A DNA stretch of 64,000 bases from contig NZ_CP083954.1 in NCBI RefSeq assembly GCF_006442975.2, positions 4,719,501-4,783,500 on the forward strand, written 5' to 3'. The position numbers and the translations under genes were made by a program. The notes beneath the pieces were generated by a model. That model searched no databases and was not told where the DNA came from. It saw only the letters and a list, made by a program, of their open reading frames with translations. Position 1 is the first letter of the stretch; every line of letters starts with the position of its first letter. This document shows, piece by piece, positions 1-64,000 of this stretch. The DNA is from Mesorhizobium sp. B2-1-1 (GTDB taxonomy: Bacteria; Pseudomonadota; Alphaproteobacteria; Rhizobiales; Rhizobiaceae).

Positions 1-327
1 CATCTCGACCACACGCTGCCGAAGGCGCCCGGCTTTCCCGCCGAGGCGGTGCTTCGAACGGACCGCAGAGGCGTGCGCTTCCCGCAAAACATCATCGCCG
101 ACCATCTGGAGCCCTTTTCAGAAGGACGCGCCAAGGAGCTACTGATCACGCCAAAGGGTGTGCGTATCGTCTGGCTGCTGGCCGAAGCCGAGCGGGCCCG
201 CTACGGTGTCTTCCGGCAAGCCGCTTTCGGTGACGCGCAAATCGACCCGGCGCTGATCTCGCGGCTGCTCGTATCCCTTTCGGGACTGCGCGACGCGATC
301 AACAGGAACGAACGGAAAGCGGCATGA
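1..327 (+). CDS. Hypothetical protein, 5' end outside the window
   Basis: The frame is open from base 1 to the stop at 327, so the true start lies before the window; an internal ATG at 49 is the first visible start but nothing supports it. About 108 residues are visible. The end is charged (...NRNERKAA) and I see no signal peptide, membrane segment or recognisable motif. The stop overlaps the start of the next gene by 4 bases (ATGA at 324-327), which implies translational coupling with the small membrane protein downstream. Function is unknown to me. Confidence 0.6.
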   Translation, partial: HLDHTLPKAPGFPAEAVLRTDRRGVRFPQNIIADHLEPFSEGRAKELLITPKGVRIVWLLAEAERARYGVFRQAAFGDAQIDPALISRLLVSLSGLRDAINRNERKAA

Positions 328-653
328 CCGGCGCAACCCCCTCGCCCGGACCTACCAGCCCATATATCGTCCTGGGCGCGGCAACCCTGCTGCCGGGCAG
401 CGGCCACGTCATGCTGGGCGTTCCGACGCGCGGCCTGCAGTTTCTTTTCTTCATGGTCATCCTGGCCTGGGTGACGGCGAAGATCGCCCCGCCCGACGCC
501 AGCTTTGTCGGCCGCCACGCCGGCGGCTTCCTGATCTATGCGCTGTCGATCCTCGACGCCTACAAGATGGCTCGTATCCGGACCGCCAAATGGGCCCATT
601 CCATGCGCCGACAAGGCGATGGGCCGCCGGATGGGACAAAACACAACGCGTAA
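324..653 (+). CDS. Small membrane protein with a TM2-like hairpin
   Basis: A 109-residue protein with two hydrophobic stretches, about residues 13-30 and 36-50. The first carries the glycine/proline pattern LLPGSGHVMLG, followed by a charged turn (TRG). This resembles the PGxGxxYxG hairpin of TM2-type small membrane proteins, but the similarity is loose. The basic C-terminus (KMARIRTAKWAHSMRR) would sit in the cytoplasm. It starts inside the stop of the preceding partial gene, so the two probably form one operon. No function can be assigned. Confidence 0.6.
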   Translation: MTGATPSPGPTSPYIVLGAATLLPGSGHVMLGVPTRGLQFLFFMVILAWVTAKIAPPDASFVGRHAGGFLIYALSILDAYKMARIRTAKWAHSMRRQGDGPPDGTKHNA

Positions 654-739
654 CGAGAGGAATATTTTTTTCATACCAATTGAATTCCCCGAACTCATTC
701 GATACATCATTTTTAGCGACAAAGGGTCTGGAGGCTGGC

Positions 740-1636
740 ATGTGCGGAATCGTTGGACTTTTCCTCAAGGACAAAGCGCTGGAGCCGCAGCTCGGTGCGA
801 TGTTGTCGCAGATGCTGGTATCGCTCAGCGATCGCGGACCCGACAGCGCCGGCATCGCGATCTATGGCGCGCCGTCCCGCAACGAGGCCAAGATCACCAT
901 CCAGTCGCCGAGGCCGGAGCGTGATTTCCGTGGACTGGACGCCGAACTCACCAAGGCGCTCGGCGTGCCGGTGAGCGTCATGGTAAAATCGACGCATGCC
1001 GTCATCAGGACCACGCCCGAAAAGGTCGATGCCGCGCGTGAGACCATCCAGTCGCTCAGGCCCGACATCCGCATCATGGGTGCCGGCGAAGCCGTGGAAA
1101 TATACAAGGAAGTCGGCTTGCCCGAGGCTGTGGTCGACCGCTTCGACATCCGTGGGATGACCGGAACGCATGGCATCGGGCACACCCGCATGGCGACGGA
1201 ATCGGCGGTGACGACGATGGGCGCGCATCCGTTCTCGACCGGCGCCGACCAGTGCCTGGTGCACAATGGCTCGCTGTCCAACCACAACAACGTTCGCCGC
1301 GAACTGGTCCGCGAAGGCATGACATTCGAGACCGAGAACGACACCGAAGTGGCGGCCGCCTATCTCTCCTCCCAGATGGCGCATGGCAAGAACCTCGGCG
1401 AGGCACTGGAGGGCACCCTCTCAGATCTCGACGGTTTCTTCACCTTCGTCGTCGGCACCAAGAACGGCTTCGGCGTGGTGCGCGACCCGATCGCCTGCAA
1501 GCCCGCCGTGATGGCCGAAACGGACCAGTATGTCGCCTTCGGCTCGGAATATCGCGCGCTGACCAAACTGCCCGGCATAGACAATGCGAGAGTCTGGGAA
1601 CCGGAACCCGCAACCGTCTATTTCTGGGAGCATTGA
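740..1636 (+). CDS. mgsA: N-methylglutamate synthase subunit A, class II glutamine amidotransferase (GlxB-like)
   Basis: A 298-residue Ntn-type glutaminase domain. The ATG at 740 is chosen because it places cysteine at position 2 (MCGIVGLF), which becomes the N-terminal nucleophile after methionine removal, and because GGAGG lies just upstream; the frame stays open further 5' without support. Later motifs typical of the family are GIGHTRMATES and the NGSLSNHNN loop. The whole protein matches only the amidotransferase domain of glutamate synthase, as in the three-subunit N-methylglutamate synthase MgsABC (GlxBCD in rhizobia). It should release ammonia for, or act as an assembly partner in, converting gamma-glutamylmethylamide or methylamine to N-methylglutamate. 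It is the first gene of the mgs-gmaS-mgd operon. Confidence 0.9.
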   Translation: MCGIVGLFLKDKALEPQLGAMLSQMLVSLSDRGPDSAGIAIYGAPSRNEAKITIQSPRPERDFRGLDAELTKALGVPVSVMVKSTHAVIRTTPEKVDAARETIQSLRPDIRIMGAGEAVEIYKEVGLPEAVVDRFDIRGMTGTHGIGHTRMATESAVTTMGAHPFSTGADQCLVHNGSLSNHNNVRRELVREGMTFETENDTEVAAAYLSSQMAHGKNLGEALEGTLSDLDGFFTFVVGTKNGFGVVRDPIACKPAVMAETDQYVAFGSEYRALTKLPGIDNARVWEPEPATVYFWEH

Positions 1637-1640
1637 GTTC

Positions 1641-2372
1641 ATGCCGGCAACAAAACTTTCAACCGCGGCGGCGAGCGACCATGCCTCCCGGGTGTTCGAC
1701 CTGGACCAGATGTCGCTGCGCGAGCTCAACCAGGCACTGCACAATCTGATGCCAGGCTCGAACGAGACCGCCTGGGAAGTGTTGAACCCGAAGGGCAGCC
1801 ATTCGGTCGCCGTCGGCGTCGACCAGCCGGTCAGCATCGATGTGCGCGGCAGCGTCGGCTATTACTGTGGCGGCATGAATTCCGGCAGTGCCATCACCGT
1901 GCATGGTTCGGCGGGACCCGGCGTCGGCGAAAACATGATGTCGGGGTCGATAACAGTCAAAGGCGACGCCAGCCAGTATGCCGGCGCCACCGGCAAGGGC
2001 GGGCTGCTCGTCATCGAGGGCAATGCGTCCTCGCGGTGCGGCATTTCGATGAAAGGCATCGACATCGTCGTGCACGGCAATATCGGCCATATGTCGGCCT
2101 TCATGGCACAGTCCGGCAATCTGGTGGTGCTGGGCGATGCCGGCGACGCGCTCGGCGATTCCATCTACGAGGCACGGCTATTCGTGCGCGGCAAGGTCGA
2201 CAGTTTGGGCGCCGACTGCATCGCCAAGGAAATGCGGCCCGAACACCTCGAACTCCTGCAAGGCCTGCTCGATCGCGCCGGCGTCACCGGCGTCAAGCCG
2301 TCGGAGTTCAAGCGCTACGGCTCGGCGCGCACGCTCTACAATTTCAATATCGACAACGCCGACGCGTATTGA
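1641..2372 (+). CDS. mgsB: N-methylglutamate synthase subunit B, GXGXG domain (GlxC-like)
   Basis: A 243-residue protein made of the right-handed beta-helix (GXGXG) domain found at the C-terminus of glutamate synthase large subunits. The repeated glycine turns are clear from about residue 60 to 200 (for example GSAGPGVGENMMSG and GNIGHMSAFMAQSG). The ATG at 1641 follows the mgsA stop by 4 bases and has GGGAG upstream, so an in-frame ATG at 1584 is not needed. The domain is structural and holds the amidotransferase and FMN-domain subunits together. Its position between mgsA and mgsC is the standard order of the N-methylglutamate pathway. Confidence 0.9.
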   Translation: MPATKLSTAAASDHASRVFDLDQMSLRELNQALHNLMPGSNETAWEVLNPKGSHSVAVGVDQPVSIDVRGSVGYYCGGMNSGSAITVHGSAGPGVGENMMSGSITVKGDASQYAGATGKGGLLVIEGNASSRCGISMKGIDIVVHGNIGHMSAFMAQSGNLVVLGDAGDALGDSIYEARLFVRGKVDSLGADCIAKEMRPEHLELLQGLLDRAGVTGVKPSEFKRYGSARTLYNFNIDNADAY

Positions 2373-2378
2373 GGCAGC

Positions 2379-3707
2379 ATGACCTATCGCAACCCGCCGA
2401 CGACGCCGCGCAAATCCGCGACTTTCGACGACTACACGCTTTCCGAGATCCGCCGCGCCGCGGCCACCGGCATCTATGACATCCGGGGCGCCGGCGCCAA
2501 GCGCAAGCTGCCGCATTTCGACGACCTTCTGTTCCTGGGCGCATCGATCTCGCGCTATCCGCTCGAAGGCTATCGCGAGCGCTGCGACACATCAGTCGTG
2601 TTGGGCTCACGCCATGCCAAGAAGCCGATCGAGCTGAAAATCCCGATCACCGTTGCTGGCATGAGCTTCGGCTCGCTGTCGGGCCCGGCCAAGGAAGCGC
2701 TCGGGCGCGGCGCGACGCTGTCGGGCACCTCGACCACGACCGGCGACGGCGGCATGACCGAGGAAGAGCGCGGCCATTCCAAGCAGCTCGTCTATCAATA
2801 TCTGCCGTCGCGCTATGGCATGAATCTGCGCGACCTGCGCCGCGCCGATGCCATCGAGGTCGTCGTCGGCCAGGGCGCCAAGCCCGGCGGCGGCGGCATG
2901 CTGCTCGGCCAGAAGATCTCCGATCGCGTCGCCGAGATGCGCACGCTGCCCAAGGGCATCGACCAGCGCTCGGCCTCGCGCCATCCCGACTGGACCGGGC
3001 CGGACGATCTCGAGATCAAGATTCTCGAACTGCGCGAAATCACCGACTGGGAAAAGCCGATTTACGTCAAGGTCGGCGGCGCCCGCCCCTATTACGACAC
3101 AGCGCTTGCGGTGAAGGCCGGCGCCGACGTCGTCGTCGTCGACGGCATGCAGGGCGGCACGGCGGCGACGCAGGAAGTGTTCATCGAGAATGTCGGCCAG
3201 CCGACGCTCGCTTGCATCAGGCCGGCGGTGCAGGCGCTGCAGGATCTCGGCATGCATCGCAAGGTGCAGCTGATCGTCTCGGGCGGCATCCGCAACGGCG
3301 CCGATGTCGCCAAGGCGCTGGCGCTCGGCGTCGACGCGGTCTCCATCGGCACGGCTGCCCTTGTCGCGCTCGGCGACAACGATCCCCGCTGGGAGGCGGA
3401 GTACAACGAGCTCGGCACCACATCAGGCGCCTATGACGATTGGCACGAGGGCCGCGACCCGGCCGGCATCACCACGCAGGATCCCGAACTGATGAAGCGG
3501 GTCGATCCGGTGGCCGCCGGCCGCCGGCTGGCGAACTATCTCAAGGTGATGACGCTGGAGGCGCAGACCATCGCCCGCGCTTGCGGCAAGAACAGCCTGC
3601 ACAATCTCGAACCCGAGGATCTCGTCGCGCTCACGATCGAGGCCGCCGCGATGGCCGGCGTGCCGCTGGCCGGCACCAACTGGATACCGGGGAAGAACGG
3701 CTTCTGA
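2379..3707 (+). CDS. mgsC: N-methylglutamate synthase subunit C, FMN-binding catalytic subunit (GlxD-like)
   Basis: A 442-residue protein corresponding to the FMN-binding TIM barrel of glutamate synthase. Visible hallmarks are the AGMSFGSLSGPAKEAL segment around residue 90, the glycine-rich GQGAKPGGGGMLLG loop around 170, and the phosphate-binding end of the barrel (VSGGIRNGADVAKALALG, about 305-322). In the N-methylglutamate pathway this subunit transfers the methylamine-derived group to 2-oxoglutarate to give N-methylglutamate. It starts 6 bases after the mgsB stop. The separate-subunit layout distinguishes it from biosynthetic GltB, where these domains are fused. Confidence 0.9.
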   Translation: MTYRNPPTTPRKSATFDDYTLSEIRRAAATGIYDIRGAGAKRKLPHFDDLLFLGASISRYPLEGYRERCDTSVVLGSRHAKKPIELKIPITVAGMSFGSLSGPAKEALGRGATLSGTSTTTGDGGMTEEERGHSKQLVYQYLPSRYGMNLRDLRRADAIEVVVGQGAKPGGGGMLLGQKISDRVAEMRTLPKGIDQRSASRHPDWTGPDDLEIKILELREITDWEKPIYVKVGGARPYYDTALAVKAGADVVVVDGMQGGTAATQEVFIENVGQPTLACIRPAVQALQDLGMHRKVQLIVSGGIRNGADVAKALALGVDAVSIGTAALVALGDNDPRWEAEYNELGTTSGAYDDWHEGRDPAGITTQDPELMKRVDPVAAGRRLANYLKVMTLEAQTIARACGKNSLHNLEPEDLVALTIEAAAMAGVPLAGTNWIPGKNGF

Positions 3708-3770
3708 TCAACAAAGGGCCGAAGGCCATATGCTCTAGGGCCAACAATCGACAAAAAATGGGGAACTTCC

Positions 3771-5078
3771 GTGACAGTTGATCTTGCAGAGTTCGCAAGG
3801 GCGAAAAACGTCAAATATTTCATGATCTCCTACACCGACCTGTTCAGCGGGCAACGCGCCAAGCTGGTGCCGGCGCAGGCGATATCAGATATGCAGAAGG
3901 ATGGCGCCGGCTTCGCCGGTTTCGCTACCTCGCTCGACCTCACGCCGGCACATCCCGACATGCTGGCGGTGCCGGATCCGAATTCGGTTATCCAGCTGCC
4001 CTGGAAGCCTGACGTCGCCTGGGTCGCCGCCAACTGCATCATGGACGACAAGGAGGTCGACCAGGCACCGCGCAACACGCTTAAGCGACTGATCGCGGAA
4101 GCCGCTAACGACGGCATGCATGTCAAGACCGGCGTCGAGGCGGAATTCTTCCTGATCTCGCCCGACGGCAAAACGATCTCCGACGAATATGATACGGCGG
4201 CGAAACCATGCTACGACCAGCAAGCGTTGATGCGCCGCTACGACGTCATCGCCGAGATCTGCGACCACATGCTGGCGCTCGGCTGGGGCGCCTACCAGAA
4301 CGACCACGAGGATGCCAACGGCCAGTTCGAGATGAACTGGGCCTTCGACGATGCGCTGGCGACCGCCGATAAGCATTCTTTCTTCAAGTTCATGGTCAAG
4401 TCGATCGCAGAGAAACACGGCCTGCGCGCCACCTTCATGCCCAAGCCCTTCCAGGGACTGACCGGCAATGGCTGCCATGCGCACATCTCGGTGTGGGACA
4501 AAACAGGCAAGACCAATGTCTTTGCCGACAATTCGATGGAGCTCGGCCTGTCGGCCAAGGGCAAGAACTTTCTTGGCGGCATCATGAAACATGCCTCGGC
4601 TCTCGCCGCCATCACCAACCCGACCGTCAACTCCTACAAGCGCATCAACGCCCCGCGCACCATTTCAGGCGCCACCTGGGCGCCGAACACGGTGACCTGG
4701 ACCGGCAACAACCGCACCCACATGGTGCGCGTGCCCGGCCCCGGCCGCTTCGAGCTGCGGCTGCCTGATGGCGCGGCCAACCCTTATCTGCTGCAAGCCG
4801 TCATCATCGCCGCCGGCCTCGACGGCATCCGCTCCAAGGCCGATCCCGGCAGGCGCTACGACATCGACATGTACCAGCACGGTCACACGGTGGAGGGCGC
4901 GCCGAAATTGCCGCTCAACCTGCTCGACGCGTTGCGCGAATTCGACAATGACAAATCGCTCAAGACGGCGCTGGGTGAGGAATTCTCGTCGGCTTATCTA
5001 AAGCTGAAGCACCAGGAATGGAATTCCTATGCTTCGCACTTCACGCAATGGGAGCGCGACCACACGCTGGATATCTGA
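3771..5078 (+). CDS. gmaS: Gamma-glutamylmethylamide synthetase (GlnT / type III glutamine synthetase-like)
   Basis: A 435-residue glutamine synthetase family protein. Start is GTG at 3771, preceded by GGGAA. Motifs include the metal-binding GVEAEFFL near residue 120, NGCHAHISVWD near 231, and the ATP and glutamate site NRTHMVRVPGPGRFELRLPDG near 315. In the pathway it condenses glutamate and methylamine with ATP to gamma-glutamylmethylamide, the substrate for MgsABC. The position between mgsC and mgdA separates it from ordinary ammonia-assimilating glutamine synthetases. The 63-base gap upstream is the largest between mgsA and mgdA. Older rhizobial annotations would call it glnT. Confidence 0.88.
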   Translation: MTVDLAEFARAKNVKYFMISYTDLFSGQRAKLVPAQAISDMQKDGAGFAGFATSLDLTPAHPDMLAVPDPNSVIQLPWKPDVAWVAANCIMDDKEVDQAPRNTLKRLIAEAANDGMHVKTGVEAEFFLISPDGKTISDEYDTAAKPCYDQQALMRRYDVIAEICDHMLALGWGAYQNDHEDANGQFEMNWAFDDALATADKHSFFKFMVKSIAEKHGLRATFMPKPFQGLTGNGCHAHISVWDKTGKTNVFADNSMELGLSAKGKNFLGGIMKHASALAAITNPTVNSYKRINAPRTISGATWAPNTVTWTGNNRTHMVRVPGPGRFELRLPDGAANPYLLQAVIIAAGLDGIRSKADPGRRYDIDMYQHGHTVEGAPKLPLNLLDALREFDNDKSLKTALGEEFSSAYLKLKHQEWNSYASHFTQWERDHTLDI

Positions 5079-5113
5079 CCGGCGCAGCGTGCGAGCGACC
5101 TCGGAATGAACGT

Positions 5114-6367
5114 ATGAAATATTCGATCTTCTCGCTCGCCCGCGCCGCCTTCTCCGGCCACAAGAACTGGCAGCGCACCTGGCGCGACGCCAGCCCGAAG
5201 GACCGCTACGACGTGGTGATCATCGGCGGCGGCGGGCATGGTCTGGCCACCGCCTGGTTCCTCGCCAGCGAGTACGGCATCAGGAATGTGGCCGTGCTGG
5301 AAAAGGGCTGGATCGGCTCCGGCAATGCCGGCCGTAACACCACCATCATCCGTTCCAATTACGGCCTGCCCGGCAACACCGGCTTCTACGAATTATCGAT
5401 GAAGCTGTGGGAGCGGATGGAGCAGGACCTCAACTACAACACGATGGTCAGCCAGCGCGGCGTCATAAACCTCTATCACTCCGACGCGCAGCGCGACGCC
5501 TATGCGCGGCGCGGCAACACGATGCGCATCAACGGCATCGATGCCGAATTGCTCGACCTTGCCGCGGTCAAGAAGATGATGCCGTTCCTGAATTTCGACA
5601 ATGCGCGCTTTCCCGTGCAAGGTGGGCTCTTGCAGCGGCGCGGCGGCACGGCGCGGCACGACGCGGTGGTCTGGGGCTACGCCCATGCGGCGAGCGCGCT
5701 CGGCGTCGACATCATCCAGAATTGCGAAGTGACGGGCTTCGTGCGCGACGCCAACGGCAAGGTGACCGGCGTCGAGACCTCGCGCGGCAAGATCGGCGCC
5801 GGGAAAGTCGGCATGGCCGTCGCGGGCTCCTCCTCGCGCGTCGCCGCGATGGCGGGCCTGCGCCTCCCGATCGAAAGCCATGTGCTGCAGGCCTTCGTCT
5901 CCGAGGCGATCAAGCCGCTCATCCCCAATGTGATGACGTTCGGCGCCGGCCATTTCTACGTCAGCCAGTCGGACAAGGGCGGCCTGGTCTTCGGCGGCGA
6001 CATAGACGGCTACAATTCCTACGCCCAGCGCGGCAATTTGCCTGTGATGGAAGACGTCTGCGAAGGCGGCATGGCGCTGATGCCGATGATCGGCCGCGTG
6101 CGCCTGCTGCGCCAGTGGGGCGGCATCATGGACATGTCGATGGACGGCTCGCCGATCATCGACAAGACGCCGGTCGACGGGCTCTACCTCAATGCCGGCT
6201 GGTGCTATGGCGGCTTCAAGGCGACGCCGGGCTCAGGCCTCGTCTTTGCCCACCTGCTGGCCCGCGACCAATCCCACAAGGAGGCCGCCCGCTTTCGCCT
6301 CGACCGGTTCCGGTCTGGTGCGATGATAGACGAAAAGGGCCAGGGCGCCCAACCGAACCTGCACTGA
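5114..6367 (+). CDS. mgdA: N-methylglutamate dehydrogenase subunit A (sarcosine oxidase beta-like)
   Basis: A 417-residue FAD-dependent amine oxidoreductase. The dinucleotide fold VVIIGGGGHGLATAWFLA begins near residue 34, followed by the SGNAGRNTTIIRSNYG segment that is typical of SoxB and holds covalent FMN in sarcosine oxidase relatives. The C-terminal DGLYLNAGWCYGGFKATPG region closes the FAD site. The ATG at 5114 gives the usual N-terminus for the family. MgdABCD oxidises N-methylglutamate to glutamate and passes the methyl carbon to tetrahydrofolate as methylene-H4F. It is followed after 10 bases by mgdB. Confidence 0.9.
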   Translation: MKYSIFSLARAAFSGHKNWQRTWRDASPKDRYDVVIIGGGGHGLATAWFLASEYGIRNVAVLEKGWIGSGNAGRNTTIIRSNYGLPGNTGFYELSMKLWERMEQDLNYNTMVSQRGVINLYHSDAQRDAYARRGNTMRINGIDAELLDLAAVKKMMPFLNFDNARFPVQGGLLQRRGGTARHDAVVWGYAHAASALGVDIIQNCEVTGFVRDANGKVTGVETSRGKIGAGKVGMAVAGSSSRVAAMAGLRLPIESHVLQAFVSEAIKPLIPNVMTFGAGHFYVSQSDKGGLVFGGDIDGYNSYAQRGNLPVMEDVCEGGMALMPMIGRVRLLRQWGGIMDMSMDGSPIIDKTPVDGLYLNAGWCYGGFKATPGSGLVFAHLLARDQSHKEAARFRLDRFRSGAMIDEKGQGAQPNLH

Positions 6368-6377
6368 AGGCCCTGCC

Positions 6378-6653
6378 ATGCGCATCACCTGTCCCTTCTG
6401 CGGCGAACGCGACCTCGGCGAGTTCACCTATCTCGGCGACGCCAAGCCGATGCGTCCGGAGGCTGGCGCTTCGGAGGACGACGTCTTCGACTACGTTTAC
6501 CTGCGCGACAATGTCGCCGGCGTGATGGACGAGAATTGGTACCACGGTGGCGGCTGCCGAGCGTGGCTGAAGGTCACCCGCAACACGCTGACGCACGAAA
6601 TTTCGGCCGTGGAGCCGGCGGCGGGCGCCGGGGCGAGGCAGGTTGCGAAATGA
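6378..6653 (+). CDS. mgdB: N-methylglutamate dehydrogenase subunit B (sarcosine oxidase delta-like)
   Basis: A 91-residue small subunit. The CPFCGERD motif at residues 5-12 and the HGGGCRAW motif around 55-62 are the metal-binding cysteine and histidine pairs seen in the zinc-binding delta subunits of heterotetrameric sarcosine oxidase. The family role is structural, at the edge of the alpha/beta complex. It lies between the mgdA and mgdC coding regions, as in sox operons. A repeat element follows before the real start of mgdC. Confidence 0.88.
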   Translation: MRITCPFCGERDLGEFTYLGDAKPMRPEAGASEDDVFDYVYLRDNVAGVMDENWYHGGGCRAWLKVTRNTLTHEISAVEPAAGAGARQVAK

Positions 6654-6694
6654 ATTTTTCTGTCCAGCTCAGCGCCGCGGTGAAGGCCGGTACG

Positions 6695-6806
6695 TCTTTA
6701 CCTCCCCCTTGTGGGGAGGTCGGACCGCAGGTCCGGGTGGGGGTCGGCGCCGCCCCCCCACCCCGCTGCTTCGCAGCGACCCTCCCCACCAGGGGGAGGG
6801 TAAGAA
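6695..6806 (+). repeat. Mesorhizobium-type palindromic intergenic repeat between mgdB and mgdC
   Basis: About 110 bases dominated by C and G runs. The left end (CCTCCCCCTTGTGGGGAGG) is itself a hairpin and also pairs with the right end (CCCTCCCCACCAGGGGGAGGG); a smaller hairpin (GCTGCTTCGCAGC) lies in between. I recognise the wording from intergenic repeats that are very common in Mesorhizobium and related genomes, though I cannot count copies here. It lies inside an operon, upstream of the mgdC start, and contains no stop in the mgdC frame. Confidence 0.75.
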
Positions 6807-6855
6807 GCGGCAGGGCGATGAGGGGCAGCGCGACGCCAGTGCATGGGGCTGCATC

Positions 6856-9837
6856 GTGATTTCCTCCCAGTCCAATCGTCTCTCCACTGGCGGCCTCCTC
6901 GATCGTTCGTCACCGCTGAGCTTCCGCTTCGATGGCAAGACGTTCTTCGGCTTCGAGGGCGACACGCTGGCGTCGGCGCTGATCGCCAACGGCGTCAAGC
7001 TGGTCGGCCGCTCGTTCAAATACCACCGTCCGCGCGGCATTCTGACCGCTGGCTCGGAAGAGCCCAACGCGCTGGTCGAACTGCGCACCGGCGCACGCCG
7101 CGAGCCGAACACCAAGGCCACGACCGCCGAGCTCTATGAAGGGCTTGAGGCCGCCAGCCAGAACCGCTGGCCGTCGCTCCATTTCGACGTGATGTCGGTC
7201 AACCAGCTCTTCGCGCCGATCTTCGTCGCCGGCTTCTACTACAAGACCTTCATGTGGCCGGCGAAATTCTGGGAGGCGATCTACGAGCCGGCGATCCGCC
7301 GCGCCGCAGGCCTCGGCCGCGCCGCCGGCGCTGCCGATCCCGACCACTACGACAAGGCCTGGGCGCATTGCGACGTGCTGATCGCCGGCTCCGGCCCGAC
7401 CGGGCTTGCGGCGGCCCTTGCCGCCGGCCGCTCCGGCGCCCGCGTCATCCTGTGCGAAGAGGATTTTATTCCCGGCGGCCGCCTGCTCTCGGATGGCGGC
7501 ACGATCGACGGGCTGCCGGCAGCCGAGTGGCTGTCGCGAACCCTGGCGGAACTCGAGGCAATGCCCGATGTCCGCATCATGACCCGCACGACGCTGTTCG
7601 GCGTCTACGATGGCGGCACCTATGGCGCGATCGAGCGGGTCAACGACCATCTGCCCTCGCCGCCCGAGCATCAGGTGCGCCAGCGCATGTGGCGGATCGT
7701 GGCCAGGCGTTGCGTCGTCGCGGCCGGCGCCCTCGAGCGGCCGGTCGTCTTTGCCGGCAACGATACGCCCGGCGTGATGATGGCTTCGGCCATGCGGACC
7801 TATGTCGCGCGCTATGCCGCCGCGCCGGCAAAACGCATCGCGCTGTTCACCAACAATGAGGATGGCTGGCGCACGGTCGAGACAGTACTCGGCGCAGGCT
7901 TGCAGATTGCGGCGGTCATCGACGCACGGCCTGACGTCTCGCCCGCCCATCGTTCGCTCGCCTCGAAGAGCGGCTTCCCGGTGCTGCATGGCGCCGTCAG
8001 CCGTGCGGACGGCGGCAAGGACGGTGTGAGGAAAATCTCCGTCTCTCTCACCGGCGGCGCGCGAGCCGAAGTGGAAGCGGACGGGCTTGCCGTCTCCGGC
8101 GGCTGGAACCCGGCGGTCGGGCTCACCTCCTATCATCGCGGCCGGCCGAAATGGCGCGACGACATCGCCGCCTTCGTGCCCGACGGCGCGCCTCCCGGCA
8201 TGGTCGCCGCCGGTGCAGCCAATGGCTCGTTCGGTCTCGGCGCCTGCCTGGCGGGAGGGTTTGCAGCAGGCGCGGCGGCCGCGCTCGACGCCGGGCGCTG
8301 CGGCAAGGCCGGCACAGCGCCGACTGCCGATGACGAGGCGTTCTCGTTGACGCCGCTCTGGCATGTCGCCGGCAAGGGCAAGGCGTTCGTCGACCAGCAG
8401 CACGATGTCACAGCTTCCGACATCGAACTCGCACAGCGTGAGGGCTTTGAATCGGTCGAGCATCTGAAGCGCTACACGACGCTCGGCATGGCGACCGACC
8501 AGGGCAAGACCTCCAACGTCGCCGGCCTTGCCATCATGGCCGCGGTGTCGGGCAAGTCCATTCCCGAAACCGGCACGACGATCTACCGCCCGCCCTATGT
8601 GCCGGTCGCGATCGGCGCCTTTGCCGGCCATCACCGCGACGAGACTTTCCACGCCACAAGGCTAACGCCTTCGCACCACTGGGCCGCCGAACAGGGCGCC
8701 GTCTTCGTCGACACCGGCCTGTGGAAACGCGCGCAATGGTATCCGCGCGCGGGCGAGAAGGACTGGCTGGAATCCGTCACCCGCGAGGTCAAGGCGGTGC
8801 GTTCCGGCGTCGGCTTCTGCGATGTCTCGACGCTCGGCAAGATCGACGTGCACGGCCCCGATGCCGGCGCCTTCCTCGACCGCGTCTACATCAACACCTT
8901 CTCCAGCCTCGCCGTCGGCAAGGCACGCTACGGGCTGATGTTGCGCGAGGACGGGTTCGTCTACGACGACGGCACGACCTCGCGGCTGGCCGAGGATCAT
9001 TATTTCCTCACCACCACCACCGCCAAGGCCGGACTGGTGATGCAGCATCTCGAATTCTGCCGGCAGGTGCTGTTTCCCGAATTGGACGTGCAACTGACCT
9101 CGGTCTCCGACCAGTGGGCGCAATTCTCGATCGCCGGGCCGAAGACCCGAGATCTGCTGAAGGAGATCGTCGACCCGACAGAGGATCTGTCGAACGAGGG
9201 CTTCCCGTTCATGGGCGCGCGCGAAGTTGCGTTGCGCGGTGGCATCAAGGCACGGCTGTTTCGCATTTCCTTCTCCGGCGAAATGGCGTTCGAAATTTCG
9301 GTGCCGGCGCGCTATGGCGAGGCGCTCGTGCGCAATCTGATGCTGGCCGGCAAGCCGTTCGGCGTGACGCCATACGGCACCGAGGCTCTTGGCGTCATGC
9401 GCATCGAAAAGGGCCATGTCGCCGGACCGGAACTGAACGGCACGACCACGGCCGCCGACCTCGGCCTGGGCAAGATGATGTCGACCAAGAAGGATTTTGT
9501 GGGCCGCATCATGGCCGGGCGCGAGGCACTGGTCGCGCCGGACCGGCAGGTCGTCGTCGGCATCAAGCCGACCGACAAGGCGCGGCGGCTGCGCTCCGGC
9601 GCGCACATCGTTCCGAAGGGCCAGACGCCCGGACCTGATAACGACCAGGGCTATGTCACCTCAGTCTGCTTCTCGCCGACATCGGATCAATGGATCGGGC
9701 TTGCTCTCGTGGAACGTGGTCGCGAGCGTATCGGCGAGACCGTGCGCGCGCACGATCCGCTGCGCGCAGAGGAGTATGATGTCGAACTGTGCAATCCCGT
9801 CTTCTACGACCCGGATGGAGGGCGCCAGCGTGGCTGA
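6856..9837 (+). CDS. mgdC: N-methylglutamate dehydrogenase subunit C (sarcosine oxidase alpha-like)
   Basis: A 993-residue protein. Domains in order: an N-terminal ferredoxin-like fold without cluster cysteines (FEGDTLASALIANGV, about 35-50, then SFKYHRPRGI), an NAD/FAD fold (CDVLIAGSGPTGLAAALAAG near 171-190), and a C-terminal GcvT-like tetrahydrofolate domain from about residue 600 (FCDVSTLGKIDVHGP). The start is placed at GTG 6856 because this gives the usual SoxA N-terminus; the frame is open back to 6643, but that part reads through the repeat at 6695-6806. The ribosome site at 6856 is weak. The GcvT-like end should capture the released methylene group on H4F. Confidence 0.88.
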   Translation: MISSQSNRLSTGGLLDRSSPLSFRFDGKTFFGFEGDTLASALIANGVKLVGRSFKYHRPRGILTAGSEEPNALVELRTGARREPNTKATTAELYEGLEAASQNRWPSLHFDVMSVNQLFAPIFVAGFYYKTFMWPAKFWEAIYEPAIRRAAGLGRAAGAADPDHYDKAWAHCDVLIAGSGPTGLAAALAAGRSGARVILCEEDFIPGGRLLSDGGTIDGLPAAEWLSRTLAELEAMPDVRIMTRTTLFGVYDGGTYGAIERVNDHLPSPPEHQVRQRMWRIVARRCVVAAGALERPVVFAGNDTPGVMMASAMRTYVARYAAAPAKRIALFTNNEDGWRTVETVLGAGLQIAAVIDARPDVSPAHRSLASKSGFPVLHGAVSRADGGKDGVRKISVSLTGGARAEVEADGLAVSGGWNPAVGLTSYHRGRPKWRDDIAAFVPDGAPPGMVAAGAANGSFGLGACLAGGFAAGAAAALDAGRCGKAGTAPTADDEAFSLTPLWHVAGKGKAFVDQQHDVTASDIELAQREGFESVEHLKRYTTLGMATDQGKTSNVAGLAIMAAVSGKSIPETGTTIYRPPYVPVAIGAFAGHHRDETFHATRLTPSHHWAAEQGAVFVDTGLWKRAQWYPRAGEKDWLESVTREVKAVRSGVGFCDVSTLGKIDVHGPDAGAFLDRVYINTFSSLAVGKARYGLMLREDGFVYDDGTTSRLAEDHYFLTTTTAKAGLVMQHLEFCRQVLFPELDVQLTSVSDQWAQFSIAGPKTRDLLKEIVDPTEDLSNEGFPFMGAREVALRGGIKARLFRISFSGEMAFEISVPARYGEALVRNLMLAGKPFGVTPYGTEALGVMRIEKGHVAGPELNGTTTAADLGLGKMMSTKKDFVGRIMAGREALVAPDRQVVVGIKPTDKARRLRSGAHIVPKGQTPGPDNDQGYVTSVCFSPTSDQWIGLALVERGRERIGETVRAHDPLRAEEYDVELCNPVFYDPDGGRQRG

Positions 9838-10456
9838 ATTTACCTGGGATGCGCGCAGCCCTCTCGACCGCACGCTGGTCGTCGGTCCGCATGGCGCGCA
9901 GGGCGATACCGGCGTTTCGCTGACCGAGATCCGCAATTTCGACCTCGTGCAAGTGATGGCACGCCGCGGCAAGGCGGGTGACCTGGCCAGGGCTGCGACG
10001 GCGTGTTTCGGCATTGCCGGTCCGGATGCGCCCAAGGCGGTGCGGATTGCGGACGCCACGCTGATCTGGTCCGGGCCGGATCAGTTTTTCGTGCTGTCGA
10101 AGAGTGGCAAGCACGGGATGAAGGCGCTTGCTCCTCTGCTTGCCGGATCGGCTTCGCTGTCTGACCAGTCGCATGCGCGGGCGCTGATCAGCATCTCCGG
10201 TGACAAGGCGCGGGCGATGTTGGCCAAGCTTTCATCGCTCGATCTGCATGCCAGTGTGTTCGCGGTCGGCTCTGCCGCCGCAACCTCGATGGATCACACC
10301 AGCGTCTCGCTCTGGCGTGGGAATGATCGGGCGGACGGACAGCCGATGTTCAACGCTCTGGTCTTCGCGACCTTTGCCGAGAGCCTGTGGCACACGATGC
10401 TCGATGCGGCGGCGGAATATGGTGTGGATATCAGCCATTCCGAGGAAGTGACGTAG
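9830..10456 (+). CDS. mgdD: N-methylglutamate dehydrogenase subunit D (sarcosine oxidase gamma-like)
   Basis: A 208-residue SoxG-like subunit, the last gene of the mgs-gmaS-mgd operon. It overlaps the mgdC stop. GTG at 9830 is preferred because GGAGGG sits 7 bases upstream; an in-frame ATG at 9815 would add five residues. The sequence is related to the GcvT/YgfZ fold (ARALISISGDKARAMLAKL, about 118-136), as is usual for gamma subunits, and has no catalytic residues of its own that I can identify. Confidence 0.86.
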   Translation: MAEFTWDARSPLDRTLVVGPHGAQGDTGVSLTEIRNFDLVQVMARRGKAGDLARAATACFGIAGPDAPKAVRIADATLIWSGPDQFFVLSKSGKHGMKALAPLLAGSASLSDQSHARALISISGDKARAMLAKLSSLDLHASVFAVGSAAATSMDHTSVSLWRGNDRADGQPMFNALVFATFAESLWHTMLDAAAEYGVDISHSEEVT

Positions 10457-10469
10457 CCTTGCGCGCGCC

Positions 10470-10662
10470 CTTCCCTTCTCCCCTTGTAGGAGAAGGTGGC
10501 CGCGCGGAGCGAGGTCGGATGAGCGGTGCTCCAGCTTGGCAATGACGGCACTCCGTCACCCACCCCCTCAACCGTCTCGGCGCTGCGCACTGATCCACCG
10601 CCCTGGGGCGAGCCACGGATCTCGCCCCGTCCTTCAGACCCCACAAGGGGAGAAGGAAGAAC
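10470..10662. repeat. Composite intergenic repeat after the methylamine operon
   Basis: This fills most of the 307-base gap between mgdD and the DUF1989-GcvT gene. The left end reads TTCTCCCCTTGTAGGAGAAG and the right end CCCCACAAGGGGAGAAGGAAG, so the ends can pair with each other and each can form its own hairpin. The interior contains the GCCGCGCGGAGCGAGGTCGG string typical of rhizobial intergenic repeats. It may act as a transcript end or stabiliser. No gene was seen here; bases 10663-10763 hold only the presumed leader of the next gene. Confidence 0.7.
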
Positions 10663-10763
10663 CCAGTCCACCACCGCCTTGCCAAACCCACCCGCACTGC
10701 TATTCTTGCTGCTAAAATAATTTCACACACAGGCAAACTTGTTTCTCGAACCGCAAGGCTGAG

Positions 10764-13133
10764 ATGAGCCAGTCGCCCTACCCTGCCGTCGCATCCGGGC
10801 CACCCCGGCCGAGCCTGATCCTGCGGCCCGGCCAGATCGCGCTGCCGCCGGGCATGGAGCGCTATACGGTCCAAGGCAATGGTGCGGTGCTGATCGAGGC
10901 CGAGGCCGGCGACACGATCACGGTGCGCAATGCCGAGGGCGGCCAGGCTTGCGAACTGCTGGCGTGGGATGGCACCGGTGCGACCGATCCCTCCATCCTC
11001 GGGGAAAACTCCAACAGCAATGCCGCCGGCATCAAGGCGCTGCTTGCCGAGGGCGATGACAGCCTCGCGTCCCTGCGGCGCGGGCTCGCACGCCGGCAGG
11101 TGCGGCTCGACCAGGCCAAGGCGGTGCGCGTGTTCGGCGGCGCCACGCCGGCCGGCACCGAACAAGCTTTCACCGTCGTGCGCGACGGCTCGGTGGTGAT
11201 TGCCGCGCCCGGCGGGCCGATGCTGGTCGACGGCCATGATACGGCGACGCCGCTTGCCGTGATCGTGCGGCGTGCCACCATCCGTCCGGCGGCGAAGTCG
11301 CTATTGGCCGACCCGCTCGCCGATCCGGTGCTCGATTTGCGCGTCCATTCGGCGACGGCGGAATCCTACTTCGTCAAAGCCGGCGACTATCTGCAGATCA
11401 TCGACGTCGACGGGCGCCAATGCACCGACTTCCAGTGCTTTTCGGCGCGCAAGCTGGACAAGGGGCTCGACCATCCGCTCGATGTGACGACGACACGCAC
11501 GCTGATGGGCGCGAGCTATCCGATGCCGGGGCTGCACTCGAAATATTACAACCAGGACATGGAGCCGCTGGTCGAAGTGGTGCAGGACACATGCGGCCGG
11601 CACGACGCCTTCGCGCTCGCATGCGCCGCCAAATATTACGATGACATCGGCTATCCCGGCCATGCCAACTGCTCGGAGAACTTCAACCGCGCGCTGTCGG
11701 ACAAGGGCGTCACACCACGCGCCGGCTGGATGGCTATCAATTTCTTCTTCAACACGGCAATCGACGCGCATGGCGTCATGGTCTCCGACGAGCCATGGTC
11801 GCGGCCCGGCGACTATGTGCTGCTGCGGGCCCTGACCGACATCGTCTGCGTGTCCTCCGCCTGCCCCGACGATACGACGCCGGCCAATGGCTGGGACCTG
11901 ACCGACATCCATGTGCGCACCTATTCCGGCCAGCACAAATTCTCGCGTGCGATCGCCAGACGCATGACGCCCGATTCGGAACCGAAAATGACCCGCGAGA
12001 CCTCCTTTCATTCGAGCTTTGCCAAGCACACCCGCGACTTCGTCGAGTACAGGGGCTATTGGCTGGCCAACTCCTTCGCCAGGGAAGGCGCGATCGCCGA
12101 ATACTGGGCCTGCCGGCAGGACGCCGTGATCATGGACCTGTCGCCGCTGCGCAAATTCGAGGTCACCGGCCCGGATTCCGAAGCGCTGCTGCAGTACACG
12201 CTGACCCGCGACGTCAAGAAGCTCGGCGTCGGCCAGGTCGTCTATTCCGCCATGTGCTACGAGCATGGCGGCATGATCGACGACGGCACGCTGCTCAGGC
12301 TCGGCAAGGACAATTTCCGCTGGGTCGGCGGCGACGATCTGTCCGGCGAATGGCTGCGCGAGACGGCGACAAAGCTCGGTCTCAACGTGCTGGTACGCTC
12401 GTCCACCGACCAGATGCACAATATCGCCGTGCAGGGGCCGAAGAGCCGCGATATCCTGAGGAAGGTGATCTGGACCTCGCCGCTGCAGCCGTCGATCGAG
12501 GAACTGGAATGGTTCCGCTTCGCCGTCGCGCGCATCGGCGGCGGCAATGGCGTTCCGGTCGTCGTCTCGCGCACCGGCTATACCGGTGAACTCGGCTACG
12601 AGATCTGGTGTCATCCGCGCGACGCCGAAAAGGTCTTCGACGCGATCTGGGCCGCCGGCCAGCCGCATGGATTGAAGCCGATGGGCCTGCAGGCGCTGGA
12701 CATGGTGCGCATCGAGGCCGGGCTGATCTTCGCCGGTTACGAGTTCTCCGACCAGACCGACCCGTTCGAGGCCGGCATCGGCTTCACCGTGCCGCTGAAG
12801 TCCAAGACCGACGACTTCATCGGCCGCGAGGCGCTGATCCGGCGCAAGGAGAACCCGCAGAACAAACTGGTCGGGCTCGACATCGATGCCAACGTCGCGG
12901 TCGGCCATGGCGATTGCGTGCATGTCGGCCGCGCCCAGATCGGGGTCGTCACGTCGGGCATGCGCTCGCCGGTGCTGAACAAGACCATCGCGCTGGCGCG
13001 GCTCGATGTCACCCACGCCGCCATCGGCGCGCGAGTTGAAATCGGCAAGCTCGACGGCCACGCCAAGCGGCTGCCGGCGCGAGTCGTGGCCTTCGCCCAT
13101 TACGATCCGCAGAAGACCAGGCCGCGTTCCTGA
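10764..13133 (+). CDS. DUF1989 domain fused to GcvT-type aminomethyltransferase
   Basis: A 789-residue protein with two parts. Residues about 20-395 hold urea-carboxylase-associated (DUF1989) sequence, clearest from DLRVHSATAESYFVKAGDY (about 190) to the CSENFNRAL and SDEPWSRPGDYV segments, with several cysteines and histidines that could bind metal. Residues about 430-785 form a GcvT-like tetrahydrofolate domain (DLSPLRKFEVTGP; RTGYTGELGYEIWCHP). Such fusions are known beside methylated-amine and betaine degradation genes, where they are thought to move a methyl or aminomethyl group to H4F. Following the mgd operon, it probably handles a related methylated amine. The substrate is not known. 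The ATG at 10764 is the only good start. Confidence 0.8.
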   Translation: MSQSPYPAVASGPPRPSLILRPGQIALPPGMERYTVQGNGAVLIEAEAGDTITVRNAEGGQACELLAWDGTGATDPSILGENSNSNAAGIKALLAEGDDSLASLRRGLARRQVRLDQAKAVRVFGGATPAGTEQAFTVVRDGSVVIAAPGGPMLVDGHDTATPLAVIVRRATIRPAAKSLLADPLADPVLDLRVHSATAESYFVKAGDYLQIIDVDGRQCTDFQCFSARKLDKGLDHPLDVTTTRTLMGASYPMPGLHSKYYNQDMEPLVEVVQDTCGRHDAFALACAAKYYDDIGYPGHANCSENFNRALSDKGVTPRAGWMAINFFFNTAIDAHGVMVSDEPWSRPGDYVLLRALTDIVCVSSACPDDTTPANGWDLTDIHVRTYSGQHKFSRAIARRMTPDSEPKMTRETSFHSSFAKHTRDFVEYRGYWLANSFAREGAIAEYWACRQDAVIMDLSPLRKFEVTGPDSEALLQYTLTRDVKKLGVGQVVYSAMCYEHGGMIDDGTLLRLGKDNFRWVGGDDLSGEWLRETATKLGLNVLVRSSTDQMHNIAVQGPKSRDILRKVIWTSPLQPSIEELEWFRFAVARIGGGNGVPVVVSRTGYTGELGYEIWCHPRDAEKVFDAIWAAGQPHGLKPMGLQALDMVRIEAGLIFAGYEFSDQTDPFEAGIGFTVPLKSKTDDFIGREALIRRKENPQNKLVGLDIDANVAVGHGDCVHVGRAQIGVVTSGMRSPVLNKTIALARLDVTHAAIGARVEIGKLDGHAKRLPARVVAFAHYDPQKTRPRS

Positions 13134-13384
13134 CCGCGGCCTTCCGGGCATACGGGATTGCCCGTCGGCGGCGCCGCGGGGCACATTTGTGCGCCCGCCC
13201 GCAAGCGTGATGTGCACGGCGCGACAAAACGCTTGACGTGAAAGCGCGCCGGATCAATCTTCACTCCTAAGAAAAAAATACGACTGAGTGGAAACACTGA
13301 AGTCGCGGCGATATTGGCCGGGAGCAAGCTTCGCACAGCCGAGGCGTCGCCGGCGGGGAACATCAAAAAGGGGAATTCACCGAC

Positions 13385-15094
13385 ATGAGCACCATAAGCA
13401 CGGTCCTGGACCAGCCTGCCGAAAGCAAGCTGCTCAGGCATATCGACTGGCGCGGCGCCTTCTGGGTGGCGAGCGGCGTTCCAGCCCTTGTCCTGTTCTC
13501 GATCGGCGGCATTGCCGGCACGACCGGGACGCTCGCTTTCCTGATCTGGACGGTGTCCATGGTCATGGGCTTCCTGCAATCCTTCACCTATGCCGAGATC
13601 GCCGGCCTGTTCCCGAACAAATCGGGCGGCGCCTCGATCTACGGCGCCACCGCCTGGCTGCGCTACTCCAAGTTCATCGCGCCCTTGTCGGTGTGGTGCA
13701 ACTGGTTTGCCTGGTCGCCGGTGCTCTCGCTTGGCTGCTCGATCGCCGCCGCCTATATCCTCAATGCGCTGGCGCCGGTGCCGATCTTTACCGACACGTC
13801 GCCCGAGGTCGCCGCCTATATCGCGGCACATGCCGGAACGAGCGCCGGCGACGCCATTACCGCAGTGACCGCGGCGGCGACTCCGGCGATCCGCATGTGG
13901 TCGGCGTTCAGCCACACACTGGGTCCGGTGTCCTTCACCTTCAACGCCACCTTCTTCATCGGCGCCGTGCTGATGCTGATGATCTTCTCGATCCAGCATC
14001 GCGGTATCCTGGGCACCGCCAATGTGCAGAAATATATCGGCCTGCTGGTCATCGTCCCGATGCTGATCGTCGGCGTCGTGCCGATCTTCACCGGCCAGAT
14101 CAACTGGGCCAATTTCTCGCCGCTGGTTCCCTTGGCCGCCGCCTATGCGCCAGAGCCCGGCGCCTGGAACATCGCCGGCTGGACGCTGGTGCTCGGCGGC
14201 ATGTTCATCGCCGCCTGGTCGACCTACGGCTTCGAGACCGCCGTCTGCTACACCTCCGAGTTCAAGAACCCGGGCACCGATACCTTCAAGGCCATCTTCT
14301 ATTCCGGCCTGCTCTGCATGCTGCTGTTCATCCTGGTGCCGTTCACCTTCCAGGGCGTGCTCGGCCTCAACGGCATGCTGGCGACGCCGATCGTCGACGG
14401 CTCAGGCGTGGCGGATGCTCTCGCCGGCATGGTCGGCGGCGGCGGACTTATCCACAGCCTGCTGGTGATGCTGATGATCCTGGCGCTGGTGCTGTGCATC
14501 ATGACGGCTATGGCCGGCTCCTCGCGCACGCTCTACCAGGGCTCCGTCGACGGCTGGCTGCCGCGCTACCTCAGCCACGTCAACGAGCATGGCGCGCCGA
14601 CGCGGGCGATGTGGACCGATCTGTGCTTCAACCTGATCGTGCTGGCGATCGCCTCGGCCGACGCGACAAGCTTCTTCTTCATCCTCGCCGTATCCAATTG
14701 CGGCTACATCATCTTCAACTTCCTCAACCTCAATGCCGGCTGGATCCATCGCATCGACAACGGCCATATCGCGCGGCCGTGGAAGGCCCCGAGCTGGCTG
14801 CTCGGCGTCGGAGCGATCTTCGCCTATGTCAACGCGATCTTCATGGGCGCCGGCGCCAAGGTGTGGAATCCGATGGCGCTGTGGGCCGGGCTGATCACCG
14901 CGGCGCTGATCATCCCGGTGTTCTGCTTCCGCCATTACATCCAGGACGGCGGCAAGTTCCCCGACCACATGCTGGCCGACCTCGGCATGGCGGGAGCGGA
15001 CCTCTCGGTGAAAAAGGCGGGCATGCTGCCCTATCTGACGCTGGTCGCCGGCGTGGCGGTAATGCTGATCGCCAACTGGTTTTTCGTCATCTGA
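13385..15094 (+). CDS. APC-family amino acid/amine permease
   Basis: A 569-residue integral membrane protein with about 12 hydrophobic segments. The first contains FSIGGIAGTTGTLAF and the second runs into SFTYAEIAGLFPNKSGGASIYG, the consensus of the amino acid-polyamine-organocation superfamily (unwound helix 1, then FPxxGG). AAGGGG upstream of the ATG serves as the ribosome site. Its position after the methylamine and GcvT genes suggests uptake of an amine or methylated amino compound, but the family cannot show the substrate. A strong hairpin at 15141-15164 follows the gene. Confidence 0.82.
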   Translation: MSTISTVLDQPAESKLLRHIDWRGAFWVASGVPALVLFSIGGIAGTTGTLAFLIWTVSMVMGFLQSFTYAEIAGLFPNKSGGASIYGATAWLRYSKFIAPLSVWCNWFAWSPVLSLGCSIAAAYILNALAPVPIFTDTSPEVAAYIAAHAGTSAGDAITAVTAAATPAIRMWSAFSHTLGPVSFTFNATFFIGAVLMLMIFSIQHRGILGTANVQKYIGLLVIVPMLIVGVVPIFTGQINWANFSPLVPLAAAYAPEPGAWNIAGWTLVLGGMFIAAWSTYGFETAVCYTSEFKNPGTDTFKAIFYSGLLCMLLFILVPFTFQGVLGLNGMLATPIVDGSGVADALAGMVGGGGLIHSLLVMLMILALVLCIMTAMAGSSRTLYQGSVDGWLPRYLSHVNEHGAPTRAMWTDLCFNLIVLAIASADATSFFFILAVSNCGYIIFNFLNLNAGWIHRIDNGHIARPWKAPSWLLGVGAIFAYVNAIFMGAGAKVWNPMALWAGLITAALIIPVFCFRHYIQDGGKFPDHMLADLGMAGADLSVKKAGMLPYLTLVAGVAVMLIANWFFVI

Positions 15095-15140
15095 TTTGCC
15101 TGACGGGCAAGCGGCCTTCGGCTCCGCAAGAACAGAAATT

Positions 15141-15164
15141 GGCCGGTCTCAAATGAGACCGGCC
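15141..15164. terminator. Bidirectional hairpin between convergent genes
   Basis: A perfect 10-base-pair stem, GGCCGGTCTC with GAGACCGGCC, and a four-base AAAT loop. It lies 46 bases after the permease stop and 8 bases before the end of the convergent RND gene. The flanking T/A runs are short (GATTTCG on the plus side, AATTTC on the minus side), so it may terminate both transcripts imperfectly. Confidence 0.7.
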
Positions 15165-15172
15165 GATTTCGT

Positions 15173-18100
15173 TCATTCAGCCGCCAAAGCGAGTTGCGGC
15201 CTCTCGACGCCTTCGACGGTTTCTGGTTCGGGCGTCTGTTCGTCGGTCGGCACCTTCTTTCGCTCGCGGCCGAAGAACAGGGCGTAGCCGGCGGGCAGCA
15301 CCAGGATGGTGAGCACGGTTGCAACCAGAATGCCGCCCATCATGGCGTAGGCGAGCGGCCCCCAGAATACGCCGCGCGAGATCGGGATCAGCGCCAGAAC
15401 CGCGGTCATTGCCGTCAACACGATCGGCCGGAAACGGCGCACAGCCGAGCCGATGATCGCTTCGGAGCGTTCCATGCCTTTCGCGATGTCCTGGTCGATC
15501 TGGTCGACGAGGATGATGGAGTTTCGCATGATGATGCCGAGCAGCGCGATGACTCCGAGGATGGCGACGAAGCCGAACGGCGCGCCGCTGATCAAAAGGG
15601 CCGCGGCCGCACCGATGATGCCGAGCGGACCGGTGGCCAGCACCAGCATCGCCTTGCCGAAATGCTGCAGCTGGACCATCAGCAATATGACGATGACGGC
15701 CAGCATGATCGGCGCCTTGGCGGCGATGGAAGCCTGGCTTTCCGCCGAATCCTCGGCACCGCCCTGGATCTCGATCTTGTAGCCGGGCGCCAGGCCGTCG
15801 CGCAGGCCCTTCATGTCGTTGTACATCTTGGTGACGACGTCGTTGGACTGCACGCCGTCGGGCAAGGTCGCCCGCACGCTGATGGTCGGCAAGCGGTCGC
15901 GCCGCCACTCGACGCCTTGCTCCAGCACCGGCACAACCTTGGCCACCTGCGACAGCGGCACGAAGCCACCGAAATCGGTCGGGATGTAGATGGAATCGAC
16001 CGAGGACAGCAGCGCGCGGCTGGCATCCGGCTCGCGGGCGACGATGGACACCGTTTCTTCGCCGTCGCGGAAGTCGCCCAGCGGCGCGCCGGACATGGAC
16101 GCCTGCAGCATCTGGCGAATGCGCTGCGAGGTGACGCCCAGCGCGCGGGCGCGGTCCTGGTCGATGACCAGCTTCATCGCCGGCACAGGTTCCAGCCAGT
16201 CGTCATGGACGGCGCCGAGCAGCGGGTTGGCCTGGAATTTCGCCTTCACCTGGTCGGCAATGCGCCGCACTTCCTGGCGGTCCGGACCCATGACGCGCAT
16301 CTGCACCGGCCAGCCTGTCGGCGGCCCGAGGAACAAGCGGTCGACCTTGCCGCGGATGGAGGGGAAGTCCTGCGCCAGGATGGTACGCAGCTTGACGATC
16401 AGCCGCTCGCGCGCCGGCTCGTCATTGGCCATCACAAGAAGCTGGGCGAAGTTCGGATTCCTGAGCTGCTGGTCCAGCGGCAGGAAGAAGCGCGGCGCGC
16501 CTTCACCGATATAGGTGGCGATGAAGCGCTTGTCCTTGTCGTCCATCATCTTGGCTTCCAGCGCCTTGGCCTGCGTCTCGACTTCCTTGATGCTGGTGCC
16601 TTCCGGCAGCCAGAGATCGACGAGGATTTCCGGGCGAGACGATTGCGGGAAGAAGTTCTGCGGAATGAACTGGAAGGCCCACAGGCTGGCGGCGAAGGTC
16701 ACCAGCGTCATCGTCAGCACGATGATGCGATGGCGCACGGCCCAGGTAACGGTCGAGCGAAGCCGGCGATAGAAGCTGGTGTCGAAGACGTCGTGGTGGG
16801 AGCCGGCATGCTTGCGCTGCTTGAGGATCATATATCCCAGCCATGGCGTGAAATAGACCGCCACGAACCAGGACACGACGAGCGCGATGCCGACGACGTA
16901 GAACAGCGTGCGGACATATTCGCCGGCGGTGGAGGCGGCGAAGCCGACCGGAATGAAGCCGGCGGTGGTGATCAGCGTGCCGGTCAGCATCGGGAAAGCG
17001 GTCGAGGAATAGGCGAAACCCGCCGCCTCGATCTTGACCAGCCCCTCCTCCAGCTTGCGTTCCATCATCTCGACGACGATCATGGCGTCGTCGACAAGCA
17101 GGCCGAGCGCGATGATCAAGGCGCCGAGAGAAATGCGCTGCAGGTCAATGCCGATCTCGTACATGATGGCGAAAGTGGCGGCCAGGACCAGCGGGATGGC
17201 GATCGCAATGACAAGTCCGGAGCGCCAGCCGATCGACAGGAACGAGACGACGAGCACGATCAGCAGCGCTTCGCCGAGCGCATGCATGAACTCGCTGACA
17301 GCGTCCCTGACGACCTCGGGTTGGTCCGATATCTGGTCGACGGAGACGCCATAGGGCAGCGCCTCCTCGAATCGCTTGTAGGTCGCCTCGACGTCCTTGC
17401 CGACATCGGTGACGTTGAAGCCCTTGGCCATGACGACACCGAGCTGGACGCTCTCGTGGCCATTGAACCGGTACTTGCGCTCGAAAGGATCCTCCAGCCC
17501 CGAGCTCACGGTGGCGATATCGCCAAGGCGCGTCACCTGGTTGCCGGCGCGCAAGCGCAGCTCGCGAATGTCGGCCGCCCTGGTGACGTCGCCCTCGACC
17601 GAAATGCGGACCGAGCGCAGGCCGGTGTCGACAGAGCCTGCCGGGTCGACATTGTTCTGTCCCTTGATCGCGTTCTGCAGGTCAGTCAGCGTCAGGCCGC
17701 GCTCGGCCAGCGCCTTGGACGAGACGTCGATATAGATCTTCTCGGGCTGGTCGCCGATGATGACCGCCTTTTCGACGCCGGGCGTCGTCAGCAGCATATC
17801 GCGGGCCTGGATGGCGAACTTCTTCAATTCGGGATAGCTGAAGCCATCGCCGCTGATCGAATGCAAGGTGATGAAGGTGTCGCCGAATTCATCGTTGAAA
17901 TAGGGGCCGAGCAGGCCCTGCGGCAGATCGCCTGCTATGTCGCCGACCTTCTTGCGCACCTGATAGAAGGCGTCGTTGACCTGGGCAGCATTGGTGTCGC
18001 CCTTGATCTGAACCGTGATGATGGCGCTGCCGGCGCGCGTGTAGGAGCGCACGAAGTCGAGATGCGGCGTTTCCTGCAGCTTGCGTTCGATCTTGTTGAC

Positions 18101-18322
18101 GACCTGGTCTTCCATCTCCTGGATCGAAGAACCCGGCCAGATCGCCTGCACGACCATGACGCGGAAGGTGAAATCGGGATCTTCCTTCTGGCCCATGCGC
18201 ATCAGGCCGAGCGCACCGGCAAGGATGATCAGGCCGAACAGGAAACGTGCGATGCTCGGATGCCCGATCGCCCAACGCGAGAGGTTGAAAGGCCGCTTTT
18301 CAGTGTTGCTGTCGGTGGTCAT
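15173..18322 (-). CDS. RND-family efflux transporter, inner-membrane pump
   Basis: About 1049 residues, the usual length for AcrB/MexB-type (HAE1) or related pumps. There is one N-terminal membrane helix, a large periplasmic loop, and a second helix bundle; the proton-relay pair is visible as LGLLVDDAMIVVEMMERK near residue 408. ATG at 18322 gives the normal cytoplasmic lead (MTTDSNTEKRPFNLSRWAI); a TTG 18 bases upstream is the alternative. It is the distal gene of a minus-strand tetR-MFP-RND set. No outer-membrane channel is present, so it presumably uses a TolC encoded elsewhere. Substrate unknown. Confidence 0.9.
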   Translation of the reverse strand: MTTDSNTEKRPFNLSRWAIGHPSIARFLFGLIILAGALGLMRMGQKEDPDFTFRVMVVQAIWPGSSIQEMEDQVVNKIERKLQETPHLDFVRSYTRAGSAIITVQIKGDTNAAQVNDAFYQVRKKVGDIAGDLPQGLLGPYFNDEFGDTFITLHSISGDGFSYPELKKFAIQARDMLLTTPGVEKAVIIGDQPEKIYIDVSSKALAERGLTLTDLQNAIKGQNNVDPAGSVDTGLRSVRISVEGDVTRAADIRELRLRAGNQVTRLGDIATVSSGLEDPFERKYRFNGHESVQLGVVMAKGFNVTDVGKDVEATYKRFEEALPYGVSVDQISDQPEVVRDAVSEFMHALGEALLIVLVVSFLSIGWRSGLVIAIAIPLVLAATFAIMYEIGIDLQRISLGALIIALGLLVDDAMIVVEMMERKLEEGLVKIEAAGFAYSSTAFPMLTGTLITTAGFIPVGFAASTAGEYVRTLFYVVGIALVVSWFVAVYFTPWLGYMILKQRKHAGSHHDVFDTSFYRRLRSTVTWAVRHRIIVLTMTLVTFAASLWAFQFIPQNFFPQSSRPEILVDLWLPEGTSIKEVETQAKALEAKMMDDKDKRFIATYIGEGAPRFFLPLDQQLRNPNFAQLLVMANDEPARERLIVKLRTILAQDFPSIRGKVDRLFLGPPTGWPVQMRVMGPDRQEVRRIADQVKAKFQANPLLGAVHDDWLEPVPAMKLVIDQDRARALGVTSQRIRQMLQASMSGAPLGDFRDGEETVSIVAREPDASRALLSSVDSIYIPTDFGGFVPLSQVAKVVPVLEQGVEWRRDRLPTISVRATLPDGVQSNDVVTKMYNDMKGLRDGLAPGYKIEIQGGAEDSAESQASIAAKAPIMLAVIVILLMVQLQHFGKAMLVLATGPLGIIGAAAALLISGAPFGFVAILGVIALLGIIMRNSIILVDQIDQDIAKGMERSEAIIGSAVRRFRPIVLTAMTAVLALIPISRGVFWGPLAYAMMGGILVATVLTILVLPAGYALFFGRERKKVPTDEQTPEPETVEGVERPQLALAAE

Positions 18323-18570
18323 GGCGCCAGTCCAGTCCAATTGATCTGCAGGGCAGGTTCATCATGCCGTTCATGCGTTCTTCGTCTGGCTTCCGGGCGG
18401 CGAAGCTCCCTCAAGCGGAGAGACTCGCATCGCGTGTGACGCGACAATGATGCGGGGGAGCCATCTTGCCGGCGTCTCGACGATCGGGCGCCTGCCGCCC
18501 GGAAACCATGGCCTGCCCGGTCTTGCGGCTCGCGCCGCCAAGACAGGGGGGCTTTCGTAGTGCCTGGCTG

Positions 18571-19716
18571 TCAGCGCAGGCTGCTGGTGGCAGCGTCGTC
18601 CGCCGCCGAGGCGGACTGCTGGAGACTATCGCCGGACAGCTTGACCTTCAGATTGTCGGTCATGAACTGGGTGCCAGCGGCAACCACGACGTCGCCCTGC
18701 TTGAGGCCGTCGGCAACCGCGACGCCATCGGCGGTGAAGTTCGCGATCTTGACCGGACGCGAATGCACGGTGTCGCTGCCGCGGTCCACGGCCCAGACGA
18801 TCTTCTGGCCGTCCTTTTCAGCCAGGGCGCTGAGCGGGATCGAGACCAGCTGGGTCTTGCTGTCGATCGAGGCCTGCACGTTGGCGGTCATGCCGAGCAG
18901 CACGCGCGGATCGTTGGGAAGCGAGACGCGAACGGCGAAGGTACGCGACTGCGGGTCGGCGCTGCCGGCCACTTCGCGGACCTTGCCGGCAAGCGTCAGC
19001 GCATCGTCCGCCCAGAAGCTTGCCTTGACCTCCTTGCCCGGCCTGAAGCCGGCAATATCCATTTCCGGCACCGCGATCAGCACTTCCTTCTCGCCATCGA
19101 CGGCAACCGTCATCACGGGCGTGCCGGCACCGACCACCTGGCCGACATCGGCACTGACCGCGGTGACGATGCCGTTCTCGCTCGCCTTGAGGTCGGTATA
19201 GTGGACCTGGTTCTGAGCCTGGGCGAGGGTCGAGCGGGCGGCATCGCGCGTCGCGACCGCCTGGTTGTAGGCCAGCGTCGCCTGCTCGAGCTGCGATTTC
19301 GGCGCGAAATTCTTGGCATAGAGCTGCTCGGCGCGCTTCCTGGCGAGATCCATCGTCTCGACCTGGCGCTCGGCGGCGTCAAGGCTCGCCGCGGCGCTTT
19401 TGACCGAAAGCTCGTAATCGGAGGGATCGATGCGGGCGAGGACGTCGCCCGAGGTGACATGCTGGCCGATGTCGACGAGCCTCTCGGTGACCTTGCCGGC
19501 AACGCGGAAGCCGAGATTCATCTCGGTGCGGGCACGCACCGAGCCGGAATAATCGAGCTGGCGGGTGGTCTGCGCCGCGCCGATCTCGACGACCTTGACG
19601 GGGCGGATGATATCCTTGACCTCCGCCTTCTCCTGGGAACAACCGGCAAGGCCGAGCGACGCGACGATCAGGCCGGCAACCGGCAGCCAGCGGATAATGG
19701 AATTGGACGAAGACAC
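18571..19716 (-). CDS. RND efflux membrane-fusion lipoprotein
   Basis: A 381-residue periplasmic adaptor. The GTG at 19716 is chosen because GGGAG lies 7 bases upstream and it produces a clean lipoprotein signal (LPVAGLIVASLGLAGC, lipid cysteine at residue 26); the open frame extends further without a signal. The biotinyl/lipoyl half-domains (NLGFRVAGKVTERLVDIGQ and GIVTAVSADVGQVVGAG) flank an alpha-helical hairpin of about 85 residues rich in A, E, Q and K. It bridges the RND pump and an outer-membrane channel. The 248-base gap to the pump gene holds only a loose 11-base inverted repeat (TTCCGGGCGGC ... GCCGCCCGGAA) and no gene. Confidence 0.9.
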   Translation of the reverse strand: MSSSNSIIRWLPVAGLIVASLGLAGCSQEKAEVKDIIRPVKVVEIGAAQTTRQLDYSGSVRARTEMNLGFRVAGKVTERLVDIGQHVTSGDVLARIDPSDYELSVKSAAASLDAAERQVETMDLARKRAEQLYAKNFAPKSQLEQATLAYNQAVATRDAARSTLAQAQNQVHYTDLKASENGIVTAVSADVGQVVGAGTPVMTVAVDGEKEVLIAVPEMDIAGFRPGKEVKASFWADDALTLAGKVREVAGSADPQSRTFAVRVSLPNDPRVLLGMTANVQASIDSKTQLVSIPLSALAEKDGQKIVWAVDRGSDTVHSRPVKIANFTADGVAVADGLKQGDVVVAAGTQFMTDNLKVKLSGDSLQQSASAADDAATSSLR

Positions 19717-19772
19717 CTTAGCACTCCCAAACTGGAGATTGATTGTCGTTACCGGCGCCCGGCGGGCGGCGG

Positions 19773-20381
19773 CTACTTCTTCAAGGCCTTGATCGCATAG
19801 TCGATGAGGTCGTCGGGCATTGCCCGGTTGGTCTTGGCAAGACACTGGGCCACCATCTGCGGGTGGCACAAAATGACCGTGGCCGCGCCGAAGCAGCGCG
19901 ACGCAATCACCGGATCCTGCTCCCTGAATTCGCCGGCCGCGATGCCCTCGCGGATCACCTCGGCAAAAAGATCATGGATACTGTCGACATGCTTGTCGAT
20001 AACGCCCCAATCGCGCTCGAGGGCGACGATGACCATCTCATGGACCTTCTGGTCGTCGAGCATGACCTCCATGGTCATCTTGTACTGCGCGTGCACGTAG
20101 CGCCGCAGCCGTTCCTCGGCGCTGATCGGCAAATGCATGATCTCGTAGGCCATCCTGTAGCTGGCCCCGAGCATCCGGCCGCAGACCGCCTGGTGGATTT
20201 CGACCTTGGAAGCAAAGAAGCGATAGATGTTGGCTGGCGACATGCCGAGTTCGCGGGCAATGTCGGCGACATTGGTCTTGCCGTAGCCATAGTGCCGGAA
20301 CAGGCGCTCGGCGCAATCGAGAATGCGCGTTACATTCTCCTGGCGGGCGGCATCGGCGACGAGGTTGGCGGTTTCGGACAT
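19773..20381 (-). CDS. TetR-family repressor of the efflux operon
   Basis: A 202-residue protein with the TetR helix-turn-helix at about residues 20-60 (ERLFRHYGYGKTNVADIARELGMSPANIYRFF) and an all-helical ligand domain after it. It is the first gene of the set encoding the adaptor and pump, 56 bases upstream of the adaptor start, so it should control the pump and itself. The start codon follows AGAGG and lies right beside a large palindrome (20387-20438). Ligand unknown. Confidence 0.88.
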   Translation of the reverse strand: MSETANLVADAARQENVTRILDCAERLFRHYGYGKTNVADIARELGMSPANIYRFFASKVEIHQAVCGRMLGASYRMAYEIMHLPISAEERLRRYVHAQYKMTMEVMLDDQKVHEMVIVALERDWGVIDKHVDSIHDLFAEVIREGIAAGEFREQDPVIASRCFGAATVILCHPQMVAQCLAKTNRAMPDDLIDYAIKALKK

Positions 20382-20386
20382 AGCCT

Positions 20387-20438
20387 CTTTCGATTTACTA
20401 GTGATGAATTTTGATTTTCGTCACTCGTAAATCGAAAG
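20387..20438. promoter_or_regulatory. Operator candidate for the TetR repressor, 18-bp inverted repeat
   Basis: The left arm 20387-20404 (CTTTCGATTTACTAGTGA) and right arm 20421-20438 (TCACTCGTAAATCGAAAG) match as inverted repeats at 17 of 18 positions, with a 16-base AT-rich spacer. One arm ends 5 bases before the tetR start codon and abuts its ribosome site, so bound repressor would cover the tetR promoter. The arms are long for one TetR site; they could serve two dimers. Confidence 0.7.
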
Positions 20439-20793
20439 GAACGCGATGTCAACACGGATTCGGCGTACGCGTACAAAATGGTGACAGATGGTGACAGTCG
20501 CAGGTGTGCAATGACCGACGTTGCCGATTGCGAATGGCGCTCATCCCGTCATCATCAAGGGCGTAGCAAGGAGCGGAGCGACGCGCAGACTCTCAGAATC
20601 CATGCTGCGACCTCTGTCGGAAAAAATAACTCGCTCAAAGGGTTAGGCCGACCAGCATCCACAATCTTGGAAGGCCATTGTCGGCCGTCGGATCACGGCT
20701 GCCGGGTCGCGGCATGGAGCCTAGGGCTCCGCGACGGAGCTTCGCTCCTGCAACGCTCTGGGATGACCAACTCGCGGATGCTGGTGCAAACTG
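20439..20793. other. Intergenic stretch without a recognisable gene
   Basis: About 355 bases between tetR and the 3' end of the acyl-CoA ligase. It includes a directly repeated GGTGACAG pair near 20480-20495 and the strings GGGCGTAGCAAGGAGCGGAG and CGGGTCGCGGCATGGAGCC, which read like remnants of Mesorhizobium intergenic repeats. Frames here have no credible start or protein character. Confidence 0.5.
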
Positions 20794-22446
20794 CTACGAG
20801 TTGGCGCTGCCACTCTTCGCCATCTCCCTTAGCCGGAATTTCTGGATCTTCCCCGTCGAGGTCTTGGGGATCTCGGCGAACACCACCGCTTTCGGCAGCT
20901 TGAAGCGGGCAAGCAGCGCGCGGCAATGCTCGATGATCTCTGCCTCGGTCGCCGTCTTGCCAGGCTTCAGCTCGACATAGGCGACCGGCACCTCGCCCCA
21001 TTTCTCGTCCGCCCGCGCCACCACGCCGCAAGACGCAACGGACGGGTGCTTGTAGAGCGCGTCCTCGACCTCGATCGAGGAAATGTTCTCGCCGCCCGAA
21101 ATGATAATGTCCTTGGAGCGGTCCTTGAGCTGGATATATCCATCCGCATGCATGACGCCGAGATCGCCGGAGTGGAACCAGCCGCCGGCGAACGCCTCGT
21201 CGGTGGCCTTGCGGTTCCTGAGATAGCCTTTCATGACGATGTTGCCGCGAAACATGACCTCGCCGATGGTCTGGCCGTCGGCGGGCGTCTGCGTCATCGT
21301 TTCGGGATCCATCACCGTGAGGCCTTCGAGCGCGGCGTAGCGGACGCCTTGCCTGGCCTTCCTCGTGGCCCTCTGCCCCTTCTCCAGATGATCCCACTCA
21401 TTGTGCCATTCGTTCACCACCGCCGGGCCGTAGGTCTCGGTCAGACCATAGAGATGCGTGACGGCGAAGCCGGCATCGGCCATGCCGGTGAGCACCGCTT
21501 CCGGCGGCGGCGCGGCGGCCGTGTTGAAGGTGACGGCTTGCGGGAACTGGCGCTTGTCCTCATCCCTGGCGTTGATCAGCACCGACATGACGATCGGCGC
21601 GCCGCACAGATGGGTGACGCCATGGTCGGCGATGGCGTCGTAGATCTGCTTCGGCCGAACCCAGCGCAGACAGATATGGGTGCCGGCCTGGACGGCCAAG
21701 GTCCACGGAAAGCACCAGCCATTGCAGTGGAACATCGGCAGTGTCCACAGATAGACCGCGTGCTTGGCCATGCCGGCATGGACGGTGTTGGCGTAGGCCA
21801 TCAGCGCAGCACCCCGATGATGATAGACGACGCCTTTCGGGTTGCCTGTCGTGCCCGAGGTGTAGTTGAGCGAAATGGCGTCCCACTCGTCGTCTGGCAT
21901 CGACCAGGCGAAATTCTCCTCGCCCTCGGCAACGAAGGCCTCGTAATCAAGAGTGCCGATGCGACCACCCTTCGGATAGGGAGCGTCCGCGGCGTAGTCG
22001 GGATCGTCATAGTCGATGACCAGGGGCTTCACCTTGGCCAGATCGAGCGCTTGCCGAACCACTCCGGAGAATTCGCGATCGACAATAAGCACCCTGGTCC
22101 CGGCATGGTCGAGCTGGAAAGCGATCACGGCGGCGTCGAGGCGAGTGTTGAGCGAATGCAACACCGCCTTGGTCATTGGCACGCCGAAATGTGCCTCCAG
22201 CATCGGCGGCGTGTTCGACAGCATCACCGTCACCGTGTCGCCCTTGCCTATGCCGCGCCTGGAGAGCGCCGAGGCGAGCTGCAGCGAACGCCGCCAGAAA
22301 TCGCGATACGTCACGCGCTGCCGGCCATGGATGATGGCGACATGATCGGGATAGGTCTTGGCTGCCCGCTCCAGATAAGTGAGCGGCGTCAGCGGCTGGT
22401 GGTTGGCAGCGTTCCTGTCGAGATCCTGTTCGTAAGGGTTGCCCAT
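20794..22446 (-). CDS. AMP-forming acyl-CoA synthetase
   Basis: A 550-residue ANL-superfamily ligase. Motifs in order: the P-loop-like YTSGTTGNPKGVVYHH near residue 190, the adenine-binding LYGLTETYGP near 330, GGWFHSGDLGVMHADGYI near 415, and the C-terminal lysine in PKTSTGKIQK near 530. This layout fits the medium-chain/methylmercaptopropionate-CoA ligase branch, in which a fatty or thioether acid is adenylated and joined to CoA. ATG at 22446 follows GGGGAGG. It is transcribed away from the SorC-family regulator. The exact acid cannot be read from sequence. Confidence 0.85.
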   Translation of the reverse strand: MGNPYEQDLDRNAANHQPLTPLTYLERAAKTYPDHVAIIHGRQRVTYRDFWRRSLQLASALSRRGIGKGDTVTVMLSNTPPMLEAHFGVPMTKAVLHSLNTRLDAAVIAFQLDHAGTRVLIVDREFSGVVRQALDLAKVKPLVIDYDDPDYAADAPYPKGGRIGTLDYEAFVAEGEENFAWSMPDDEWDAISLNYTSGTTGNPKGVVYHHRGAALMAYANTVHAGMAKHAVYLWTLPMFHCNGWCFPWTLAVQAGTHICLRWVRPKQIYDAIADHGVTHLCGAPIVMSVLINARDEDKRQFPQAVTFNTAAAPPPEAVLTGMADAGFAVTHLYGLTETYGPAVVNEWHNEWDHLEKGQRATRKARQGVRYAALEGLTVMDPETMTQTPADGQTIGEVMFRGNIVMKGYLRNRKATDEAFAGGWFHSGDLGVMHADGYIQLKDRSKDIIISGGENISSIEVEDALYKHPSVASCGVVARADEKWGEVPVAYVELKPGKTATEAEIIEHCRALLARFKLPKAVVFAEIPKTSTGKIQKFRLREMAKSGSANS

Positions 22447-22593
22447 CGTGTCCTCCCCGTATCTCCCTTTGCCGACATGTTCTAATCACAGGCTGGGGCC
22501 GCGTCACCAGCAACGATGCCACGACAAAGCGCGTCTGGCGCAATGATGATCTAGATTTGGCGCGCGTAAAGGCATCGCGTACCTCCGCGCGGT

Positions 22594-22621
22594 TTGACTT
22601 TTGTCGAGAGCCGTGACTAAT
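22594..22621 (+). promoter_or_regulatory. Possible promoter of the SorC-family gene
   Basis: TTGACT at 22594-22599 and ACTAAT at 22616-22621 are 16 bases apart, 18 bases before the start codon. This is a visual match to a sigma-70-type promoter only; the leader would be very short. Confidence 0.3.
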
Positions 22622-22639
22622 GTCAGCCGAGGAGAAGGC

Positions 22640-23605
22640 ATGGCAATCCGACCGGCAGAACAACTTATCCACAAGGCCGCCTGGCTCTATTATGCGCATG
22701 GCCTGCGCCAGGACCAGGTGGCGAGCCAGCTTAACATTTCCCGCGCCTCGGTTGCCATGTATCTGCGCAAGGCGCGAGAGACCGGCATCGTCAACATCTC
22801 GACCTCGACCCAGCTTTTCACCGACGACGTCATGGCGCGCAAGCTCGAGGATGCACTCGGTCTCGACGCGGTCTGGATCGCGCCGGAAAACGGCCATATC
22901 GCCGATCCCGCCACCGACATCGCGGTGCTGGCGGCGAGCGTCTTTCTCGAACTGGTGAAAAAAGGCGACCGCATCGGCGTCGCCTGGGGACGCACCGTCT
23001 ACATGATCGCCGACATCATGTCCTACGCCGATCTCCAGGATGTCACCGTGGTGCAGCTCTGCGGCAATCTCGGCGCGCCATATTCCTATCGTCCCGACCA
23101 GTGCACGATGGAGATCGCCCGGCGGCTCAACGCCAAGGGCATCAATTTCTACGCGCCGCTCGTGCTGACCACCGAAGAGCTGGCGCGCGGCCTGCGGGCC
23201 GAGCCTGTAATCCGCGAACAGCTGTCGAGCATCCACGAATGCGATCTGGCGCTGTATTCGGTCGGCGCCGTCGATGCCGACAGCCATCTGGTCAAATGCG
23301 GCGCGCTGACATCAGACGAAATGGCCGACCTGCGCAAAGCAGGGGCGGCCGGCGTCATTGCCGGGCAGATCATCGATGCCGAGGGCAAGGTGCTCGACTG
23401 CGGCTACAACCGGCGAGTGATCTCGGCGGAGCTTTCCTCGTTGCGCGCCATTCAGAAGCGGCTGATGGTGGTGCAGGAAAACAGCAAGTTCGAACCCCTG
23501 CTCGCGGCGATCGCCGGGGGCCTTTGCACGCATCTGGTGGTCGGCGCCGATATGGCGCAGCGGCTTCTGGATCATGCCGGAGCGCCAGGCAAAAAGGTAT
23601 CCTAG
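22640..23605 (+). CDS. SorC-family (sugar-binding) transcriptional regulator
   Basis: A 321-residue protein. The N-terminal helix-turn-helix is at about residues 18-45 (HGLRQDQVASQLNISRASVAMYL), followed by the SorC sugar-phosphate effector domain (GDRIGVAWGRTVYMIAD; VVQLCGNLGAP; HLVVGADMAQRLL). ATG at 22640 is chosen for the GAGGAGAAG just upstream; an in-frame earlier start at 22601 lacks support. The aldolase/dehydrogenase gene lies 79 bases downstream in the same direction, so this probably senses its phosphorylated sugar substrate. EryD of the erythritol operon belongs to the same family. Confidence 0.85.
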   Translation: MAIRPAEQLIHKAAWLYYAHGLRQDQVASQLNISRASVAMYLRKARETGIVNISTSTQLFTDDVMARKLEDALGLDAVWIAPENGHIADPATDIAVLAASVFLELVKKGDRIGVAWGRTVYMIADIMSYADLQDVTVVQLCGNLGAPYSYRPDQCTMEIARRLNAKGINFYAPLVLTTEELARGLRAEPVIREQLSSIHECDLALYSVGAVDADSHLVKCGALTSDEMADLRKAGAAGVIAGQIIDAEGKVLDCGYNRRVISAELSSLRAIQKRLMVVQENSKFEPLLAAIAGGLCTHLVVGADMAQRLLDHAGAPGKKVS

Positions 23606-23684
23606 AGACCATTCCTGCCGCGCCCGTCGTCAAGGCGTCGCGGCATTCCTGTTTCACCACTATGACAGCAACCGGACGAATCTA

Positions 23685-25739
23685 ATGAAGAACCTGTGGA
23701 ACGACGGCGACGCGGAGAAGATGGTTGCCGACTATGCAAAGAAAGGCGTCGGACGCGACCTCGCGCTACGCGTCTACACGACGCGCCTGCTGGGCGGCGA
23801 ACCGCGACTGGTGCTGCATGGCGGCGGCAACACCTCCTGCAAGACCAAGGCGACCGATCTCGTCGGCGACGAATGGGACGTGCTGTGCGTCAAGGGCAGC
23901 GGCTGGGACATGGCCGTCATCGAGCCGCAGGGCCTGCCGGCGGTGAAGATGGGCGCGCTCATCAAGGCGCGCGCGCTGGACAAGCTCTCCGACGAGGACA
24001 TGGTCGCGCTGCAGCGGGCGAACCTCATCGATCCGTCCTCGCCCAATCCTTCGGTCGAGACATTGCTGCATGCCTTCCTGCCGCACAAATTCGTCGACCA
24101 CACGCACTCGACCGCCATCCTGGCGATCGTCGACCAGGAAGACAGCAAGCCGCTGGTGAAGACGGTGTTCGGGACCAAGATGGGCTACGTGCCCTACATC
24201 ATGCCGGGCTTCGACCTCGCCAAGGCGGCGGCCGACGTCTTCGATGCCGACCCTGATGTGGAAGGACTGATCCTCGACAAGCACGGCATCTTCACCTTCG
24301 GCGACGACGCCAAGCAGGCCTACGATCGGATGATCCACTATGTGAATGTCGCCGAGGAGTATGTAGCCAAGCATGCCAAGCCCAAGGCGGCAAAGGCCGC
24401 GCTTCCGGCGAAGCTCGCGACGCCGGCTTCCATCGCTCCTATGTTGCGCGGCGCCGTGGCGGTGGCACGCGGCGAAGGCCGCTTCGACCGCATGATCAGC
24501 GATTTCCGCACCTCGGATGCGATCGTCGATTTCATCAATTCGGCCGAAATCGCCGACTACGCCGCGCGCGGCGTGTCGACGCCGGACCTGTCGATCCGCA
24601 TCAAGACCGGGCCGATGGCGGTGCCGGCGCCAGATGCGGACAAGGCCGGCGACTACAAGGCCGTCATCAAGAACCATGTCGACGCCTTCGCCAAGGAATA
24701 CCGCGCCTATTTCGAGACCAATGACGCGCTCGACGACGTCAAACGCACCATGCTCGACCCGATGCCGCGGCTGACGCTGGTGCCGGGGCTCGGCATGTTC
24801 GGCCATGGCCGCACGCTGAAGGATGCCAGGATCGCTTCCGATGTCGGCGAAATGTGGATCGAGGCCGTGCGTGGCGCCGAGGCGGTCGGCCGTTTTCATC
24901 CGCTTTCCAAGGCCGACCTGTTCCCGCTCGAATACTGGTCGCTGGAACAGGCCAAACTCGCCTCCAACAAGCCGAAGCCGCTGACCGGCCAGATCGTGCT
25001 GATCACTGGCGGTGCCGGTGCGATCGGCGCCGCGACAGCCAAGCTTTTCGCCGACAATGGCGCCCATGCGGTGGTCGTCGATCTCGATGGCGAAAAAGCC
25101 GCTGATGCGGCCAAGAAAGCGGGCAACAATTCGATCGGCGTCGCCGCCGATATCACCGATCCGGACCAAGTGCGTGCAGCCTTCGACAAGGCGGTCGCCC
25201 TGTATGGCGGCGTCGACATAGTGGTGTCCAATGCCGGTGCCGCCTGGGAAGGCCGGATCGGCGAACTTGACGACGCGCTGCTGCGCAAGAGCTTCGAGCT
25301 CAATTTCTTCGCCCACCAGTCGGTGGCGCAGAACGCGGTGCGCATCATGCTCGAACAGGGTACCGGCGGCGCTCTCCTGTTCAACACCTCCAAGCAGGCG
25401 GTCAATCCGGGTCCGAAATTCGGCGCCTATGGCGTGCCGAAGGCGGCGACGCTGTTCCTGTCCCGGCAATATGCACTGGATTACGGCGCGCATGGCATCC
25501 GTTCCAACGCCGTCAATGCCGACCGCATCCGCTCCGGGCTGTTGACCGACGCCATGATCGCAAGCCGTTCCGGCGCGCGCGGTGTCTCGGAAAAAGAATA
25601 CATGTCCGGCAATCTGCTCGGCCAGGAAGTGACCGCGCAGGACGTGGCGCAGGCTTTCCTGCACCACGCGCTGGCCGACCGCACAACCGCCGACGTAACG
25701 ACGGTCGACGGCGGCAATATCGCGGCGGCGCTGCGGTAG
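23685..25739 (+). CDS. Fused class II aldolase / short-chain dehydrogenase
   Basis: A 684-residue two-domain enzyme. Residues about 1-400 form a class II aldolase/adducin-type domain with zinc ligands in HTHS (about residue 140) and KHGIFTFG (about 200). Residues about 425-684 form an SDR domain with the cofactor loop ITGGAGAIGAATAKLF, the NAG motif, and the YxxxK pair in YGVPKAA. The architecture is that of rhizobial RhaD, which cleaves a sugar 1-phosphate to DHAP and an aldehyde that the SDR part oxidises or reduces. No rhamnose genes are nearby. A SorC regulator precedes it, and methylthioribose genes lie 4.5 kb downstream. The ATG at 23685 has only a weak GGACGA upstream. Confidence 0.82.
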   Translation: MKNLWNDGDAEKMVADYAKKGVGRDLALRVYTTRLLGGEPRLVLHGGGNTSCKTKATDLVGDEWDVLCVKGSGWDMAVIEPQGLPAVKMGALIKARALDKLSDEDMVALQRANLIDPSSPNPSVETLLHAFLPHKFVDHTHSTAILAIVDQEDSKPLVKTVFGTKMGYVPYIMPGFDLAKAAADVFDADPDVEGLILDKHGIFTFGDDAKQAYDRMIHYVNVAEEYVAKHAKPKAAKAALPAKLATPASIAPMLRGAVAVARGEGRFDRMISDFRTSDAIVDFINSAEIADYAARGVSTPDLSIRIKTGPMAVPAPDADKAGDYKAVIKNHVDAFAKEYRAYFETNDALDDVKRTMLDPMPRLTLVPGLGMFGHGRTLKDARIASDVGEMWIEAVRGAEAVGRFHPLSKADLFPLEYWSLEQAKLASNKPKPLTGQIVLITGGAGAIGAATAKLFADNGAHAVVVDLDGEKAADAAKKAGNNSIGVAADITDPDQVRAAFDKAVALYGGVDIVVSNAGAAWEGRIGELDDALLRKSFELNFFAHQSVAQNAVRIMLEQGTGGALLFNTSKQAVNPGPKFGAYGVPKAATLFLSRQYALDYGAHGIRSNAVNADRIRSGLLTDAMIASRSGARGVSEKEYMSGNLLGQEVTAQDVAQAFLHHALADRTTADVTTVDGGNIAAALR

Positions 25740-25792
25740 CACGGTCACGCATAGCGCACAGGAGGCTTGCAAGAACACCAGCGTGTAGCTAC

Positions 25793-25821
25793 ATTGTGGC
25801 TCAAACTCAAGGAGTCACAAT
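25793..25821. promoter_or_regulatory. Inverted repeat over the antitoxin ribosome site
   Basis: ATTGTGGCTC (25793-25802) and GAGTCACAAT (25812-25821) match as inverted repeats at 9 of 10 positions, with a 9-base spacer. The right arm ends directly before the antitoxin ATG and overlaps the AAGGAG ribosome site. It is a natural site for autorepression by the ribbon-helix-helix antitoxin. Confidence 0.55.
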
Positions 25822-26079
25822 ATGGCAACGGATACGGTTGTCCGCGCTCGAATTGATACGGCGACAAAGGACCAGGCTACCGAAGCCCTGGCGGCAATGG
25901 GACTGTCGGTCTCCGACGCCATTCGCCTGCTGCTGGTCCGCGTCGCCGCCGACAAGGAATTTCCCTTTCCGGTGAAGGTGCCGAACGCAACCACCCAAAA
26001 GGCCATTGCCGAATTGGAAAAAGGCAAAGGCAAGCGTTTCGCGTCAGCCGACGAATTGTTCAAGGATTTGGGCATCTGA
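25822..26079 (+). CDS. RelB/DinJ-family antitoxin
   Basis: An 85-residue protein with the N-terminal ribbon-helix-helix of RelB/DinJ antitoxins (VVRARIDTATKDQATEALAAMGLSVSDAIRLLL, residues 6-38) and a C-terminal tail (GKRFASADELFKDLGI) like those that wrap the toxin. AAGGAG upstream supports the ATG at 25822. It ends 1 base before the toxin start, so the two are co-translated. It should neutralise the YafQ-like toxin and repress the operon through the inverted repeat at its start. Confidence 0.9.
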   Translation: MATDTVVRARIDTATKDQATEALAAMGLSVSDAIRLLLVRVAADKEFPFPVKVPNATTQKAIAELEKGKGKRFASADELFKDLGI

Positions 26080-26080
26080 C

Positions 26081-26353
26081 ATGCCCACGCCCGTTCACTC
26101 CGGGCAATTCCGCAGGGACGTTAAGCGCATGGAGAAGCGTGGCAAAGACCTCGCTAAATTGCGCGAGTTGTTGGGCCTGCTCATCGCCGGACTGGAACTG
26201 CCGGCGCGTTATAAGGATCACCCTCTAAAAGGCGACTGGAAAGACTATCGGGATGCGCATGTAGAACCGGATTGGCTCTTGATCTACCGCATTGCCGACG
26301 ATGAGCTGCGGCTTGCCCGCACCGGCTTCTACTCCGATCTGTTCAACGAATGA
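26081..26353 (+). CDS. YafQ-family mRNA interferase toxin
   Basis: A 90-residue RelE-superfamily toxin of the YafQ group. The conserved core KDHPLKGDWKDYRDAHVEPDW (about residues 46-66) holds the two histidines and aspartate used by E. coli YafQ, and the ending RTGFYSDLF matches the family's RTGxxxxLF. The catalytic C-terminal histidine of E. coli YafQ is tyrosine here. The ATG at 26081 starts 1 base after the antitoxin stop. It would cut mRNA on the ribosome. A terminator for the opposite strand lies just downstream. Confidence 0.9.
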   Translation: MPTPVHSGQFRRDVKRMEKRGKDLAKLRELLGLLIAGLELPARYKDHPLKGDWKDYRDAHVEPDWLLIYRIADDELRLARTGFYSDLFNE

Positions 26354-26360
26354 AGACAGC

Positions 26361-26391
26361 AAAAAAGCCGCCTGCAGTTGCTGCAAGCGGC
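26361..26391 (-). terminator. Rho-independent terminator of the minus-strand ABC operon
   Basis: Read on the minus strand, an 11-base stem (GCCGCTTGCAG / CTGCAGGCGGC, one G-T pair) with a 3-base loop is followed by six T residues. It lies 36 bases after the stop of the substrate-binding protein gene, the last gene of its operon. Confidence 0.85.
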
Positions 26392-26427
26392 TGTTCCAAG
26401 TGTGAGCGAATTGCAATATCGATTGGC

Positions 26428-27480
26428 CTACTTCGCGTTCGGGTTCGGCATCCAGGCCGGCATCGCGACATCGGCGTGGGCGAACTGCGGCAGCTTGGCC
26501 GACAGGTCCTCCATGTTCTTGATGTCCTTGTCGAGAAGGTCCTTCTGGGTGATCAGCGTCGGCGGCACGACGACGTTGTGGCCGGGGTCTTCGCCGGCCA
26601 GCAGCTGCGCCAGCGCACGCACCGAGACCTGGCCGACGACGGCCGGGTTGGTGGCCGCGGTTGCCGCCCAGGCGCTGTCGGGCTCGCGCATCGCCGCAAT
26701 GTCGGAGGTCGAGATGTCGGCCGAATAGATCTTGATGTCCTTGTTCAGGCCCGCCTCGTCGACGGCGATCTTCACGCCCTTGGCGAACTCGTCATAGGGA
26801 GCAAACATCACCTTGATGTCGGGATGGGCGGTCAGCACCGAGCGCGCCTGGTTGGCGACCGAGTTGGCGATCGGGTTGTCCAGCGTGCCGAACATGGCGA
26901 CTTCGTTGATGCCCGAGTATTTCTTCTTCACGTCGACCCATGTTTCATTGCGGCGGTCGAGCGGCGCTATGCCCGCGACATAGACATAGCCGGCCTTCCA
27001 GCTCTCGCCATTGTCCTTGACCGCCTGCTCGAGCGCGAGGCGCGCAAGGTCGCGGTCTGACTGCTCGATCTGCGGGATCTTGGGGTTTTCGACGTTGACG
27101 TCGAAAGCGACCACCTTGATGCCGGCGTCGACCGCGCGCTGGGCGGCGTCCTTCATCGATTCCGTCAGGCCGTGCTGGATGATGATACCCTGCACGCCAA
27201 GCGCGATGGCCTGGTCGACCATGTCGGCCTGGAGGGCGGCGTCCTGGCGGCTGTCGAGCACGCGCAGGTCGACGCCGAGGGCCTTGGCCTGCGCCTCGAC
27301 GCCGGACAGATAGGCCTGGAAGAAGTCACCGGTCGAGAGATAGCGCACCAGGGCGATCTTGACGCCAGGCTTGTCGAACGGTGCCGGGCGATCGGCAGCC
27401 AGGGCCGTCCCCTGCATCAGCAACGCCGCGCCGGCGAGCCCGAGCGCTGCCTTGCCCAAAAGTCTTCTTGTGATGTTCAC
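26428..27480 (-). CDS. Sugar ABC transporter substrate-binding protein, probable methylthioribose uptake
   Basis: About 350 residues. GTG at 27480 is chosen because GGAGGAAACGAC precedes it and it gives a twin-arginine-like signal peptide (NITRRLLGKAALGLAGAALL ... ALA). The mature part is a type I periplasmic-binding-protein fold related to RbsB (VQGIIIQHG, VVAFDVNVENP, DIKVMFAPYDEFAKG). It is the third gene of a minus-strand operon after the ATPase and permease. The divergent partners are mtnK and mtnA, so 5-methylthioribose is the best guess for the ligand. The ligand pocket itself was not analysed. Confidence 0.82.
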   Translation of the reverse strand: MNITRRLLGKAALGLAGAALLMQGTALAADRPAPFDKPGVKIALVRYLSTGDFFQAYLSGVEAQAKALGVDLRVLDSRQDAALQADMVDQAIALGVQGIIIQHGLTESMKDAAQRAVDAGIKVVAFDVNVENPKIPQIEQSDRDLARLALEQAVKDNGESWKAGYVYVAGIAPLDRRNETWVDVKKKYSGINEVAMFGTLDNPIANSVANQARSVLTAHPDIKVMFAPYDEFAKGVKIAVDEAGLNKDIKIYSADISTSDIAAMREPDSAWAATAATNPAVVGQVSVRALAQLLAGEDPGHNVVVPPTLITQKDLLDKDIKNMEDLSAKLPQFAHADVAMPAWMPNPNAK

Positions 27481-27520
27481 GTCGTTTCCTCCACTTGTTG
27501 AAATGCAACCCGGTCGAAAT

Positions 27521-28516
27521 CTATGTCCTGCCCCTGCCGGAAAGAGCGAAGGTGAAGACAAGGGCGACGACCAGAACGGCGCCCTTGATGAAATCCTGCG
27601 TGTAGTACGGCGCGTTCATCATCGTCAGGCCCTGCAGCAGGACACCGACGAAGACCGCACCGACGGCCGTGCCGAACGCGTTCGGCTTGGCGGCGCCGAG
27701 CACCGCGTAGCCGATCAGCGCCGCGGCGACGGCGTCGAGCAGAAGATTATTACCCGAGGCGATGTCGCCGCGTCCAAGCCGGGCGGCGAGCAAAATACCG
27801 CCGATCGAGGCAAAAACTCCTGAAATGATATAGGCCCAGATTTTGTATGCCTTGACAGGCGCGCCGGCGAGTTCGGCGGCGCGCTCATTGGAGCCGACTG
27901 CATACATCATGCGGCCGAAGCGGGTGTATTCGAGGAAGAACCAGATCAGCACCGCGAGCACCGCCAGGACGACGACCGAGACCGGAACGAGATTGGGAAT
28001 GAAGAAGTCGAAGCGGTGGCGGCCGAGCGCCAGGAACGCCTCGCCGAACTTGCCGTTGGCGACCGAGCCATCGGGCATGGTCATGCCGGTGGCGATCGAG
28101 CGGCCTTCGGTCGGGATACGCTGCAGGCCGACCAGCAGGAACATCATGCCGAGCGTCGCCAGCAGGTCCGGCACGCGCATATAGACGATCAGCCAACCAT
28201 TGATGAGCCCAACGATAACGCCGATCAGCAGGCAGACGATGACCGCGATGACAGCGTTCTGCTCCAGCACGACCATGACATAGGCCGCCGCCATCATGGC
28301 TGACGTGGCGACCGAGCCGATCGACAGGTCGAAACCCCCAACGACCAGCGTGGCGGTGACACCAAGCGCCAGCACGCCGGTGATGGCGACCGACTGGAAA
28401 ATGAAGACCGCGCTTTGCGGCGAAACGAAACCGTCGGCGGCGATCGCGAAATAAGCGACGAGCCCGAACAACAGGACGATGAAACCGTAGCGGATGGCGT
28501 GGTTGCGCTGCGTCAT
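27521..28516 (-). CDS. Sugar ABC transporter permease
   Basis: A 331-residue RbsC-type inner-membrane protein with about 9-10 hydrophobic segments and the family motif GGFDLSIGSVATSAMM near residue 65. It has the usual RbsC-type motif GSNERAAELAGAPVKAYK near residue 210, the loop that touches the ATPase. It lies between the ATPase and substrate-binding genes on the minus strand, in the probable methylthioribose transport operon. Only one permease gene is present, so the membrane part is probably a homodimer. Confidence 0.86.
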   Translation of the reverse strand: MTQRNHAIRYGFIVLLFGLVAYFAIAADGFVSPQSAVFIFQSVAITGVLALGVTATLVVGGFDLSIGSVATSAMMAAAYVMVVLEQNAVIAVIVCLLIGVIVGLINGWLIVYMRVPDLLATLGMMFLLVGLQRIPTEGRSIATGMTMPDGSVANGKFGEAFLALGRHRFDFFIPNLVPVSVVVLAVLAVLIWFFLEYTRFGRMMYAVGSNERAAELAGAPVKAYKIWAYIISGVFASIGGILLAARLGRGDIASGNNLLLDAVAAALIGYAVLGAAKPNAFGTAVGAVFVGVLLQGLTMMNAPYYTQDFIKGAVLVVALVFTFALSGRGRT

Positions 28517-28608
28517 TCAGCGCCCCCGCGCGCCGCTGCCGTTTTTACCCAACTCGAACCCATGCTCTCCATTCCAATTGTCATCGTCAGCTCTTCAATT
28601 CCAGCCGG

Positions 28609-30120
28609 TCAAGCCGCGCGGTGCGGCAGCCCGCCGGCCACCTCGGCCAGCAGGCGATCGAGATCGATGTCCGCGTTGCGGTGTTCGCCGACGATGGTCT
28701 GCTCCGACATCACCAGGATACGGTCGGCCGTCTCCAGCGCCTCGTCGAGTTCGGTGACGAACAAAAGCGTCGCGCGGCCATTGGCGCTTGCCCTCAGCTT
28801 GGCGGCGATGTCGCGCCTCGCCGAGATGTCGACGCCCTGAAACGGCTCATCGAGAATGAACAGGCTTGCATCCTGCGCCATCCAGCGGGCGACCATCACC
28901 TTCTGCTGGTTGCCGCCGGACAATGCCGACATCTCGTCCTTCTCGGAGCGGCAGACGATGCCCAGTTCCTGGATCTGCCGGCGCGCCGTGGCGCGTTCGA
29001 GGCGGCGCTTGAGCACGCCCAGGTTCGACATCCGCCTCAGGAACGGCAGGCTGACATTGCGCTCGATGTTGAAGCCGCCGACGATGCCGCTGGTGGCGCG
29101 ATCCTTGGCGATGAGGAAGACGCCGGCGGCGATCGCATCGCCGGCCGAGCGCGGCGCGTAGGGTTTGCCGTTCATCGTCATGGTGCCGGCGATCGGCCTG
29201 CGCACGCCGAATAGCGTCTCGGCAAGCGCTGTCTTGCCGACGCCGACCAGCCCGGTGACGGCAACGACCTCGCCGTCGCCAAGGGTCAGCGAGATCGGCC
29301 TGGCGCCCTGGGCGATGCGCAGGCCTTCGACGGTCAGCACCGCCTTGGCCGAGTGCCTGGCGACGATCTGGTCGAGGTGGATCTTGCGGCCGAGCATGGC
29401 ATTGACCGCACCTTCGTAGTCGAGCGGCTTCTTGTCAAAGACGCCGGACACGGCGCCGTCGCGCATCGAGACGATGCGGTCGGCAAGCCGCCTTATGTCG
29501 GACATGCGGTGCGAGATATAGAGGATCGCCACGCCTTGCGCGCGCAGCCTGTCGACCAGCGCAAAAAGCCGATCGGCTTCGGCGCTCGATAGCGATGAGG
29601 TGGGTTCGTCGAGGATCAGCACTTTCGGCTGATGTGCCAGCGCGCGGGCAATCGCCACCATCTGGCGATCGGCCAGCGAGAGATCGCTGACGCGCGCCTT
29701 CAAGTCGATCGCCAGGTCCATGCGGTCGGCAACCGCCTTGGCCTCGCGACGCACACGGACCGGGTTGAAGAGCACCGGGGCGCCACTGCCGCTCAGCCTG
29801 TCCAATGTCAGATTGGTCGCCACGTCAAGGTCGGCGACGACACCGTCATTGATGTTCTGGTGAACGGTGACGACGCCAGCGCGGATCGCTTCCGCCGGTC
29901 TTCCCGGCGCAAAGTCCTGGCCGGCCAGGGTCATGGTGCCGCCGTCGCGCTCGTAGACGCCGCTGACGATCTTGACGAGGGTGGATTTGCCGGCGCCGTT
30001 GGCGCCCATCAGGACGGTCACTTCACCGGCATGGAGTTCGAGCGAGACGCCGCCAAGCACCTCGTTGCGGCCAAAGGATTTCCTCAGTCCCTCTACGCGG
30101 AACACGGCATTGCCGACCAT
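28609..30120 (-). CDS. Sugar ABC transporter ATPase with two nucleotide-binding domains
   Basis: About 503 residues, RbsA-like. Start is ATG 30120, supported by GGGAGGAA; an upstream in-frame start has no such site. The first domain has Walker A GANGAGKST (about 37-45) and Walker B LILDEPTSSLS; the second has a degenerate Walker A (GLVGVGKTALAE), the signature LSGGNQQK and FILDEPFQGVD. It energises the permease downstream. The promoter lies in the 134-base divergent region shared with mtnK. Confidence 0.88.
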   Translation of the reverse strand: MVGNAVFRVEGLRKSFGRNEVLGGVSLELHAGEVTVLMGANGAGKSTLVKIVSGVYERDGGTMTLAGQDFAPGRPAEAIRAGVVTVHQNINDGVVADLDVATNLTLDRLSGSGAPVLFNPVRVRREAKAVADRMDLAIDLKARVSDLSLADRQMVAIARALAHQPKVLILDEPTSSLSSAEADRLFALVDRLRAQGVAILYISHRMSDIRRLADRIVSMRDGAVSGVFDKKPLDYEGAVNAMLGRKIHLDQIVARHSAKAVLTVEGLRIAQGARPISLTLGDGEVVAVTGLVGVGKTALAETLFGVRRPIAGTMTMNGKPYAPRSAGDAIAAGVFLIAKDRATSGIVGGFNIERNVSLPFLRRMSNLGVLKRRLERATARRQIQELGIVCRSEKDEMSALSGGNQQKVMVARWMAQDASLFILDEPFQGVDISARRDIAAKLRASANGRATLLFVTELDEALETADRILVMSEQTIVGEHRNADIDLDRLLAEVAGGLPHRAA

Positions 30121-30156
30121 GCGTTCCTCCCTGACGGTGACGCTATGGGCTACATC

Positions 30157-30185
30157 GGCAATTGTCAACACGATTGACAATTGCC
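30157..30185. promoter_or_regulatory. Perfect palindrome shared by the divergent ABC and mtnKA operons
   Basis: GGCAATTGTCAA and TTGACAATTGCC are exact inverted repeats of 12 bases around a 5-base CACGA centre. Each arm contains a consensus TTGACA, one reading toward mtnK (30174-30179) and one toward the ABC genes (30168-30163). Weak -10-like boxes (TAGCTT and TAGCGT) lie 17 bases from each. One regulator bound here would block both promoters at once. Confidence 0.75.
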
Positions 30186-30254
30186 AGAGCGCTACCTAGC
30201 TTGGCCCCGCCGCCGTGGCTCCGCTACTATAGGGGACGAGCAGGAGAGGTGAGG

Positions 30255-31526
30255 ATGACCGGGAAGACGCCGTTCGAAGCACTGTCGGTGGAGACGCTCG
30301 CCACGCGGCTCGGCAGCAACGAGGCGCTCACCCAGCGCATCGGCGAGGACACCAGCCGCTGGAAGGTGCGCGAGGTCGGCGATGGCAATCTGAATCTCGT
30401 CTTCATCGTCGAGGGCGACAAGGGCGCGGCTGTCGTCAAGCAGGCCCTGCCCTATGTCCGGCTGGTCGGCGACAGCTGGCCGCTGCCGCTGAAGCGTTCC
30501 TTCTTCGAATATCACGCGCTGACACGGCAGGAGGCGCGCGCGCCGGGCTCGGTGCCGGCCATCTACCATTTCGACGAGACCCAGGCGCTGATCATCATGG
30601 AGTATCTGTCGCCGCACATCATTTTGCGGCGGGCGCTGATCGAGGGCCGGCAATTGCCGAACATCGCCAGGGATATCGGGCTGTTCATGGCCCGCACCCT
30701 GTTCCGCGGCTCCGACTTCTCGATGGTGACCAAGGATCGCAAAGCGGATCTGGCGCTGTTCGCCGACAATGTCGAGCTGTGCGACATCACCGAGAACCTG
30801 GTGTTCTCCGACCCCTACTTCGACGCCAAGATGAACCGGCACACTTCGCCGCAACTCGACGCCCTGGTCGCCGAGTTGCGCGCCGACCGCGACCTCAAGG
30901 TGGAAGCGCAGCGCCTGAAGCATCTGTTCGCCGCCAATGCAGAGACATTGCTGCATGGCGACCTGCATTCCGGCTCGATCATGGTCACCGATACAGAGAC
31001 CAGGATGATCGACCCTGAATTCGCCTTCTACGGGCCGATGGCGTTCGACGTCGGCATGCTGCTCGCCAATTTCTGGATGGCCTACTTCTCGCAGCGAGGC
31101 CATGAGCAAAACGGCAAGCGCGACGCCATGCGCGCTTATCTGCTCGATGTCACAGCGCAGACATGGTCGGTATTCCGCACCGAATTCTCGCATCTGTGGC
31201 GCACGGAGCGCAACGGCATGCTTTATCAAAAGAGCTTGTTCGAGGATCAGGGCGACAGGCTGGGCGCAGAACAGGCGCTCGACCATGTGCTGCACCAGAT
31301 ATGGGACGACCTCCTCGGCTTTGCCGGCATCGAGGTGCACCGGCGCATCCTCGGCCTCGCCCACAATGCCGATTTCGAAACCATTGCCGACGAAGACCTG
31401 CGCGCCACATGTGAAGCGAGGGCGCTGAAGTTCGGCCGCCACATCGCCGTCAACAGGCGTCATATTCACAGCATCGACGAGGTCAACAACCTGGCCGCGC
31501 TGATCGAACAGGAGAACCGCATTTGA
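30255..31526 (+). CDS. mtnK: 5-methylthioribose kinase
   Basis: A 423-residue APH-fold kinase. The ATG at 30255 follows AGGAGAGGTGAGG; the frame runs further upstream through the palindrome without support. Catalytic-loop residues are in HGDLHSGSI (about 233-241), and the metal-binding loop is [10 protein letters not shown] (about 251-260), both characteristic of MtnK. It phosphorylates 5-methylthioribose to the 1-phosphate in methionine salvage. The stop overlaps the mtnA start. The divergent ABC transporter suggests that external methylthioribose is imported. Confidence 0.93.
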
Positions 31527-32617
31527 ACGTCGGCGAGCGCCACTATCGCACCATCTGGCTGAGCGACGATGGGCGCTCGGTGGAGATCATTGACCAGCGC
31601 TGGCTGCCGCATGACTTCCGTATCGTGAAGGTCGACACCGTTAATGGCATCGCCACCGCCATCCGCGACATGTGGGTGCGCGGCGCGCCGCTGATCGGTG
31701 TCACCGCTGCCTATGGCGTTGCCATGCAGATGGCGGACGATCCGGCGGATGCCGCGCTCGATGCCGTCTGGGAGACGCTCCACGAGACGCGTCCGACGGC
31801 GATCAATCTGCGCTGGGCGCTGGATGAGATGCGGCGCTTCCTGCGGCCGCTGCCGACGGAACAACGCGCCGCAGCCGCCTATCGGCGCGCCAGCGAGATC
31901 GCCGACGAGGATGTCGGGCTCAACCGCGCCATCGGCGAGAACGGTCTCGCCATCATCAAGGACATCGCGGCGCGCAAAAAGCCGGGCGAAACCGTCAACA
32001 TCCTGACCCATTGCAACGCCGGCTGGCTGGCTACCGTCGACTACGGCACGGCCACCGCGCCGATCTACCTGGCAACGGAGGCCGGCATTCCGGTCCATGT
32101 CTATGTCGACGAGACGCGGCCGCGCAACCAGGGCGCCCAGTTGACGGCTTGGGAGATGGCCGGCCACGGCGTGCCGCATACGCTGATCGTCGACAATGCC
32201 GGCGGCCATCTGATGCAGCGCGGCGCAATCGACATGGTCATCGTCGGCACCGACCGCACGACGGCCGACGGCGACGTCTGCAACAAGATCGGCACCTATT
32301 TGAAGGCACTCGCCGCCGCAGACAATGACGTGCCGTTTTACGTTGCGCTGCCTTCGCCGACCATCGACTGGACGGTGGGCGACGGACTTGCCGAAATCCC
32401 GATCGAGGAACGCTCCGGCGACGAGGTTTCGCTGGTGTGGGGCAAGACCGCGAGCGGCGAGATCGCCCAGGTGCGCGTCTCGCCGGAAGCGACGCCCGCG
32501 GCAAACCCCGCCTTCGACGTGACGCCGGCGCGGCTGGTCACCGGCCTGATCACCGAACGCGGCGTCGCCAAGGCCTCGCGTGAAGGGCTGAAGGCGATGT
32601 TCCCGGAGCGTGGATAG
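31523..32617 (+). CDS. mtnA: Methylthioribose-1-phosphate isomerase
   Basis: A 364-residue member of the eIF2B-alpha/MtnA family. It starts with TTG at 31523, overlapping the mtnK stop, with AGGAGA upstream. The catalytic cysteine is in [16 protein letters not shown] near residue 163 and the catalytic aspartate in [19 protein letters not shown] near 242. It converts methylthioribose-1-phosphate to methylthioribulose-1-phosphate. The later methionine-salvage genes (mtnB, C, D) are not in the window, so the product either leaves through genes elsewhere or through an aldolase route. Confidence 0.93.
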
Positions 32618-32654
32618 CCGGCTCTCGCAAAGGCAAGGAACCACCTTTCGCTGT

Positions 32655-33455
32655 TCAGAAGGTGCTGCTCTTTGCGATCTCCAGCGAATTGACGAAATCC
32701 AGTGAACGCCGCAGCGCGCTCCGAATGGTGGCGATATCCACCGGCGCGCTCCGCCGTTGGGGATCACGGCGCTGCGGGCGCCGCAGCCGCAATGGCAGTT
32801 CGATGCTGACCGGCAGCGTCGCGGGAAGCGTTGCCCAGTACGGTTCGTAGCCGATCGAGCCGTCGCCGATAGCGCAAAATGTCCATCCCTCCCCGGTGCT
32901 GACGACATCCTTCAGATGAGCATGCCCAACGGCATCGATGGCATCAGCGATATCTTGCGCCGGCTGCACCGTCTCGTTGCTGTAGGTAAAGACATTTCCG
33001 GCGTCGTGGTTCAGGCGCACGTGTCGCGATCCGATGTCCCGAATGAAGCTTGCCCCCATCCGGGCACTGCCGAGCAGATCGCCTTGGCCATGTCCGGGGT
33101 TTTCAAGCGCCAGGACGATGCCGACTTCCTCCAGCCTCGGCAGGAGGGCGTCAATCGTTTTGCGGATCGCCGCGCTGTTTCTCGCCGGGCCGGCATTGGT
33201 AATCAGGAAGGACGCGCCAAGACCGGCGGCAAAGCCGATGCGGCGGGACAAGGCGTCGACGGCATCGGCCCCCGACAGGTCGAGATGAGCCGACACGGCA
33301 TTGATCCCCAGCCCGGCATGTTCCGCTGCCTGGCGCAACTTCGCGGCGTGCGCAGCCGCAAACATGCCTTCGTCGAAATCGACATAGCCGCGGATGAAGG
33401 CCGGCTCGACATGGAGGGCGCCGGCCGCCGCAATCTCCTCGAGGGCCAATTCCAT
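32655..33455 (-). CDS. TIM-barrel isomerase/decarboxylase-like protein (OiaC-like); start uncertain
   Basis: A xylose-isomerase-like TIM barrel of at least 266 residues. Metal ligands are visible in VLALENPGHG, LNHDAGN, GHAHLKDV and SIELPL. The first ATG is at 33455, but the 18 codons before it read as family sequence (TSVSTALFDGYP), so the true N-terminus is upstream. No ATG, GTG or TTG exists between this ATG and the in-frame stop of the preceding gene at 33513-33515; the only near-start is CTG at 33509. It lies downstream of an ApnO-like gene and a RuBisCO-like gene. In D-apionate pathways a decarboxylase of this broad type (OiaC, from memory) turns 3-oxo-isoapionate into L-erythrulose. 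Confidence 0.7.
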   Translation of the reverse strand: MELALEEIAAAGALHVEPAFIRGYVDFDEGMFAAAHAAKLRQAAEHAGLGINAVSAHLDLSGADAVDALSRRIGFAAGLGASFLITNAGPARNSAAIRKTIDALLPRLEEVGIVLALENPGHGQGDLLGSARMGASFIRDIGSRHVRLNHDAGNVFTYSNETVQPAQDIADAIDAVGHAHLKDVVSTGEGWTFCAIGDGSIGYEPYWATLPATLPVSIELPLRLRRPQRRDPQRRSAPVDIATIRSALRRSLDFVNSLEIAKSSTF

Positions 33456-33512
33456 GGGATAGCCATCGAAGAGCGCGGTCGATACCGAGGTCCGGCGCGG
33501 CGAAGGCAGGGC

Positions 33513-34358
33513 TCAGGCTCCCTTGCCGTAGACGATCAATTCCGAGGCTTCCTTGACCTTGGCAGGAGACAGCGCTTCGCGCCAATCGTCACGGACCACG
33601 ACGCCCTTGGCGAACCGCATCAGGCGTAGCGCCGCATCGGACGGCACTTTCGGAGAGAAGCCGAACCACATGGCGATCTCGACGTTCAGATGGCCTATCA
33701 GGAAGTCCATCGCGGCCTTCCTGGGAATGCCATATTTGCGTTCGCACTCCTCGACAGCCTCGACCATGGTGTCGACGAAGGGCATGGCCACCATTTCGGA
33801 CAGGCCCGGCTCCAGGATCGCCAGTTGTTCGACCGTGACGCGATGGCTGTCGATGATCGGCGACCACATGGCCCTGCACACTTCCTCGCCAAGCGCATAG
33901 TGCTCTTCCGGACCTTGCATCAGGGCACAGACGATCGATTGCCTGGCGATGCCGCCATGGTAATCGCGACGCGCGGCCCATTCCGTCTCTTCGCCGAACA
34001 GCGGCGGATGGCAGGGATGGCCGACGAAATAGGTGAGATCCGGCCGATCCGCGGGCAAGTCGCCGGCATAGGGCGCTGCCGCATCCAGAATGAGGATCAT
34101 GGTGCCCGCGGCAAGCATCGGCGAAATCTGGCGCGCCACCTGGCCGATGATGTTGTCCGGCAGAGCCATTACCACCACCTTGGCGCCGGGAATGCCCTCC
34201 TCCATGGCGACGGCGCCGATATCGGCCTCTCCCAGCCGCTTGCGGCCGGCCTCGCCGATCTCCACGGCGCGGACATCGTAGCCCGCTTCGATCAACTTGC
34301 GCGTCACGCGGAAGCCCATCTTCCCTCCGGCCCCAAGCACCGCCACGGATGTCGTCAT
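33513..34358 (-). CDS. apnO: ApnO-like oxidoisomerase (phosphogluconate-dehydrogenase-like), copy 1
   Basis: A 281-residue NAD-binding protein. ATG at 34358 follows GGGAGA. The Rossmann loop is VLGAGGKMGFRV at residues 7-18. HPCHPPLF near 135, ALMQGPE near 163 and the block SHRVTVEQLAILEPGLSE near 195 are shared with the second copy at 41574-42401. D-apionate oxidoisomerase (ApnO) oxidises D-apionate and moves its hydroxymethyl group to give 3-oxo-isoapionate. It is followed by the TIM-barrel gene in the same frame and preceded by a RuBisCO-like gene. This copy could act on a different branched acid. Confidence 0.75.
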   Translation of the reverse strand: MTTSVAVLGAGGKMGFRVTRKLIEAGYDVRAVEIGEAGRKRLGEADIGAVAMEEGIPGAKVVVMALPDNIIGQVARQISPMLAAGTMILILDAAAPYAGDLPADRPDLTYFVGHPCHPPLFGEETEWAARRDYHGGIARQSIVCALMQGPEEHYALGEEVCRAMWSPIIDSHRVTVEQLAILEPGLSEMVAMPFVDTMVEAVEECERKYGIPRKAAMDFLIGHLNVEIAMWFGFSPKVPSDAALRLMRFAKGVVVRDDWREALSPAKVKEASELIVYGKGA

Positions 34359-34404
34359 TTGCTTTCTCTCCCATTTGCCTTGATGGCGCGCCGATGGCGC
34401 AGAT

Positions 34405-35697
34405 TCAGCCGAACGCTTGCAGCGCGGCTTCGAGCTCCGGATGCGTGGCGGCGTAGTCGCGTGCGGGAACCCCTGCCGCCGCGGCTTCGAAAGCATCATG
34501 CAGGCTTCGAACGCCGGCGGCCGGCCCGCCTGGATGCGCCATGATCCCGCCGCCGCAGCAATAGATGAAATCGTCCGAGCCGAGCCTCGTATAGGTCTCG
34601 GCCGCCTGCACAGCGGTCTGTCCAGACGAAAACACCGGCATGACCGTATCGGGACGGCCAGCCCGCTCGAACATCGGGGTGAGACAGCCATGGGCCGACG
34701 CCATCACCGATTCGTCCGGCTCGCAGAACTTGTTGGACAGCCCGTTGACGTGCATGTGGTCGATGCCCGCCAGACGCCAGAATTTCTGATAGGCGAGATA
34801 GCTCATGCCGAGATCGGGAGAGCGGCTGAAGAGGCCCCAGCCGGCCCGATGGCCGTGCAGCGCAACGGCGGAGTGGCGACGCATCTCGATGACGGCGGAC
34901 AGGCCGACGGAATTCAGGACCAGCATGGCGCAGGTCCCGCCACGGCGCTCGATCAGATCCAGCTGGCGACGCATGGCGTCGATGTCACCGGAAATGTTGG
35001 CCGCATACATGACCTTGCGCCCGGTCCTGTCGGCGTGCCCGTCTATCACCGCCATGACCGCTTCGTACCGGTGTTCGAACGGCGAATGCGGAGGGTCCCC
35101 CATCAATTCGTCGTCCTTGATGAAATCAAGACCCGCGGCAATCAGCGTGTCGGCCAGGGTCGCGGTCTCCTGCGGGGTAAGACCAACGCTCGGCTTGACG
35201 ATGGTGCCGATCAGCGGGCGTCCTTCGACGCTTGTCAGGCGACGCGTTCCCTCGACGGCGAAGGCCGGCCCTGGGTAGGCATCCGCGAAGGCATCGGGAA
35301 AGGTAACGTCGAGGAGACGCATGGCCGAAAAATGATGCAACTCGAACAGATTGCCGAGAACCGTCGACCAGACCGAAGGCAGCACTGTTCCCGTATTCTC
35401 GATGTTCCAGGAAAGGCCCACCTTGGCCCGGCGCGGCCTGACGGTGGCATTTTTTGGCGAGCGCGAGAACGGCAACGCCTCGCTGTCGACCTCGGCAACA
35501 TCGCTGATGAATTCGACGCGGGCTCCGAACTTGCGCAGCAGCTCCGGCGTTTCTCCGGGTATGGCGCGGAAAGTCCCGCTTGATTGTTCGCCCGCCATCG
35601 CAGCCGCGGCAACCTCCAGCGGGTAGCGGGTTTCGATCAGATAGGTGGCGCGGAGGCGACCGGACAATGCAGGCTTCCCGACTGGAATGACGTTCAC
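34405..35697 (-). CDS. RuBisCO-like protein (form IV), copy 1
   Basis: About 430 residues with the RuBisCO large-subunit fold. Catalytic positions are kept: lysine in GTIVKP (about 167), the carbamate/metal triad in FIKDDE (about 192-197), histidine in LHGHRAG (about 283) and a loop-6 lysine in NGLSNKF (about 323), with the phosphate site FSSGQ and CGGGIMAHPGG near the end. Start is GTG at 35697. In D-apionate pathways such proteins decarboxylate or transcarboxylate 3-oxo-isoapionate-4-phosphate. It lies between the ApnO-like gene and a GntR regulator on the minus strand. It is not a form I/II carbon-fixing RuBisCO: no rbcS or phosphoribulokinase is near and the flanking motifs differ. No kinase lies in this module. 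Confidence 0.82.
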   Translation of the reverse strand: MNVIPVGKPALSGRLRATYLIETRYPLEVAAAAMAGEQSSGTFRAIPGETPELLRKFGARVEFISDVAEVDSEALPFSRSPKNATVRPRRAKVGLSWNIENTGTVLPSVWSTVLGNLFELHHFSAMRLLDVTFPDAFADAYPGPAFAVEGTRRLTSVEGRPLIGTIVKPSVGLTPQETATLADTLIAAGLDFIKDDELMGDPPHSPFEHRYEAVMAVIDGHADRTGRKVMYAANISGDIDAMRRQLDLIERRGGTCAMLVLNSVGLSAVIEMRRHSAVALHGHRAGWGLFSRSPDLGMSYLAYQKFWRLAGIDHMHVNGLSNKFCEPDESVMASAHGCLTPMFERAGRPDTVMPVFSSGQTAVQAAETYTRLGSDDFIYCCGGGIMAHPGGPAAGVRSLHDAFEAAAAGVPARDYAATHPELEAALQAFG

Positions 35698-35729
35698 GGA
35701 GTGACCGTTAGCACCAAAAAGAAATCATG

Positions 35730-35740
35730 TCATCATATGA
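35730..35740. promoter_or_regulatory. TCATCATATGA box upstream of RuBisCO-like copy 1
   Basis: TCATCATATGA at 35730-35740, 33 bases before the GTG of the RuBisCO-like gene. The first nine bases recur in inverse orientation at 36570-36578, upstream of the GntR gene. It may be a site for that regulator. Confidence 0.4.
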
Positions 35741-35771
35741 GTTTTCTCGGGCAAAAAATTTCGACGGCCGC

Positions 35772-36485
35772 TCAGCTGGCTCCGCCGCCGGCCAGTTTCG
35801 AATAGAGCTCGTTGGCGCGGCCAATGTGGTCGGCCATTGCCGCGCTCGCGCCTTCCGGATCGCCGCCGGCGATTGCCTTGTAGATCCGCTCATGCTCCTC
35901 GACCGTCAGCCGCTCGGCGCCTTTCATCGCCACCAGATCCCGCTTGAAACGGGACAGCCATTCGAGCATTCCCTTCGCCACCGCCGCTATCATCGAATTG
36001 CCGCTCATCTCCGCAATGACGGCGTGGAACTCCATGTCGGCAGCTACAAACCGGGCTTGGTCGCCCTTTGCCTCGCGCAAATGACGCAAGGTCTCCGCGA
36101 GGCGTTCCAAACTCTTGGCCGTAGCGCGCCGCGTGGCTATCCGAACCAGGCCGGTTTCCAGCAAGAGCCTGACTTCCTTGAGTTCTTCGAGCCCGCGAGA
36201 GTTCGTCGCCAGCATCATGACCATCGCCGCGGAGACCTGATCGACGATGACATCAGGCGTCGGATTGATGACGCGGGCACGTTCTCCGTGCGAGATCCTG
36301 ATAAGTCCCATCTGCTGCAGCGACAGCATCGCTTCCCTGATCGAGGGCCGGCCGACGCCGATCATCGTCATTAGTTCCTTTTCCGACGGCAATTGAGAGC
36401 CGGGCGGGAATTCGGACGTCGAGATTGCCGCCATCAGCCGGTCAAGCACCTCCACATACAATTTCTTTTTCTGGACCGGCTCCAT
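35772..36485 (-). CDS. GntR-family (FadR/FCD) regulator, copy 1
   Basis: A 237-residue protein. ATG at 36485 is preferred for its AGGGAGGGA ribosome site and because MEPVQKKKLYVEVLDRL is a normal GntR start; another in-frame start at 36554 lies upstream. The winged helix-turn-helix (LPSEKELMTMIGVGRPSIREAMLSLQQMGLI) is at about 32-63, and the all-helical FCD effector domain, with metal-type histidines in DMEFHAVIAEMSGN, fills the rest. The SHGERARV stretch after the wing is also in copy 2. It lies just upstream of the RuBisCO-like, ApnO-like and TIM-barrel genes on the same strand, with 74 bases to the RuBisCO-like start, and probably senses a sugar acid. Confidence 0.87.
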   Translation of the reverse strand: MEPVQKKKLYVEVLDRLMAAISTSEFPPGSQLPSEKELMTMIGVGRPSIREAMLSLQQMGLIRISHGERARVINPTPDVIVDQVSAAMVMMLATNSRGLEELKEVRLLLETGLVRIATRRATAKSLERLAETLRHLREAKGDQARFVAADMEFHAVIAEMSGNSMIAAVAKGMLEWLSRFKRDLVAMKGAERLTVEEHERIYKAIAGGDPEGASAAMADHIGRANELYSKLAGGGAS

Positions 36486-36568
36486 CTGTCCCTCCCTGGG
36501 GTGTTCGCGGAACAATCGATCCCGAGTCGCGTCGGCAGACAAGGGTCGCGCCATCGATTGACATTACA

Positions 36569-36578
36569 TATATGATGA
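36569..36578. promoter_or_regulatory. Inverse copy of the TCATCATAT box, upstream of GntR copy 1
   Basis: TATATGATGA at 36569-36578 is the reverse complement of TCATCATATA. It lies 84 bases upstream of the preferred GntR start. With the box at 35730-35740 it forms a pair of sites flanking the regulator gene. Confidence 0.35.
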
Positions 36579-36738
36579 CCTAACGTCCGTCTACGGCCGA
36601 CTTTGGACTGGTCACCAGTTGCTGGAGCAGGCCGGCTCCGTTTGGCCAAGGAAGAACGAAGCTGACGGCCGAGCTTCGTCTCGTCCTTAAATCGAAGGAG
36701 GTTTCGGCAATCGAGGTTCCGGTGCCCGCTTGCCTATT

Positions 36739-36770
36739 TGGTATGCTGGTATAACATGTAGCTGGTATGG
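36739..36770. promoter_or_regulatory. Repeated GGTATA-like boxes upstream of the fused ABC operon
   Basis: TGGTAT occurs at 36739, 36747 and 36763, giving spacings of 8 and 16 bases, so all three face the same side of an 8-base register. E. coli NanR, a GntR/FadR regulator, binds repeated GGTATA hexamers with nearly this spacing. CTGGTATAA (36746-36754) also appears, inverted, at 42448-42456 and 50756-50764. The rest of the 360-base gap 36486-36845 holds a purine-rich stretch and a possible leader but no gene. Confidence 0.6.
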
Positions 36771-36845
36771 CGTCTTTCGGAGGACGTCGTAACGGAATGG
36801 CAGAAGGCCGACGTATCGGCCGGTGTTTTTTGGGAGGAAAATATC

Positions 36846-37868
36846 ATGAAGTTTTCAACCGTGGCGGCGCTTGCCGGCGCCGCGCTGGTCAGCGTCTCGG
36901 CTGTGCCGGCAATGGCGTCACCGGATGCGCCGGTGATCGCGCTCGCCAACGCCTATTACGGCAACACCTGGCGGCACCAGATGGTGGAGGCTTTCGAAGC
37001 CTCGGCCAAGGAAGCCAAGGCGGCCGGCCAGATTGCCGACTACATCGTCATGAACGGCGACGGCTCGGTGGCGCAGCAGAACAGCCAGATCGCCGAGCTG
37101 ATCCTCAAGAAGGTCGACGTGCTCGCCGTCGATGCCGCGTCGGAAACCGCGGTCAACGGGATCATCGAAAAAGCCTGCAAGGCCGGCATCATCGTCGTTT
37201 CGTTCGATTCGGTCGCCTCGGCGCCCTGCAACTACCAGCTCAACTTCGACTTCAAGGGCTACAAGGCAGCCCAGGCCGAGGCCGTCTTCAAGATGATCGG
37301 CGGCAAGGGCAACGTCATCCAGGTGCGCGGCGTCAAGGGTTCGGCGCCCGACAACGACATGTTCAACGCGCAACAGTCGGTGCTGGCCAAATATCCCGAT
37401 ATCAAGGTTGTCGCCACGGTCTATGGCCAGGCGACCGCGTCGGTCGCACAGGCGGCCATCGCCAACGTGCTGCCCTCCCTGCCGCATGTCGACGCCGTGC
37501 TCGCACAAGGCGGCAGCGACGATGTCGGCATCGCCCAGGCGTTCGTCCAGTATGGCGGCGACTATGCCGGCAAGATGCCGATCATCGAAGGCGGCGGCGG
37601 CACCGACTTCGTCAAATGGTGGGCCGAGGAGAACGCCAAGAACGGCTACCAGACGGTCTCGATGAACACCACGCCCGGTATTGGCGGCGCCGCGTTCTGG
37701 CTCGGCCTGTCGCTGCTCAAGGGCGCCAAGGCACCCAAGATGATGATCATGCCGGTGGCCACCGTCGATGCCGGCAACCTCAAGGAATATGCAAAGCTGC
37801 CTGGCGGCCAGATCATCAGCCCCAGCTATTCGCTCGACTGGGTCAAGCAGAACCTGCTGAGCAAGTAA
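36846..37868 (+). CDS. Sugar ABC transporter substrate-binding protein, module 1
   Basis: A 340-residue secreted protein with a clear signal peptide (MKFSTVAALAGAALVSVSAV, cleavage after AMA at about 25). The mature part is an RbsB-like two-lobe binder (ALANAYYGNTWRHQM; VDVLAVDAAS; GIIVVSFDS). GGGAGGAAAA precedes the ATG. It is followed by a strong RNA hairpin and then the fused ATPase-permease gene. GGTATA boxes upstream tie it to the regulators of this region. Context suggests a branched sugar or sugar acid ligand. It is only distantly like the second binder at 42677. Confidence 0.85.
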   Translation: MKFSTVAALAGAALVSVSAVPAMASPDAPVIALANAYYGNTWRHQMVEAFEASAKEAKAAGQIADYIVMNGDGSVAQQNSQIAELILKKVDVLAVDAASETAVNGIIEKACKAGIIVVSFDSVASAPCNYQLNFDFKGYKAAQAEAVFKMIGGKGNVIQVRGVKGSAPDNDMFNAQQSVLAKYPDIKVVATVYGQATASVAQAAIANVLPSLPHVDAVLAQGGSDDVGIAQAFVQYGGDYAGKMPIIEGGGGTDFVKWWAEENAKNGYQTVSMNTTPGIGGAAFWLGLSLLKGAKAPKMMIMPVATVDAGNLKEYAKLPGGQIISPSYSLDWVKQNLLSK

Positions 37869-37880
37869 GGTTGGCAATGC

Positions 37881-37920
37881 CAGGGACCGGGCGCCGCGGA
37901 ACGGCCGCGCCCGGTCCCTG
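37881..37920 (+). promoter_or_regulatory. Strong intercistronic hairpin after the substrate-binding gene
   Basis: A perfect 14-base-pair stem, CAGGGACCGGGCGC with GCGCCCGGTCCCTG, and a 12-base loop, in the 74 bases between the binder and ATPase-permease genes. No T-run follows, so it is better read as a block to 3' RNA decay that raises binder mRNA over the membrane parts. Confidence 0.75.
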
Positions 37921-37942
37921 CCCGTGAAGAAACGGAGGACGA

Positions 37943-40423
37943 ATGTCCCATCTCGCCGTAGCCCCGGAAGGCGCAGCCGCCGCGGTGCTCGCCGATCCGA
38001 CCCGGCAGAGCGTTGTTTCGCTTTCCGGGATCACCAAGAGCTTCGGACCGACGCTGGCGAATGCAGAGATCGACCTCGCCGTCTCCACCGGCGAGATCAT
38101 CGGGCTGGTCGGCGGCAACGGCGCCGGCAAATCGACGCTGATGCGCATCCTGTGCGGGGCGATGTGGCCGACCCTGGGCTCGATTTCGTTTGCCGGCCAG
38201 AATATCGGCTTCGCCGGCTACGACACGGCGGAAGCACAGCGCCGCGGCATCCGCATGGTGCACCAGGAATTGTCGCTGTGCGCCAACCTCTCGGTGGCCG
38301 AAAACTTCTTCCTGGAAATTCCGGCGGATGCCGCCAACCGGCCGGGCTGGCGGGCACTCTACAGGGCGCGCGCCCGCTCGGCGCTGGACGCCGTCTTCCC
38401 CGCAAACGGCATCGATGTGAATGCCGAAGTCGGCCACCTCTCCATCGCCGAACGGCAAATGGTCGAGATTGCGCGCGCCGCCGCGACCCCCGGTGTCAAG
38501 CTGATCGTTCTTGACGAACCGACCTCCTCGCTCGATCTCGATCGCTCGAGACAGTTGCGGGCCTTCATCCGCGAGCGGGCCAAATCCGGCCTCGCCTTCA
38601 TCTTCATCAGCCACAAGCTTCAGGAAATCATCGACATCGCCACCCAGGTGGTCGTGCTGCGCAATGGACGCACCGCCTGGCGCGGCGATGTGGCCGAGAC
38701 GTCGATCGGCAGGCTGGTGCAGCTCATGGGGGGCGACGCCAACTCGATCCACCAGCATGGTACCGCCACCACCGGCAGCCGCGAAGCGCTGGTGCGATTG
38801 TCCGGGTTCCTGACGGCCGAACTCGGCCGCGACATCGAGATCGGCCGCGGTGAAATCATCGGATTGGCAGGCCTCGAAGGCAGCGGCCAGAAGGAGTTGC
38901 TGCACGCAATCTTCAAGCCCGATTCCGGAACGGATGCGGCCGTCGCCAGGAACGGTGAAGCCGGTTTCATCGCGGGCGACCGCCAGAAGGAAGGCGTGTT
39001 CCCCTTGTGGAGCGTGCTTGGGAACATCAGCATCGGCGCCCTGGCACGCCGCCCGGCGCTGGGCCTGGTCTCGGACCGCGCCAACCGCGCGGCAGCGGCG
39101 GATGCCGCCGGCCGGCTGCGGCTCGACGAAACCCGCTTCGGATCCAACATATTGGAGCTCAGCGGCGGCAACCAGCAGAAGGCGCTCGTCGCCCGGGCGC
39201 TCGTCGCCGACACGCCGATCGTCCTGCTCGACGACCCGACACGCGGCGTCGACATCGCCACCAAGCAGGACTTCTACCGCCTCTGCAACGACATTGCGCG
39301 AGGCGGGCGCACGCTCATCTGGCACACGACCGAAGATGCCGAACTCCTGGCCTGCGACCGCGTGCTGGTGTTTTCAGGCGGCTGCATCGTCAAGGAACTG
39401 GCCGGCGAGGCGATCACGGAATCAGCCGTCGTTGGAGCGTCCTTTGCCCAGCAGACGGACAAAGCCGCCAGTGCGGGACGCAGCGGCGCTGCCGGCGCCG
39501 GGCTTGCCCGCAGGCTGGTGAATGCTGCCCCCTTCATCGGCCTCGCCGCCGTGCTGGCGGTGATGATCTCGGCCAATCCGGCGGTCGCCTCCATTTTCGG
39601 GCTCGACCTCTTGCTGATGCCGGCGCTGTCGCTGGTACTGGTGACCGCGGCGCAGATGTTCATCGTCGGCGGCAGCGAGATCGACCTCGGCGTCGGCGCG
39701 TTCGCGGGGCTCGTCAGCGTGCTCAGCGCCACGCTGCTCTACGACCAGCCGTGGCTCGGCGCGCTGGCGCTGGCTGCGGCGATCGCCGCCTATGCCGGCC
39801 TCGGCGGCCTGATCCAGGCGCGCAAGATCCCGGCCATCGTCGTCACGCTGGGCGCGTCCTTCATCTGGGTCGGGATAGGCTATGCGCTGCAGCCGACGCC
39901 GGGCGGCGCCAGCCCCGAATGGCTGTCGGCAATGTTCAACTGGTCGCTCGGCTTCGTGCCAACCTCGATCATCCTCATCGCCGCGGTGGCAATCGTGGTG
40001 TTCGTGATCGACCGGCTGCCGCTCGGCGTGGTGCTGCGCGGTTTCGGCAACAATCCGACCGCGATGATCCGTTCCGGCTGGTCGCCGACGCGCTACGCGC
40101 TGGTGCGCTACCTCGTCGCCGGGCTGTTCGCCGCCGCCGCCGGCCTGTCGCTGACGGCGATCAATACGGCGAGCGACATCAATTCCGGCAATTCATTCAC
40201 CCTGCTCAGCGTCGCCGCCGTGGTGATGGGCGGCTGTTCGCTGTTGGGCGGCGTCATCTCGCCGGTCGGCGCCGTCGCCGGCGCGGTCACGCTGGCGTTG
40301 ATCGGCGCCCTGCTCGGCACGCTGAGCGTGAGCAGCGACTTCAATGCGGCGACGCAGGGATTGATCCTCATCGCCCTGCTGACCTTGCGCAGCCTGACCG
40401 CGGACCGCAGGAGCGAACAATGA
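37943..40423 (+). CDS. Fused ABC transporter ATPase-permease
   Basis: An 826-residue fusion. Residues about 25-495 are an RbsA-like double ATPase: Walker A GGNGAGKST and Walker B LIVLDEPTSSLD in the first half, a degenerate Walker A (GLEGSGQKELL), LSGGNQQK and LLDDPTRGVD in the second. The second Walker B has aspartate where glutamate is usual. Residues about 520-820 are an RbsC-like permease (GGSEIDLGVGAFAGL; GNNPTAMIRSGWSPTRYAL). Ribose-type importers normally have these as separate proteins. A stand-alone permease overlaps its stop, so the complex is probably a heteromer of two permease types. GGAGG upstream supports ATG 37943. Confidence 0.87.
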   Translation: MSHLAVAPEGAAAAVLADPTRQSVVSLSGITKSFGPTLANAEIDLAVSTGEIIGLVGGNGAGKSTLMRILCGAMWPTLGSISFAGQNIGFAGYDTAEAQRRGIRMVHQELSLCANLSVAENFFLEIPADAANRPGWRALYRARARSALDAVFPANGIDVNAEVGHLSIAERQMVEIARAAATPGVKLIVLDEPTSSLDLDRSRQLRAFIRERAKSGLAFIFISHKLQEIIDIATQVVVLRNGRTAWRGDVAETSIGRLVQLMGGDANSIHQHGTATTGSREALVRLSGFLTAELGRDIEIGRGEIIGLAGLEGSGQKELLHAIFKPDSGTDAAVARNGEAGFIAGDRQKEGVFPLWSVLGNISIGALARRPALGLVSDRANRAAAADAAGRLRLDETRFGSNILELSGGNQQKALVARALVADTPIVLLDDPTRGVDIATKQDFYRLCNDIARGGRTLIWHTTEDAELLACDRVLVFSGGCIVKELAGEAITESAVVGASFAQQTDKAASAGRSGAAGAGLARRLVNAAPFIGLAAVLAVMISANPAVASIFGLDLLLMPALSLVLVTAAQMFIVGGSEIDLGVGAFAGLVSVLSATLLYDQPWLGALALAAAIAAYAGLGGLIQARKIPAIVVTLGASFIWVGIGYALQPTPGGASPEWLSAMFNWSLGFVPTSIILIAAVAIVVFVIDRLPLGVVLRGFGNNPTAMIRSGWSPTRYALVRYLVAGLFAAAAGLSLTAINTASDINSGNSFTLLSVAAVVMGGCSLLGGVISPVGAVAGAVTLALIGALLGTLSVSSDFNAATQGLILIALLTLRSLTADRRSEQ

Positions 40424-41469
40424 ACGCGCTTGCCGCCTTCAGCCCTTGGGCGCAGAAAAACCGCTGGATCTGGTCGGCGATCGGGGTGCTGCTGCTCTGG
40501 CTGGTGCTGTCCATCGTCACCAACCGCTTCAGCCTCTCCAGCCTGTCGGGCATCGTTCTGTCGGCCTCGTTCCTAACGGTCGTCGGCATCGGCCAGATGT
40601 TCGTCGTCACCACCGGGCGCGGCAATATCGACCTTTCCGTGGCCTCGGTGATCACGCTCAGCGCTTTCGTGGCGCTGCTGACCATCAAGGGCCAGGACGC
40701 CAACCTCGCCGTCGGCGTCGGCGCCGCGATCCTGCTCGGCCTTGCGGTCGGCGCTCTCAACGCGCTGCTCGTCGTCGGGCTGAACATACCGGCCATCATC
40801 GCCACGCTGGCGACGGGCTATGTGCTGGCAACCGCAACGCTGCTGTCGAACCGCGCGATATCGGGCTTCGCCGTCAGTCCGCTGTTGAAGACGCTGGCGA
40901 CGGGCCGCGTCGCGGGCGTGCCGATCATGGCAGTCATCGCCATCCTGGGCGTCGCCGCAACGTCGTTCGTGCTACGCTATACCGTTTACGGACAACTGCT
41001 CTCGGCAGTCGGCCAGAACCGCGCGGCGGCGCGGCTAGCAGCGATCCGCAACAACCGGGTCATCGCCTCGGCCTTCATCATCTCCTCGGTGCTGGCCTCG
41101 CTCAACGGGCTGCTGCTGGGCGCCTATATCGGCGGCGCCTTTCTTGAAATGGGCCAGCCCTATCTCCTGCAATCCATCGCCGCGGTGGTGCTGGGCGGGA
41201 CGCTGATCTTCGGCGGCTCCGCGACGGCGCTCGGCACATTGTTCGCCAGCATCCTTTTGATCCTCATCGTCACGACCATGCAGATCATCGGCCTGCCGCC
41301 CGGCGCGCAGGACATCGTCCAGGGCATCGTGGTCATTTTCGTTCTGGCGCTGGCCGGCCGGCAGGTGCTGTCGCGGCGCGCCGCCATCGACCCCGCCGCC
41401 CTCGAGAGCGCAGCCGGCGACGGCACGGCGAAACCTAAGGCGGGCGCTGCGGCAATCAGGCCGCAGTGA
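40420..41469 (+). CDS. Sugar ABC transporter permease, second subunit of module 1
   Basis: A 349-residue RbsC-type permease with about 9-10 hydrophobic segments and the family motif GRGNIDLSVASVITLSAF near residue 65. The GQNRAAARLAAIRNNRV loop near 200 is the ATPase contact. The ATG at 40420 overlaps the stop of the fused gene (ATGA), so translation is coupled. It should pair with the permease half of the fusion to form the channel. The alanine- and lysine-rich tail (about 30 residues) looks disordered. Confidence 0.87.
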   Translation: MNALAAFSPWAQKNRWIWSAIGVLLLWLVLSIVTNRFSLSSLSGIVLSASFLTVVGIGQMFVVTTGRGNIDLSVASVITLSAFVALLTIKGQDANLAVGVGAAILLGLAVGALNALLVVGLNIPAIIATLATGYVLATATLLSNRAISGFAVSPLLKTLATGRVAGVPIMAVIAILGVAATSFVLRYTVYGQLLSAVGQNRAAARLAAIRNNRVIASAFIISSVLASLNGLLLGAYIGGAFLEMGQPYLLQSIAAVVLGGTLIFGGSATALGTLFASILLILIVTTMQIIGLPPGAQDIVQGIVVIFVLALAGRQVLSRRAAIDPAALESAAGDGTAKPKAGAAAIRPQ

Positions 41470-41499
41470 CAAAGCAGAGAATGATTTCTCTTGCCAAGA

Positions 41500-41519
41500 T
41501 GGTAGAGTGATCATACCAG
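41500..41519. promoter_or_regulatory. TGGTA/TACCA inverted site upstream of apnO copy 2
   Basis: TGGTA at 41500-41504 and TACCA at 41514-41518 are inverted with a 9-base spacer; the right half reads CATACCAG (41512-41519), which resembles the inverse GGTATA box of the neighbouring promoters. It lies 55 bases before the apnO start. Confidence 0.45.
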
Positions 41520-41573
41520 TATATAAGGTGACGATTGGCGAAACCATCGTTCAATGTTTAGGAGCAAGGCTAG

Positions 41574-42401
41574 ATGACGACGATCGCGCTGTTCGGTGCC
41601 GGCGGCAAAATGGGTTACCGCCTATCGACCAATTTCCGCGGCTCGCCCTATACGATCCGCCATGTCGAGGTCAGCGACGCCGGGCGCGAGCGGCTGAAGA
41701 CCGGGCTGGGCTTCGATACGGTCAGTGCCGACGAGGCGCTGGAAGGCGCCGAGGTGGTGATCCTGGCGGTTCCGGACACCCATATCGGCAAGGTCGCGGC
41801 AAGCATCGAAAGCAAGCTTGCGCCGGGCACGATGGTGATCGTTCTCGATGCCGCGGCGCCGTTTGCCGGCCATTTGCCTGATCGTCCCGACCTGACCTAC
41901 TTCGTCACCCACCCCTGCCATCCGCCGATCTTCAATGACGAAACCGACATGGCGGCCAAGAAGGATTATTTCGGCGGCGTCAAGGCCAAGCAGCACATGG
42001 TCAGCGCACTGATGCAGGGACCGGAAGCGGACTACGCCAAGGGCGAGGCCATCGCCAAGATCATCTGGGCGCCGGTGATGCGCTCGCACCGCGTTTCCGT
42101 CGAGCAGATGGCGCTGCTCGAGCCCGGCCTTTCTGAGACCGTGTGCGCCTCGCTGCTGGTGGTCATGAAGGAAGCTGTCGACGAGGTCGTGGCGCGCGGC
42201 GTCGACCAGCAGGCGGCCCTCGATTTCCTGCTCGGCCACATGAATGTGCTCGGCGCCGTAATCTTCGGCGAAACCAAAGGCGTGTTCTCCGACGCCTGCA
42301 ACAAGGCCATCGAATTCGGCAAGCCGGTGCTGATGCGCGACGACTGGAAGCGGGTCTTCGAACCGGAAGAGATCGCAGCCAGCATCCAGCGGATTACCTG
42401 A
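41574..42401 (+). CDS. apnO: D-apionate oxidoisomerase (ApnO-like), copy 2
   Basis: A 275-residue NAD-binding protein with Rossmann loop LFGAGGKMGYRL at residues 6-17 and the family blocks HPCHPPIF, ALMQGPE and SHRVSVEQMALLEPGLSE, all shared with copy 1 at 33513-34358. ApnO oxidises and rearranges D-apionate to 3-oxo-isoapionate. It is the first gene of the module that also carries ApsD, ApnL, the RuBisCO-like protein and OiaK, so this copy is the better candidate for true D-apionate work. It stands alone between two regulatory sites, with the transporter operon 275 bases downstream. Confidence 0.82.
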   Translation: MTTIALFGAGGKMGYRLSTNFRGSPYTIRHVEVSDAGRERLKTGLGFDTVSADEALEGAEVVILAVPDTHIGKVAASIESKLAPGTMVIVLDAAAPFAGHLPDRPDLTYFVTHPCHPPIFNDETDMAAKKDYFGGVKAKQHMVSALMQGPEADYAKGEAIAKIIWAPVMRSHRVSVEQMALLEPGLSETVCASLLVVMKEAVDEVVARGVDQQAALDFLLGHMNVLGAVIFGETKGVFSDACNKAIEFGKPVLMRDDWKRVFEPEEIAASIQRIT

Positions 42402-42442
42402 GCGGCCGCCGCTTAGATACAGATCACCTGAATTAGTGGTTG

Positions 42443-42456
42443 ACTCATTATACCAG
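42443..42456. promoter_or_regulatory. ACTCATTATACCAG box upstream of the apiose ABC operon
   Basis: The 14 bases ACTCATTATACCAG are identical to 50751-50764, upstream of the second RuBisCO-like gene; the inverse reads CTGGTATAATGAGT. It contains the GGTATA box of NanR-type operators and lies 220 bases before the binder start. The rest of the gap 42457-42676 carries a repeat-like GGCGGGAGCGGAGCGAGGAG string. Confidence 0.6.
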
Positions 42457-42628
42457 TTAGCTTTAGCTGTTCCCGGACTCGGATCGGTCATGCTTCGTTG
42501 GAAGTTTGAAGTTGATGCGAGTGGAGGACGGCGGGAGCGGAGCGAGGAGCAGTTCGGATGACAGCCGGCGATCGGCTCTGAAATCCGGGCGGCGCACTGC
42601 CGGCCCTGCCTGACGAATTCAATCGTAG

Positions 42629-43618
<990 letters not shown>

Positions 43619-43635
43619 GCCGGCGCAACGCGAAC

Positions 43636-43673
43636 AGCGAGGGGCGAACCGAGGTTCGTCCCTCGCTCCTTTT
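43636..43673 (+). promoter_or_regulatory. Intercistronic hairpin after the apiose-binder gene
   Basis: AGCGAGGGGCGAAC (43636-43649) pairs with GTTCGTCCCTCGCT (43654-43667) with one G-U pair and a 4-base loop, followed by CCTTTT. It could be a partial terminator that keeps the downstream genes lower than the binder. Confidence 0.7.
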
Positions 43674-43694
43674 CACCAGGATGCCTCGACCGCC

Positions 43695-44335
43695 ATGCAG
43701 AAAAAGCCGAGTTGGCCGATCCTTGCCCTGACCGCCGGCATCGCGCTCAGCGCCTGCAAGATCCTGCCGACGCCGTCGGCGCAAGGCGACGGCAATGCTT
43801 CCGCCTTCAACCCCGACAAGATGGTCGAGGACATATGGGCGGCGAAAGTCATCCCCTACCTGCAGCAGAAGGCGGGACCGTTCGCCGAGGTCCATGCGCT
43901 GGCGAAGACCGATCCGGCCGCGGCCGGCGCCAAATACGGCAATCCGAAGAAGCAGGCGAATTCGCCATGGACTTTCGCGGTCCGCGTCGAAGGCAAGATC
44001 GTCGCCGCCAATACGCAGTCGCGCGCGGCCACCATCGACGTCGACGCCGACGGTGACGGCAAGGCGGACGCGCGCGTCCAGATTGGGCCGGCGATGCGCG
44101 GCACGGCGCTGCGCGACAGCCTCGACTTCGTCCAGTTCAACGACTTCACCAACCAGATCGACTTCGCCCAGTTCGGCAAGGCTTTCAATGCCCATGCCGC
44201 CAAGACAGTGCTCGCCAAGCTGCCGCGCGAGGCGCTGGAAGGCCGCACCGCCAAGGTGCTCGGCGCCTATACGATCGAAGGCGGCCAGGACCTGCCGCTG
44301 GTGACGCCGGCGGAGGCCGAGATCGGGCCGAAGCC

Positions 44336-44339
<4 letters not shown>
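43695..44339 (+). CDS. DUF2291 lipoprotein of the ribose-type ABC operon
   Basis: A 214-residue protein with a lipoprotein signal (ILALTAGIALSAC, lipid cysteine at residue 21) and a periplasmic domain of the DUF2291 type (WAAKVIPYLQQKAGPF; ARVQIGPAMRGTALRDSLDF). DUF2291 proteins recur in ribose-type ABC operons, including those for D-apiose, but their job is not established; a helper role in transport is a guess. Its stop overlaps the ATPase start (ATGA). Confidence 0.8.
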
Positions 44340-45882
<1,543 letters not shown>

Positions 45883-45883
<1 letters not shown>

Positions 45884-46947
45884 TGACTGACATTCCGGCC
45901 AAGGCTGCCGCTTCCTCCGCCTCCAGCGGCTCGGCGCTGCTGACGCTGATGAAGCTCAGAACCTTCATTGCGCTGATCGCCGTGCTGGTGTTCTTCTCGA
46001 TCGCGGCGCCGAACTTCCTGTCGGCCGCCAATCTGATCCTGATGGCCAAGCACGTGGCGCTCAATGCCTTTCTCGCCATGGGCATGACCTTCGTCATCAT
46101 CACCGGCGGCATCGACCTTTCGGTTGGCTCGATCGTCGGCCTGTGCGGCATGGTGGCCGGCTACCTCGTGCTCAACGGCATCGACCTGCAGATCGGCTAC
46201 ACCATCTATTTCAATGTCGTCGAGATCGCCTTGATCACGCTCGCGGTCGGCATGCTGATCGGCGCCGTCAACGGGCTGCTGATCACCAGGCTCAACGTCG
46301 CGCCCTTCATCGCCACGCTCGGCGTGCTCTATGTGGCGCGCGGCTTCGCGCTGCTTTCCTCCGACGGCCGCACTTTCCCCAATCTCGTCGGCAAGCCGGA
46401 ACTCGGCACCACCGGCTTCGGCTTCCTGGGTGCCGGCCGGCTGCTCGGCCTGCCGGTCTCGATCTGGATCCTGATCGTGGTGGCGCTGGGGGCGGCCTAT
46501 CTCGCCCGCTACACGCCGCTTGGCCGCCACATCTTCGCCGTCGGCGGCAATGAGCGCGCCGCGCGCATCTCGGGCGTGCGCGTCAACATGGTCAAGATGT
46601 TCGTCTACATGTTCTCCGGCTTCTGCGCGGCAATCGTCGGGCTGATCATCTCGTCGGAGCTGATGGCCTCGCATCCGGCGACGGGCGAGAGCTTTGAGCT
46701 CAACGCCATCGCCGCGGCGGTGCTTGGCGGCACTTCGATGTCGGGCGGCCGCGGCACGATCGGCGGCACCATCGTCGGCGCCTTCGTCATCGGCATCCTT
46801 TCGGACGGGCTGGTGATGATGGGCGTGAGCTCGTTCTGGCAGATGGTGATCAAGGGCCTCGTCATCATCGTCGCCGTCGTCGTCGACCAGGCGCAGCGCC
46901 GGCTGCAGCAGCGCGTTACCCTGATGCAGATGGCAAAGGCGGGCTGA
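45883..46947 (+). CDS. Ribose-type ABC transporter permease, probable D-apiose uptake
   Basis: A 354-residue RbsC-like membrane protein with the family motif ITGGIDLSVGSIVGLCGM near residue 75 and the ATPase-contact loop GNERAARISGVRVNMVK near 220. The start codon overlaps the ATPase stop (TGATG). apsD starts 3 bases after its stop, so transport and the first oxidation step are in one transcript. Confidence 0.88.
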
Positions 46948-46949
46948 GC

Positions 46950-47984
46950 ATGGCGGAGTTGCGTGGAGCGCTGATCGGTTGCGGCTTCTTCGCCGTCAAC
47001 CAGATGCATGCCTGGCGCGATATCGAAGGCGCCTCGATCGACGCCATCTGCGACCGCGATCCGGAGCGGTTGCGGATCGTCGGCGACCAGTTCGGCGTGG
47101 TGCGGCGCTACACCGATGCGGCGGAACTTTTCGCCGCCGAGACCCTCGACTTCGTCGACATCGCCACCACTGTCGGCAGCCATCGACCGCTGGTCGAGAT
47201 GGCGGCAGCGCATGGCGTTCCCGTCATCTGCCAGAAGCCGTTCGCGCCGACGCTTAGCGATGCCAAGGCGATGGTCGCGGCCTGCGCCAAAGCCGGCGTG
47301 CCGCTGATGGTGCATGAGAACTTCCGCTGGCAGTCGCCGATCCAGGCGGTGCGCGCTGTGCTCGACAGAGGCGAGATCGGCACGCCGTTCTTCGGCCGCA
47401 TCTCCTTCCGCTCCGGCTATGACGTGTTTTCCGGCCAGCCCTATCTGGCGACCGGAAAACGCTTCATCATCGAGGACCTCGGCATCCACATCCTCGACAT
47501 CGCCCGCTTCCTGCTCGGCGACGTCACGAGCCTGACCGCGCGGACCACACGCATCAACCCCGCGATCGCCGGCGAGGATGTGGCGACGATGCTCATGGAT
47601 CATGCCGGCGGCGCCACGTCGGTTGTCGATTGCAGCTATGCGACCAAGCTTGCCACCGAGCCGTTCCCGGAAACACTTATCGAGCTCGACGGCGTCGACG
47701 GCACGATCCGGCTGGCGCAGGGCTACCGGCTGACCGTCACCGGCAAGAGCGGAACCAGAGTGAGCGATGTCTCGCCGCCGCTCCTGCCCTGGGCCTCGCG
47801 GCCATGGCACAACATCCAGGAAAGCGTGCTGGCCATCCAGCGGCACTGGGTCGACTGCCTTGTCGGCGGCAAGGAGCCGGCGACCTCGGGCGCCGACAAT
47901 CTGAAGACATTCGCCCTGGTCGAGGCCGCCTATGCGGGTGCTGCGAGCCGCGAACCGGTGCAGATCGAAGCCTTGCTGCAATGA
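46950..47984 (+). CDS. apsD: D-apiose dehydrogenase (Gfo/Idh/MocA family)
   Basis: A 344-residue NAD(P)-dependent dehydrogenase. The N-terminal fold (LIGCGFFAVNQMHAWRDIEG) starts at residue 8, and the family's catalytic EKP-type motif appears as QKPFAPT near residue 95. ApsD oxidises D-apiose to D-apionolactone. The assignment rests on the neighbours: a ribose-type ABC operon directly upstream and the lactonase gene overlapping its stop. Alone the protein would be only a Gfo/Idh/MocA member. Confidence 0.83.
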   Translation: MAELRGALIGCGFFAVNQMHAWRDIEGASIDAICDRDPERLRIVGDQFGVVRRYTDAAELFAAETLDFVDIATTVGSHRPLVEMAAAHGVPVICQKPFAPTLSDAKAMVAACAKAGVPLMVHENFRWQSPIQAVRAVLDRGEIGTPFFGRISFRSGYDVFSGQPYLATGKRFIIEDLGIHILDIARFLLGDVTSLTARTTRINPAIAGEDVATMLMDHAGGATSVVDCSYATKLATEPFPETLIELDGVDGTIRLAQGYRLTVTGKSGTRVSDVSPPLLPWASRPWHNIQESVLAIQRHWVDCLVGGKEPATSGADNLKTFALVEAAYAGAASREPVQIEALLQ

Positions 47985-49819
47985 CGGCCGACGTGTTCGA
48001 TCTTTACGGCACACGGGCGGCCGAAGCGGCACCGATCCTGCTGCAGGCGGGCGCGCTGAGTGCCGAGCTGGTCAATGGCAATCTGCGCACAATCCGGCAT
48101 GCCGGCACCGAAGTGCTGCGCGCCATCGCCTATATCGTACGCGACCGCGACTGGGGCACTTATGAGCCGGAGCTGACGGACCTGACCATCGACCAGAAGG
48201 TCGACCGTTTCTCGGTAAGCTATGAGGCGAATTGCACCGGCCCGGGCGGCAGCAGCCTGCGCTTCCACGCGACGATCGAAGGCTCCGCCGACGGCAGGCT
48301 GGTCTTCGATGTGACAACGCTGCCGGAGAGCGATTTCGAGACCAACCGCTGCGGCTTCTGCATCCTGCATCCGATCGCCGGCCTCGCCGGCAGCCCGGTG
48401 ACGGTGGAGCACACCGATGGCAGGGTGGTGGACACGGAACTGCCTGATCTGATCGACCCATGGCAGCCCTTCAAGGACCTGCGTGCCATCACCCATGCAG
48501 TGCGTCCCGGCGTCAGCGCCGAATGCAGGATGGAAGGCGATACTTTCGAAATGGAGGACCAGCGCAACTGGTCGGACGCCTCCTACAAGACCTATGTGCG
48601 GCCGCTGGCCTTGCCGTGGCCCTATGTGCTGCCGGCCGGCGAACCGCTGCGCCAGACGGTGAGCCTGCGCCTCACCGGCGGCGCCGGGATGCCCGCCGCG
48701 ACCGCGAGTGCCGAACCGGTCCGCATCGAACTCGGCGAGACCGGGCCGAGGCTGCCCGATGTCGGCGTGATCGTCTATCCCGAGGACGTAGAGGCAACGC
48801 TGGCCGAACTGCCGATGCTCGCAAGGCTCGGTCCGCAGCAACTCCTGTTCCACTTCGATCCGACGCGCGGCCACGGCCTGGACGCGCTGCGCGCCCATGC
48901 CCGGCTCGCCGCGGCGCATCCCGCCTCGACCACGCTCGAATGCGTGGTGGCCTGCACGGGCGACCTCGATGCCGAATTCTCCGATGTCGCCGATATGGTG
49001 CGCCGGGTCGGCCTGCGGCTCGATGCGGTTGCCGTCTCGCCTTCGGTCGACCGCCAGTCGACGCCGCCGGGCAGCGCCTGGCCGGCATGCCCGCCGCTGG
49101 AAGAAATCTATGCCGCGGCGCGGCGCGCCTTTCCCGGGATCCGCCTCGGCGGCGGCATGTTCAGCTATTTCACCGAGCTCAACCGTAAGCGCGTGCCCGC
49201 CGACCAACTCGATTTCGTCACGCACTGCACCTGTCCGATCGTTCACGCCGCCGACGATCTCAGCGTCATGCAATCGCTGGAGGCGCTGCCCTTCATCACC
49301 CGGTCGACCCGGGCGATCTTCGGCGACAAGCCTTACCGGATCGGCCCGTCGACCATTGCCATGCGACAGAACCCCTATGGCGGTGCGACCAAGGACAATT
49401 TTGCCGGCCAACGCATTGCCATGGCGAACCGTGATCCCCGCCATGCCGCGCAGTTTGCCGCCGCCTGGACCATTGGCTATGCCGCGCGCGTCGCGCCGGC
49501 CGGGCTGGAGATGCTGACACTGTCCAGCATCACCGGACCATTCGGCGTGCTGGCCGCATCCGGCGAACCTGTCGCCGAGGGATCGCCGCGGCCGATTTTC
49601 CGGGCCGTCCAAGGGCTTTGCGAACTGGCTGGGCTCGCGCATGTTGCCGCGAAAACAAGCGACGAGACGCGTGTTGCGGCGCTGGCCGGTCGCGCCGCCT
49701 CGGGCGACATTGCCGTCTGGCTGGCGAACCTGACGGCGAACGACGTCCCGGTTGATGTTTCGGCACTGGGTCAGGGCCATCTTACGATGTCGCCCTACGC
49801 CATTGTCTGGGTTGGCTAG
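47981..49819 (+). CDS. apnL: D-apionate lactonase
   Basis: A 612-residue protein. ATG at 47981 overlaps the apsD stop. It has no signal peptide. An N-terminal beta-rich region (DRDWGTYEPELTDLTIDQKV near 52) is followed by an alpha/beta barrel-like half (QLLFHFDPTRGHGLDALRAH; LGGGMFSYFTELNRKRVP; DFVTHCTCPIVHAADD) with conserved acidic and histidine residues. The length and gene pair match D-apionate lactonase ApnL, which opens D-apionolactone to D-apionate. It ends 2 bases from the convergent GntR gene. Confidence 0.8.
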   Translation: MTADVFDLYGTRAAEAAPILLQAGALSAELVNGNLRTIRHAGTEVLRAIAYIVRDRDWGTYEPELTDLTIDQKVDRFSVSYEANCTGPGGSSLRFHATIEGSADGRLVFDVTTLPESDFETNRCGFCILHPIAGLAGSPVTVEHTDGRVVDTELPDLIDPWQPFKDLRAITHAVRPGVSAECRMEGDTFEMEDQRNWSDASYKTYVRPLALPWPYVLPAGEPLRQTVSLRLTGGAGMPAATASAEPVRIELGETGPRLPDVGVIVYPEDVEATLAELPMLARLGPQQLLFHFDPTRGHGLDALRAHARLAAAHPASTTLECVVACTGDLDAEFSDVADMVRRVGLRLDAVAVSPSVDRQSTPPGSAWPACPPLEEIYAAARRAFPGIRLGGGMFSYFTELNRKRVPADQLDFVTHCTCPIVHAADDLSVMQSLEALPFITRSTRAIFGDKPYRIGPSTIAMRQNPYGGATKDNFAGQRIAMANRDPRHAAQFAAAWTIGYAARVAPAGLEMLTLSSITGPFGVLAASGEPVAEGSPRPIFRAVQGLCELAGLAHVAAKTSDETRVAALAGRAASGDIAVWLANLTANDVPVDVSALGQGHLTMSPYAIVWVG

Positions 49820-49821
49820 AG

Positions 49822-50535
49822 CTACTTATCGGAATTCATCACATAGAGCGCACGCGAGCGTTCGAGATGCTTGATCATCGCCTTTTCGGCGCCGTCGGCA
49901 TCACGGTGCTCAATGCGGTCGATGATCTCCTCATGCTCGGTAAGCGTGTATTGTTCCTTGCCGGTCCAGATCAGCATCTCGGTGTGGTATTCCTTCAGCC
50001 AGCCGAGCGTGGCTTCGCTGACGGCGACATAGATCGGATTGCCCGATATCGCCGATATCTGGGTGTGGAACTTCATGTCGGCGGAGATGAAGGCTTCGGA
50101 ATCACCGCGCGCGGCGCGCTGCTCGGCCACCGTTGCCCTGAGCCGCTGCACATCCTCGGCGGTCGCCTTTTCCGCGGCTTCCCTGACCATGCCGCGCTCG
50201 AAGAAGATGCGCGCCGTCTTCAGGTGCTCCAGCGTGTCCCTGGATGAAGACAGGATGATCTTGGCCGCGCCGTCGACCTGCTTGATGATCGATTTGGCGG
50301 TTAGTTGCAGCACCTTGGCGCGCTCGCCATGCGAGATGGCGACCAGTCCCATATTGCTCAGCGCCTGCATGGCCTCGCGGATCGCCGGCCGGCCGACCTC
50401 GAAGCGCTCCATCAACTCGCGTTCGGACGGCATGTCGTCGCCCGGCTGCAGCTCGCCGCTGGTGATCAGCCGCTTCAGCCTTGCAAAGACTTCGTCGGAA
50501 AGTTTGCGCCGGACGATCGGCTCCGAACGGTTCAT
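49822..50535 (-). CDS. GntR-family (FadR/FCD) regulator, copy 2
   Basis: A 237-residue protein, the same length as copy 1. The winged helix (MPSERELMERFEVGRPAIREAMQALSNMGLV) is at about 32-62, followed by SHGERAKV and an FCD domain (ADMKFHTQISAISGNPIY). It is divergent from the RuBisCO-like/OiaK operon and convergent with apnL. By position it is the local controller. The SHGERA stretch and the GGTATA boxes in nearby promoters suggest a NanR-like member. The effector is probably an apionate-type acid, by inference. Confidence 0.88.
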   Translation of the reverse strand: MNRSEPIVRRKLSDEVFARLKRLITSGELQPGDDMPSERELMERFEVGRPAIREAMQALSNMGLVAISHGERAKVLQLTAKSIIKQVDGAAKIILSSSRDTLEHLKTARIFFERGMVREAAEKATAEDVQRLRATVAEQRAARGDSEAFISADMKFHTQISAISGNPIYVAVSEATLGWLKEYHTEMLIWTGKEQYTLTEHEEIIDRIEHRDADGAEKAMIKHLERSRALYVMNSDK

Positions 50536-50657
50536 CGTGACGAATCACTCCCTGGCCCGGTTCCTGTTTAGCATTCCAGGCAGGATTACCGGAATGCCTG
50601 CGCCTGGAGCGGTCCCGCGATTTCATGCAATCGCCAAGCCGCGCCAGCTGTTTGTTC

Positions 50658-50701
50658 CAGGCATTCCGAACGAAAAACGCCGCTCATTTCCCGGAATTGC
50701 C
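50658..50701. repeat. Diverged copy of a short Rhizobiales palindromic repeat
   Basis: The order GCATTCCGAACGAAAAACG ... CATTTCCCGGAATTGC matches, with changes, the element at 53412-53459. The two ends (GCATTCC, GGAATTGC) are nearly inverse. A related hairpin (GCATTCC ... GGAATGC) lies at 50572-50598. Confidence 0.5.
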
Positions 50702-50750
50702 GAAGCCGGCCCTCTTGCCGAAGTCGGGATATTGCTTGCAATACTTAGGT

Positions 50751-50764
50751 ACTCATTATACCAG
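50751..50764. promoter_or_regulatory. ACTCATTATACCAG box upstream of the RuBisCO-like/OiaK operon
   Basis: Identical over 14 bases to 42443-42456. It lies 54 bases before the start codon, close to where an operator would block transcription, between the divergent GntR gene and its probable target. The inverse strand reads CTGGTATAATGAGT. Confidence 0.6.
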
Positions 50765-50817
50765 ATTTCCTGCGCGACAAAACTTTTTTCGAACCCTTTT
50801 CGAGCGGCCGACAGACC

Positions 50818-52068
50818 ATGATCACGCTTACCTATCGCATCGAAACCTCTGGCAGCATCGAAGCGCTGGCGGCCAAGATCGCGAGCGACCAGTCGACCGG
50901 CACCTTCGTCCCACTGCCCGGCGAGACCGAGGAATTAAAGGCGCGTGTGGCGGCTCGTGTGCTGGCGATCAGGCCCCTGCCCGATGCCGAGCAGCCGTCG
51001 CTTCCCGGATCCGGGAATGGCCCCTTCCGGCGCGCCGATGTCGATATCGGCTTCCCGTTCGACGCCATCGGCACCGACCTGTCGGCGTTGATGACGATCG
51101 CCATCAGCGGCACCTATTCGATCAGGGGCCTGTCCGGTATCCGGGTCATCGACATGAAGCTGCCGGAACAATACCGGGGCGCCCATCCCGGCCCGCAATT
51201 CGGCGTGGCCGGCAGCCGCAGGCTGACCGGGGTCGAGGGCCGTCCCATCATCGGCACCATCGTCAAGCCGGCGCTTGGCCTCAGGCCGCACGAGACAGCC
51301 GCGATGGTGGGCGAACTGATCGAAGCCGGCGTCGATTTCATCAAGGACGACGAGAAGCTGATGAGCCCGGCCTATTCGCCGCTCGCTGAGCGGGTGAAGG
51401 CGATCATGCCGCTGATCCGCGACCACGAGCAAAAGACCGGCAAGAAAGTGATGTACGCCTTCGGCATCTCGCATGCCGATCCCGACGAGATGATGCGCAA
51501 CCACGATCTGGTGCTGGAAGCCGGCGGCAATTGCGCGGTCGTCAACATCAACTCCATCGGATTCGGCGGCATGGCTTTCCTCAGGAAGCGCTCCGGGCTG
51601 GCGCTGCATGCGCACCGCAATGGCTGGGACATTCTCACCCGCCATCCCGGCCTCGGCATGGATTTCAAGGTATGGCAGCAATTCTGGCGGCTGCTCGGCG
51701 TCGACCAGTTCCAGATCAACGGTATCGGCTCGAAATACTGGGAGCCGGACGATTCTTTCATCCGCTCTTTCGAAGCGGTGACCACGCCGCTGTTTTCATC
51801 ATACGATTGCACGCTGCCCGTGGCCTGCTCCGGCCAATGGGGCGGCCAGGCGCCCGAGACCTATGAGCGCACCGGCCGCACGGTCGATCTCCTCTATCTC
51901 TGCGGCGGCGGCATCGTCAGCCATCCGGACGGGCCCGGCGCCGGGGTGCGCGCGGTGCTGCAAGCGTGGCAGGCCGCGGTCGAGGGCATTACCCTCGACG
52001 AATTCGCGCGCGACCATGCCGAGCTGGCACGCTCGATCGAGAAATTCAGCGACGGCAAGGCGGCCTGA
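50818..52068 (+). CDS. oiaX: RuBisCO-like protein, probable 3-oxo-isoapionate-4-phosphate decarboxylase
   Basis: A 416-residue RuBisCO large-subunit homologue. Kept residues are lysine in GTIVKP (about 150), FIKDDE (about 174-179), histidine in LHAHRNG (about 265) and the loop-6 lysine in NGIGSKYW (about 306), with the phosphate loops ACSGQ and CGGGIVSHPDG. The kinase gene follows after 8 bases, and together they would phosphorylate 3-oxo-isoapionate and decarboxylate it to L-erythrulose-1-phosphate. The related transcarboxylase/hydrolase activity is the alternative. It differs from copy 1 mainly in the N-terminal 120 residues and the loop after FIKDDE. Confidence 0.82.
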   Translation: MITLTYRIETSGSIEALAAKIASDQSTGTFVPLPGETEELKARVAARVLAIRPLPDAEQPSLPGSGNGPFRRADVDIGFPFDAIGTDLSALMTIAISGTYSIRGLSGIRVIDMKLPEQYRGAHPGPQFGVAGSRRLTGVEGRPIIGTIVKPALGLRPHETAAMVGELIEAGVDFIKDDEKLMSPAYSPLAERVKAIMPLIRDHEQKTGKKVMYAFGISHADPDEMMRNHDLVLEAGGNCAVVNINSIGFGGMAFLRKRSGLALHAHRNGWDILTRHPGLGMDFKVWQQFWRLLGVDQFQINGIGSKYWEPDDSFIRSFEAVTTPLFSSYDCTLPVACSGQWGGQAPETYERTGRTVDLLYLCGGGIVSHPDGPGAGVRAVLQAWQAAVEGITLDEFARDHAELARSIEKFSDGKAA

Positions 52069-52076
52069 GCGAAGCC

Positions 52077-53399
52077 ATGCAGAACCTGCTCCTGAGCTAC
52101 TATGGCGACGACCTCACCGGCTCGACGGATGTCATGGAGGCGCTCGAGCTCGGCGGCGTGCCGACGGTGCTGTTCATGCGTCGGCCCGACGAGCGCCTGC
52201 TGGCGCGATTTTTCCATTGCCGCGCCGTCGGACTGGCCGGCACCAGCCGAAGCGAAACGCCGCAATGGATGGAGCAGAATCTGGCGCCCGCCTTCGAATG
52301 GCTGAAGAGCCTCGAAGCGGCGATCTGCCATTACAAGATCTGTTCGACCTTCGATTCCAGCCCGACGGTCGGCAATATCGGCCGCGCCATCGAGATCGGC
52401 CGGCGCATCTTCGGCCAGAGTAGCGTGCCGATGGTCGTCGGCGCGCCGCAGCTCAAGCGCTACACGGCCTTCGGCAATCTTTTCGCGGCGTTCCGCGGCG
52501 AGTATTTCCGCATCGACAGGCATCCGGTGATGAGCAGGCATCCGGTGACGCCGATGAACGAAGCAGACCTGCTCGTGCATCTCTCGCGCCAGACCAGTCT
52601 CAGCTCCGGCCTTGTCGACCTGGCTGCATTGCAGACCGACGATCTCGCGCAAACGGTCGACCAGGCCGTGCAAAACAGGGCGATCATCCTGTTTGATGTC
52701 GAAAGCCGCCAGACACAGAGACGCGTCGGCGAACAGATCTGGCGCATCCATGACCAAGGCCATGGCTTCGTCGTCGGATCCTCGGGCGTCGAATATGCCT
52801 TGCTTGCCGAATGGGCCGGCAAAGGCATTGCCTCCGGGCAGGCGTCGTTCGCGCCGCCGGGACCGGTAGACCGCCTCGCGGTGGTCTCGGGCAGCGTGTC
52901 GCCGACCACCGAAAAGCAGATCCGCCACGCCCTTGCCCACGGTTTCGACGGCGTCGAGATGGATGCCATGCAACTGGTCACGGAGGGCGCCAAGGAGGCA
53001 ATCGAGCGCGCCGTCGCGAGCGGATTGGCAAGCCTGGCTGCGGGGCGCAGCGTCATCCTCTACACCGCGCTTGGCCCACAGGCCGACCGTGGCGCCGAGA
53101 TCGACCGGATCGAAGGTGCGCGAAACACGCTCGGGCGAGCGCTGGGAACAATCCTGCGCCGGTTAATCGTGGAACAGAAACTCAAGCGCGCGGTGATCGC
53201 CGGCGGCGACACCTCCAGTCACGCGCTCGGACAATTGGCCATCGACGCGCTGACCGTGCGCATGCCGTTGCCGCAATCGCCGGGATCACCGCTCTGTGTC
53301 GCCCATGGCGGCGGCGCAATCGATGGACTCGAAATCGCGCTCAAGGGCGGCCAGGTCGGCACCGACGCCTATTTCGAGACGATCCGGCTGGGAAGCTAG
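52077..53399 (+). CDS. oiaK: Four-carbon acid sugar kinase family (DUF1537), probable 3-oxo-isoapionate kinase
   Basis: A 440-residue protein. The N-terminal substrate domain opens with YYGDDLTGSTDVMEAL at about 8-23; the C-terminal nucleotide-binding domain carries AGGDTSSHALGQL near 380 and VAHGGGAIDGL near 410. Both are signatures of the DUF1537 kinase family, whose members act on four-carbon and branched acid sugars. Beside a RuBisCO-like gene the natural role is OiaK, making 3-oxo-isoapionate-4-phosphate with ATP. The second module has no such kinase. Confidence 0.83.
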   Translation: MQNLLLSYYGDDLTGSTDVMEALELGGVPTVLFMRRPDERLLARFFHCRAVGLAGTSRSETPQWMEQNLAPAFEWLKSLEAAICHYKICSTFDSSPTVGNIGRAIEIGRRIFGQSSVPMVVGAPQLKRYTAFGNLFAAFRGEYFRIDRHPVMSRHPVTPMNEADLLVHLSRQTSLSSGLVDLAALQTDDLAQTVDQAVQNRAIILFDVESRQTQRRVGEQIWRIHDQGHGFVVGSSGVEYALLAEWAGKGIASGQASFAPPGPVDRLAVVSGSVSPTTEKQIRHALAHGFDGVEMDAMQLVTEGAKEAIERAVASGLASLAAGRSVILYTALGPQADRGAEIDRIEGARNTLGRALGTILRRLIVEQKLKRAVIAGGDTSSHALGQLAIDALTVRMPLPQSPGSPLCVAHGGGAIDGLEIALKGGQVGTDAYFETIRLGS

Positions 53400-53411
53400 A
53401 CGTTTGTTTTT

Positions 53412-53459
53412 GCGCAATTCCGGACGGAAAACCGTACACACTTTTCCTGGAATTGCTCT
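53412..53459. repeat. Short palindromic Rhizobiales repeat after oiaK
   Basis: GCAATTCC (53414-53421) and GGAATTGC (53449-53456), plus GGAAAA and TTTTCC inside, form a stem. I recognise the unit as a common intergenic repeat in Mesorhizobium and relatives, often at gene ends. It lies between convergent genes and may end both transcripts. Confidence 0.6.
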
Positions 53460-54279
53460 AAGCCGTTGCCATGATGACGTGGGCCTGAATTTTGGCGGCC
53501 ACCGCGCCGCTGCCATGTCTGTCTGCAATCGCGGATGCGGCGTAGTCGGTCGCGGCTTGCAGCTTCCCTGCCTCCCGGGCCTCGATTTCGGTGCGAAGCA
53601 CAGTTCCCTGGCAATAAGCGACGGCGGGAAGGCGCGGCGAGGATGCACGGCTTTGTTCGGCTCTCGTCTCGATCATCACAGGAGAAAAGCCAGCCTCCTC
53701 CAGCTCGCGACGGATCACTGCCTTGTCGTGGTAGCCATGCGGCGTGCGTGCCAGAAAGCGCGGCGGATCGTCGGGGAAGATCCTTGCGAGAGCATTCGTC
53801 ACATCATCGGCAAAGACGTTCTCCTCGATGCGATCCCATACGCTGAACAGGAAATGTCCGCCCGGCCTCAGGACACGCCTGGCTTCGCGGTAGGCCGATG
53901 GCCGGTCGGGAAAGAACATCGCACCGAACTGACAGCAAACGAGGTCGAAGGCCGCATCTTCAAACGGCAGCGCCAAGGCGTCCGCTTGACGCCATGTGAT
54001 GCGACCGTCGGGAGGTTGTCGCGAAGCGGCATAGTCGAGCATCGGCTGGTTGAGGTCGGTTACCGTATAGCTTGCGCCGGGAGACAGTTTCGGCGCCAAT
54101 GCACGGGTAACGACCCCGGTGCCGGCGGCCGTCTCCAAAACGGCGGCGGGCGACAGGGACGCTGCTCGTCCTGCAATATCCGCAGCGAAGGGCTCGAAAA
54201 TCAACGGCACCATATAGCGGTCGTAGTTTTCCGGTATAGAGCCAGCGAATACCTTGTCCGTTTCCAGCATTGCCACCAC
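53458..54279 (-). CDS. Class I SAM-dependent methyltransferase
   Basis: A 273-residue methyltransferase. Motif I is VLETAAGTGVVT near residue 46; the motif II-like QADALALPFEDAAFDLVCC is near 97 and the post-II RRVLRPGGHFLFSV near 133. These are the UbiE/Methyltransf_11 pattern. Start is GTG at 54279 or the in-frame ATG three codons later (54270). It has no clear operon partner: convergent with oiaK, and followed upstream by a 145-base gap without a gene. The substrate is unknown. Confidence 0.8.
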   Translation of the reverse strand: MVAMLETDKVFAGSIPENYDRYMVPLIFEPFAADIAGRAASLSPAAVLETAAGTGVVTRALAPKLSPGASYTVTDLNQPMLDYAASRQPPDGRITWRQADALALPFEDAAFDLVCCQFGAMFFPDRPSAYREARRVLRPGGHFLFSVWDRIEENVFADDVTNALARIFPDDPPRFLARTPHGYHDKAVIRRELEEAGFSPVMIETRAEQSRASSPRLPAVAYCQGTVLRTEIEAREAGKLQAATDYAASAIADRHGSGAVAAKIQAHVIMATA

Positions 54280-54424
54280 CCGCCCTCTGCCTAGAGGCTC
54301 GGGAGATTAGCATATCATTCCTTGTTTTGCGGCGTTTTCGGCGGAGGCGGCGAGTCCAGCTCCAAATCAAAGAGATAGAGCATGATGTCGTCCGAAAACC
54401 GCTTCGCGCTTATGGCATCAGGCC

Positions 54425-54964
54425 TTAGTACAGAGGCTCGGCCATGTGCTTGGGCGCCGGCCACTGCGTCGTGACGCCGGGCTGCACCGGCCGCTCGAGA
54501 TAGGTCGACAGCACCACGTAGCTGCGCGTCGAGGTGACGCCGGGTGTCTCGTAGAGGCGCGACAGCAGGCCTTCGAGCGCCCGCGTGTCCTCCGTACGGA
54601 CCTTCAGCAGCATGCAGGTGTCGCCGGCAACCGTGTGGATCTCCTCGACCTCCGGATATTGCGAAACCGCCATCAGCTCCGGCGTCTTGCCCCAGCCCTT
54701 GGTGTCGATATGCACGAATGCCAGCAGCGGCTTCTTGACCGCCTTGGGGTCGATGATGGCAGCCGTGCCGCGAATGGCGCCGCTGCGCCGAAGGCGCTTG
54801 ACGCGCTCATGCGCGGCGGGCGGCGAGAGGCCGACACGATCGCCGAGCTCAGCATAGCTGACCGTGGCGTCGTCGACGAGAACGCCTAATATCTTTCTGT
54901 CGATCGCGTCGACATCGCGGGGCGCCGGCCTGTTCTGCGGAATGCTATTTGTTTCTTCGTTCAT
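54425..54964 (-). CDS. Lrp/AsnC-family regulator
   Basis: A 179-residue protein with the AsnC helix-turn-helix (DRKILGVLVDDATVSYAELGDRVGLSPPAAHERVKRLRRSG, about 22-62) and a RAM-type effector domain (VHTVAGDTCMLLKVRTEDTRALEGLL). It is divergent from the MFS gene with only 49 bases between, so it most likely controls that transporter. No specific amino acid ligand can be read. Confidence 0.87.
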   Translation of the reverse strand: MNEETNSIPQNRPAPRDVDAIDRKILGVLVDDATVSYAELGDRVGLSPPAAHERVKRLRRSGAIRGTAAIIDPKAVKKPLLAFVHIDTKGWGKTPELMAVSQYPEVEEIHTVAGDTCMLLKVRTEDTRALEGLLSRLYETPGVTSTRSYVVLSTYLERPVQPGVTTQWPAPKHMAEPLY

Positions 54965-55013
54965 AGTGCAAATTCCCGATTGTAGCCGAATAAAATACGG
55001 CCATTATGAATAT

Positions 55014-56204
55014 ATGTCGAACAGCGATCAAGCAGTAACCCTGGGTGCGAATGCCCGGCCGCCCATCCCGGCGCTGGCCTATCTCTTGACCGGATGCATC
55101 GCCGTCATCGGCTCGAACTCCCTGGTGCTGGGTCCGATTGCTCCCGCCGTGGCCGTGTCGTTCGCGACCAGCGTGCCTGTCGTCATGATGGCGGCCGCCG
55201 CGTTCGGCCTCGGCACCTCGGCGAGCGCCTTGTTCCTGGCGCGCTACATCGACCGGGTCGGCGCGCGCCGGATGCTTCAGGCGGCCTTGCTGCTGCTGGC
55301 GTTGGCGCTTGTCGCAAGCGCTGCGGCGCCGACGGTGACGGCGCTGGTCGCCGCGCAGCTTCTCGCCGGCATCGCCGCCGGCGTCGCCATGCCGGCAATC
55401 TATGCCAGCTCCGCGGCGATTGCCCCACCTGGACGGGAAAGCGGGACGATCGGCGTTGTGCTGACCGGATGGACGCTGAGCATGGTGGCCGGCGTTTCGC
55501 TGTCGGCGGTGCTTGCCGATCTCGTGCACTGGCGGGCCGTCTTCGCCGCCGTGGCGCTGCTGGCGGCGCTGGCGCTTGGCAGCCTTACCGCGTCGTCACT
55601 CCCGGATGTCAGAAAGGCCGGCCCGGCGCCGGCGCCGCTCGAGGCGCTCGGCATTCCCGGCATCGTGCCGCTTCTGATCGCCTGCGGCGCCTTCATGACC
55701 GCCTTCTATGGTGTCTATGGCTATCTTGGCGACCATCTGCACAGCGGGCTGGGTCAGCCGGTCAGCGCCAACGGCCTGGCCGCACTCGCCTATGGCGCCG
55801 GGTTCGGCACGGCGGCGCTCTTCGACGGCATCATCGATCGCCTGGGGGCTCGCCGCGTCATGCCCTTCGCTTACCTGCTCGTCGCCATCGTCTATGTCGC
55901 GATCGCCGCGACAAGCAACAGCTATGGCATGATGCTCGCCATGGTGGCGGCCTGGGGTCTCGCCAATCACTTCGGTCTGAACGTGCTGGTGATGCGTCTG
56001 TCGGCGCTCGATCCGTCACGGCGCGGCACGATCATGGGCCTGAACAGCGCGGTGACATATCTGGCGGTCTTTGTCGGCACCACCGGCTTCGGGCCGCTAT
56101 ATTCGGATTTCGGCTTTGCCGCATCGGCAATGGTGGCGGCGTTGCTGATGCTGGTCGCGGCTTCGGCCGCCGCCTGGCGCACGCGCCAGCCACACAGGAC
56201 GTGA
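55014..56204 (+). CDS. MFS transporter
   Basis: A 396-residue protein with 12 hydrophobic segments. The loop between helices 2 and 3 has RYIDRVGARRMLQ and its pseudo-repeat DRLGARRVMPFAY after helix 8, typical of drug- or metabolite-exporting MFS proteins. ATG at 55014 gives a normal short cytoplasmic start; there is no ribosome site, and an earlier in-frame start at 54864 would run back through the lrp gene. It is divergent from the Lrp gene, which suggests export of an amino acid or related compound. Confidence 0.82.
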   Translation: MSNSDQAVTLGANARPPIPALAYLLTGCIAVIGSNSLVLGPIAPAVAVSFATSVPVVMMAAAAFGLGTSASALFLARYIDRVGARRMLQAALLLLALALVASAAAPTVTALVAAQLLAGIAAGVAMPAIYASSAAIAPPGRESGTIGVVLTGWTLSMVAGVSLSAVLADLVHWRAVFAAVALLAALALGSLTASSLPDVRKAGPAPAPLEALGIPGIVPLLIACGAFMTAFYGVYGYLGDHLHSGLGQPVSANGLAALAYGAGFGTAALFDGIIDRLGARRVMPFAYLLVAIVYVAIAATSNSYGMMLAMVAAWGLANHFGLNVLVMRLSALDPSRRGTIMGLNSAVTYLAVFVGTTGFGPLYSDFGFAASAMVAALLMLVAASAAAWRTRQPHRT

Positions 56205-56226
56205 TGGGCCACCAGCCCGCGCGCGG

Positions 56227-56256
56227 TTGACAGCGGCGCCCCTGCCCTTCCATACA
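56227..56256 (+). promoter_or_regulatory. Promoter of the FMN riboswitch-ribH2 transcript
   Basis: A consensus TTGACA at 56227-56232 and CATACA at 56251-56256 are 18 bases apart. Transcription would begin about 10 bases before the riboswitch core. The -35 box lies just after the MFS stop. Confidence 0.55.
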
Positions 56257-56265
56257 AAGCCGTTA

Positions 56266-57016
<751 letters not shown>

Positions 57017-57093
57017 AACAGCCGAGAGCGGGGTGGAAATCGCGGTAACAGCCTGTAGTATCTCAGGAAAATGCCGAGTTCGGGAGGATGCCG

Positions 57094-58101
57094 GTGCAGA
57101 CCAAGAAGATCATCAATGACGGCAACCGTGCCGTCGACGAGATGCTAGAGGGGATTCTGGCCGCGCATCCCAGCCATCTCAGGAGCGTGGACGGCAACCC
57201 GCGCTCGATCATCGCCCGCAACGGACCGCGTCCCGGCAAGGTCGGGCTCGTCGTCGGCGGCGGCTCGGGCCATGAGCCGACCTTTCTCGGTTTTGTCGGC
57301 AAGGGCCTGGCGGACGCGGCGGCGATCGGCAATGTCTTTGCCTCGCCGCCACCCGATCCCATCCTTGAATGCGCCAAGGCGGCGAACGGCGGCGCCGGCG
57401 TCCTGTTCACGTACGGCAACTATGCCGGGGACGTGATGAATTTCGACATGGCGGCCGAAATGGCCGCCATGGACGATATCGAGGTGCGCACGGTGCTGAC
57501 CACCGACGATGTCGCCTCGGCACCGCGCGACCAGCGGCAGAAGCGTCGCGGCGTCGCCGGCAATTTCTTCGTCTTCAAGGCGGCCGGCGCGGCCTGTGAC
57601 CGCATGCTCTCCTTCGACGAATGCGAGCGCATGGCGCGCAAGGCCAACGACCATACCTTCACCATGGGCGTGGCGCTGTCGCCCTGCTCGCTGCCGCAGA
57701 CCCGGCGGCCGAATTTCGAGATCGGCGCCGACGAGATGGAGATCGGCATGGGCATCCATGGCGAGCCGGGCATCGCGCGCGGCAAGCTCGGGACCGCCGA
57801 CGAGATCACCGACGAGATGCTGGACAAGATTCTCGCCGAGATGGCGCCTTCGCCTGGCGACAAGGTTGCGGTGCTGGTCAATTCGCTGGGCTCGACACCG
57901 TTGATGGAGCTCTACATCATGAACCGTCGCGTCAAGCAGCGTCTCGACGACATCGGCGTTTCCATCCATGCGACCTGGGTCGGCAATTACTGCACGTCGC
58001 TCGAAATGGCCGGCGCCTCGGTGACGCTGTTCCATCTCGATGGCGAGTTGCAGACCATGCTCGACCATCCGTGCGACTGCGCCATGTTCCGCGCCGGCTG
58101 A
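57094..58101 (+). CDS. DhaK-type kinase subunit, probable L-erythrulose or dihydroxyacetone kinase
   Basis: A 335-residue DhaK protein. GTG at 57094 is preferred because GGGAGG sits 6 bases before it; ATG at 57088 is immediately against that site. The VGGGSGHEPT loop is near residue 58, and the histidine that binds the ketone substrate is in MGIHGEPG near 225. DhaK binds the triose or tetrulose that DhaL then phosphorylates. Next to erythrulose-phosphate isomerases, and with apionate genes nearby, L-erythrulose is a fair alternative to dihydroxyacetone. It starts 77 bases after ribH2. Confidence 0.88.
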   Translation: MQTKKIINDGNRAVDEMLEGILAAHPSHLRSVDGNPRSIIARNGPRPGKVGLVVGGGSGHEPTFLGFVGKGLADAAAIGNVFASPPPDPILECAKAANGGAGVLFTYGNYAGDVMNFDMAAEMAAMDDIEVRTVLTTDDVASAPRDQRQKRRGVAGNFFVFKAAGAACDRMLSFDECERMARKANDHTFTMGVALSPCSLPQTRRPNFEIGADEMEIGMGIHGEPGIARGKLGTADEITDEMLDKILAEMAPSPGDKVAVLVNSLGSTPLMELYIMNRRVKQRLDDIGVSIHATWVGNYCTSLEMAGASVTLFHLDGELQTMLDHPCDCAMFRAG

Positions 58102-58111
58102 GGAGTGACCC

Positions 58112-58747
58112 GTGAGCATCGATAGCGCTGACCTGAAGAGAATGTTCGATGCGATCGCGGTGGCGATCGAAGCCGACAAGGACCGGCTCTGCCAGCTCGA
58201 CGGCGTCATCGGCGACGCCGATCACGGCATCGCCATGGCGCTCGGCTTCAACGCAGTGCGCGACGCGCTGGCGCCACTCGACCTGACGGCGACCGAGCCG
58301 ACCGCGCTTCTCAACATGGCGGCTAAATCGTTCCTCAACGCGGTCGGTGCGTCGTCTGGCCCGCTCTATGCCACCGCCTTCATGCGCGCCGCCGCTGCCG
58401 TCAAGGGCAAGACCACGCTAGCTGATGCGGATGTCGTCGCGCTGTTCCAGGCGATGGCGCAAGGCATCCGCGATCGCGGCAAGGCCGAGATCGGCGAGAA
58501 GACGATGATCGACGCCTGGTTGCCGGCGGCGGAAGCGGCCGGCGCCAGCAATGCGGCGGGAAAAGGTCTTGCCGAAAGCCTCGACGCGGCAGTGGACGCG
58601 GCGCGCCTGGGGGCCGAGGCGACCAAGGACATGATCGCCGTCAAGGGCCGCTCCTCGCGGCTCGGCGAACGCTCGCTCGGCCATATCGACCCCGGCGCCG
58701 CCTCGGCCGTGACCGTCATCGAGGCTTTGCGCGACAACCTGGCTTAG
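58112..58747 (+). CDS. DhaL-type nucleotide-binding kinase subunit
   Basis: A 211-residue DhaL protein starting with GTG at 58112. The metal-binding aspartates are in [17 protein letters not shown] near 30-45, and the nucleotide loop is VGASSGPLY near 80-88. With DhaK it forms a ketose kinase. No DhaM phosphotransfer protein is in the window, so ATP may be the direct donor as in split DhaKL systems, which I cannot confirm. Its stop overlaps the stop of the convergent rpiB gene by 4 bases. Confidence 0.88.
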
Positions 58748-59187
58748 GCCTGCTTCGCTTCATCGAGCTTGTTGATCGCCTGGACATTGCCGGCCGACGG
58801 TCCCTTCTCGTCGAACTCCGAGGCCAACCAGGTATCGACGATCGCCTTGGCGAGTTCCGGGCCGATGACGCGGGCGCCCATGGTGATGATCTGCGCGTTG
58901 TTGGATTTGGCGGCGCGCTCCGCGGAATAGGTGTCGTGGGTGAGTGCCGCCCGGATGCCAGGCACCTTGTTGGCCGAGATCGAGACGCCGATGCCGGTGC
59001 CGCAGAACAGGATGCCGCGGTCGTTCTCGCCGTCGATGATCGTCTGCGCGAGCTTTTGTGACAGGTCGGCATAAAAGCCGGCCTGGCTGAGATCGCTGAC
59101 GGCAAGTCCGGGCTTCGTCGCCAAATGTGCGGCGATGACATCGAGCAGCGGCTTGCCGGCGCTGTCGGCTCCAATGGCTATTTTCAT
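58744..59187 (-). CDS. eryI: RpiB/LacAB-family isomerase, probable D-erythrulose-4-phosphate isomerase
   Basis: A 147-residue RpiB-family protein. ATG at 59187 follows AAGGAAGG and gives the usual MKIAIGAD start. The catalytic cysteine is in [16 protein letters not shown] near residue 68 and the phosphate-binding residues in [18 protein letters not shown] near 98. The gene order DeoR-TIM-RpiB on one strand is that of Brucella eryR-eryH-eryI, where this protein makes D-erythrose 4-phosphate; DerI is the apiose-pathway name. Confidence 0.87.
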
Positions 59188-59221
59188 GGTCGTATCCTTC
59201 CTTGAATGAGATTTCGTTCGT

Positions 59222-59980
59222 TCAGATCGCCGCCGAGGAGCGCCTGAGGATGTCGACATAGCCCTCCACCTGCCAGGCCGAGCGGCCGATAAAGAGGCCA
59301 TCGATGCTGGGCTGGCCGATCAGCTCGGCCGCGTTGCCGGGATTTACGCTGCCGCCATAGAGCACCGGCGGGATGGACGGCAGCAGGCCGCCGGCCACTT
59401 TCTTGATCAGCGCCTGCTGTTTTTCGGCATAGGCGGAGCTGGCCGGAATACCCTTGTCGCCGATCGCCCAGACCGGCTCATAGGCAAACAGGATTTTTGC
59501 CGCCTTCGCCCCGCCTTCGAGGAACAGCAGCGCACCCTCGACCTGGCCGGTCAACACCGCATCCGCCTTGCCGTTTTCGCGCTCCGCCAGCGTCTCGCCG
59601 ACGCAGATCAGCGGTATCAGTCCGTGCTTGACGGCGGCCGCCGTCTTCAGGCCGACGGTACGATCGGTCTCGCCGAAATGCTCGCGCCGTTCGCTGTGGC
59701 CGAGTTCGACCATGTCGAGACCGCAGTCGCTCAGCATCAGCGGCGAAATCTCGCCGGTCCAGGCCCCGGCATCGGCCCAGTGCATGTTCTGGGCACCGAC
59801 CTTGACCCGCGTCGACGACAGCGCCTGCTTGACCTCGCGCACCGCCGTGAACGGCGGGATGACGAAAGGCTGGATGCGCTCGTCGAAGCCTGGCACGAAG
59901 CCGGCCAATGCCCCGGCGAAATCCAGCGCCTCGGCGAGCGTCTTGTTCATCTTCCAGCTTGTACCGACCCAATAAACCAC
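59222..59980 (-). CDS. eryH: Triose-phosphate-isomerase-like protein, probable L-erythrulose-1-phosphate isomerase
   Basis: A 252-residue TIM-family barrel starting with GTG at 59980, preceded by AAGGAG. All catalytic residues are kept: WKMN near 9-12, histidine in ELGHSERR near 95, glutamate in AYEPVWAIG near 168 and the loop GGSVNPGNA. Placed between the DeoR and RpiB genes it corresponds to EryH (TpiA2), which converts L-erythrulose-1-phosphate to D-erythrulose-4-phosphate; LerI is the apiose-pathway name. A housekeeping triose-phosphate isomerase cannot be excluded by sequence. Confidence 0.85.
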
Positions 59981-59998
59981 GCCTGCGCTCCTTGATCC

Positions 59999-60769
59999 TC
60001 AATCCTTGTTGGCGACCACCGTCAACGAAACGCCGGCTGCATCCAGTGCGGCGCGCATTCCAGGCTCAGGCGCGCGACCGGTGAAGACGGCATCGAACGC
60101 CTCGAGTTCGGTCAGGAAATGCAGCGCCGTGCGGCCGAACTTGCCGTGATCGACCAGAAGGTATTTGCGGGTCGCTGCTTCCATCATCAGCCGCTTGATC
60201 TGCACCACCTCCTGGTCCTGGTGGAAAGCGGAGGCGCCGTGGATAGCCGATGACGACAGGAAGGCGACGTCCGCGCGCAGCGATCTCAGCGAAGCCTCGG
60301 CAAGCAGTCCGAAGAAGCCGTGGAACTTCTTGCTATACTGGCCGCCGAGCGCAATCAGGTCGATGCCCCCGGCGCCGGCCAGGTCCTGGATGACGGCCAG
60401 ATTGTTGGAGATCACCGTCAGCGGCCTGAAATCGGCGAGATGCCGTGCGATGCCGCCAGCCGTCGAGCCGTCGTCGATGATGACAGTCTGGCCGGGTTCG
60501 ATCATCGCCACGGCGGCCGCCGCAAGGCGCTGCTTTTCCCCTGTCGCCTGCTTTTGCCGGTAGCGAAAATCGCTTTCGAAGAGACCGCTCGGCTGGATCG
60601 AAGCGCCGCCACGCACCTTGCGCAGGAAACCGCTCTCCTCAAGGTCGTCGAGGTCACGATGCACCGTCATCCTGGAGACGCCAAAGCGTGAGGCAAGATC
60701 GTCGACGCTCGCCGCGCCGACGTCCATCAGAAAGTCCATGATGCCTTGACGCCTGTTATCGCTCTTCAT
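59999..60769 (-). CDS. eryR: DeoR-family regulator of the erythrulose-phosphate genes
   Basis: A 256-residue protein with a DeoR helix-turn-helix (AASVDDLASRFGVSRMTVHRDLDDLEESGFLRKVRGGA, about 18-55) and the sugar-phosphate domain (VIIDDGSTAGGIARHL; LIALGGQYSKKFHGFFG; LLVDHGKFGRTAL). ATG at 60769 is the usual start for the family, but its ribosome site is weak; ATG at 60817 has AGGAAGAA and would add 16 residues. It is the first gene of the DeoR-EryH-EryI operon and divergent from the aldolase gene. Confidence 0.84.
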   Translation of the reverse strand: MKSDNRRQGIMDFLMDVGAASVDDLASRFGVSRMTVHRDLDDLEESGFLRKVRGGASIQPSGLFESDFRYRQKQATGEKQRLAAAAVAMIEPGQTVIIDDGSTAGGIARHLADFRPLTVISNNLAVIQDLAGAGGIDLIALGGQYSKKFHGFFGLLAEASLRSLRADVAFLSSSAIHGASAFHQDQEVVQIKRLMMEAATRKYLLVDHGKFGRTALHFLTELEAFDAVFTGRAPEPGMRAALDAAGVSLTVVANKD

Positions 60770-60832
60770 TGCTGCCGATGTCCGCCAACCGACGCTGGCT
60801 CCTCGATAAGATAACATATTTCTTCCTGAAAC

Positions 60833-60851
60833 TATCATGATTTTTGTGATA
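60833..60851. promoter_or_regulatory. Weak TATCA/TGATA inverted site in the eryR-fba gap
   Basis: TATCA at 60833 and TGATA at 60847 are inverted around 9 AT-rich bases in the 263-base divergent gap 60770-61032. It could be a DeoR operator but the match is short. Confidence 0.25.
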
Positions 60852-61032
60852 ATGAGATGTTTTCCTGGGATATTCCCGTGGCTTTCATCACGGCCCTGTA
60901 ACAAGAATTGCTGCCGGGACGGTGTCTGACGGTTGCGGTTGCGCGGAAATCCGGCCAGAAGCATCGGTGGGCTGGACGATGCGCGGACAGCCAGCAAGCA
61001 CAGGTTAGAAACCAGATACGGGAGACTATTCG

Positions 61033-62097
61033 TTGGCTCGCATCACACTGAGACAATTGCTCGATCACGCCGCCGAATACGGCTATGGCGTGCCGGCCTT
61101 CAACATGAACAACATGGAACAGGGCCTCGCCATCATGGAGGCTGCGGAGGAGACCAAGTCGCCGGTCATCCTGCAGGCAAGCCGCGGTGCGCGTGCCTAT
61201 GCCAATGACGTGGTGCTGGCCAAGCTGATCGATGCGCTGGTCGAGATCCATCCCGACATCCCGGTCTGCATGCACCTCGACCACGGCAACAACGAGGCTA
61301 CCTGCGTCACCGCGATCCAGCATGGTTTCACCTCGGTGATGATGGATGGATCACTCAAGGAGGACGGCAAGTCGCCGGCCGACTACGCCTATAATTCGGG
61401 CATCACCAAGCGCGTCGTCGATATGGCGCATTGGGGCGGCGTTTCGGTCGAAGGCGAGATCGGCGTGCTGGGCTCGCTGGAGAGCGGCGGCGGCGAGCAG
61501 GAGGACGGCCACGGCGTCGAAGGCGCGATCAGCCACGACCAATTGCTCACCGATCCGGTGCAGGCCGAGCAGTTCGTGCGCGACACCCATGTCGACGCGC
61601 TGGCGGTTGCCATGGGCACCAGCCACGGCGCCTATAAATTCTCGCGCAAGCCGGACGGCGCGGTGCTGGCGATGAACGTCATCGAGGAAATCCACCGCCG
61701 CCTGCCGAACATGCACCTGGTCATGCATGGTTCGTCCTCGGTGCCGGAGGATCTGCAGGAGATCATCAACAAATATGGCGGGCAGATGAAGCCGACCTGG
61801 GGCGTGCCGGTGGAAGAGATCCAGCGCGGCATCAAGCATGGCGTGCGCAAGATCAACATCGACACCGACAACCGCATGGCGCTGACCGGCGCGATCCGCA
61901 AGGTGCTGACGGAAAATCCCTCGGAATTCGACCCGCGCAAATATCTGACGCCGGCGATGGCGGCGATGAGGAAGCTGTGCAAGGAGCGTTTCGAGCAGTT
62001 CGGCACCGCCGGCAACGCGCCGAAGATCAAGCCGCTGCCGGTCTCGGAAATGGCCAAGCGTTACAAAGCGGGCAGCCTCGATCCGAAATTCGGCTAA
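61033..62097 (+). CDS. fba: Class II fructose-bisphosphate aldolase
   Basis: A 354-residue class IIB aldolase starting with TTG at 61033 after GGGAGA. Zinc ligands and substrate residues are visible: HLDHGNN near 83, [12 protein letters not shown] near 140, GTSHGAYKF near 196, [10 protein letters not shown] near 236 and [15 protein letters not shown] near 277. The length and insert ([15 protein letters not shown]) match the Calvin-cycle (CbbA) subtype. It joins DHAP and an aldehyde phosphate. Beside genes making erythrose 4-phosphate, sedoheptulose-1,7-bisphosphate is a possible product. It is divergent from eryR. Confidence 0.92.
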
Positions 62098-62110
62098 ACG
62101 ACCAGTTCCC

Positions 62111-62149
62111 GGAGCGGTTCAGTGTTGGATAGAACCGCCGAACCGCTCC
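62111..62149. terminator. Hairpin between convergent fba and racemase genes
   Basis: GGAGCGGTTC (62111-62120) and GAACCGCTCC (62140-62149) form a perfect 10-base-pair stem with a 19-base loop. It starts 14 bases after the fba stop and overlaps the last codons of the convergent racemase gene. No T-run is present. Confidence 0.5.
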
Positions 62150-62910
62150 AGCTCTTTACGGGATGAGAACACCGGCCGAGGTCGCGGAACGTCCTGCGCG
62201 GCGAAGCCCAACCGTGTCAAACAGGCTCGCGCCAGGGCTGCATTGCTGTCGATGACGACCAATCCGTTCGTAGGGTTGAGGCTGGCGGCCACCACCGACA
62301 GTTCGGTGCAGCCGAGAACGGCCGTATCGGCGCCGGCCGATCGCGCGATTTCAAGCGCGCGCTCGGTTTCGCTCGCCGCCTCCGCGATCGAACCACCCTT
62401 GACCAGGCCGATCGCTCTATCGACGCGACCCTGGAATTCCGTGACGGCGGGAAAGCAGAGCTCAAATCCCGCCGCCGACATCCTGTCCCGATAGAAGCCG
62501 GAGACCAGCGTGCCCTGCGTGGCGAGGATCGTAACCTTGCCTCGGCCCAGGCTACGATGGGTTTCAGCTACGACCGCGTCGGCGATATGGATGATCCGCG
62601 CCTGCGAGCTCGCCGCCAACTGCTCATACCAATGATGGGCGGTGTTGCACGGCATCGCGATACAGGCAACGCCGAGCGCATTGAGCGTCGAGACCCCGGC
62701 TTTCAAAGACGCCAGCGGACCGTCATGGCCGGCAAGGATCGCCTCGGTCCTGTCAGGCAGCTGTGGCACGCTGAGGATGACGGCGGGCACATGCTCATTG
62801 TCCCGGAACGCCTGGGTCATTCGGGTCAGCTTGAAGTAGAAGTCAGCCGATGCCAACGGCCCGAGGCCGCCAATGACGCCGAGCTGGAGGCTGATGCCAT
62901 GGTCGATCAT
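62119..62910 (-). CDS. Aspartate/glutamate racemase family protein
   Basis: A 263-residue protein. ATG at 62910 overlaps the stop of the symporter gene (ATGA). The fold signatures are GVIGGLGPLASADFYFKLT near 11-29, the first catalytic cysteine in IAMPCNTAHHWYEQL near 86 and the second in VLGCTELSVV near 199. Both cysteines are present, so it should be active on an acidic amino acid. Coupled to a dicarboxylate/amino acid symporter, it may convert an imported D-amino acid such as D-aspartate. Confidence 0.85.
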   Translation of the reverse strand: MIDHGISLQLGVIGGLGPLASADFYFKLTRMTQAFRDNEHVPAVILSVPQLPDRTEAILAGHDGPLASLKAGVSTLNALGVACIAMPCNTAHHWYEQLAASSQARIIHIADAVVAETHRSLGRGKVTILATQGTLVSGFYRDRMSAAGFELCFPAVTEFQGRVDRAIGLVKGGSIAEAASETERALEIARSAGADTAVLGCTELSVVAASLNPTNGLVVIDSNAALARACLTRLGFAAQDVPRPRPVFSSRKELERFGGSIQH

Positions 62911-64000
62911 CGAGCGGGCTCGGCTTCGAGCTGTTCCGACGCCGCTTCGACAGACTGCGTTGTCTCCCTGTGGCTGGGCGCGATCATTGCGGTGCTCGCC
63001 GCAACGGTGCAGACGCTGGACAGCGTCATGAACGTGTCGACGGCCGCGTCGACCGCGACGAACAGGGCGAACGCCGCCTCGAAGGGAATCTTCAGGTAGC
63101 CACAGACGATCGACATCTGGGACAGGATGAGCAGGCTGCCCATGCCGCCGGTCGTGAGCGCGAGAAGCGCCGAGGTGATGCCGACGAGCAGGAGGTCGGG
63201 GATTGCCAGCGGACGGCCGTAGAGCTGGGCGATGAAAAGAACACCAGACGTGTAAAGCAGCGCCGGGCCTGTCCGCAGCAGTGCCGCCTGCAGCGGCACG
63301 AGCAGTTCGACGACCACGAGGCTGAACCGCAGACGCTCGCTCAGCAGGTTTATGACCCACGGAAGCGAGGCGACGGTAGAGCGCGTGGTGATGGCTACCA
63401 TGAGAAGGGGCTGACAGGTCTTGATCGTGGCCCAGTAGCTTCGCCGAGAGCGGATGGCGATAACGCCAAATGCGCCGGCGATGAATGTGAGGCAGGAAAG
63501 ACCCATCACCAGCAGATAACCGCCCATCAGCGTGAGCGGCTTGGTTCCGGTCGACGCGGTCTGATCCGCGATCAGGATGAAGGTTGCAAACGGCAATCCC
63601 CAGATGAACCAGTTGGTAAGGACCGTGCAGGCCCGGTAAACCGCGTTCAGCGCCTGAGACAGGCTCATGGACGAAGGCTGGGGAATCTTGCCCATCGCGA
63701 GCCCGAAAAGCAGGCAGAACAGCAGGACCTGGATGGTTTGACCGGAGGCCAGCGCGCTGAAGACGTTGTTCGGTACAAGATCGAGCAGTATCGAACGCCC
63801 GGTGTCGGATCCCTCATTGGGTGGTGGTTGGTAGGGGAATGCGAGATCGGTGGATACGCTGCCCTGCGAATTGATGAACTCGCCAAGCTCGATGCGCGAT
63901 TGAGGATTCTCGATCTGGCCCGGCTGAAGGACAAGCGAGTAGGTGCCACTCACCAATACGCTCAGGAACGACACGACCAGCACCGCCATACCCACCCGGC
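62907..64000 (-). CDS. Dicarboxylate/amino acid:cation symporter, 5' end outside the window
   Basis: About 364 residues of a GltP/DctA-type (DAACS) transporter; the frame is open to the window edge, so the N-terminal helices are missing. Visible parts are the PNNVFSALASGQTIQVLLFC re-entrant region and hydrophobic helices up to a hydrophilic C-terminus. The usual NMDGTxxY and TTTxGxGVPGGG substrate motifs are only partly recognisable (ALTTGGMGSLLILS near the end), so the substrate may be unusual. It is translationally coupled to the racemase gene. Confidence 0.75.
   Translation of the reverse strand, partial: RVGMAVLVVSFLSVLVSGTYSLVLQPGQIENPQSRIELGEFINSQGSVSTDLAFPYQPPPNEGSDTGRSILLDLVPNNVFSALASGQTIQVLLFCLLFGLAMGKIPQPSSMSLSQALNAVYRACTVLTNWFIWGLPFATFILIADQTASTGTKPLTLMGGYLLVMGLSCLTFIAGAFGVIAIRSRRSYWATIKTCQPLLMVAITTRSTVASLPWVINLLSERLRFSLVVVELLVPLQAALLRTGPALLYTSGVLFIAQLYGRPLAIPDLLLVGITSALLALTTGGMGSLLILSQMSIVCGYLKIPFEAAFALFVAVDAAVDTFMTLSSVCTVAASTAMIAPSHRETTQSVEAASEQLEAEPAR

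Follow-up and report, generated by a model that had tools for sequence, protein, structure and literature searches.

D-Apiose, a branched plant sugar, is reportedly broken down by the pathway that Carter et al. described in 2018, which runs through ApsD, ApnL, ApnO, OiaK, OiaX, LerI and DerI, and we take the name OiaT to belong to the RuBisCO-like protein (RLP) of Xanthobacter autotrophicus that acts as a transcarboxylase/hydrolase. The reaction names assigned here come from the published scheme and from the names of the NCBIfam models. This D-apiose pathway is treated in PMC6302742, as is the Xanthobacter autotrophicus RLP with its transcarboxylase/hydrolase activity. Growth on D-apiose is documented for a strain of the Rhodobacteraceae whose annotation includes ApnL, ApsD, ApnO, OiaK and OiaX (PMC11747546). 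An RLP oxygenase pathway is reported for D-hamamelose (Kim et al. 2018, as cited in PMC8914248 and two other papers). Loci of the OiaC-type route carry DhaKL, a TIM, a xylose-isomerase-like (XI-like) barrel and an ApnO-family gene (L182-L184), or the barrel and the ApnO-family gene (L185, L186); our OiaC candidates are inferred from their position beside ApnO, DhaKL and TIM at these five loci.

We compared these systems with a locus in the window, the 64,000-nucleotide stretch of DNA from the soil bacterium Mesorhizobium sp. B2-1-1 that was analysed. Gene calls together with Pfam and NCBIfam scans recovered, in 30 kb, every element that the initial annotation had named: the importer, the DUF2291 protein, the Gfo/Idh/MocA dehydrogenase, the ApnL-like lactonase, the ApnO-like enzymes, the RLPs, the DUF1537 kinase, DhaKL, the TIM and RpiB (Table 1). 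The overlap reported between lactonase and dehydrogenase genes is 4 bp long. Absent from that annotation were a second complete sugar importer with an ATPase-permease fusion (36846-41469) and two GntR/FCD regulators.

Table 1 Predicted genes of the locus, with positions in the window and the basis of each assignment.
Feature	Position	Strand	Basis
XIL, xylose-isomerase-like TIM barrel, remote OiaC relative	32655..33509	-	PF01261; no NCBIfam match
PGD2, ApnO-family (PGDH_C) oxidoreductase, discrete subfamily; putative second oxidoisomerase or dehydrogenase	33513..34358	-	PF16896
RLP2, RuBisCO-like protein, OiaT-like lineage, not OiaX	34405..35667	-	OiaX model 436 bits, cut-off 700; trees; residues
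GntR/FCD regulator of left block	35772..36485	-	PF07729, PF00392
SBP2, second sugar-binding protein	36846..37868	+	PF13407
ABC ATPase-permease fusion, 826 aa	37943..40423	+	PF00005 (two stretches) + PF02653
Second permease, second importer	40420..41469	+	PF02653
PGD1, ApnO-like D-apionate oxidoisomerase (putative)	41574..42401	+	PF16896; PDB 5t57 418 bits; neighbourhood
RbsB-like binding protein	42677..43618	+	PF13407
DUF2291 lipoprotein	43695..44339	+	PF10054
Importer ATPase	44336..45883	+	PF00005, two stretches
Importer permease	45883..46947	+	PF02653
ApsD-like D-apiose dehydrogenase (Gfo/Idh/MocA)	46950..47984	+	PF01408, PF22725; tree clade
ApnL D-apionate lactonase, 612 aa	47981..49819	+	NF049900 955 bits, cut-off 750
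GntR/FCD regulator of core operon	49822..50535	-	PF07729, PF00392
OiaX, 3-oxo-isoapionate-4-phosphate decarboxylase (RuBisCO-like)	50818..52068	+	NF042437 783 bits, cut-off 700; E60D/N123G/H327Q
OiaK-like DUF1537 kinase	52077..53399	+	NF042436 465 bits, cut-off 700
Intervening genes: methyltransferase (-), Lrp (-), MFS (+), lumazine synthase (+)	53458..57016		
DhaK-type kinase subunit, probable L-erythrulose kinase	57094..58101	+	PF02733
DhaL subunit	58112..58747	+	PF02734
DerI, D-erythrulose-4-phosphate isomerase (RpiB-like)	58744..59187	-	NF051858 252.7 bits, cut-off 240
LerI-like second TIM	59222..59980	-	PF00121
DeoR regulator	59999..60769	-	PF00455
Class II fructose-bisphosphate aldolase, candidate pathway member	61057..62097	+	TIGR01521 588.5 bits, cut-off 496

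The enzyme families of the core are those of the D-apiose pathway, and the curated cut-offs of the ApnL, OiaX and DerI models are exceeded, in agreement with the proposal that the stretch leads from D-apiose to erythrose 4-phosphate via OiaK, OiaX, LerI and DerI. ApsD, ApnO and LerI lack a specific model and were assigned by family, neighbourhood and tree: the ApsD-like gene reaches the cut-off of no NCBIfam model, its product groups in the clade of ApsDs from OiaX clusters, and a PGD1-type gene adjoins ApsD/ApnL in many relatives' loci. A kinase adjoins OiaX in 48 of 49 cases. The score of the window's DUF1537 kinase on NF042436 is below the cut-off, but this says nothing of its substrate, since six other paired kinases tested (434-575 bits) also fail to reach 700. 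Relatives share the importer-ApsD-ApnL order and the OiaX-OiaK pair. The core order is repeated across many of their loci, and left block and core occur together again in the congener G105 and, within the compared sequence, in Mesorhizobium sp. B2-3-12, where OiaX and a second RLP lie on a single contig; the order is thus not due to chance. The window differs from the described pathway in that its downstream isomerases are displaced and in its left block, with a second RLP, a second ApnO-family gene, XIL and a second importer. The arrangement had been called unusual, fairly so: the full left block is found in three of 21 Mesorhizobium-type loci, and among the open-licence PMC papers listed in our searches we found no description of a locus with both RLP types.

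The core is very probably a complete gene set for D-apiose breakdown. The analysis demonstrates which genes are present, how they score against family models, that their order is conserved, which residue patterns their products carry and which of them co-occur; from these data we infer every reaction and substrate. D-Apiose would be taken up by the DUF2291-type importer and oxidised by ApsD to a lactone, which ApnL would open to D-apionate; oxidation and hydroxymethyl migration by ApnO would yield 3-oxo-isoapionate for phosphorylation by OiaK. OiaX would decarboxylate the OiaK product to L-erythrulose 1-phosphate, LerI and DerI would convert the latter to D-erythrose 4-phosphate, and DhaKL is predicted to phosphorylate L-erythrulose. 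With this locus, nearly all steps of branched-sugar breakdown in a probable rhizobium can be mapped in a form open to testing.

The DhaKL, TIM and RpiB genes had been proposed to complete the pathway in spite of some 5 kb of separation. The gap between OiaK and DhaK is in fact 3.7 kb (53400-57093) and holds four genes, and the data support the assignment of the displaced block to the D-apiose set, because the block follows OiaK directly in two congeners and OiaX and DerI co-occur. In G209 about 130 bp separate OiaK from DhaK, with DhaL, DerI and LerI next in the same order as in the window; in G105 OiaK is followed by LerI, DerI and DhaKL. Mesorhizobium sp. B2-3-12 has OiaX, Dak1 and DerI on one contig within about 7 kb. 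Of 23 OiaX genomes, 22 had a DerI match above the cut-off, against none of the 25 genomes seen only with the other RLP type, of which 19 were screened genome-wide and six within their locus only (Fisher p 8e-13, kinship ignored). The OiaX set excludes L093, which has 20 kb without OiaX and a DerI match of 92.9 bits, and L042/G247 and L131/G683, whose match coordinates are identical, were together counted once. Among 53 OiaX loci, six have DerI inside the compared stretch, which in many cases ends shortly after OiaK; in G537 (L193) no DerI was found in the 20 kb after OiaK, and two PGD2 genomes, G661 and G664, have DerI without OiaX. Genome-wide, the window's genome contains one Dak1 match and one DerI model match, both in this locus.

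Residues and DerI co-occurrence also tell two types of RuBisCO-like enzyme apart. E60D, N123G and H327Q are present in 49 of 49 OiaX proteins of the residue table and missing from RLP2, which retains the RuBisCO residues lost in OiaX; for this reason, and for its score on the OiaX model, we reject RLP2 as a duplicate OiaX. We limit the OiaX signature to these three changes because OiaX proteins outside the table vary at sites 177 (S in L219) and 379 (A in L214). At the compared sites RLP2 has the residues of the OiaT-like clade, including an RLP from Xanthobacter sp. YC-JY1, our anchor for trees and residues, which is not the assayed protein. This pattern is ancestral, being common to RuBisCO and a third RLP clade, and is therefore stronger evidence against OiaX than in favour of OiaT. 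A first tree groups RLP2 with the OiaT-like clade (support 97/90), and a second joins it to that clade with the Xanthobacter RLP (SH-aLRT 90). RLP2 differs from OiaT in that its clade is sister to the branch with the Xanthobacter RLP, not inside it, and is about 50-61% identical to most others; it also differs from OiaT-like RLPs in its lack of an adjacent kinase, which is present for 45 of the 53 RLPs of this type. In Aliihoeflea an RLP2 orthologue lies near OiaK, ApnL and ApnO-like genes, and in that draft genome no OiaX above cut-off, no DerI and no Dak1 were found.

RLP2 probably makes 3-phosphoglycerate and glycolate in an OiaT-type reaction. We consider it fairly probable that the locus is a D-apiose catabolic locus to which the left block (XIL-PGD2-RLP2 with its own regulator and importer) would be an accessory addition, one phosphorylated intermediate having two exits. 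The weakest step of this scheme is that RLP2 would convert the OiaK product to 3-phosphoglycerate and glycolate; if it does, a single cell would send part of this one intermediate to that exit and part to erythrose 4-phosphate. The left block may provide such a second exit, or it may act on a related sugar.

The partners of RLP2 belong to two orphan families; that they are so often paired predicts a step not yet described. PGD2 is 49% identical to PGD1, and its subfamily comprises at least 11 named loci at 69-93% identity, the next best among the matches listed being 54%. XIL adjoins PGD2 at 12 of 14 PGD2 loci, the window included, and does not occur at any of the 121 other loci anchored on an RLP or ApnO. 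XIL is not bound exclusively to PGD2, since relatives of 38-43% identity lie apart from PGD2, next to DhaKL or transketolase. PGD2 and XIL may be a second ApnO and its helper, or they may act in a route resembling that of D-hamamelose. It is possible, with the balance somewhat against it, that PGD2, XIL and RLP2 form a horizontally shuffled module for a branched sugar acid, in which XIL would be a new 3-oxo-acid decarboxylase or isomerase acting with PGD2 and supplying an RLP whose products are 3-phosphoglycerate and glycolate; a few Mesorhizobium would carry this module docked onto an OiaX-type apiose operon, placing two RLPs of different chemistry at one locus. Those relatives away from PGD2 make this less likely, as does a 45% OiaC-like match in Devosia G660.

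The initial annotation had also foreseen a second route through OiaC and an L-erythrulose kinase; here XIL would decarboxylate 3-oxo-isoapionate to L-erythrulose for DhaKL, followed by LerI and DerI. The window shares DhaKL, TIM and DerI with loci of this type, and XIL relatives (26-43% identity) neighbour DhaKL on plasmids of Rhizobium and Shinella, while in Pasteurella they occur together with DhaKL, RpiB and TIM. The OiaC candidates, however, belong to a family other than that of XIL (the best tblastn match between them has E 0.003), which rules out XIL as an OiaC orthologue and leaves a remote profile kinship: among four XI-like proteins the XIL profile matched an OiaC candidate best (94.9%; the others 27.6, 51.0 and 0.8). 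A single OiaC-like query (L106), 25-31% identical to the candidates, had no match in the window's own genome at 1e-10. The role of XIL as ketose maker for DhaKL, suggested by the plasmid neighbours, is weakened by three PGD2 and XIL genomes (G656, G657, G660) in which no Dak1 was found, although the Devosia genome with the OiaC-like match is among them. We thus regard this route as improbable, and the second RLP points to an OiaT-like exit in its place. We assign a similarly low probability to a purely redundant D-apiose set, with PGD2 a second ApnO, RLP2 a second OiaX-like decarboxylase and XIL an isomerase of apiose or a pathway metabolite. PGD2 is indeed the sole ApnO-family gene seen in the kinase and RLP clusters L081, L083, L084, L085, L086 and L087, but the score and residues of RLP2 speak against a second OiaX.

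It is rather unlikely, in our judgement, that the left block serves a further branched sugar, a relative of D-hamamelose, by a route in which PGD2 would oxidise a branched aldonate, XIL decarboxylate the 3-oxo acid, a DUF1537 kinase phosphorylate the ketose and RLP2 cleave the product to 3-phosphoglycerate and glycolate. By description, the proposed likeness lies in this RLP step and in an oxidised branched sugar acid: an Ochrobactrum anthropi RLP is said to take part in D-hamamelose assimilation that ends in the same two products (PMC8914248). The confinement of XIL to PGD2 loci among the anchored loci and its profile kinship to the OiaC candidate are consistent with such a route, and the absence of a detected Dak1 from the three genomes above means that a Dak kinase is not a necessary recipient of the XIL product. 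Six steps could be covered in L081, L084 and L087 by dehydrogenase, lactonase, PGD2, XIL, kinase and RLP, and in seven of seven cases the ApsD-like enzyme of a PGD2 cluster is placed outside the clade from OiaX clusters. On the other hand, PGD2 clusters have RLPs and front-end enzymes that mix with those of XIL-less clusters instead of forming a separate clade, kinase, dehydrogenase and lactonase genes are all missing from the left block, and XIL relatives of similar identity have the other neighbours noted above.

Two minor observations concern individual genes. Besides the LerI-like TIM, the window's genome has another TIM at 3.64 Mb. XIL was called from an ATG at 33455; in alignments its relatives have residues upstream of this position, where an in-frame CTG is located at 33509-33507.

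Gene calling and family scans recovered every gene listed by the initial annotation, distributed over a core and two flanking blocks (table below) in a genome of 6.18 Mb and two contigs, of which the window covers G000:C1:4719501-4783500. The nearest named locus, that of Mesorhizobium sp. B2-3-12, shares 79-99% protein identity over its fetched part. In the core, the Gfo/Idh dehydrogenase gene and ApnL overlap by 4 bp, and 3.7 kb with four other genes lie between core and right block. ApnL (955 bits against 750) and OiaX (783 against 700) exceed their curated equivalog cut-offs, and DerI (252.7 against 240) its curated one, which supports the proposed main pathway from D-apiose via OiaX. The window kinase scores 465 bits on the OiaK model against a cut-off of 700; six further kinases from relatives' apiose-type clusters score 434-575 bits and none of them passes either, so that this cut-off has no discriminating power here. 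The ApnO-like protein matches PDB 5t57, a characterised ApnO, at 418 bits; ApsD and LerI are putative assignments from family, gene order and phylogeny.

Features of the locus, in window positions
Feature	Position	Strand	Remark
Bifunctional aldolase/SDR, ABC importer, MtnK, MtnA	23685-32617		apparently for salvage of methylthioribose/5-deoxyribose; cut-offs exceeded by MtnK and MtnA
Left block	32655-41469		also GntR (-) and second importer with ATPase-permease fusion (+)
XIL	32655-33509	-	xylose-isomerase-like barrel
PGD2	33513-34358	-	ApnO family
RLP2	34405-35667	-	RuBisCO-like protein (RLP)
ApnO-like gene	41574		core
Importer	42677-46947		core
Gfo/Idh dehydrogenase	46950		core
ApnL	47981		core
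GntR regulator			core
OiaX	50818-52068	+	core, RLP
DUF1537 kinase	52077		core
Lumazine synthase	56543-57016		77 bp ahead of DhaK; NF009084, 245.8 bits, cut-off 160
DhaK, DhaL, RpiB, TIM, DeoR, aldolase	57094-62097		right block

The D-apiose scheme is reportedly that of Carter et al. 2018. PMC6302742 mentions the two RLP activities of that work, and according to PMC11747546 D-apiose supports growth of a strain annotated with ApnL, ApsD, ApnO, OiaK and OiaX. The D-apiose pathway itself is already known; what is new is the variant found here, in which two RLP lineages share one locus with the PGD2-XIL pair.

The displaced DhaKL/TIM/RpiB block belongs to this pathway, as had been proposed: it adjoins OiaK in two congeners (G209 and G105), and DerI tracks OiaX across genomes. 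The order in G209 (locus L039), OiaX-OiaK-DhaK-DhaL with DerI and LerI converging, is that of the window minus the 3.7-kb stretch, with an OiaK-DhaK spacing of about 130 bp, and in G105 OiaK is directly followed by LerI, DerI and DhaKL. OiaX-OiaK-LerI-DerI is contiguous in genomes G187 and G023 and at locus L145 too, L149 carries the right block within the same cluster, and in B2-3-12 the OiaX, Dak1 and DerI matches all lie inside about 7 kb of one contig. The window's own genome has two TIM genes and single Dak1 and DerI matches, both in the right block.

DerI was present within the fetched stretch at 6 of 53 OiaX loci, many of which stop shortly past OiaK, and at none of the 53 whose RLP is of the other type; in G537 (L193), the 20 kb past OiaK contain no DerI, LerI or DhaK. 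Since physical linkage of DerI and OiaX is not general, we sought DerI genome-wide for 50 genome handles, comprising 23 distinct OiaX genomes (L093, where no OiaX was seen, being excluded) and 25 seen only with the other type (19 RLP-screened genome-wide, six seen at their locus only). DerI was above cut-off in 22 of the 23, the remaining one (G247/G683) giving a weaker match, versus none of the 25, with weaker matches in three (Fisher's test for co-occurrence 8e-13, kinship ignored). Among PGD2 genomes, OiaX was above cut-off in 5/13 and DerI in 5/12, both together in three; two (G661, G664) have DerI without OiaX.

The two RLPs of the locus differ in type. In an alignment of 103 sequences, using RuBisCO site numbers, all 49 OiaX-type proteins carry D, G and Q in place of E60, N123 and H327. 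E60 and N123 are kept in 30 OiaT-like proteins, seven PGD2-cluster RLPs, five RLP2 orthologues and one Xanthobacter RLP, and H327 in all but one of these; two or three of the 30 OiaT-like proteins lack other catalytic residues (E204, H294 or K334). We rejected RLP2 as an OiaX on its score (436 bits against 700) and on these retained residues which, being ancestral and common to a third RLP clade, argue against OiaX and do not prove OiaT. RLP2 falls with its orthologues into a single clade (support 100), sister to the other OiaT-like RLPs (97/90 in one tree, SH-aLRT 90 in another). Of 53 RLPs of this type, 45 have an adjacent kinase and eight do not; these eight include all five RLP2 orthologues. 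Third-clade RLPs (L043-L045, L048-L050, L054, L058) have N at RuBisCO site 177 and accompany more distant DUF1537 kinases, 32-38% identical to the window kinase.

Aliihoeflea (L080) groups RLP2, OiaK, ApnL and an ApnO-like gene, and its draft genome yielded no OiaX above cut-off, DerI or Dak1, and one further RLP of the third type (L232). This gene set agrees with an exit independent of LerI and DerI.

PGD2 is a discrete subfamily: among the best 80 of at least 289 relatives in named genomes, at least 11 loci show 69-93% identity, followed by 54%. Our survey of 134 loci besides the window, each anchored on RLP or ApnO-family genes, found PGD2 in 13 and XIL in 11, every XIL locus also having PGD2; XIL is thus at 12 of 14 PGD2 loci, window counted, and missing from the fetched flank of L083 and L088. 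PGD2 is the sole ApnO-family gene seen in six kinase and RLP clusters (L081, L083-L087). All seven ApsD and five of six ApnL from PGD2 clusters fall outside the clade of OiaX-type clusters, intermixed with those of XIL-free clusters, and PGD2-cluster RLPs form no clade of their own. XIL is not confined to PGD2: relatives at 38-43%, as close as some PGD2-linked copies, have DhaKL next to them on plasmids of Rhizobium and Shinella, or transketolase genes in Sphaerotilus, and their annotated neighbours include no PGD2. A 40-43% match occurs in two of 297 order genomes beyond those of the window and G105, and remoter relatives lie within Klebsiella and Pasteurella clusters. No ATG, GTG or TTG start of XIL seems to cover its first strand (33455-33515, -); the window, B2-3-12 and L034 have a CTG in frame just after the stop of PGD2, where G105 has an in-frame ATG.

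OiaC together with an L-erythrulose kinase had been proposed as a second route. XIL is a xylose-isomerase-like barrel in which E, D, H and E residues, presumably metal ligands, are conserved, and its profile matches an OiaC candidate (L184) at 94.9%, against 27.6, 51.0 and 0.8% for three other xylose-isomerase-like proteins, the 51.0% one being OiaC-like too. These candidates (L182-L186) are labelled by inference from gene order; that at L183:8690-9517 is broken by a stop or frameshift, and the other four are intact. Dak1 was not found in three genomes with both PGD2 and XIL, one of which, Devosia, has an OiaC-like match at 45%. The second route as OiaC plus L-erythrulose kinase was not borne out. 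3-Oxo-hamamelonate and 3-oxo-isoapionate would be homologues differing by one carbon. Together with the D-hamamelose route of O. anthropi, whose RLP step is linked to 3-phosphoglycerate and glycolate (cited in PMC8914248), this homology makes a hamamelose-type route, with PGD2 as dehydrogenase and XIL as decarboxylase, a real rival. In Cupriavidus L037, genes for enolase, pyruvate kinase and glycerate kinase lie close to an RLP of neither the OiaX nor the OiaT-like clade.

The left block is an addition to the locus. Among 21 Mesorhizobium-type loci, it is complete in three (window, G105, B2-3-12); nine have the second importer while their fetched flank shows none of XIL, PGD2 and RLP2, and in three MtnA and the ApnO-like gene are a few hundred bases apart, no part of the block lying between them. 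The remaining six show neither arrangement within fetched flanks of 4-10 kb; as the full block takes about 9 kb, it may lie beyond the shorter ones. This accessory block is the part of the locus worth bench work. MtnA is near the ApnO-like gene in L119, L138 and L143. A gene for a RuBisCO large subunit (G000:C1:5086620-5087543, locus L001; 504-aa open frame, 449.7 bits) is present in the window's genome as well, giving three RuBisCO-superfamily genes in a single cell.
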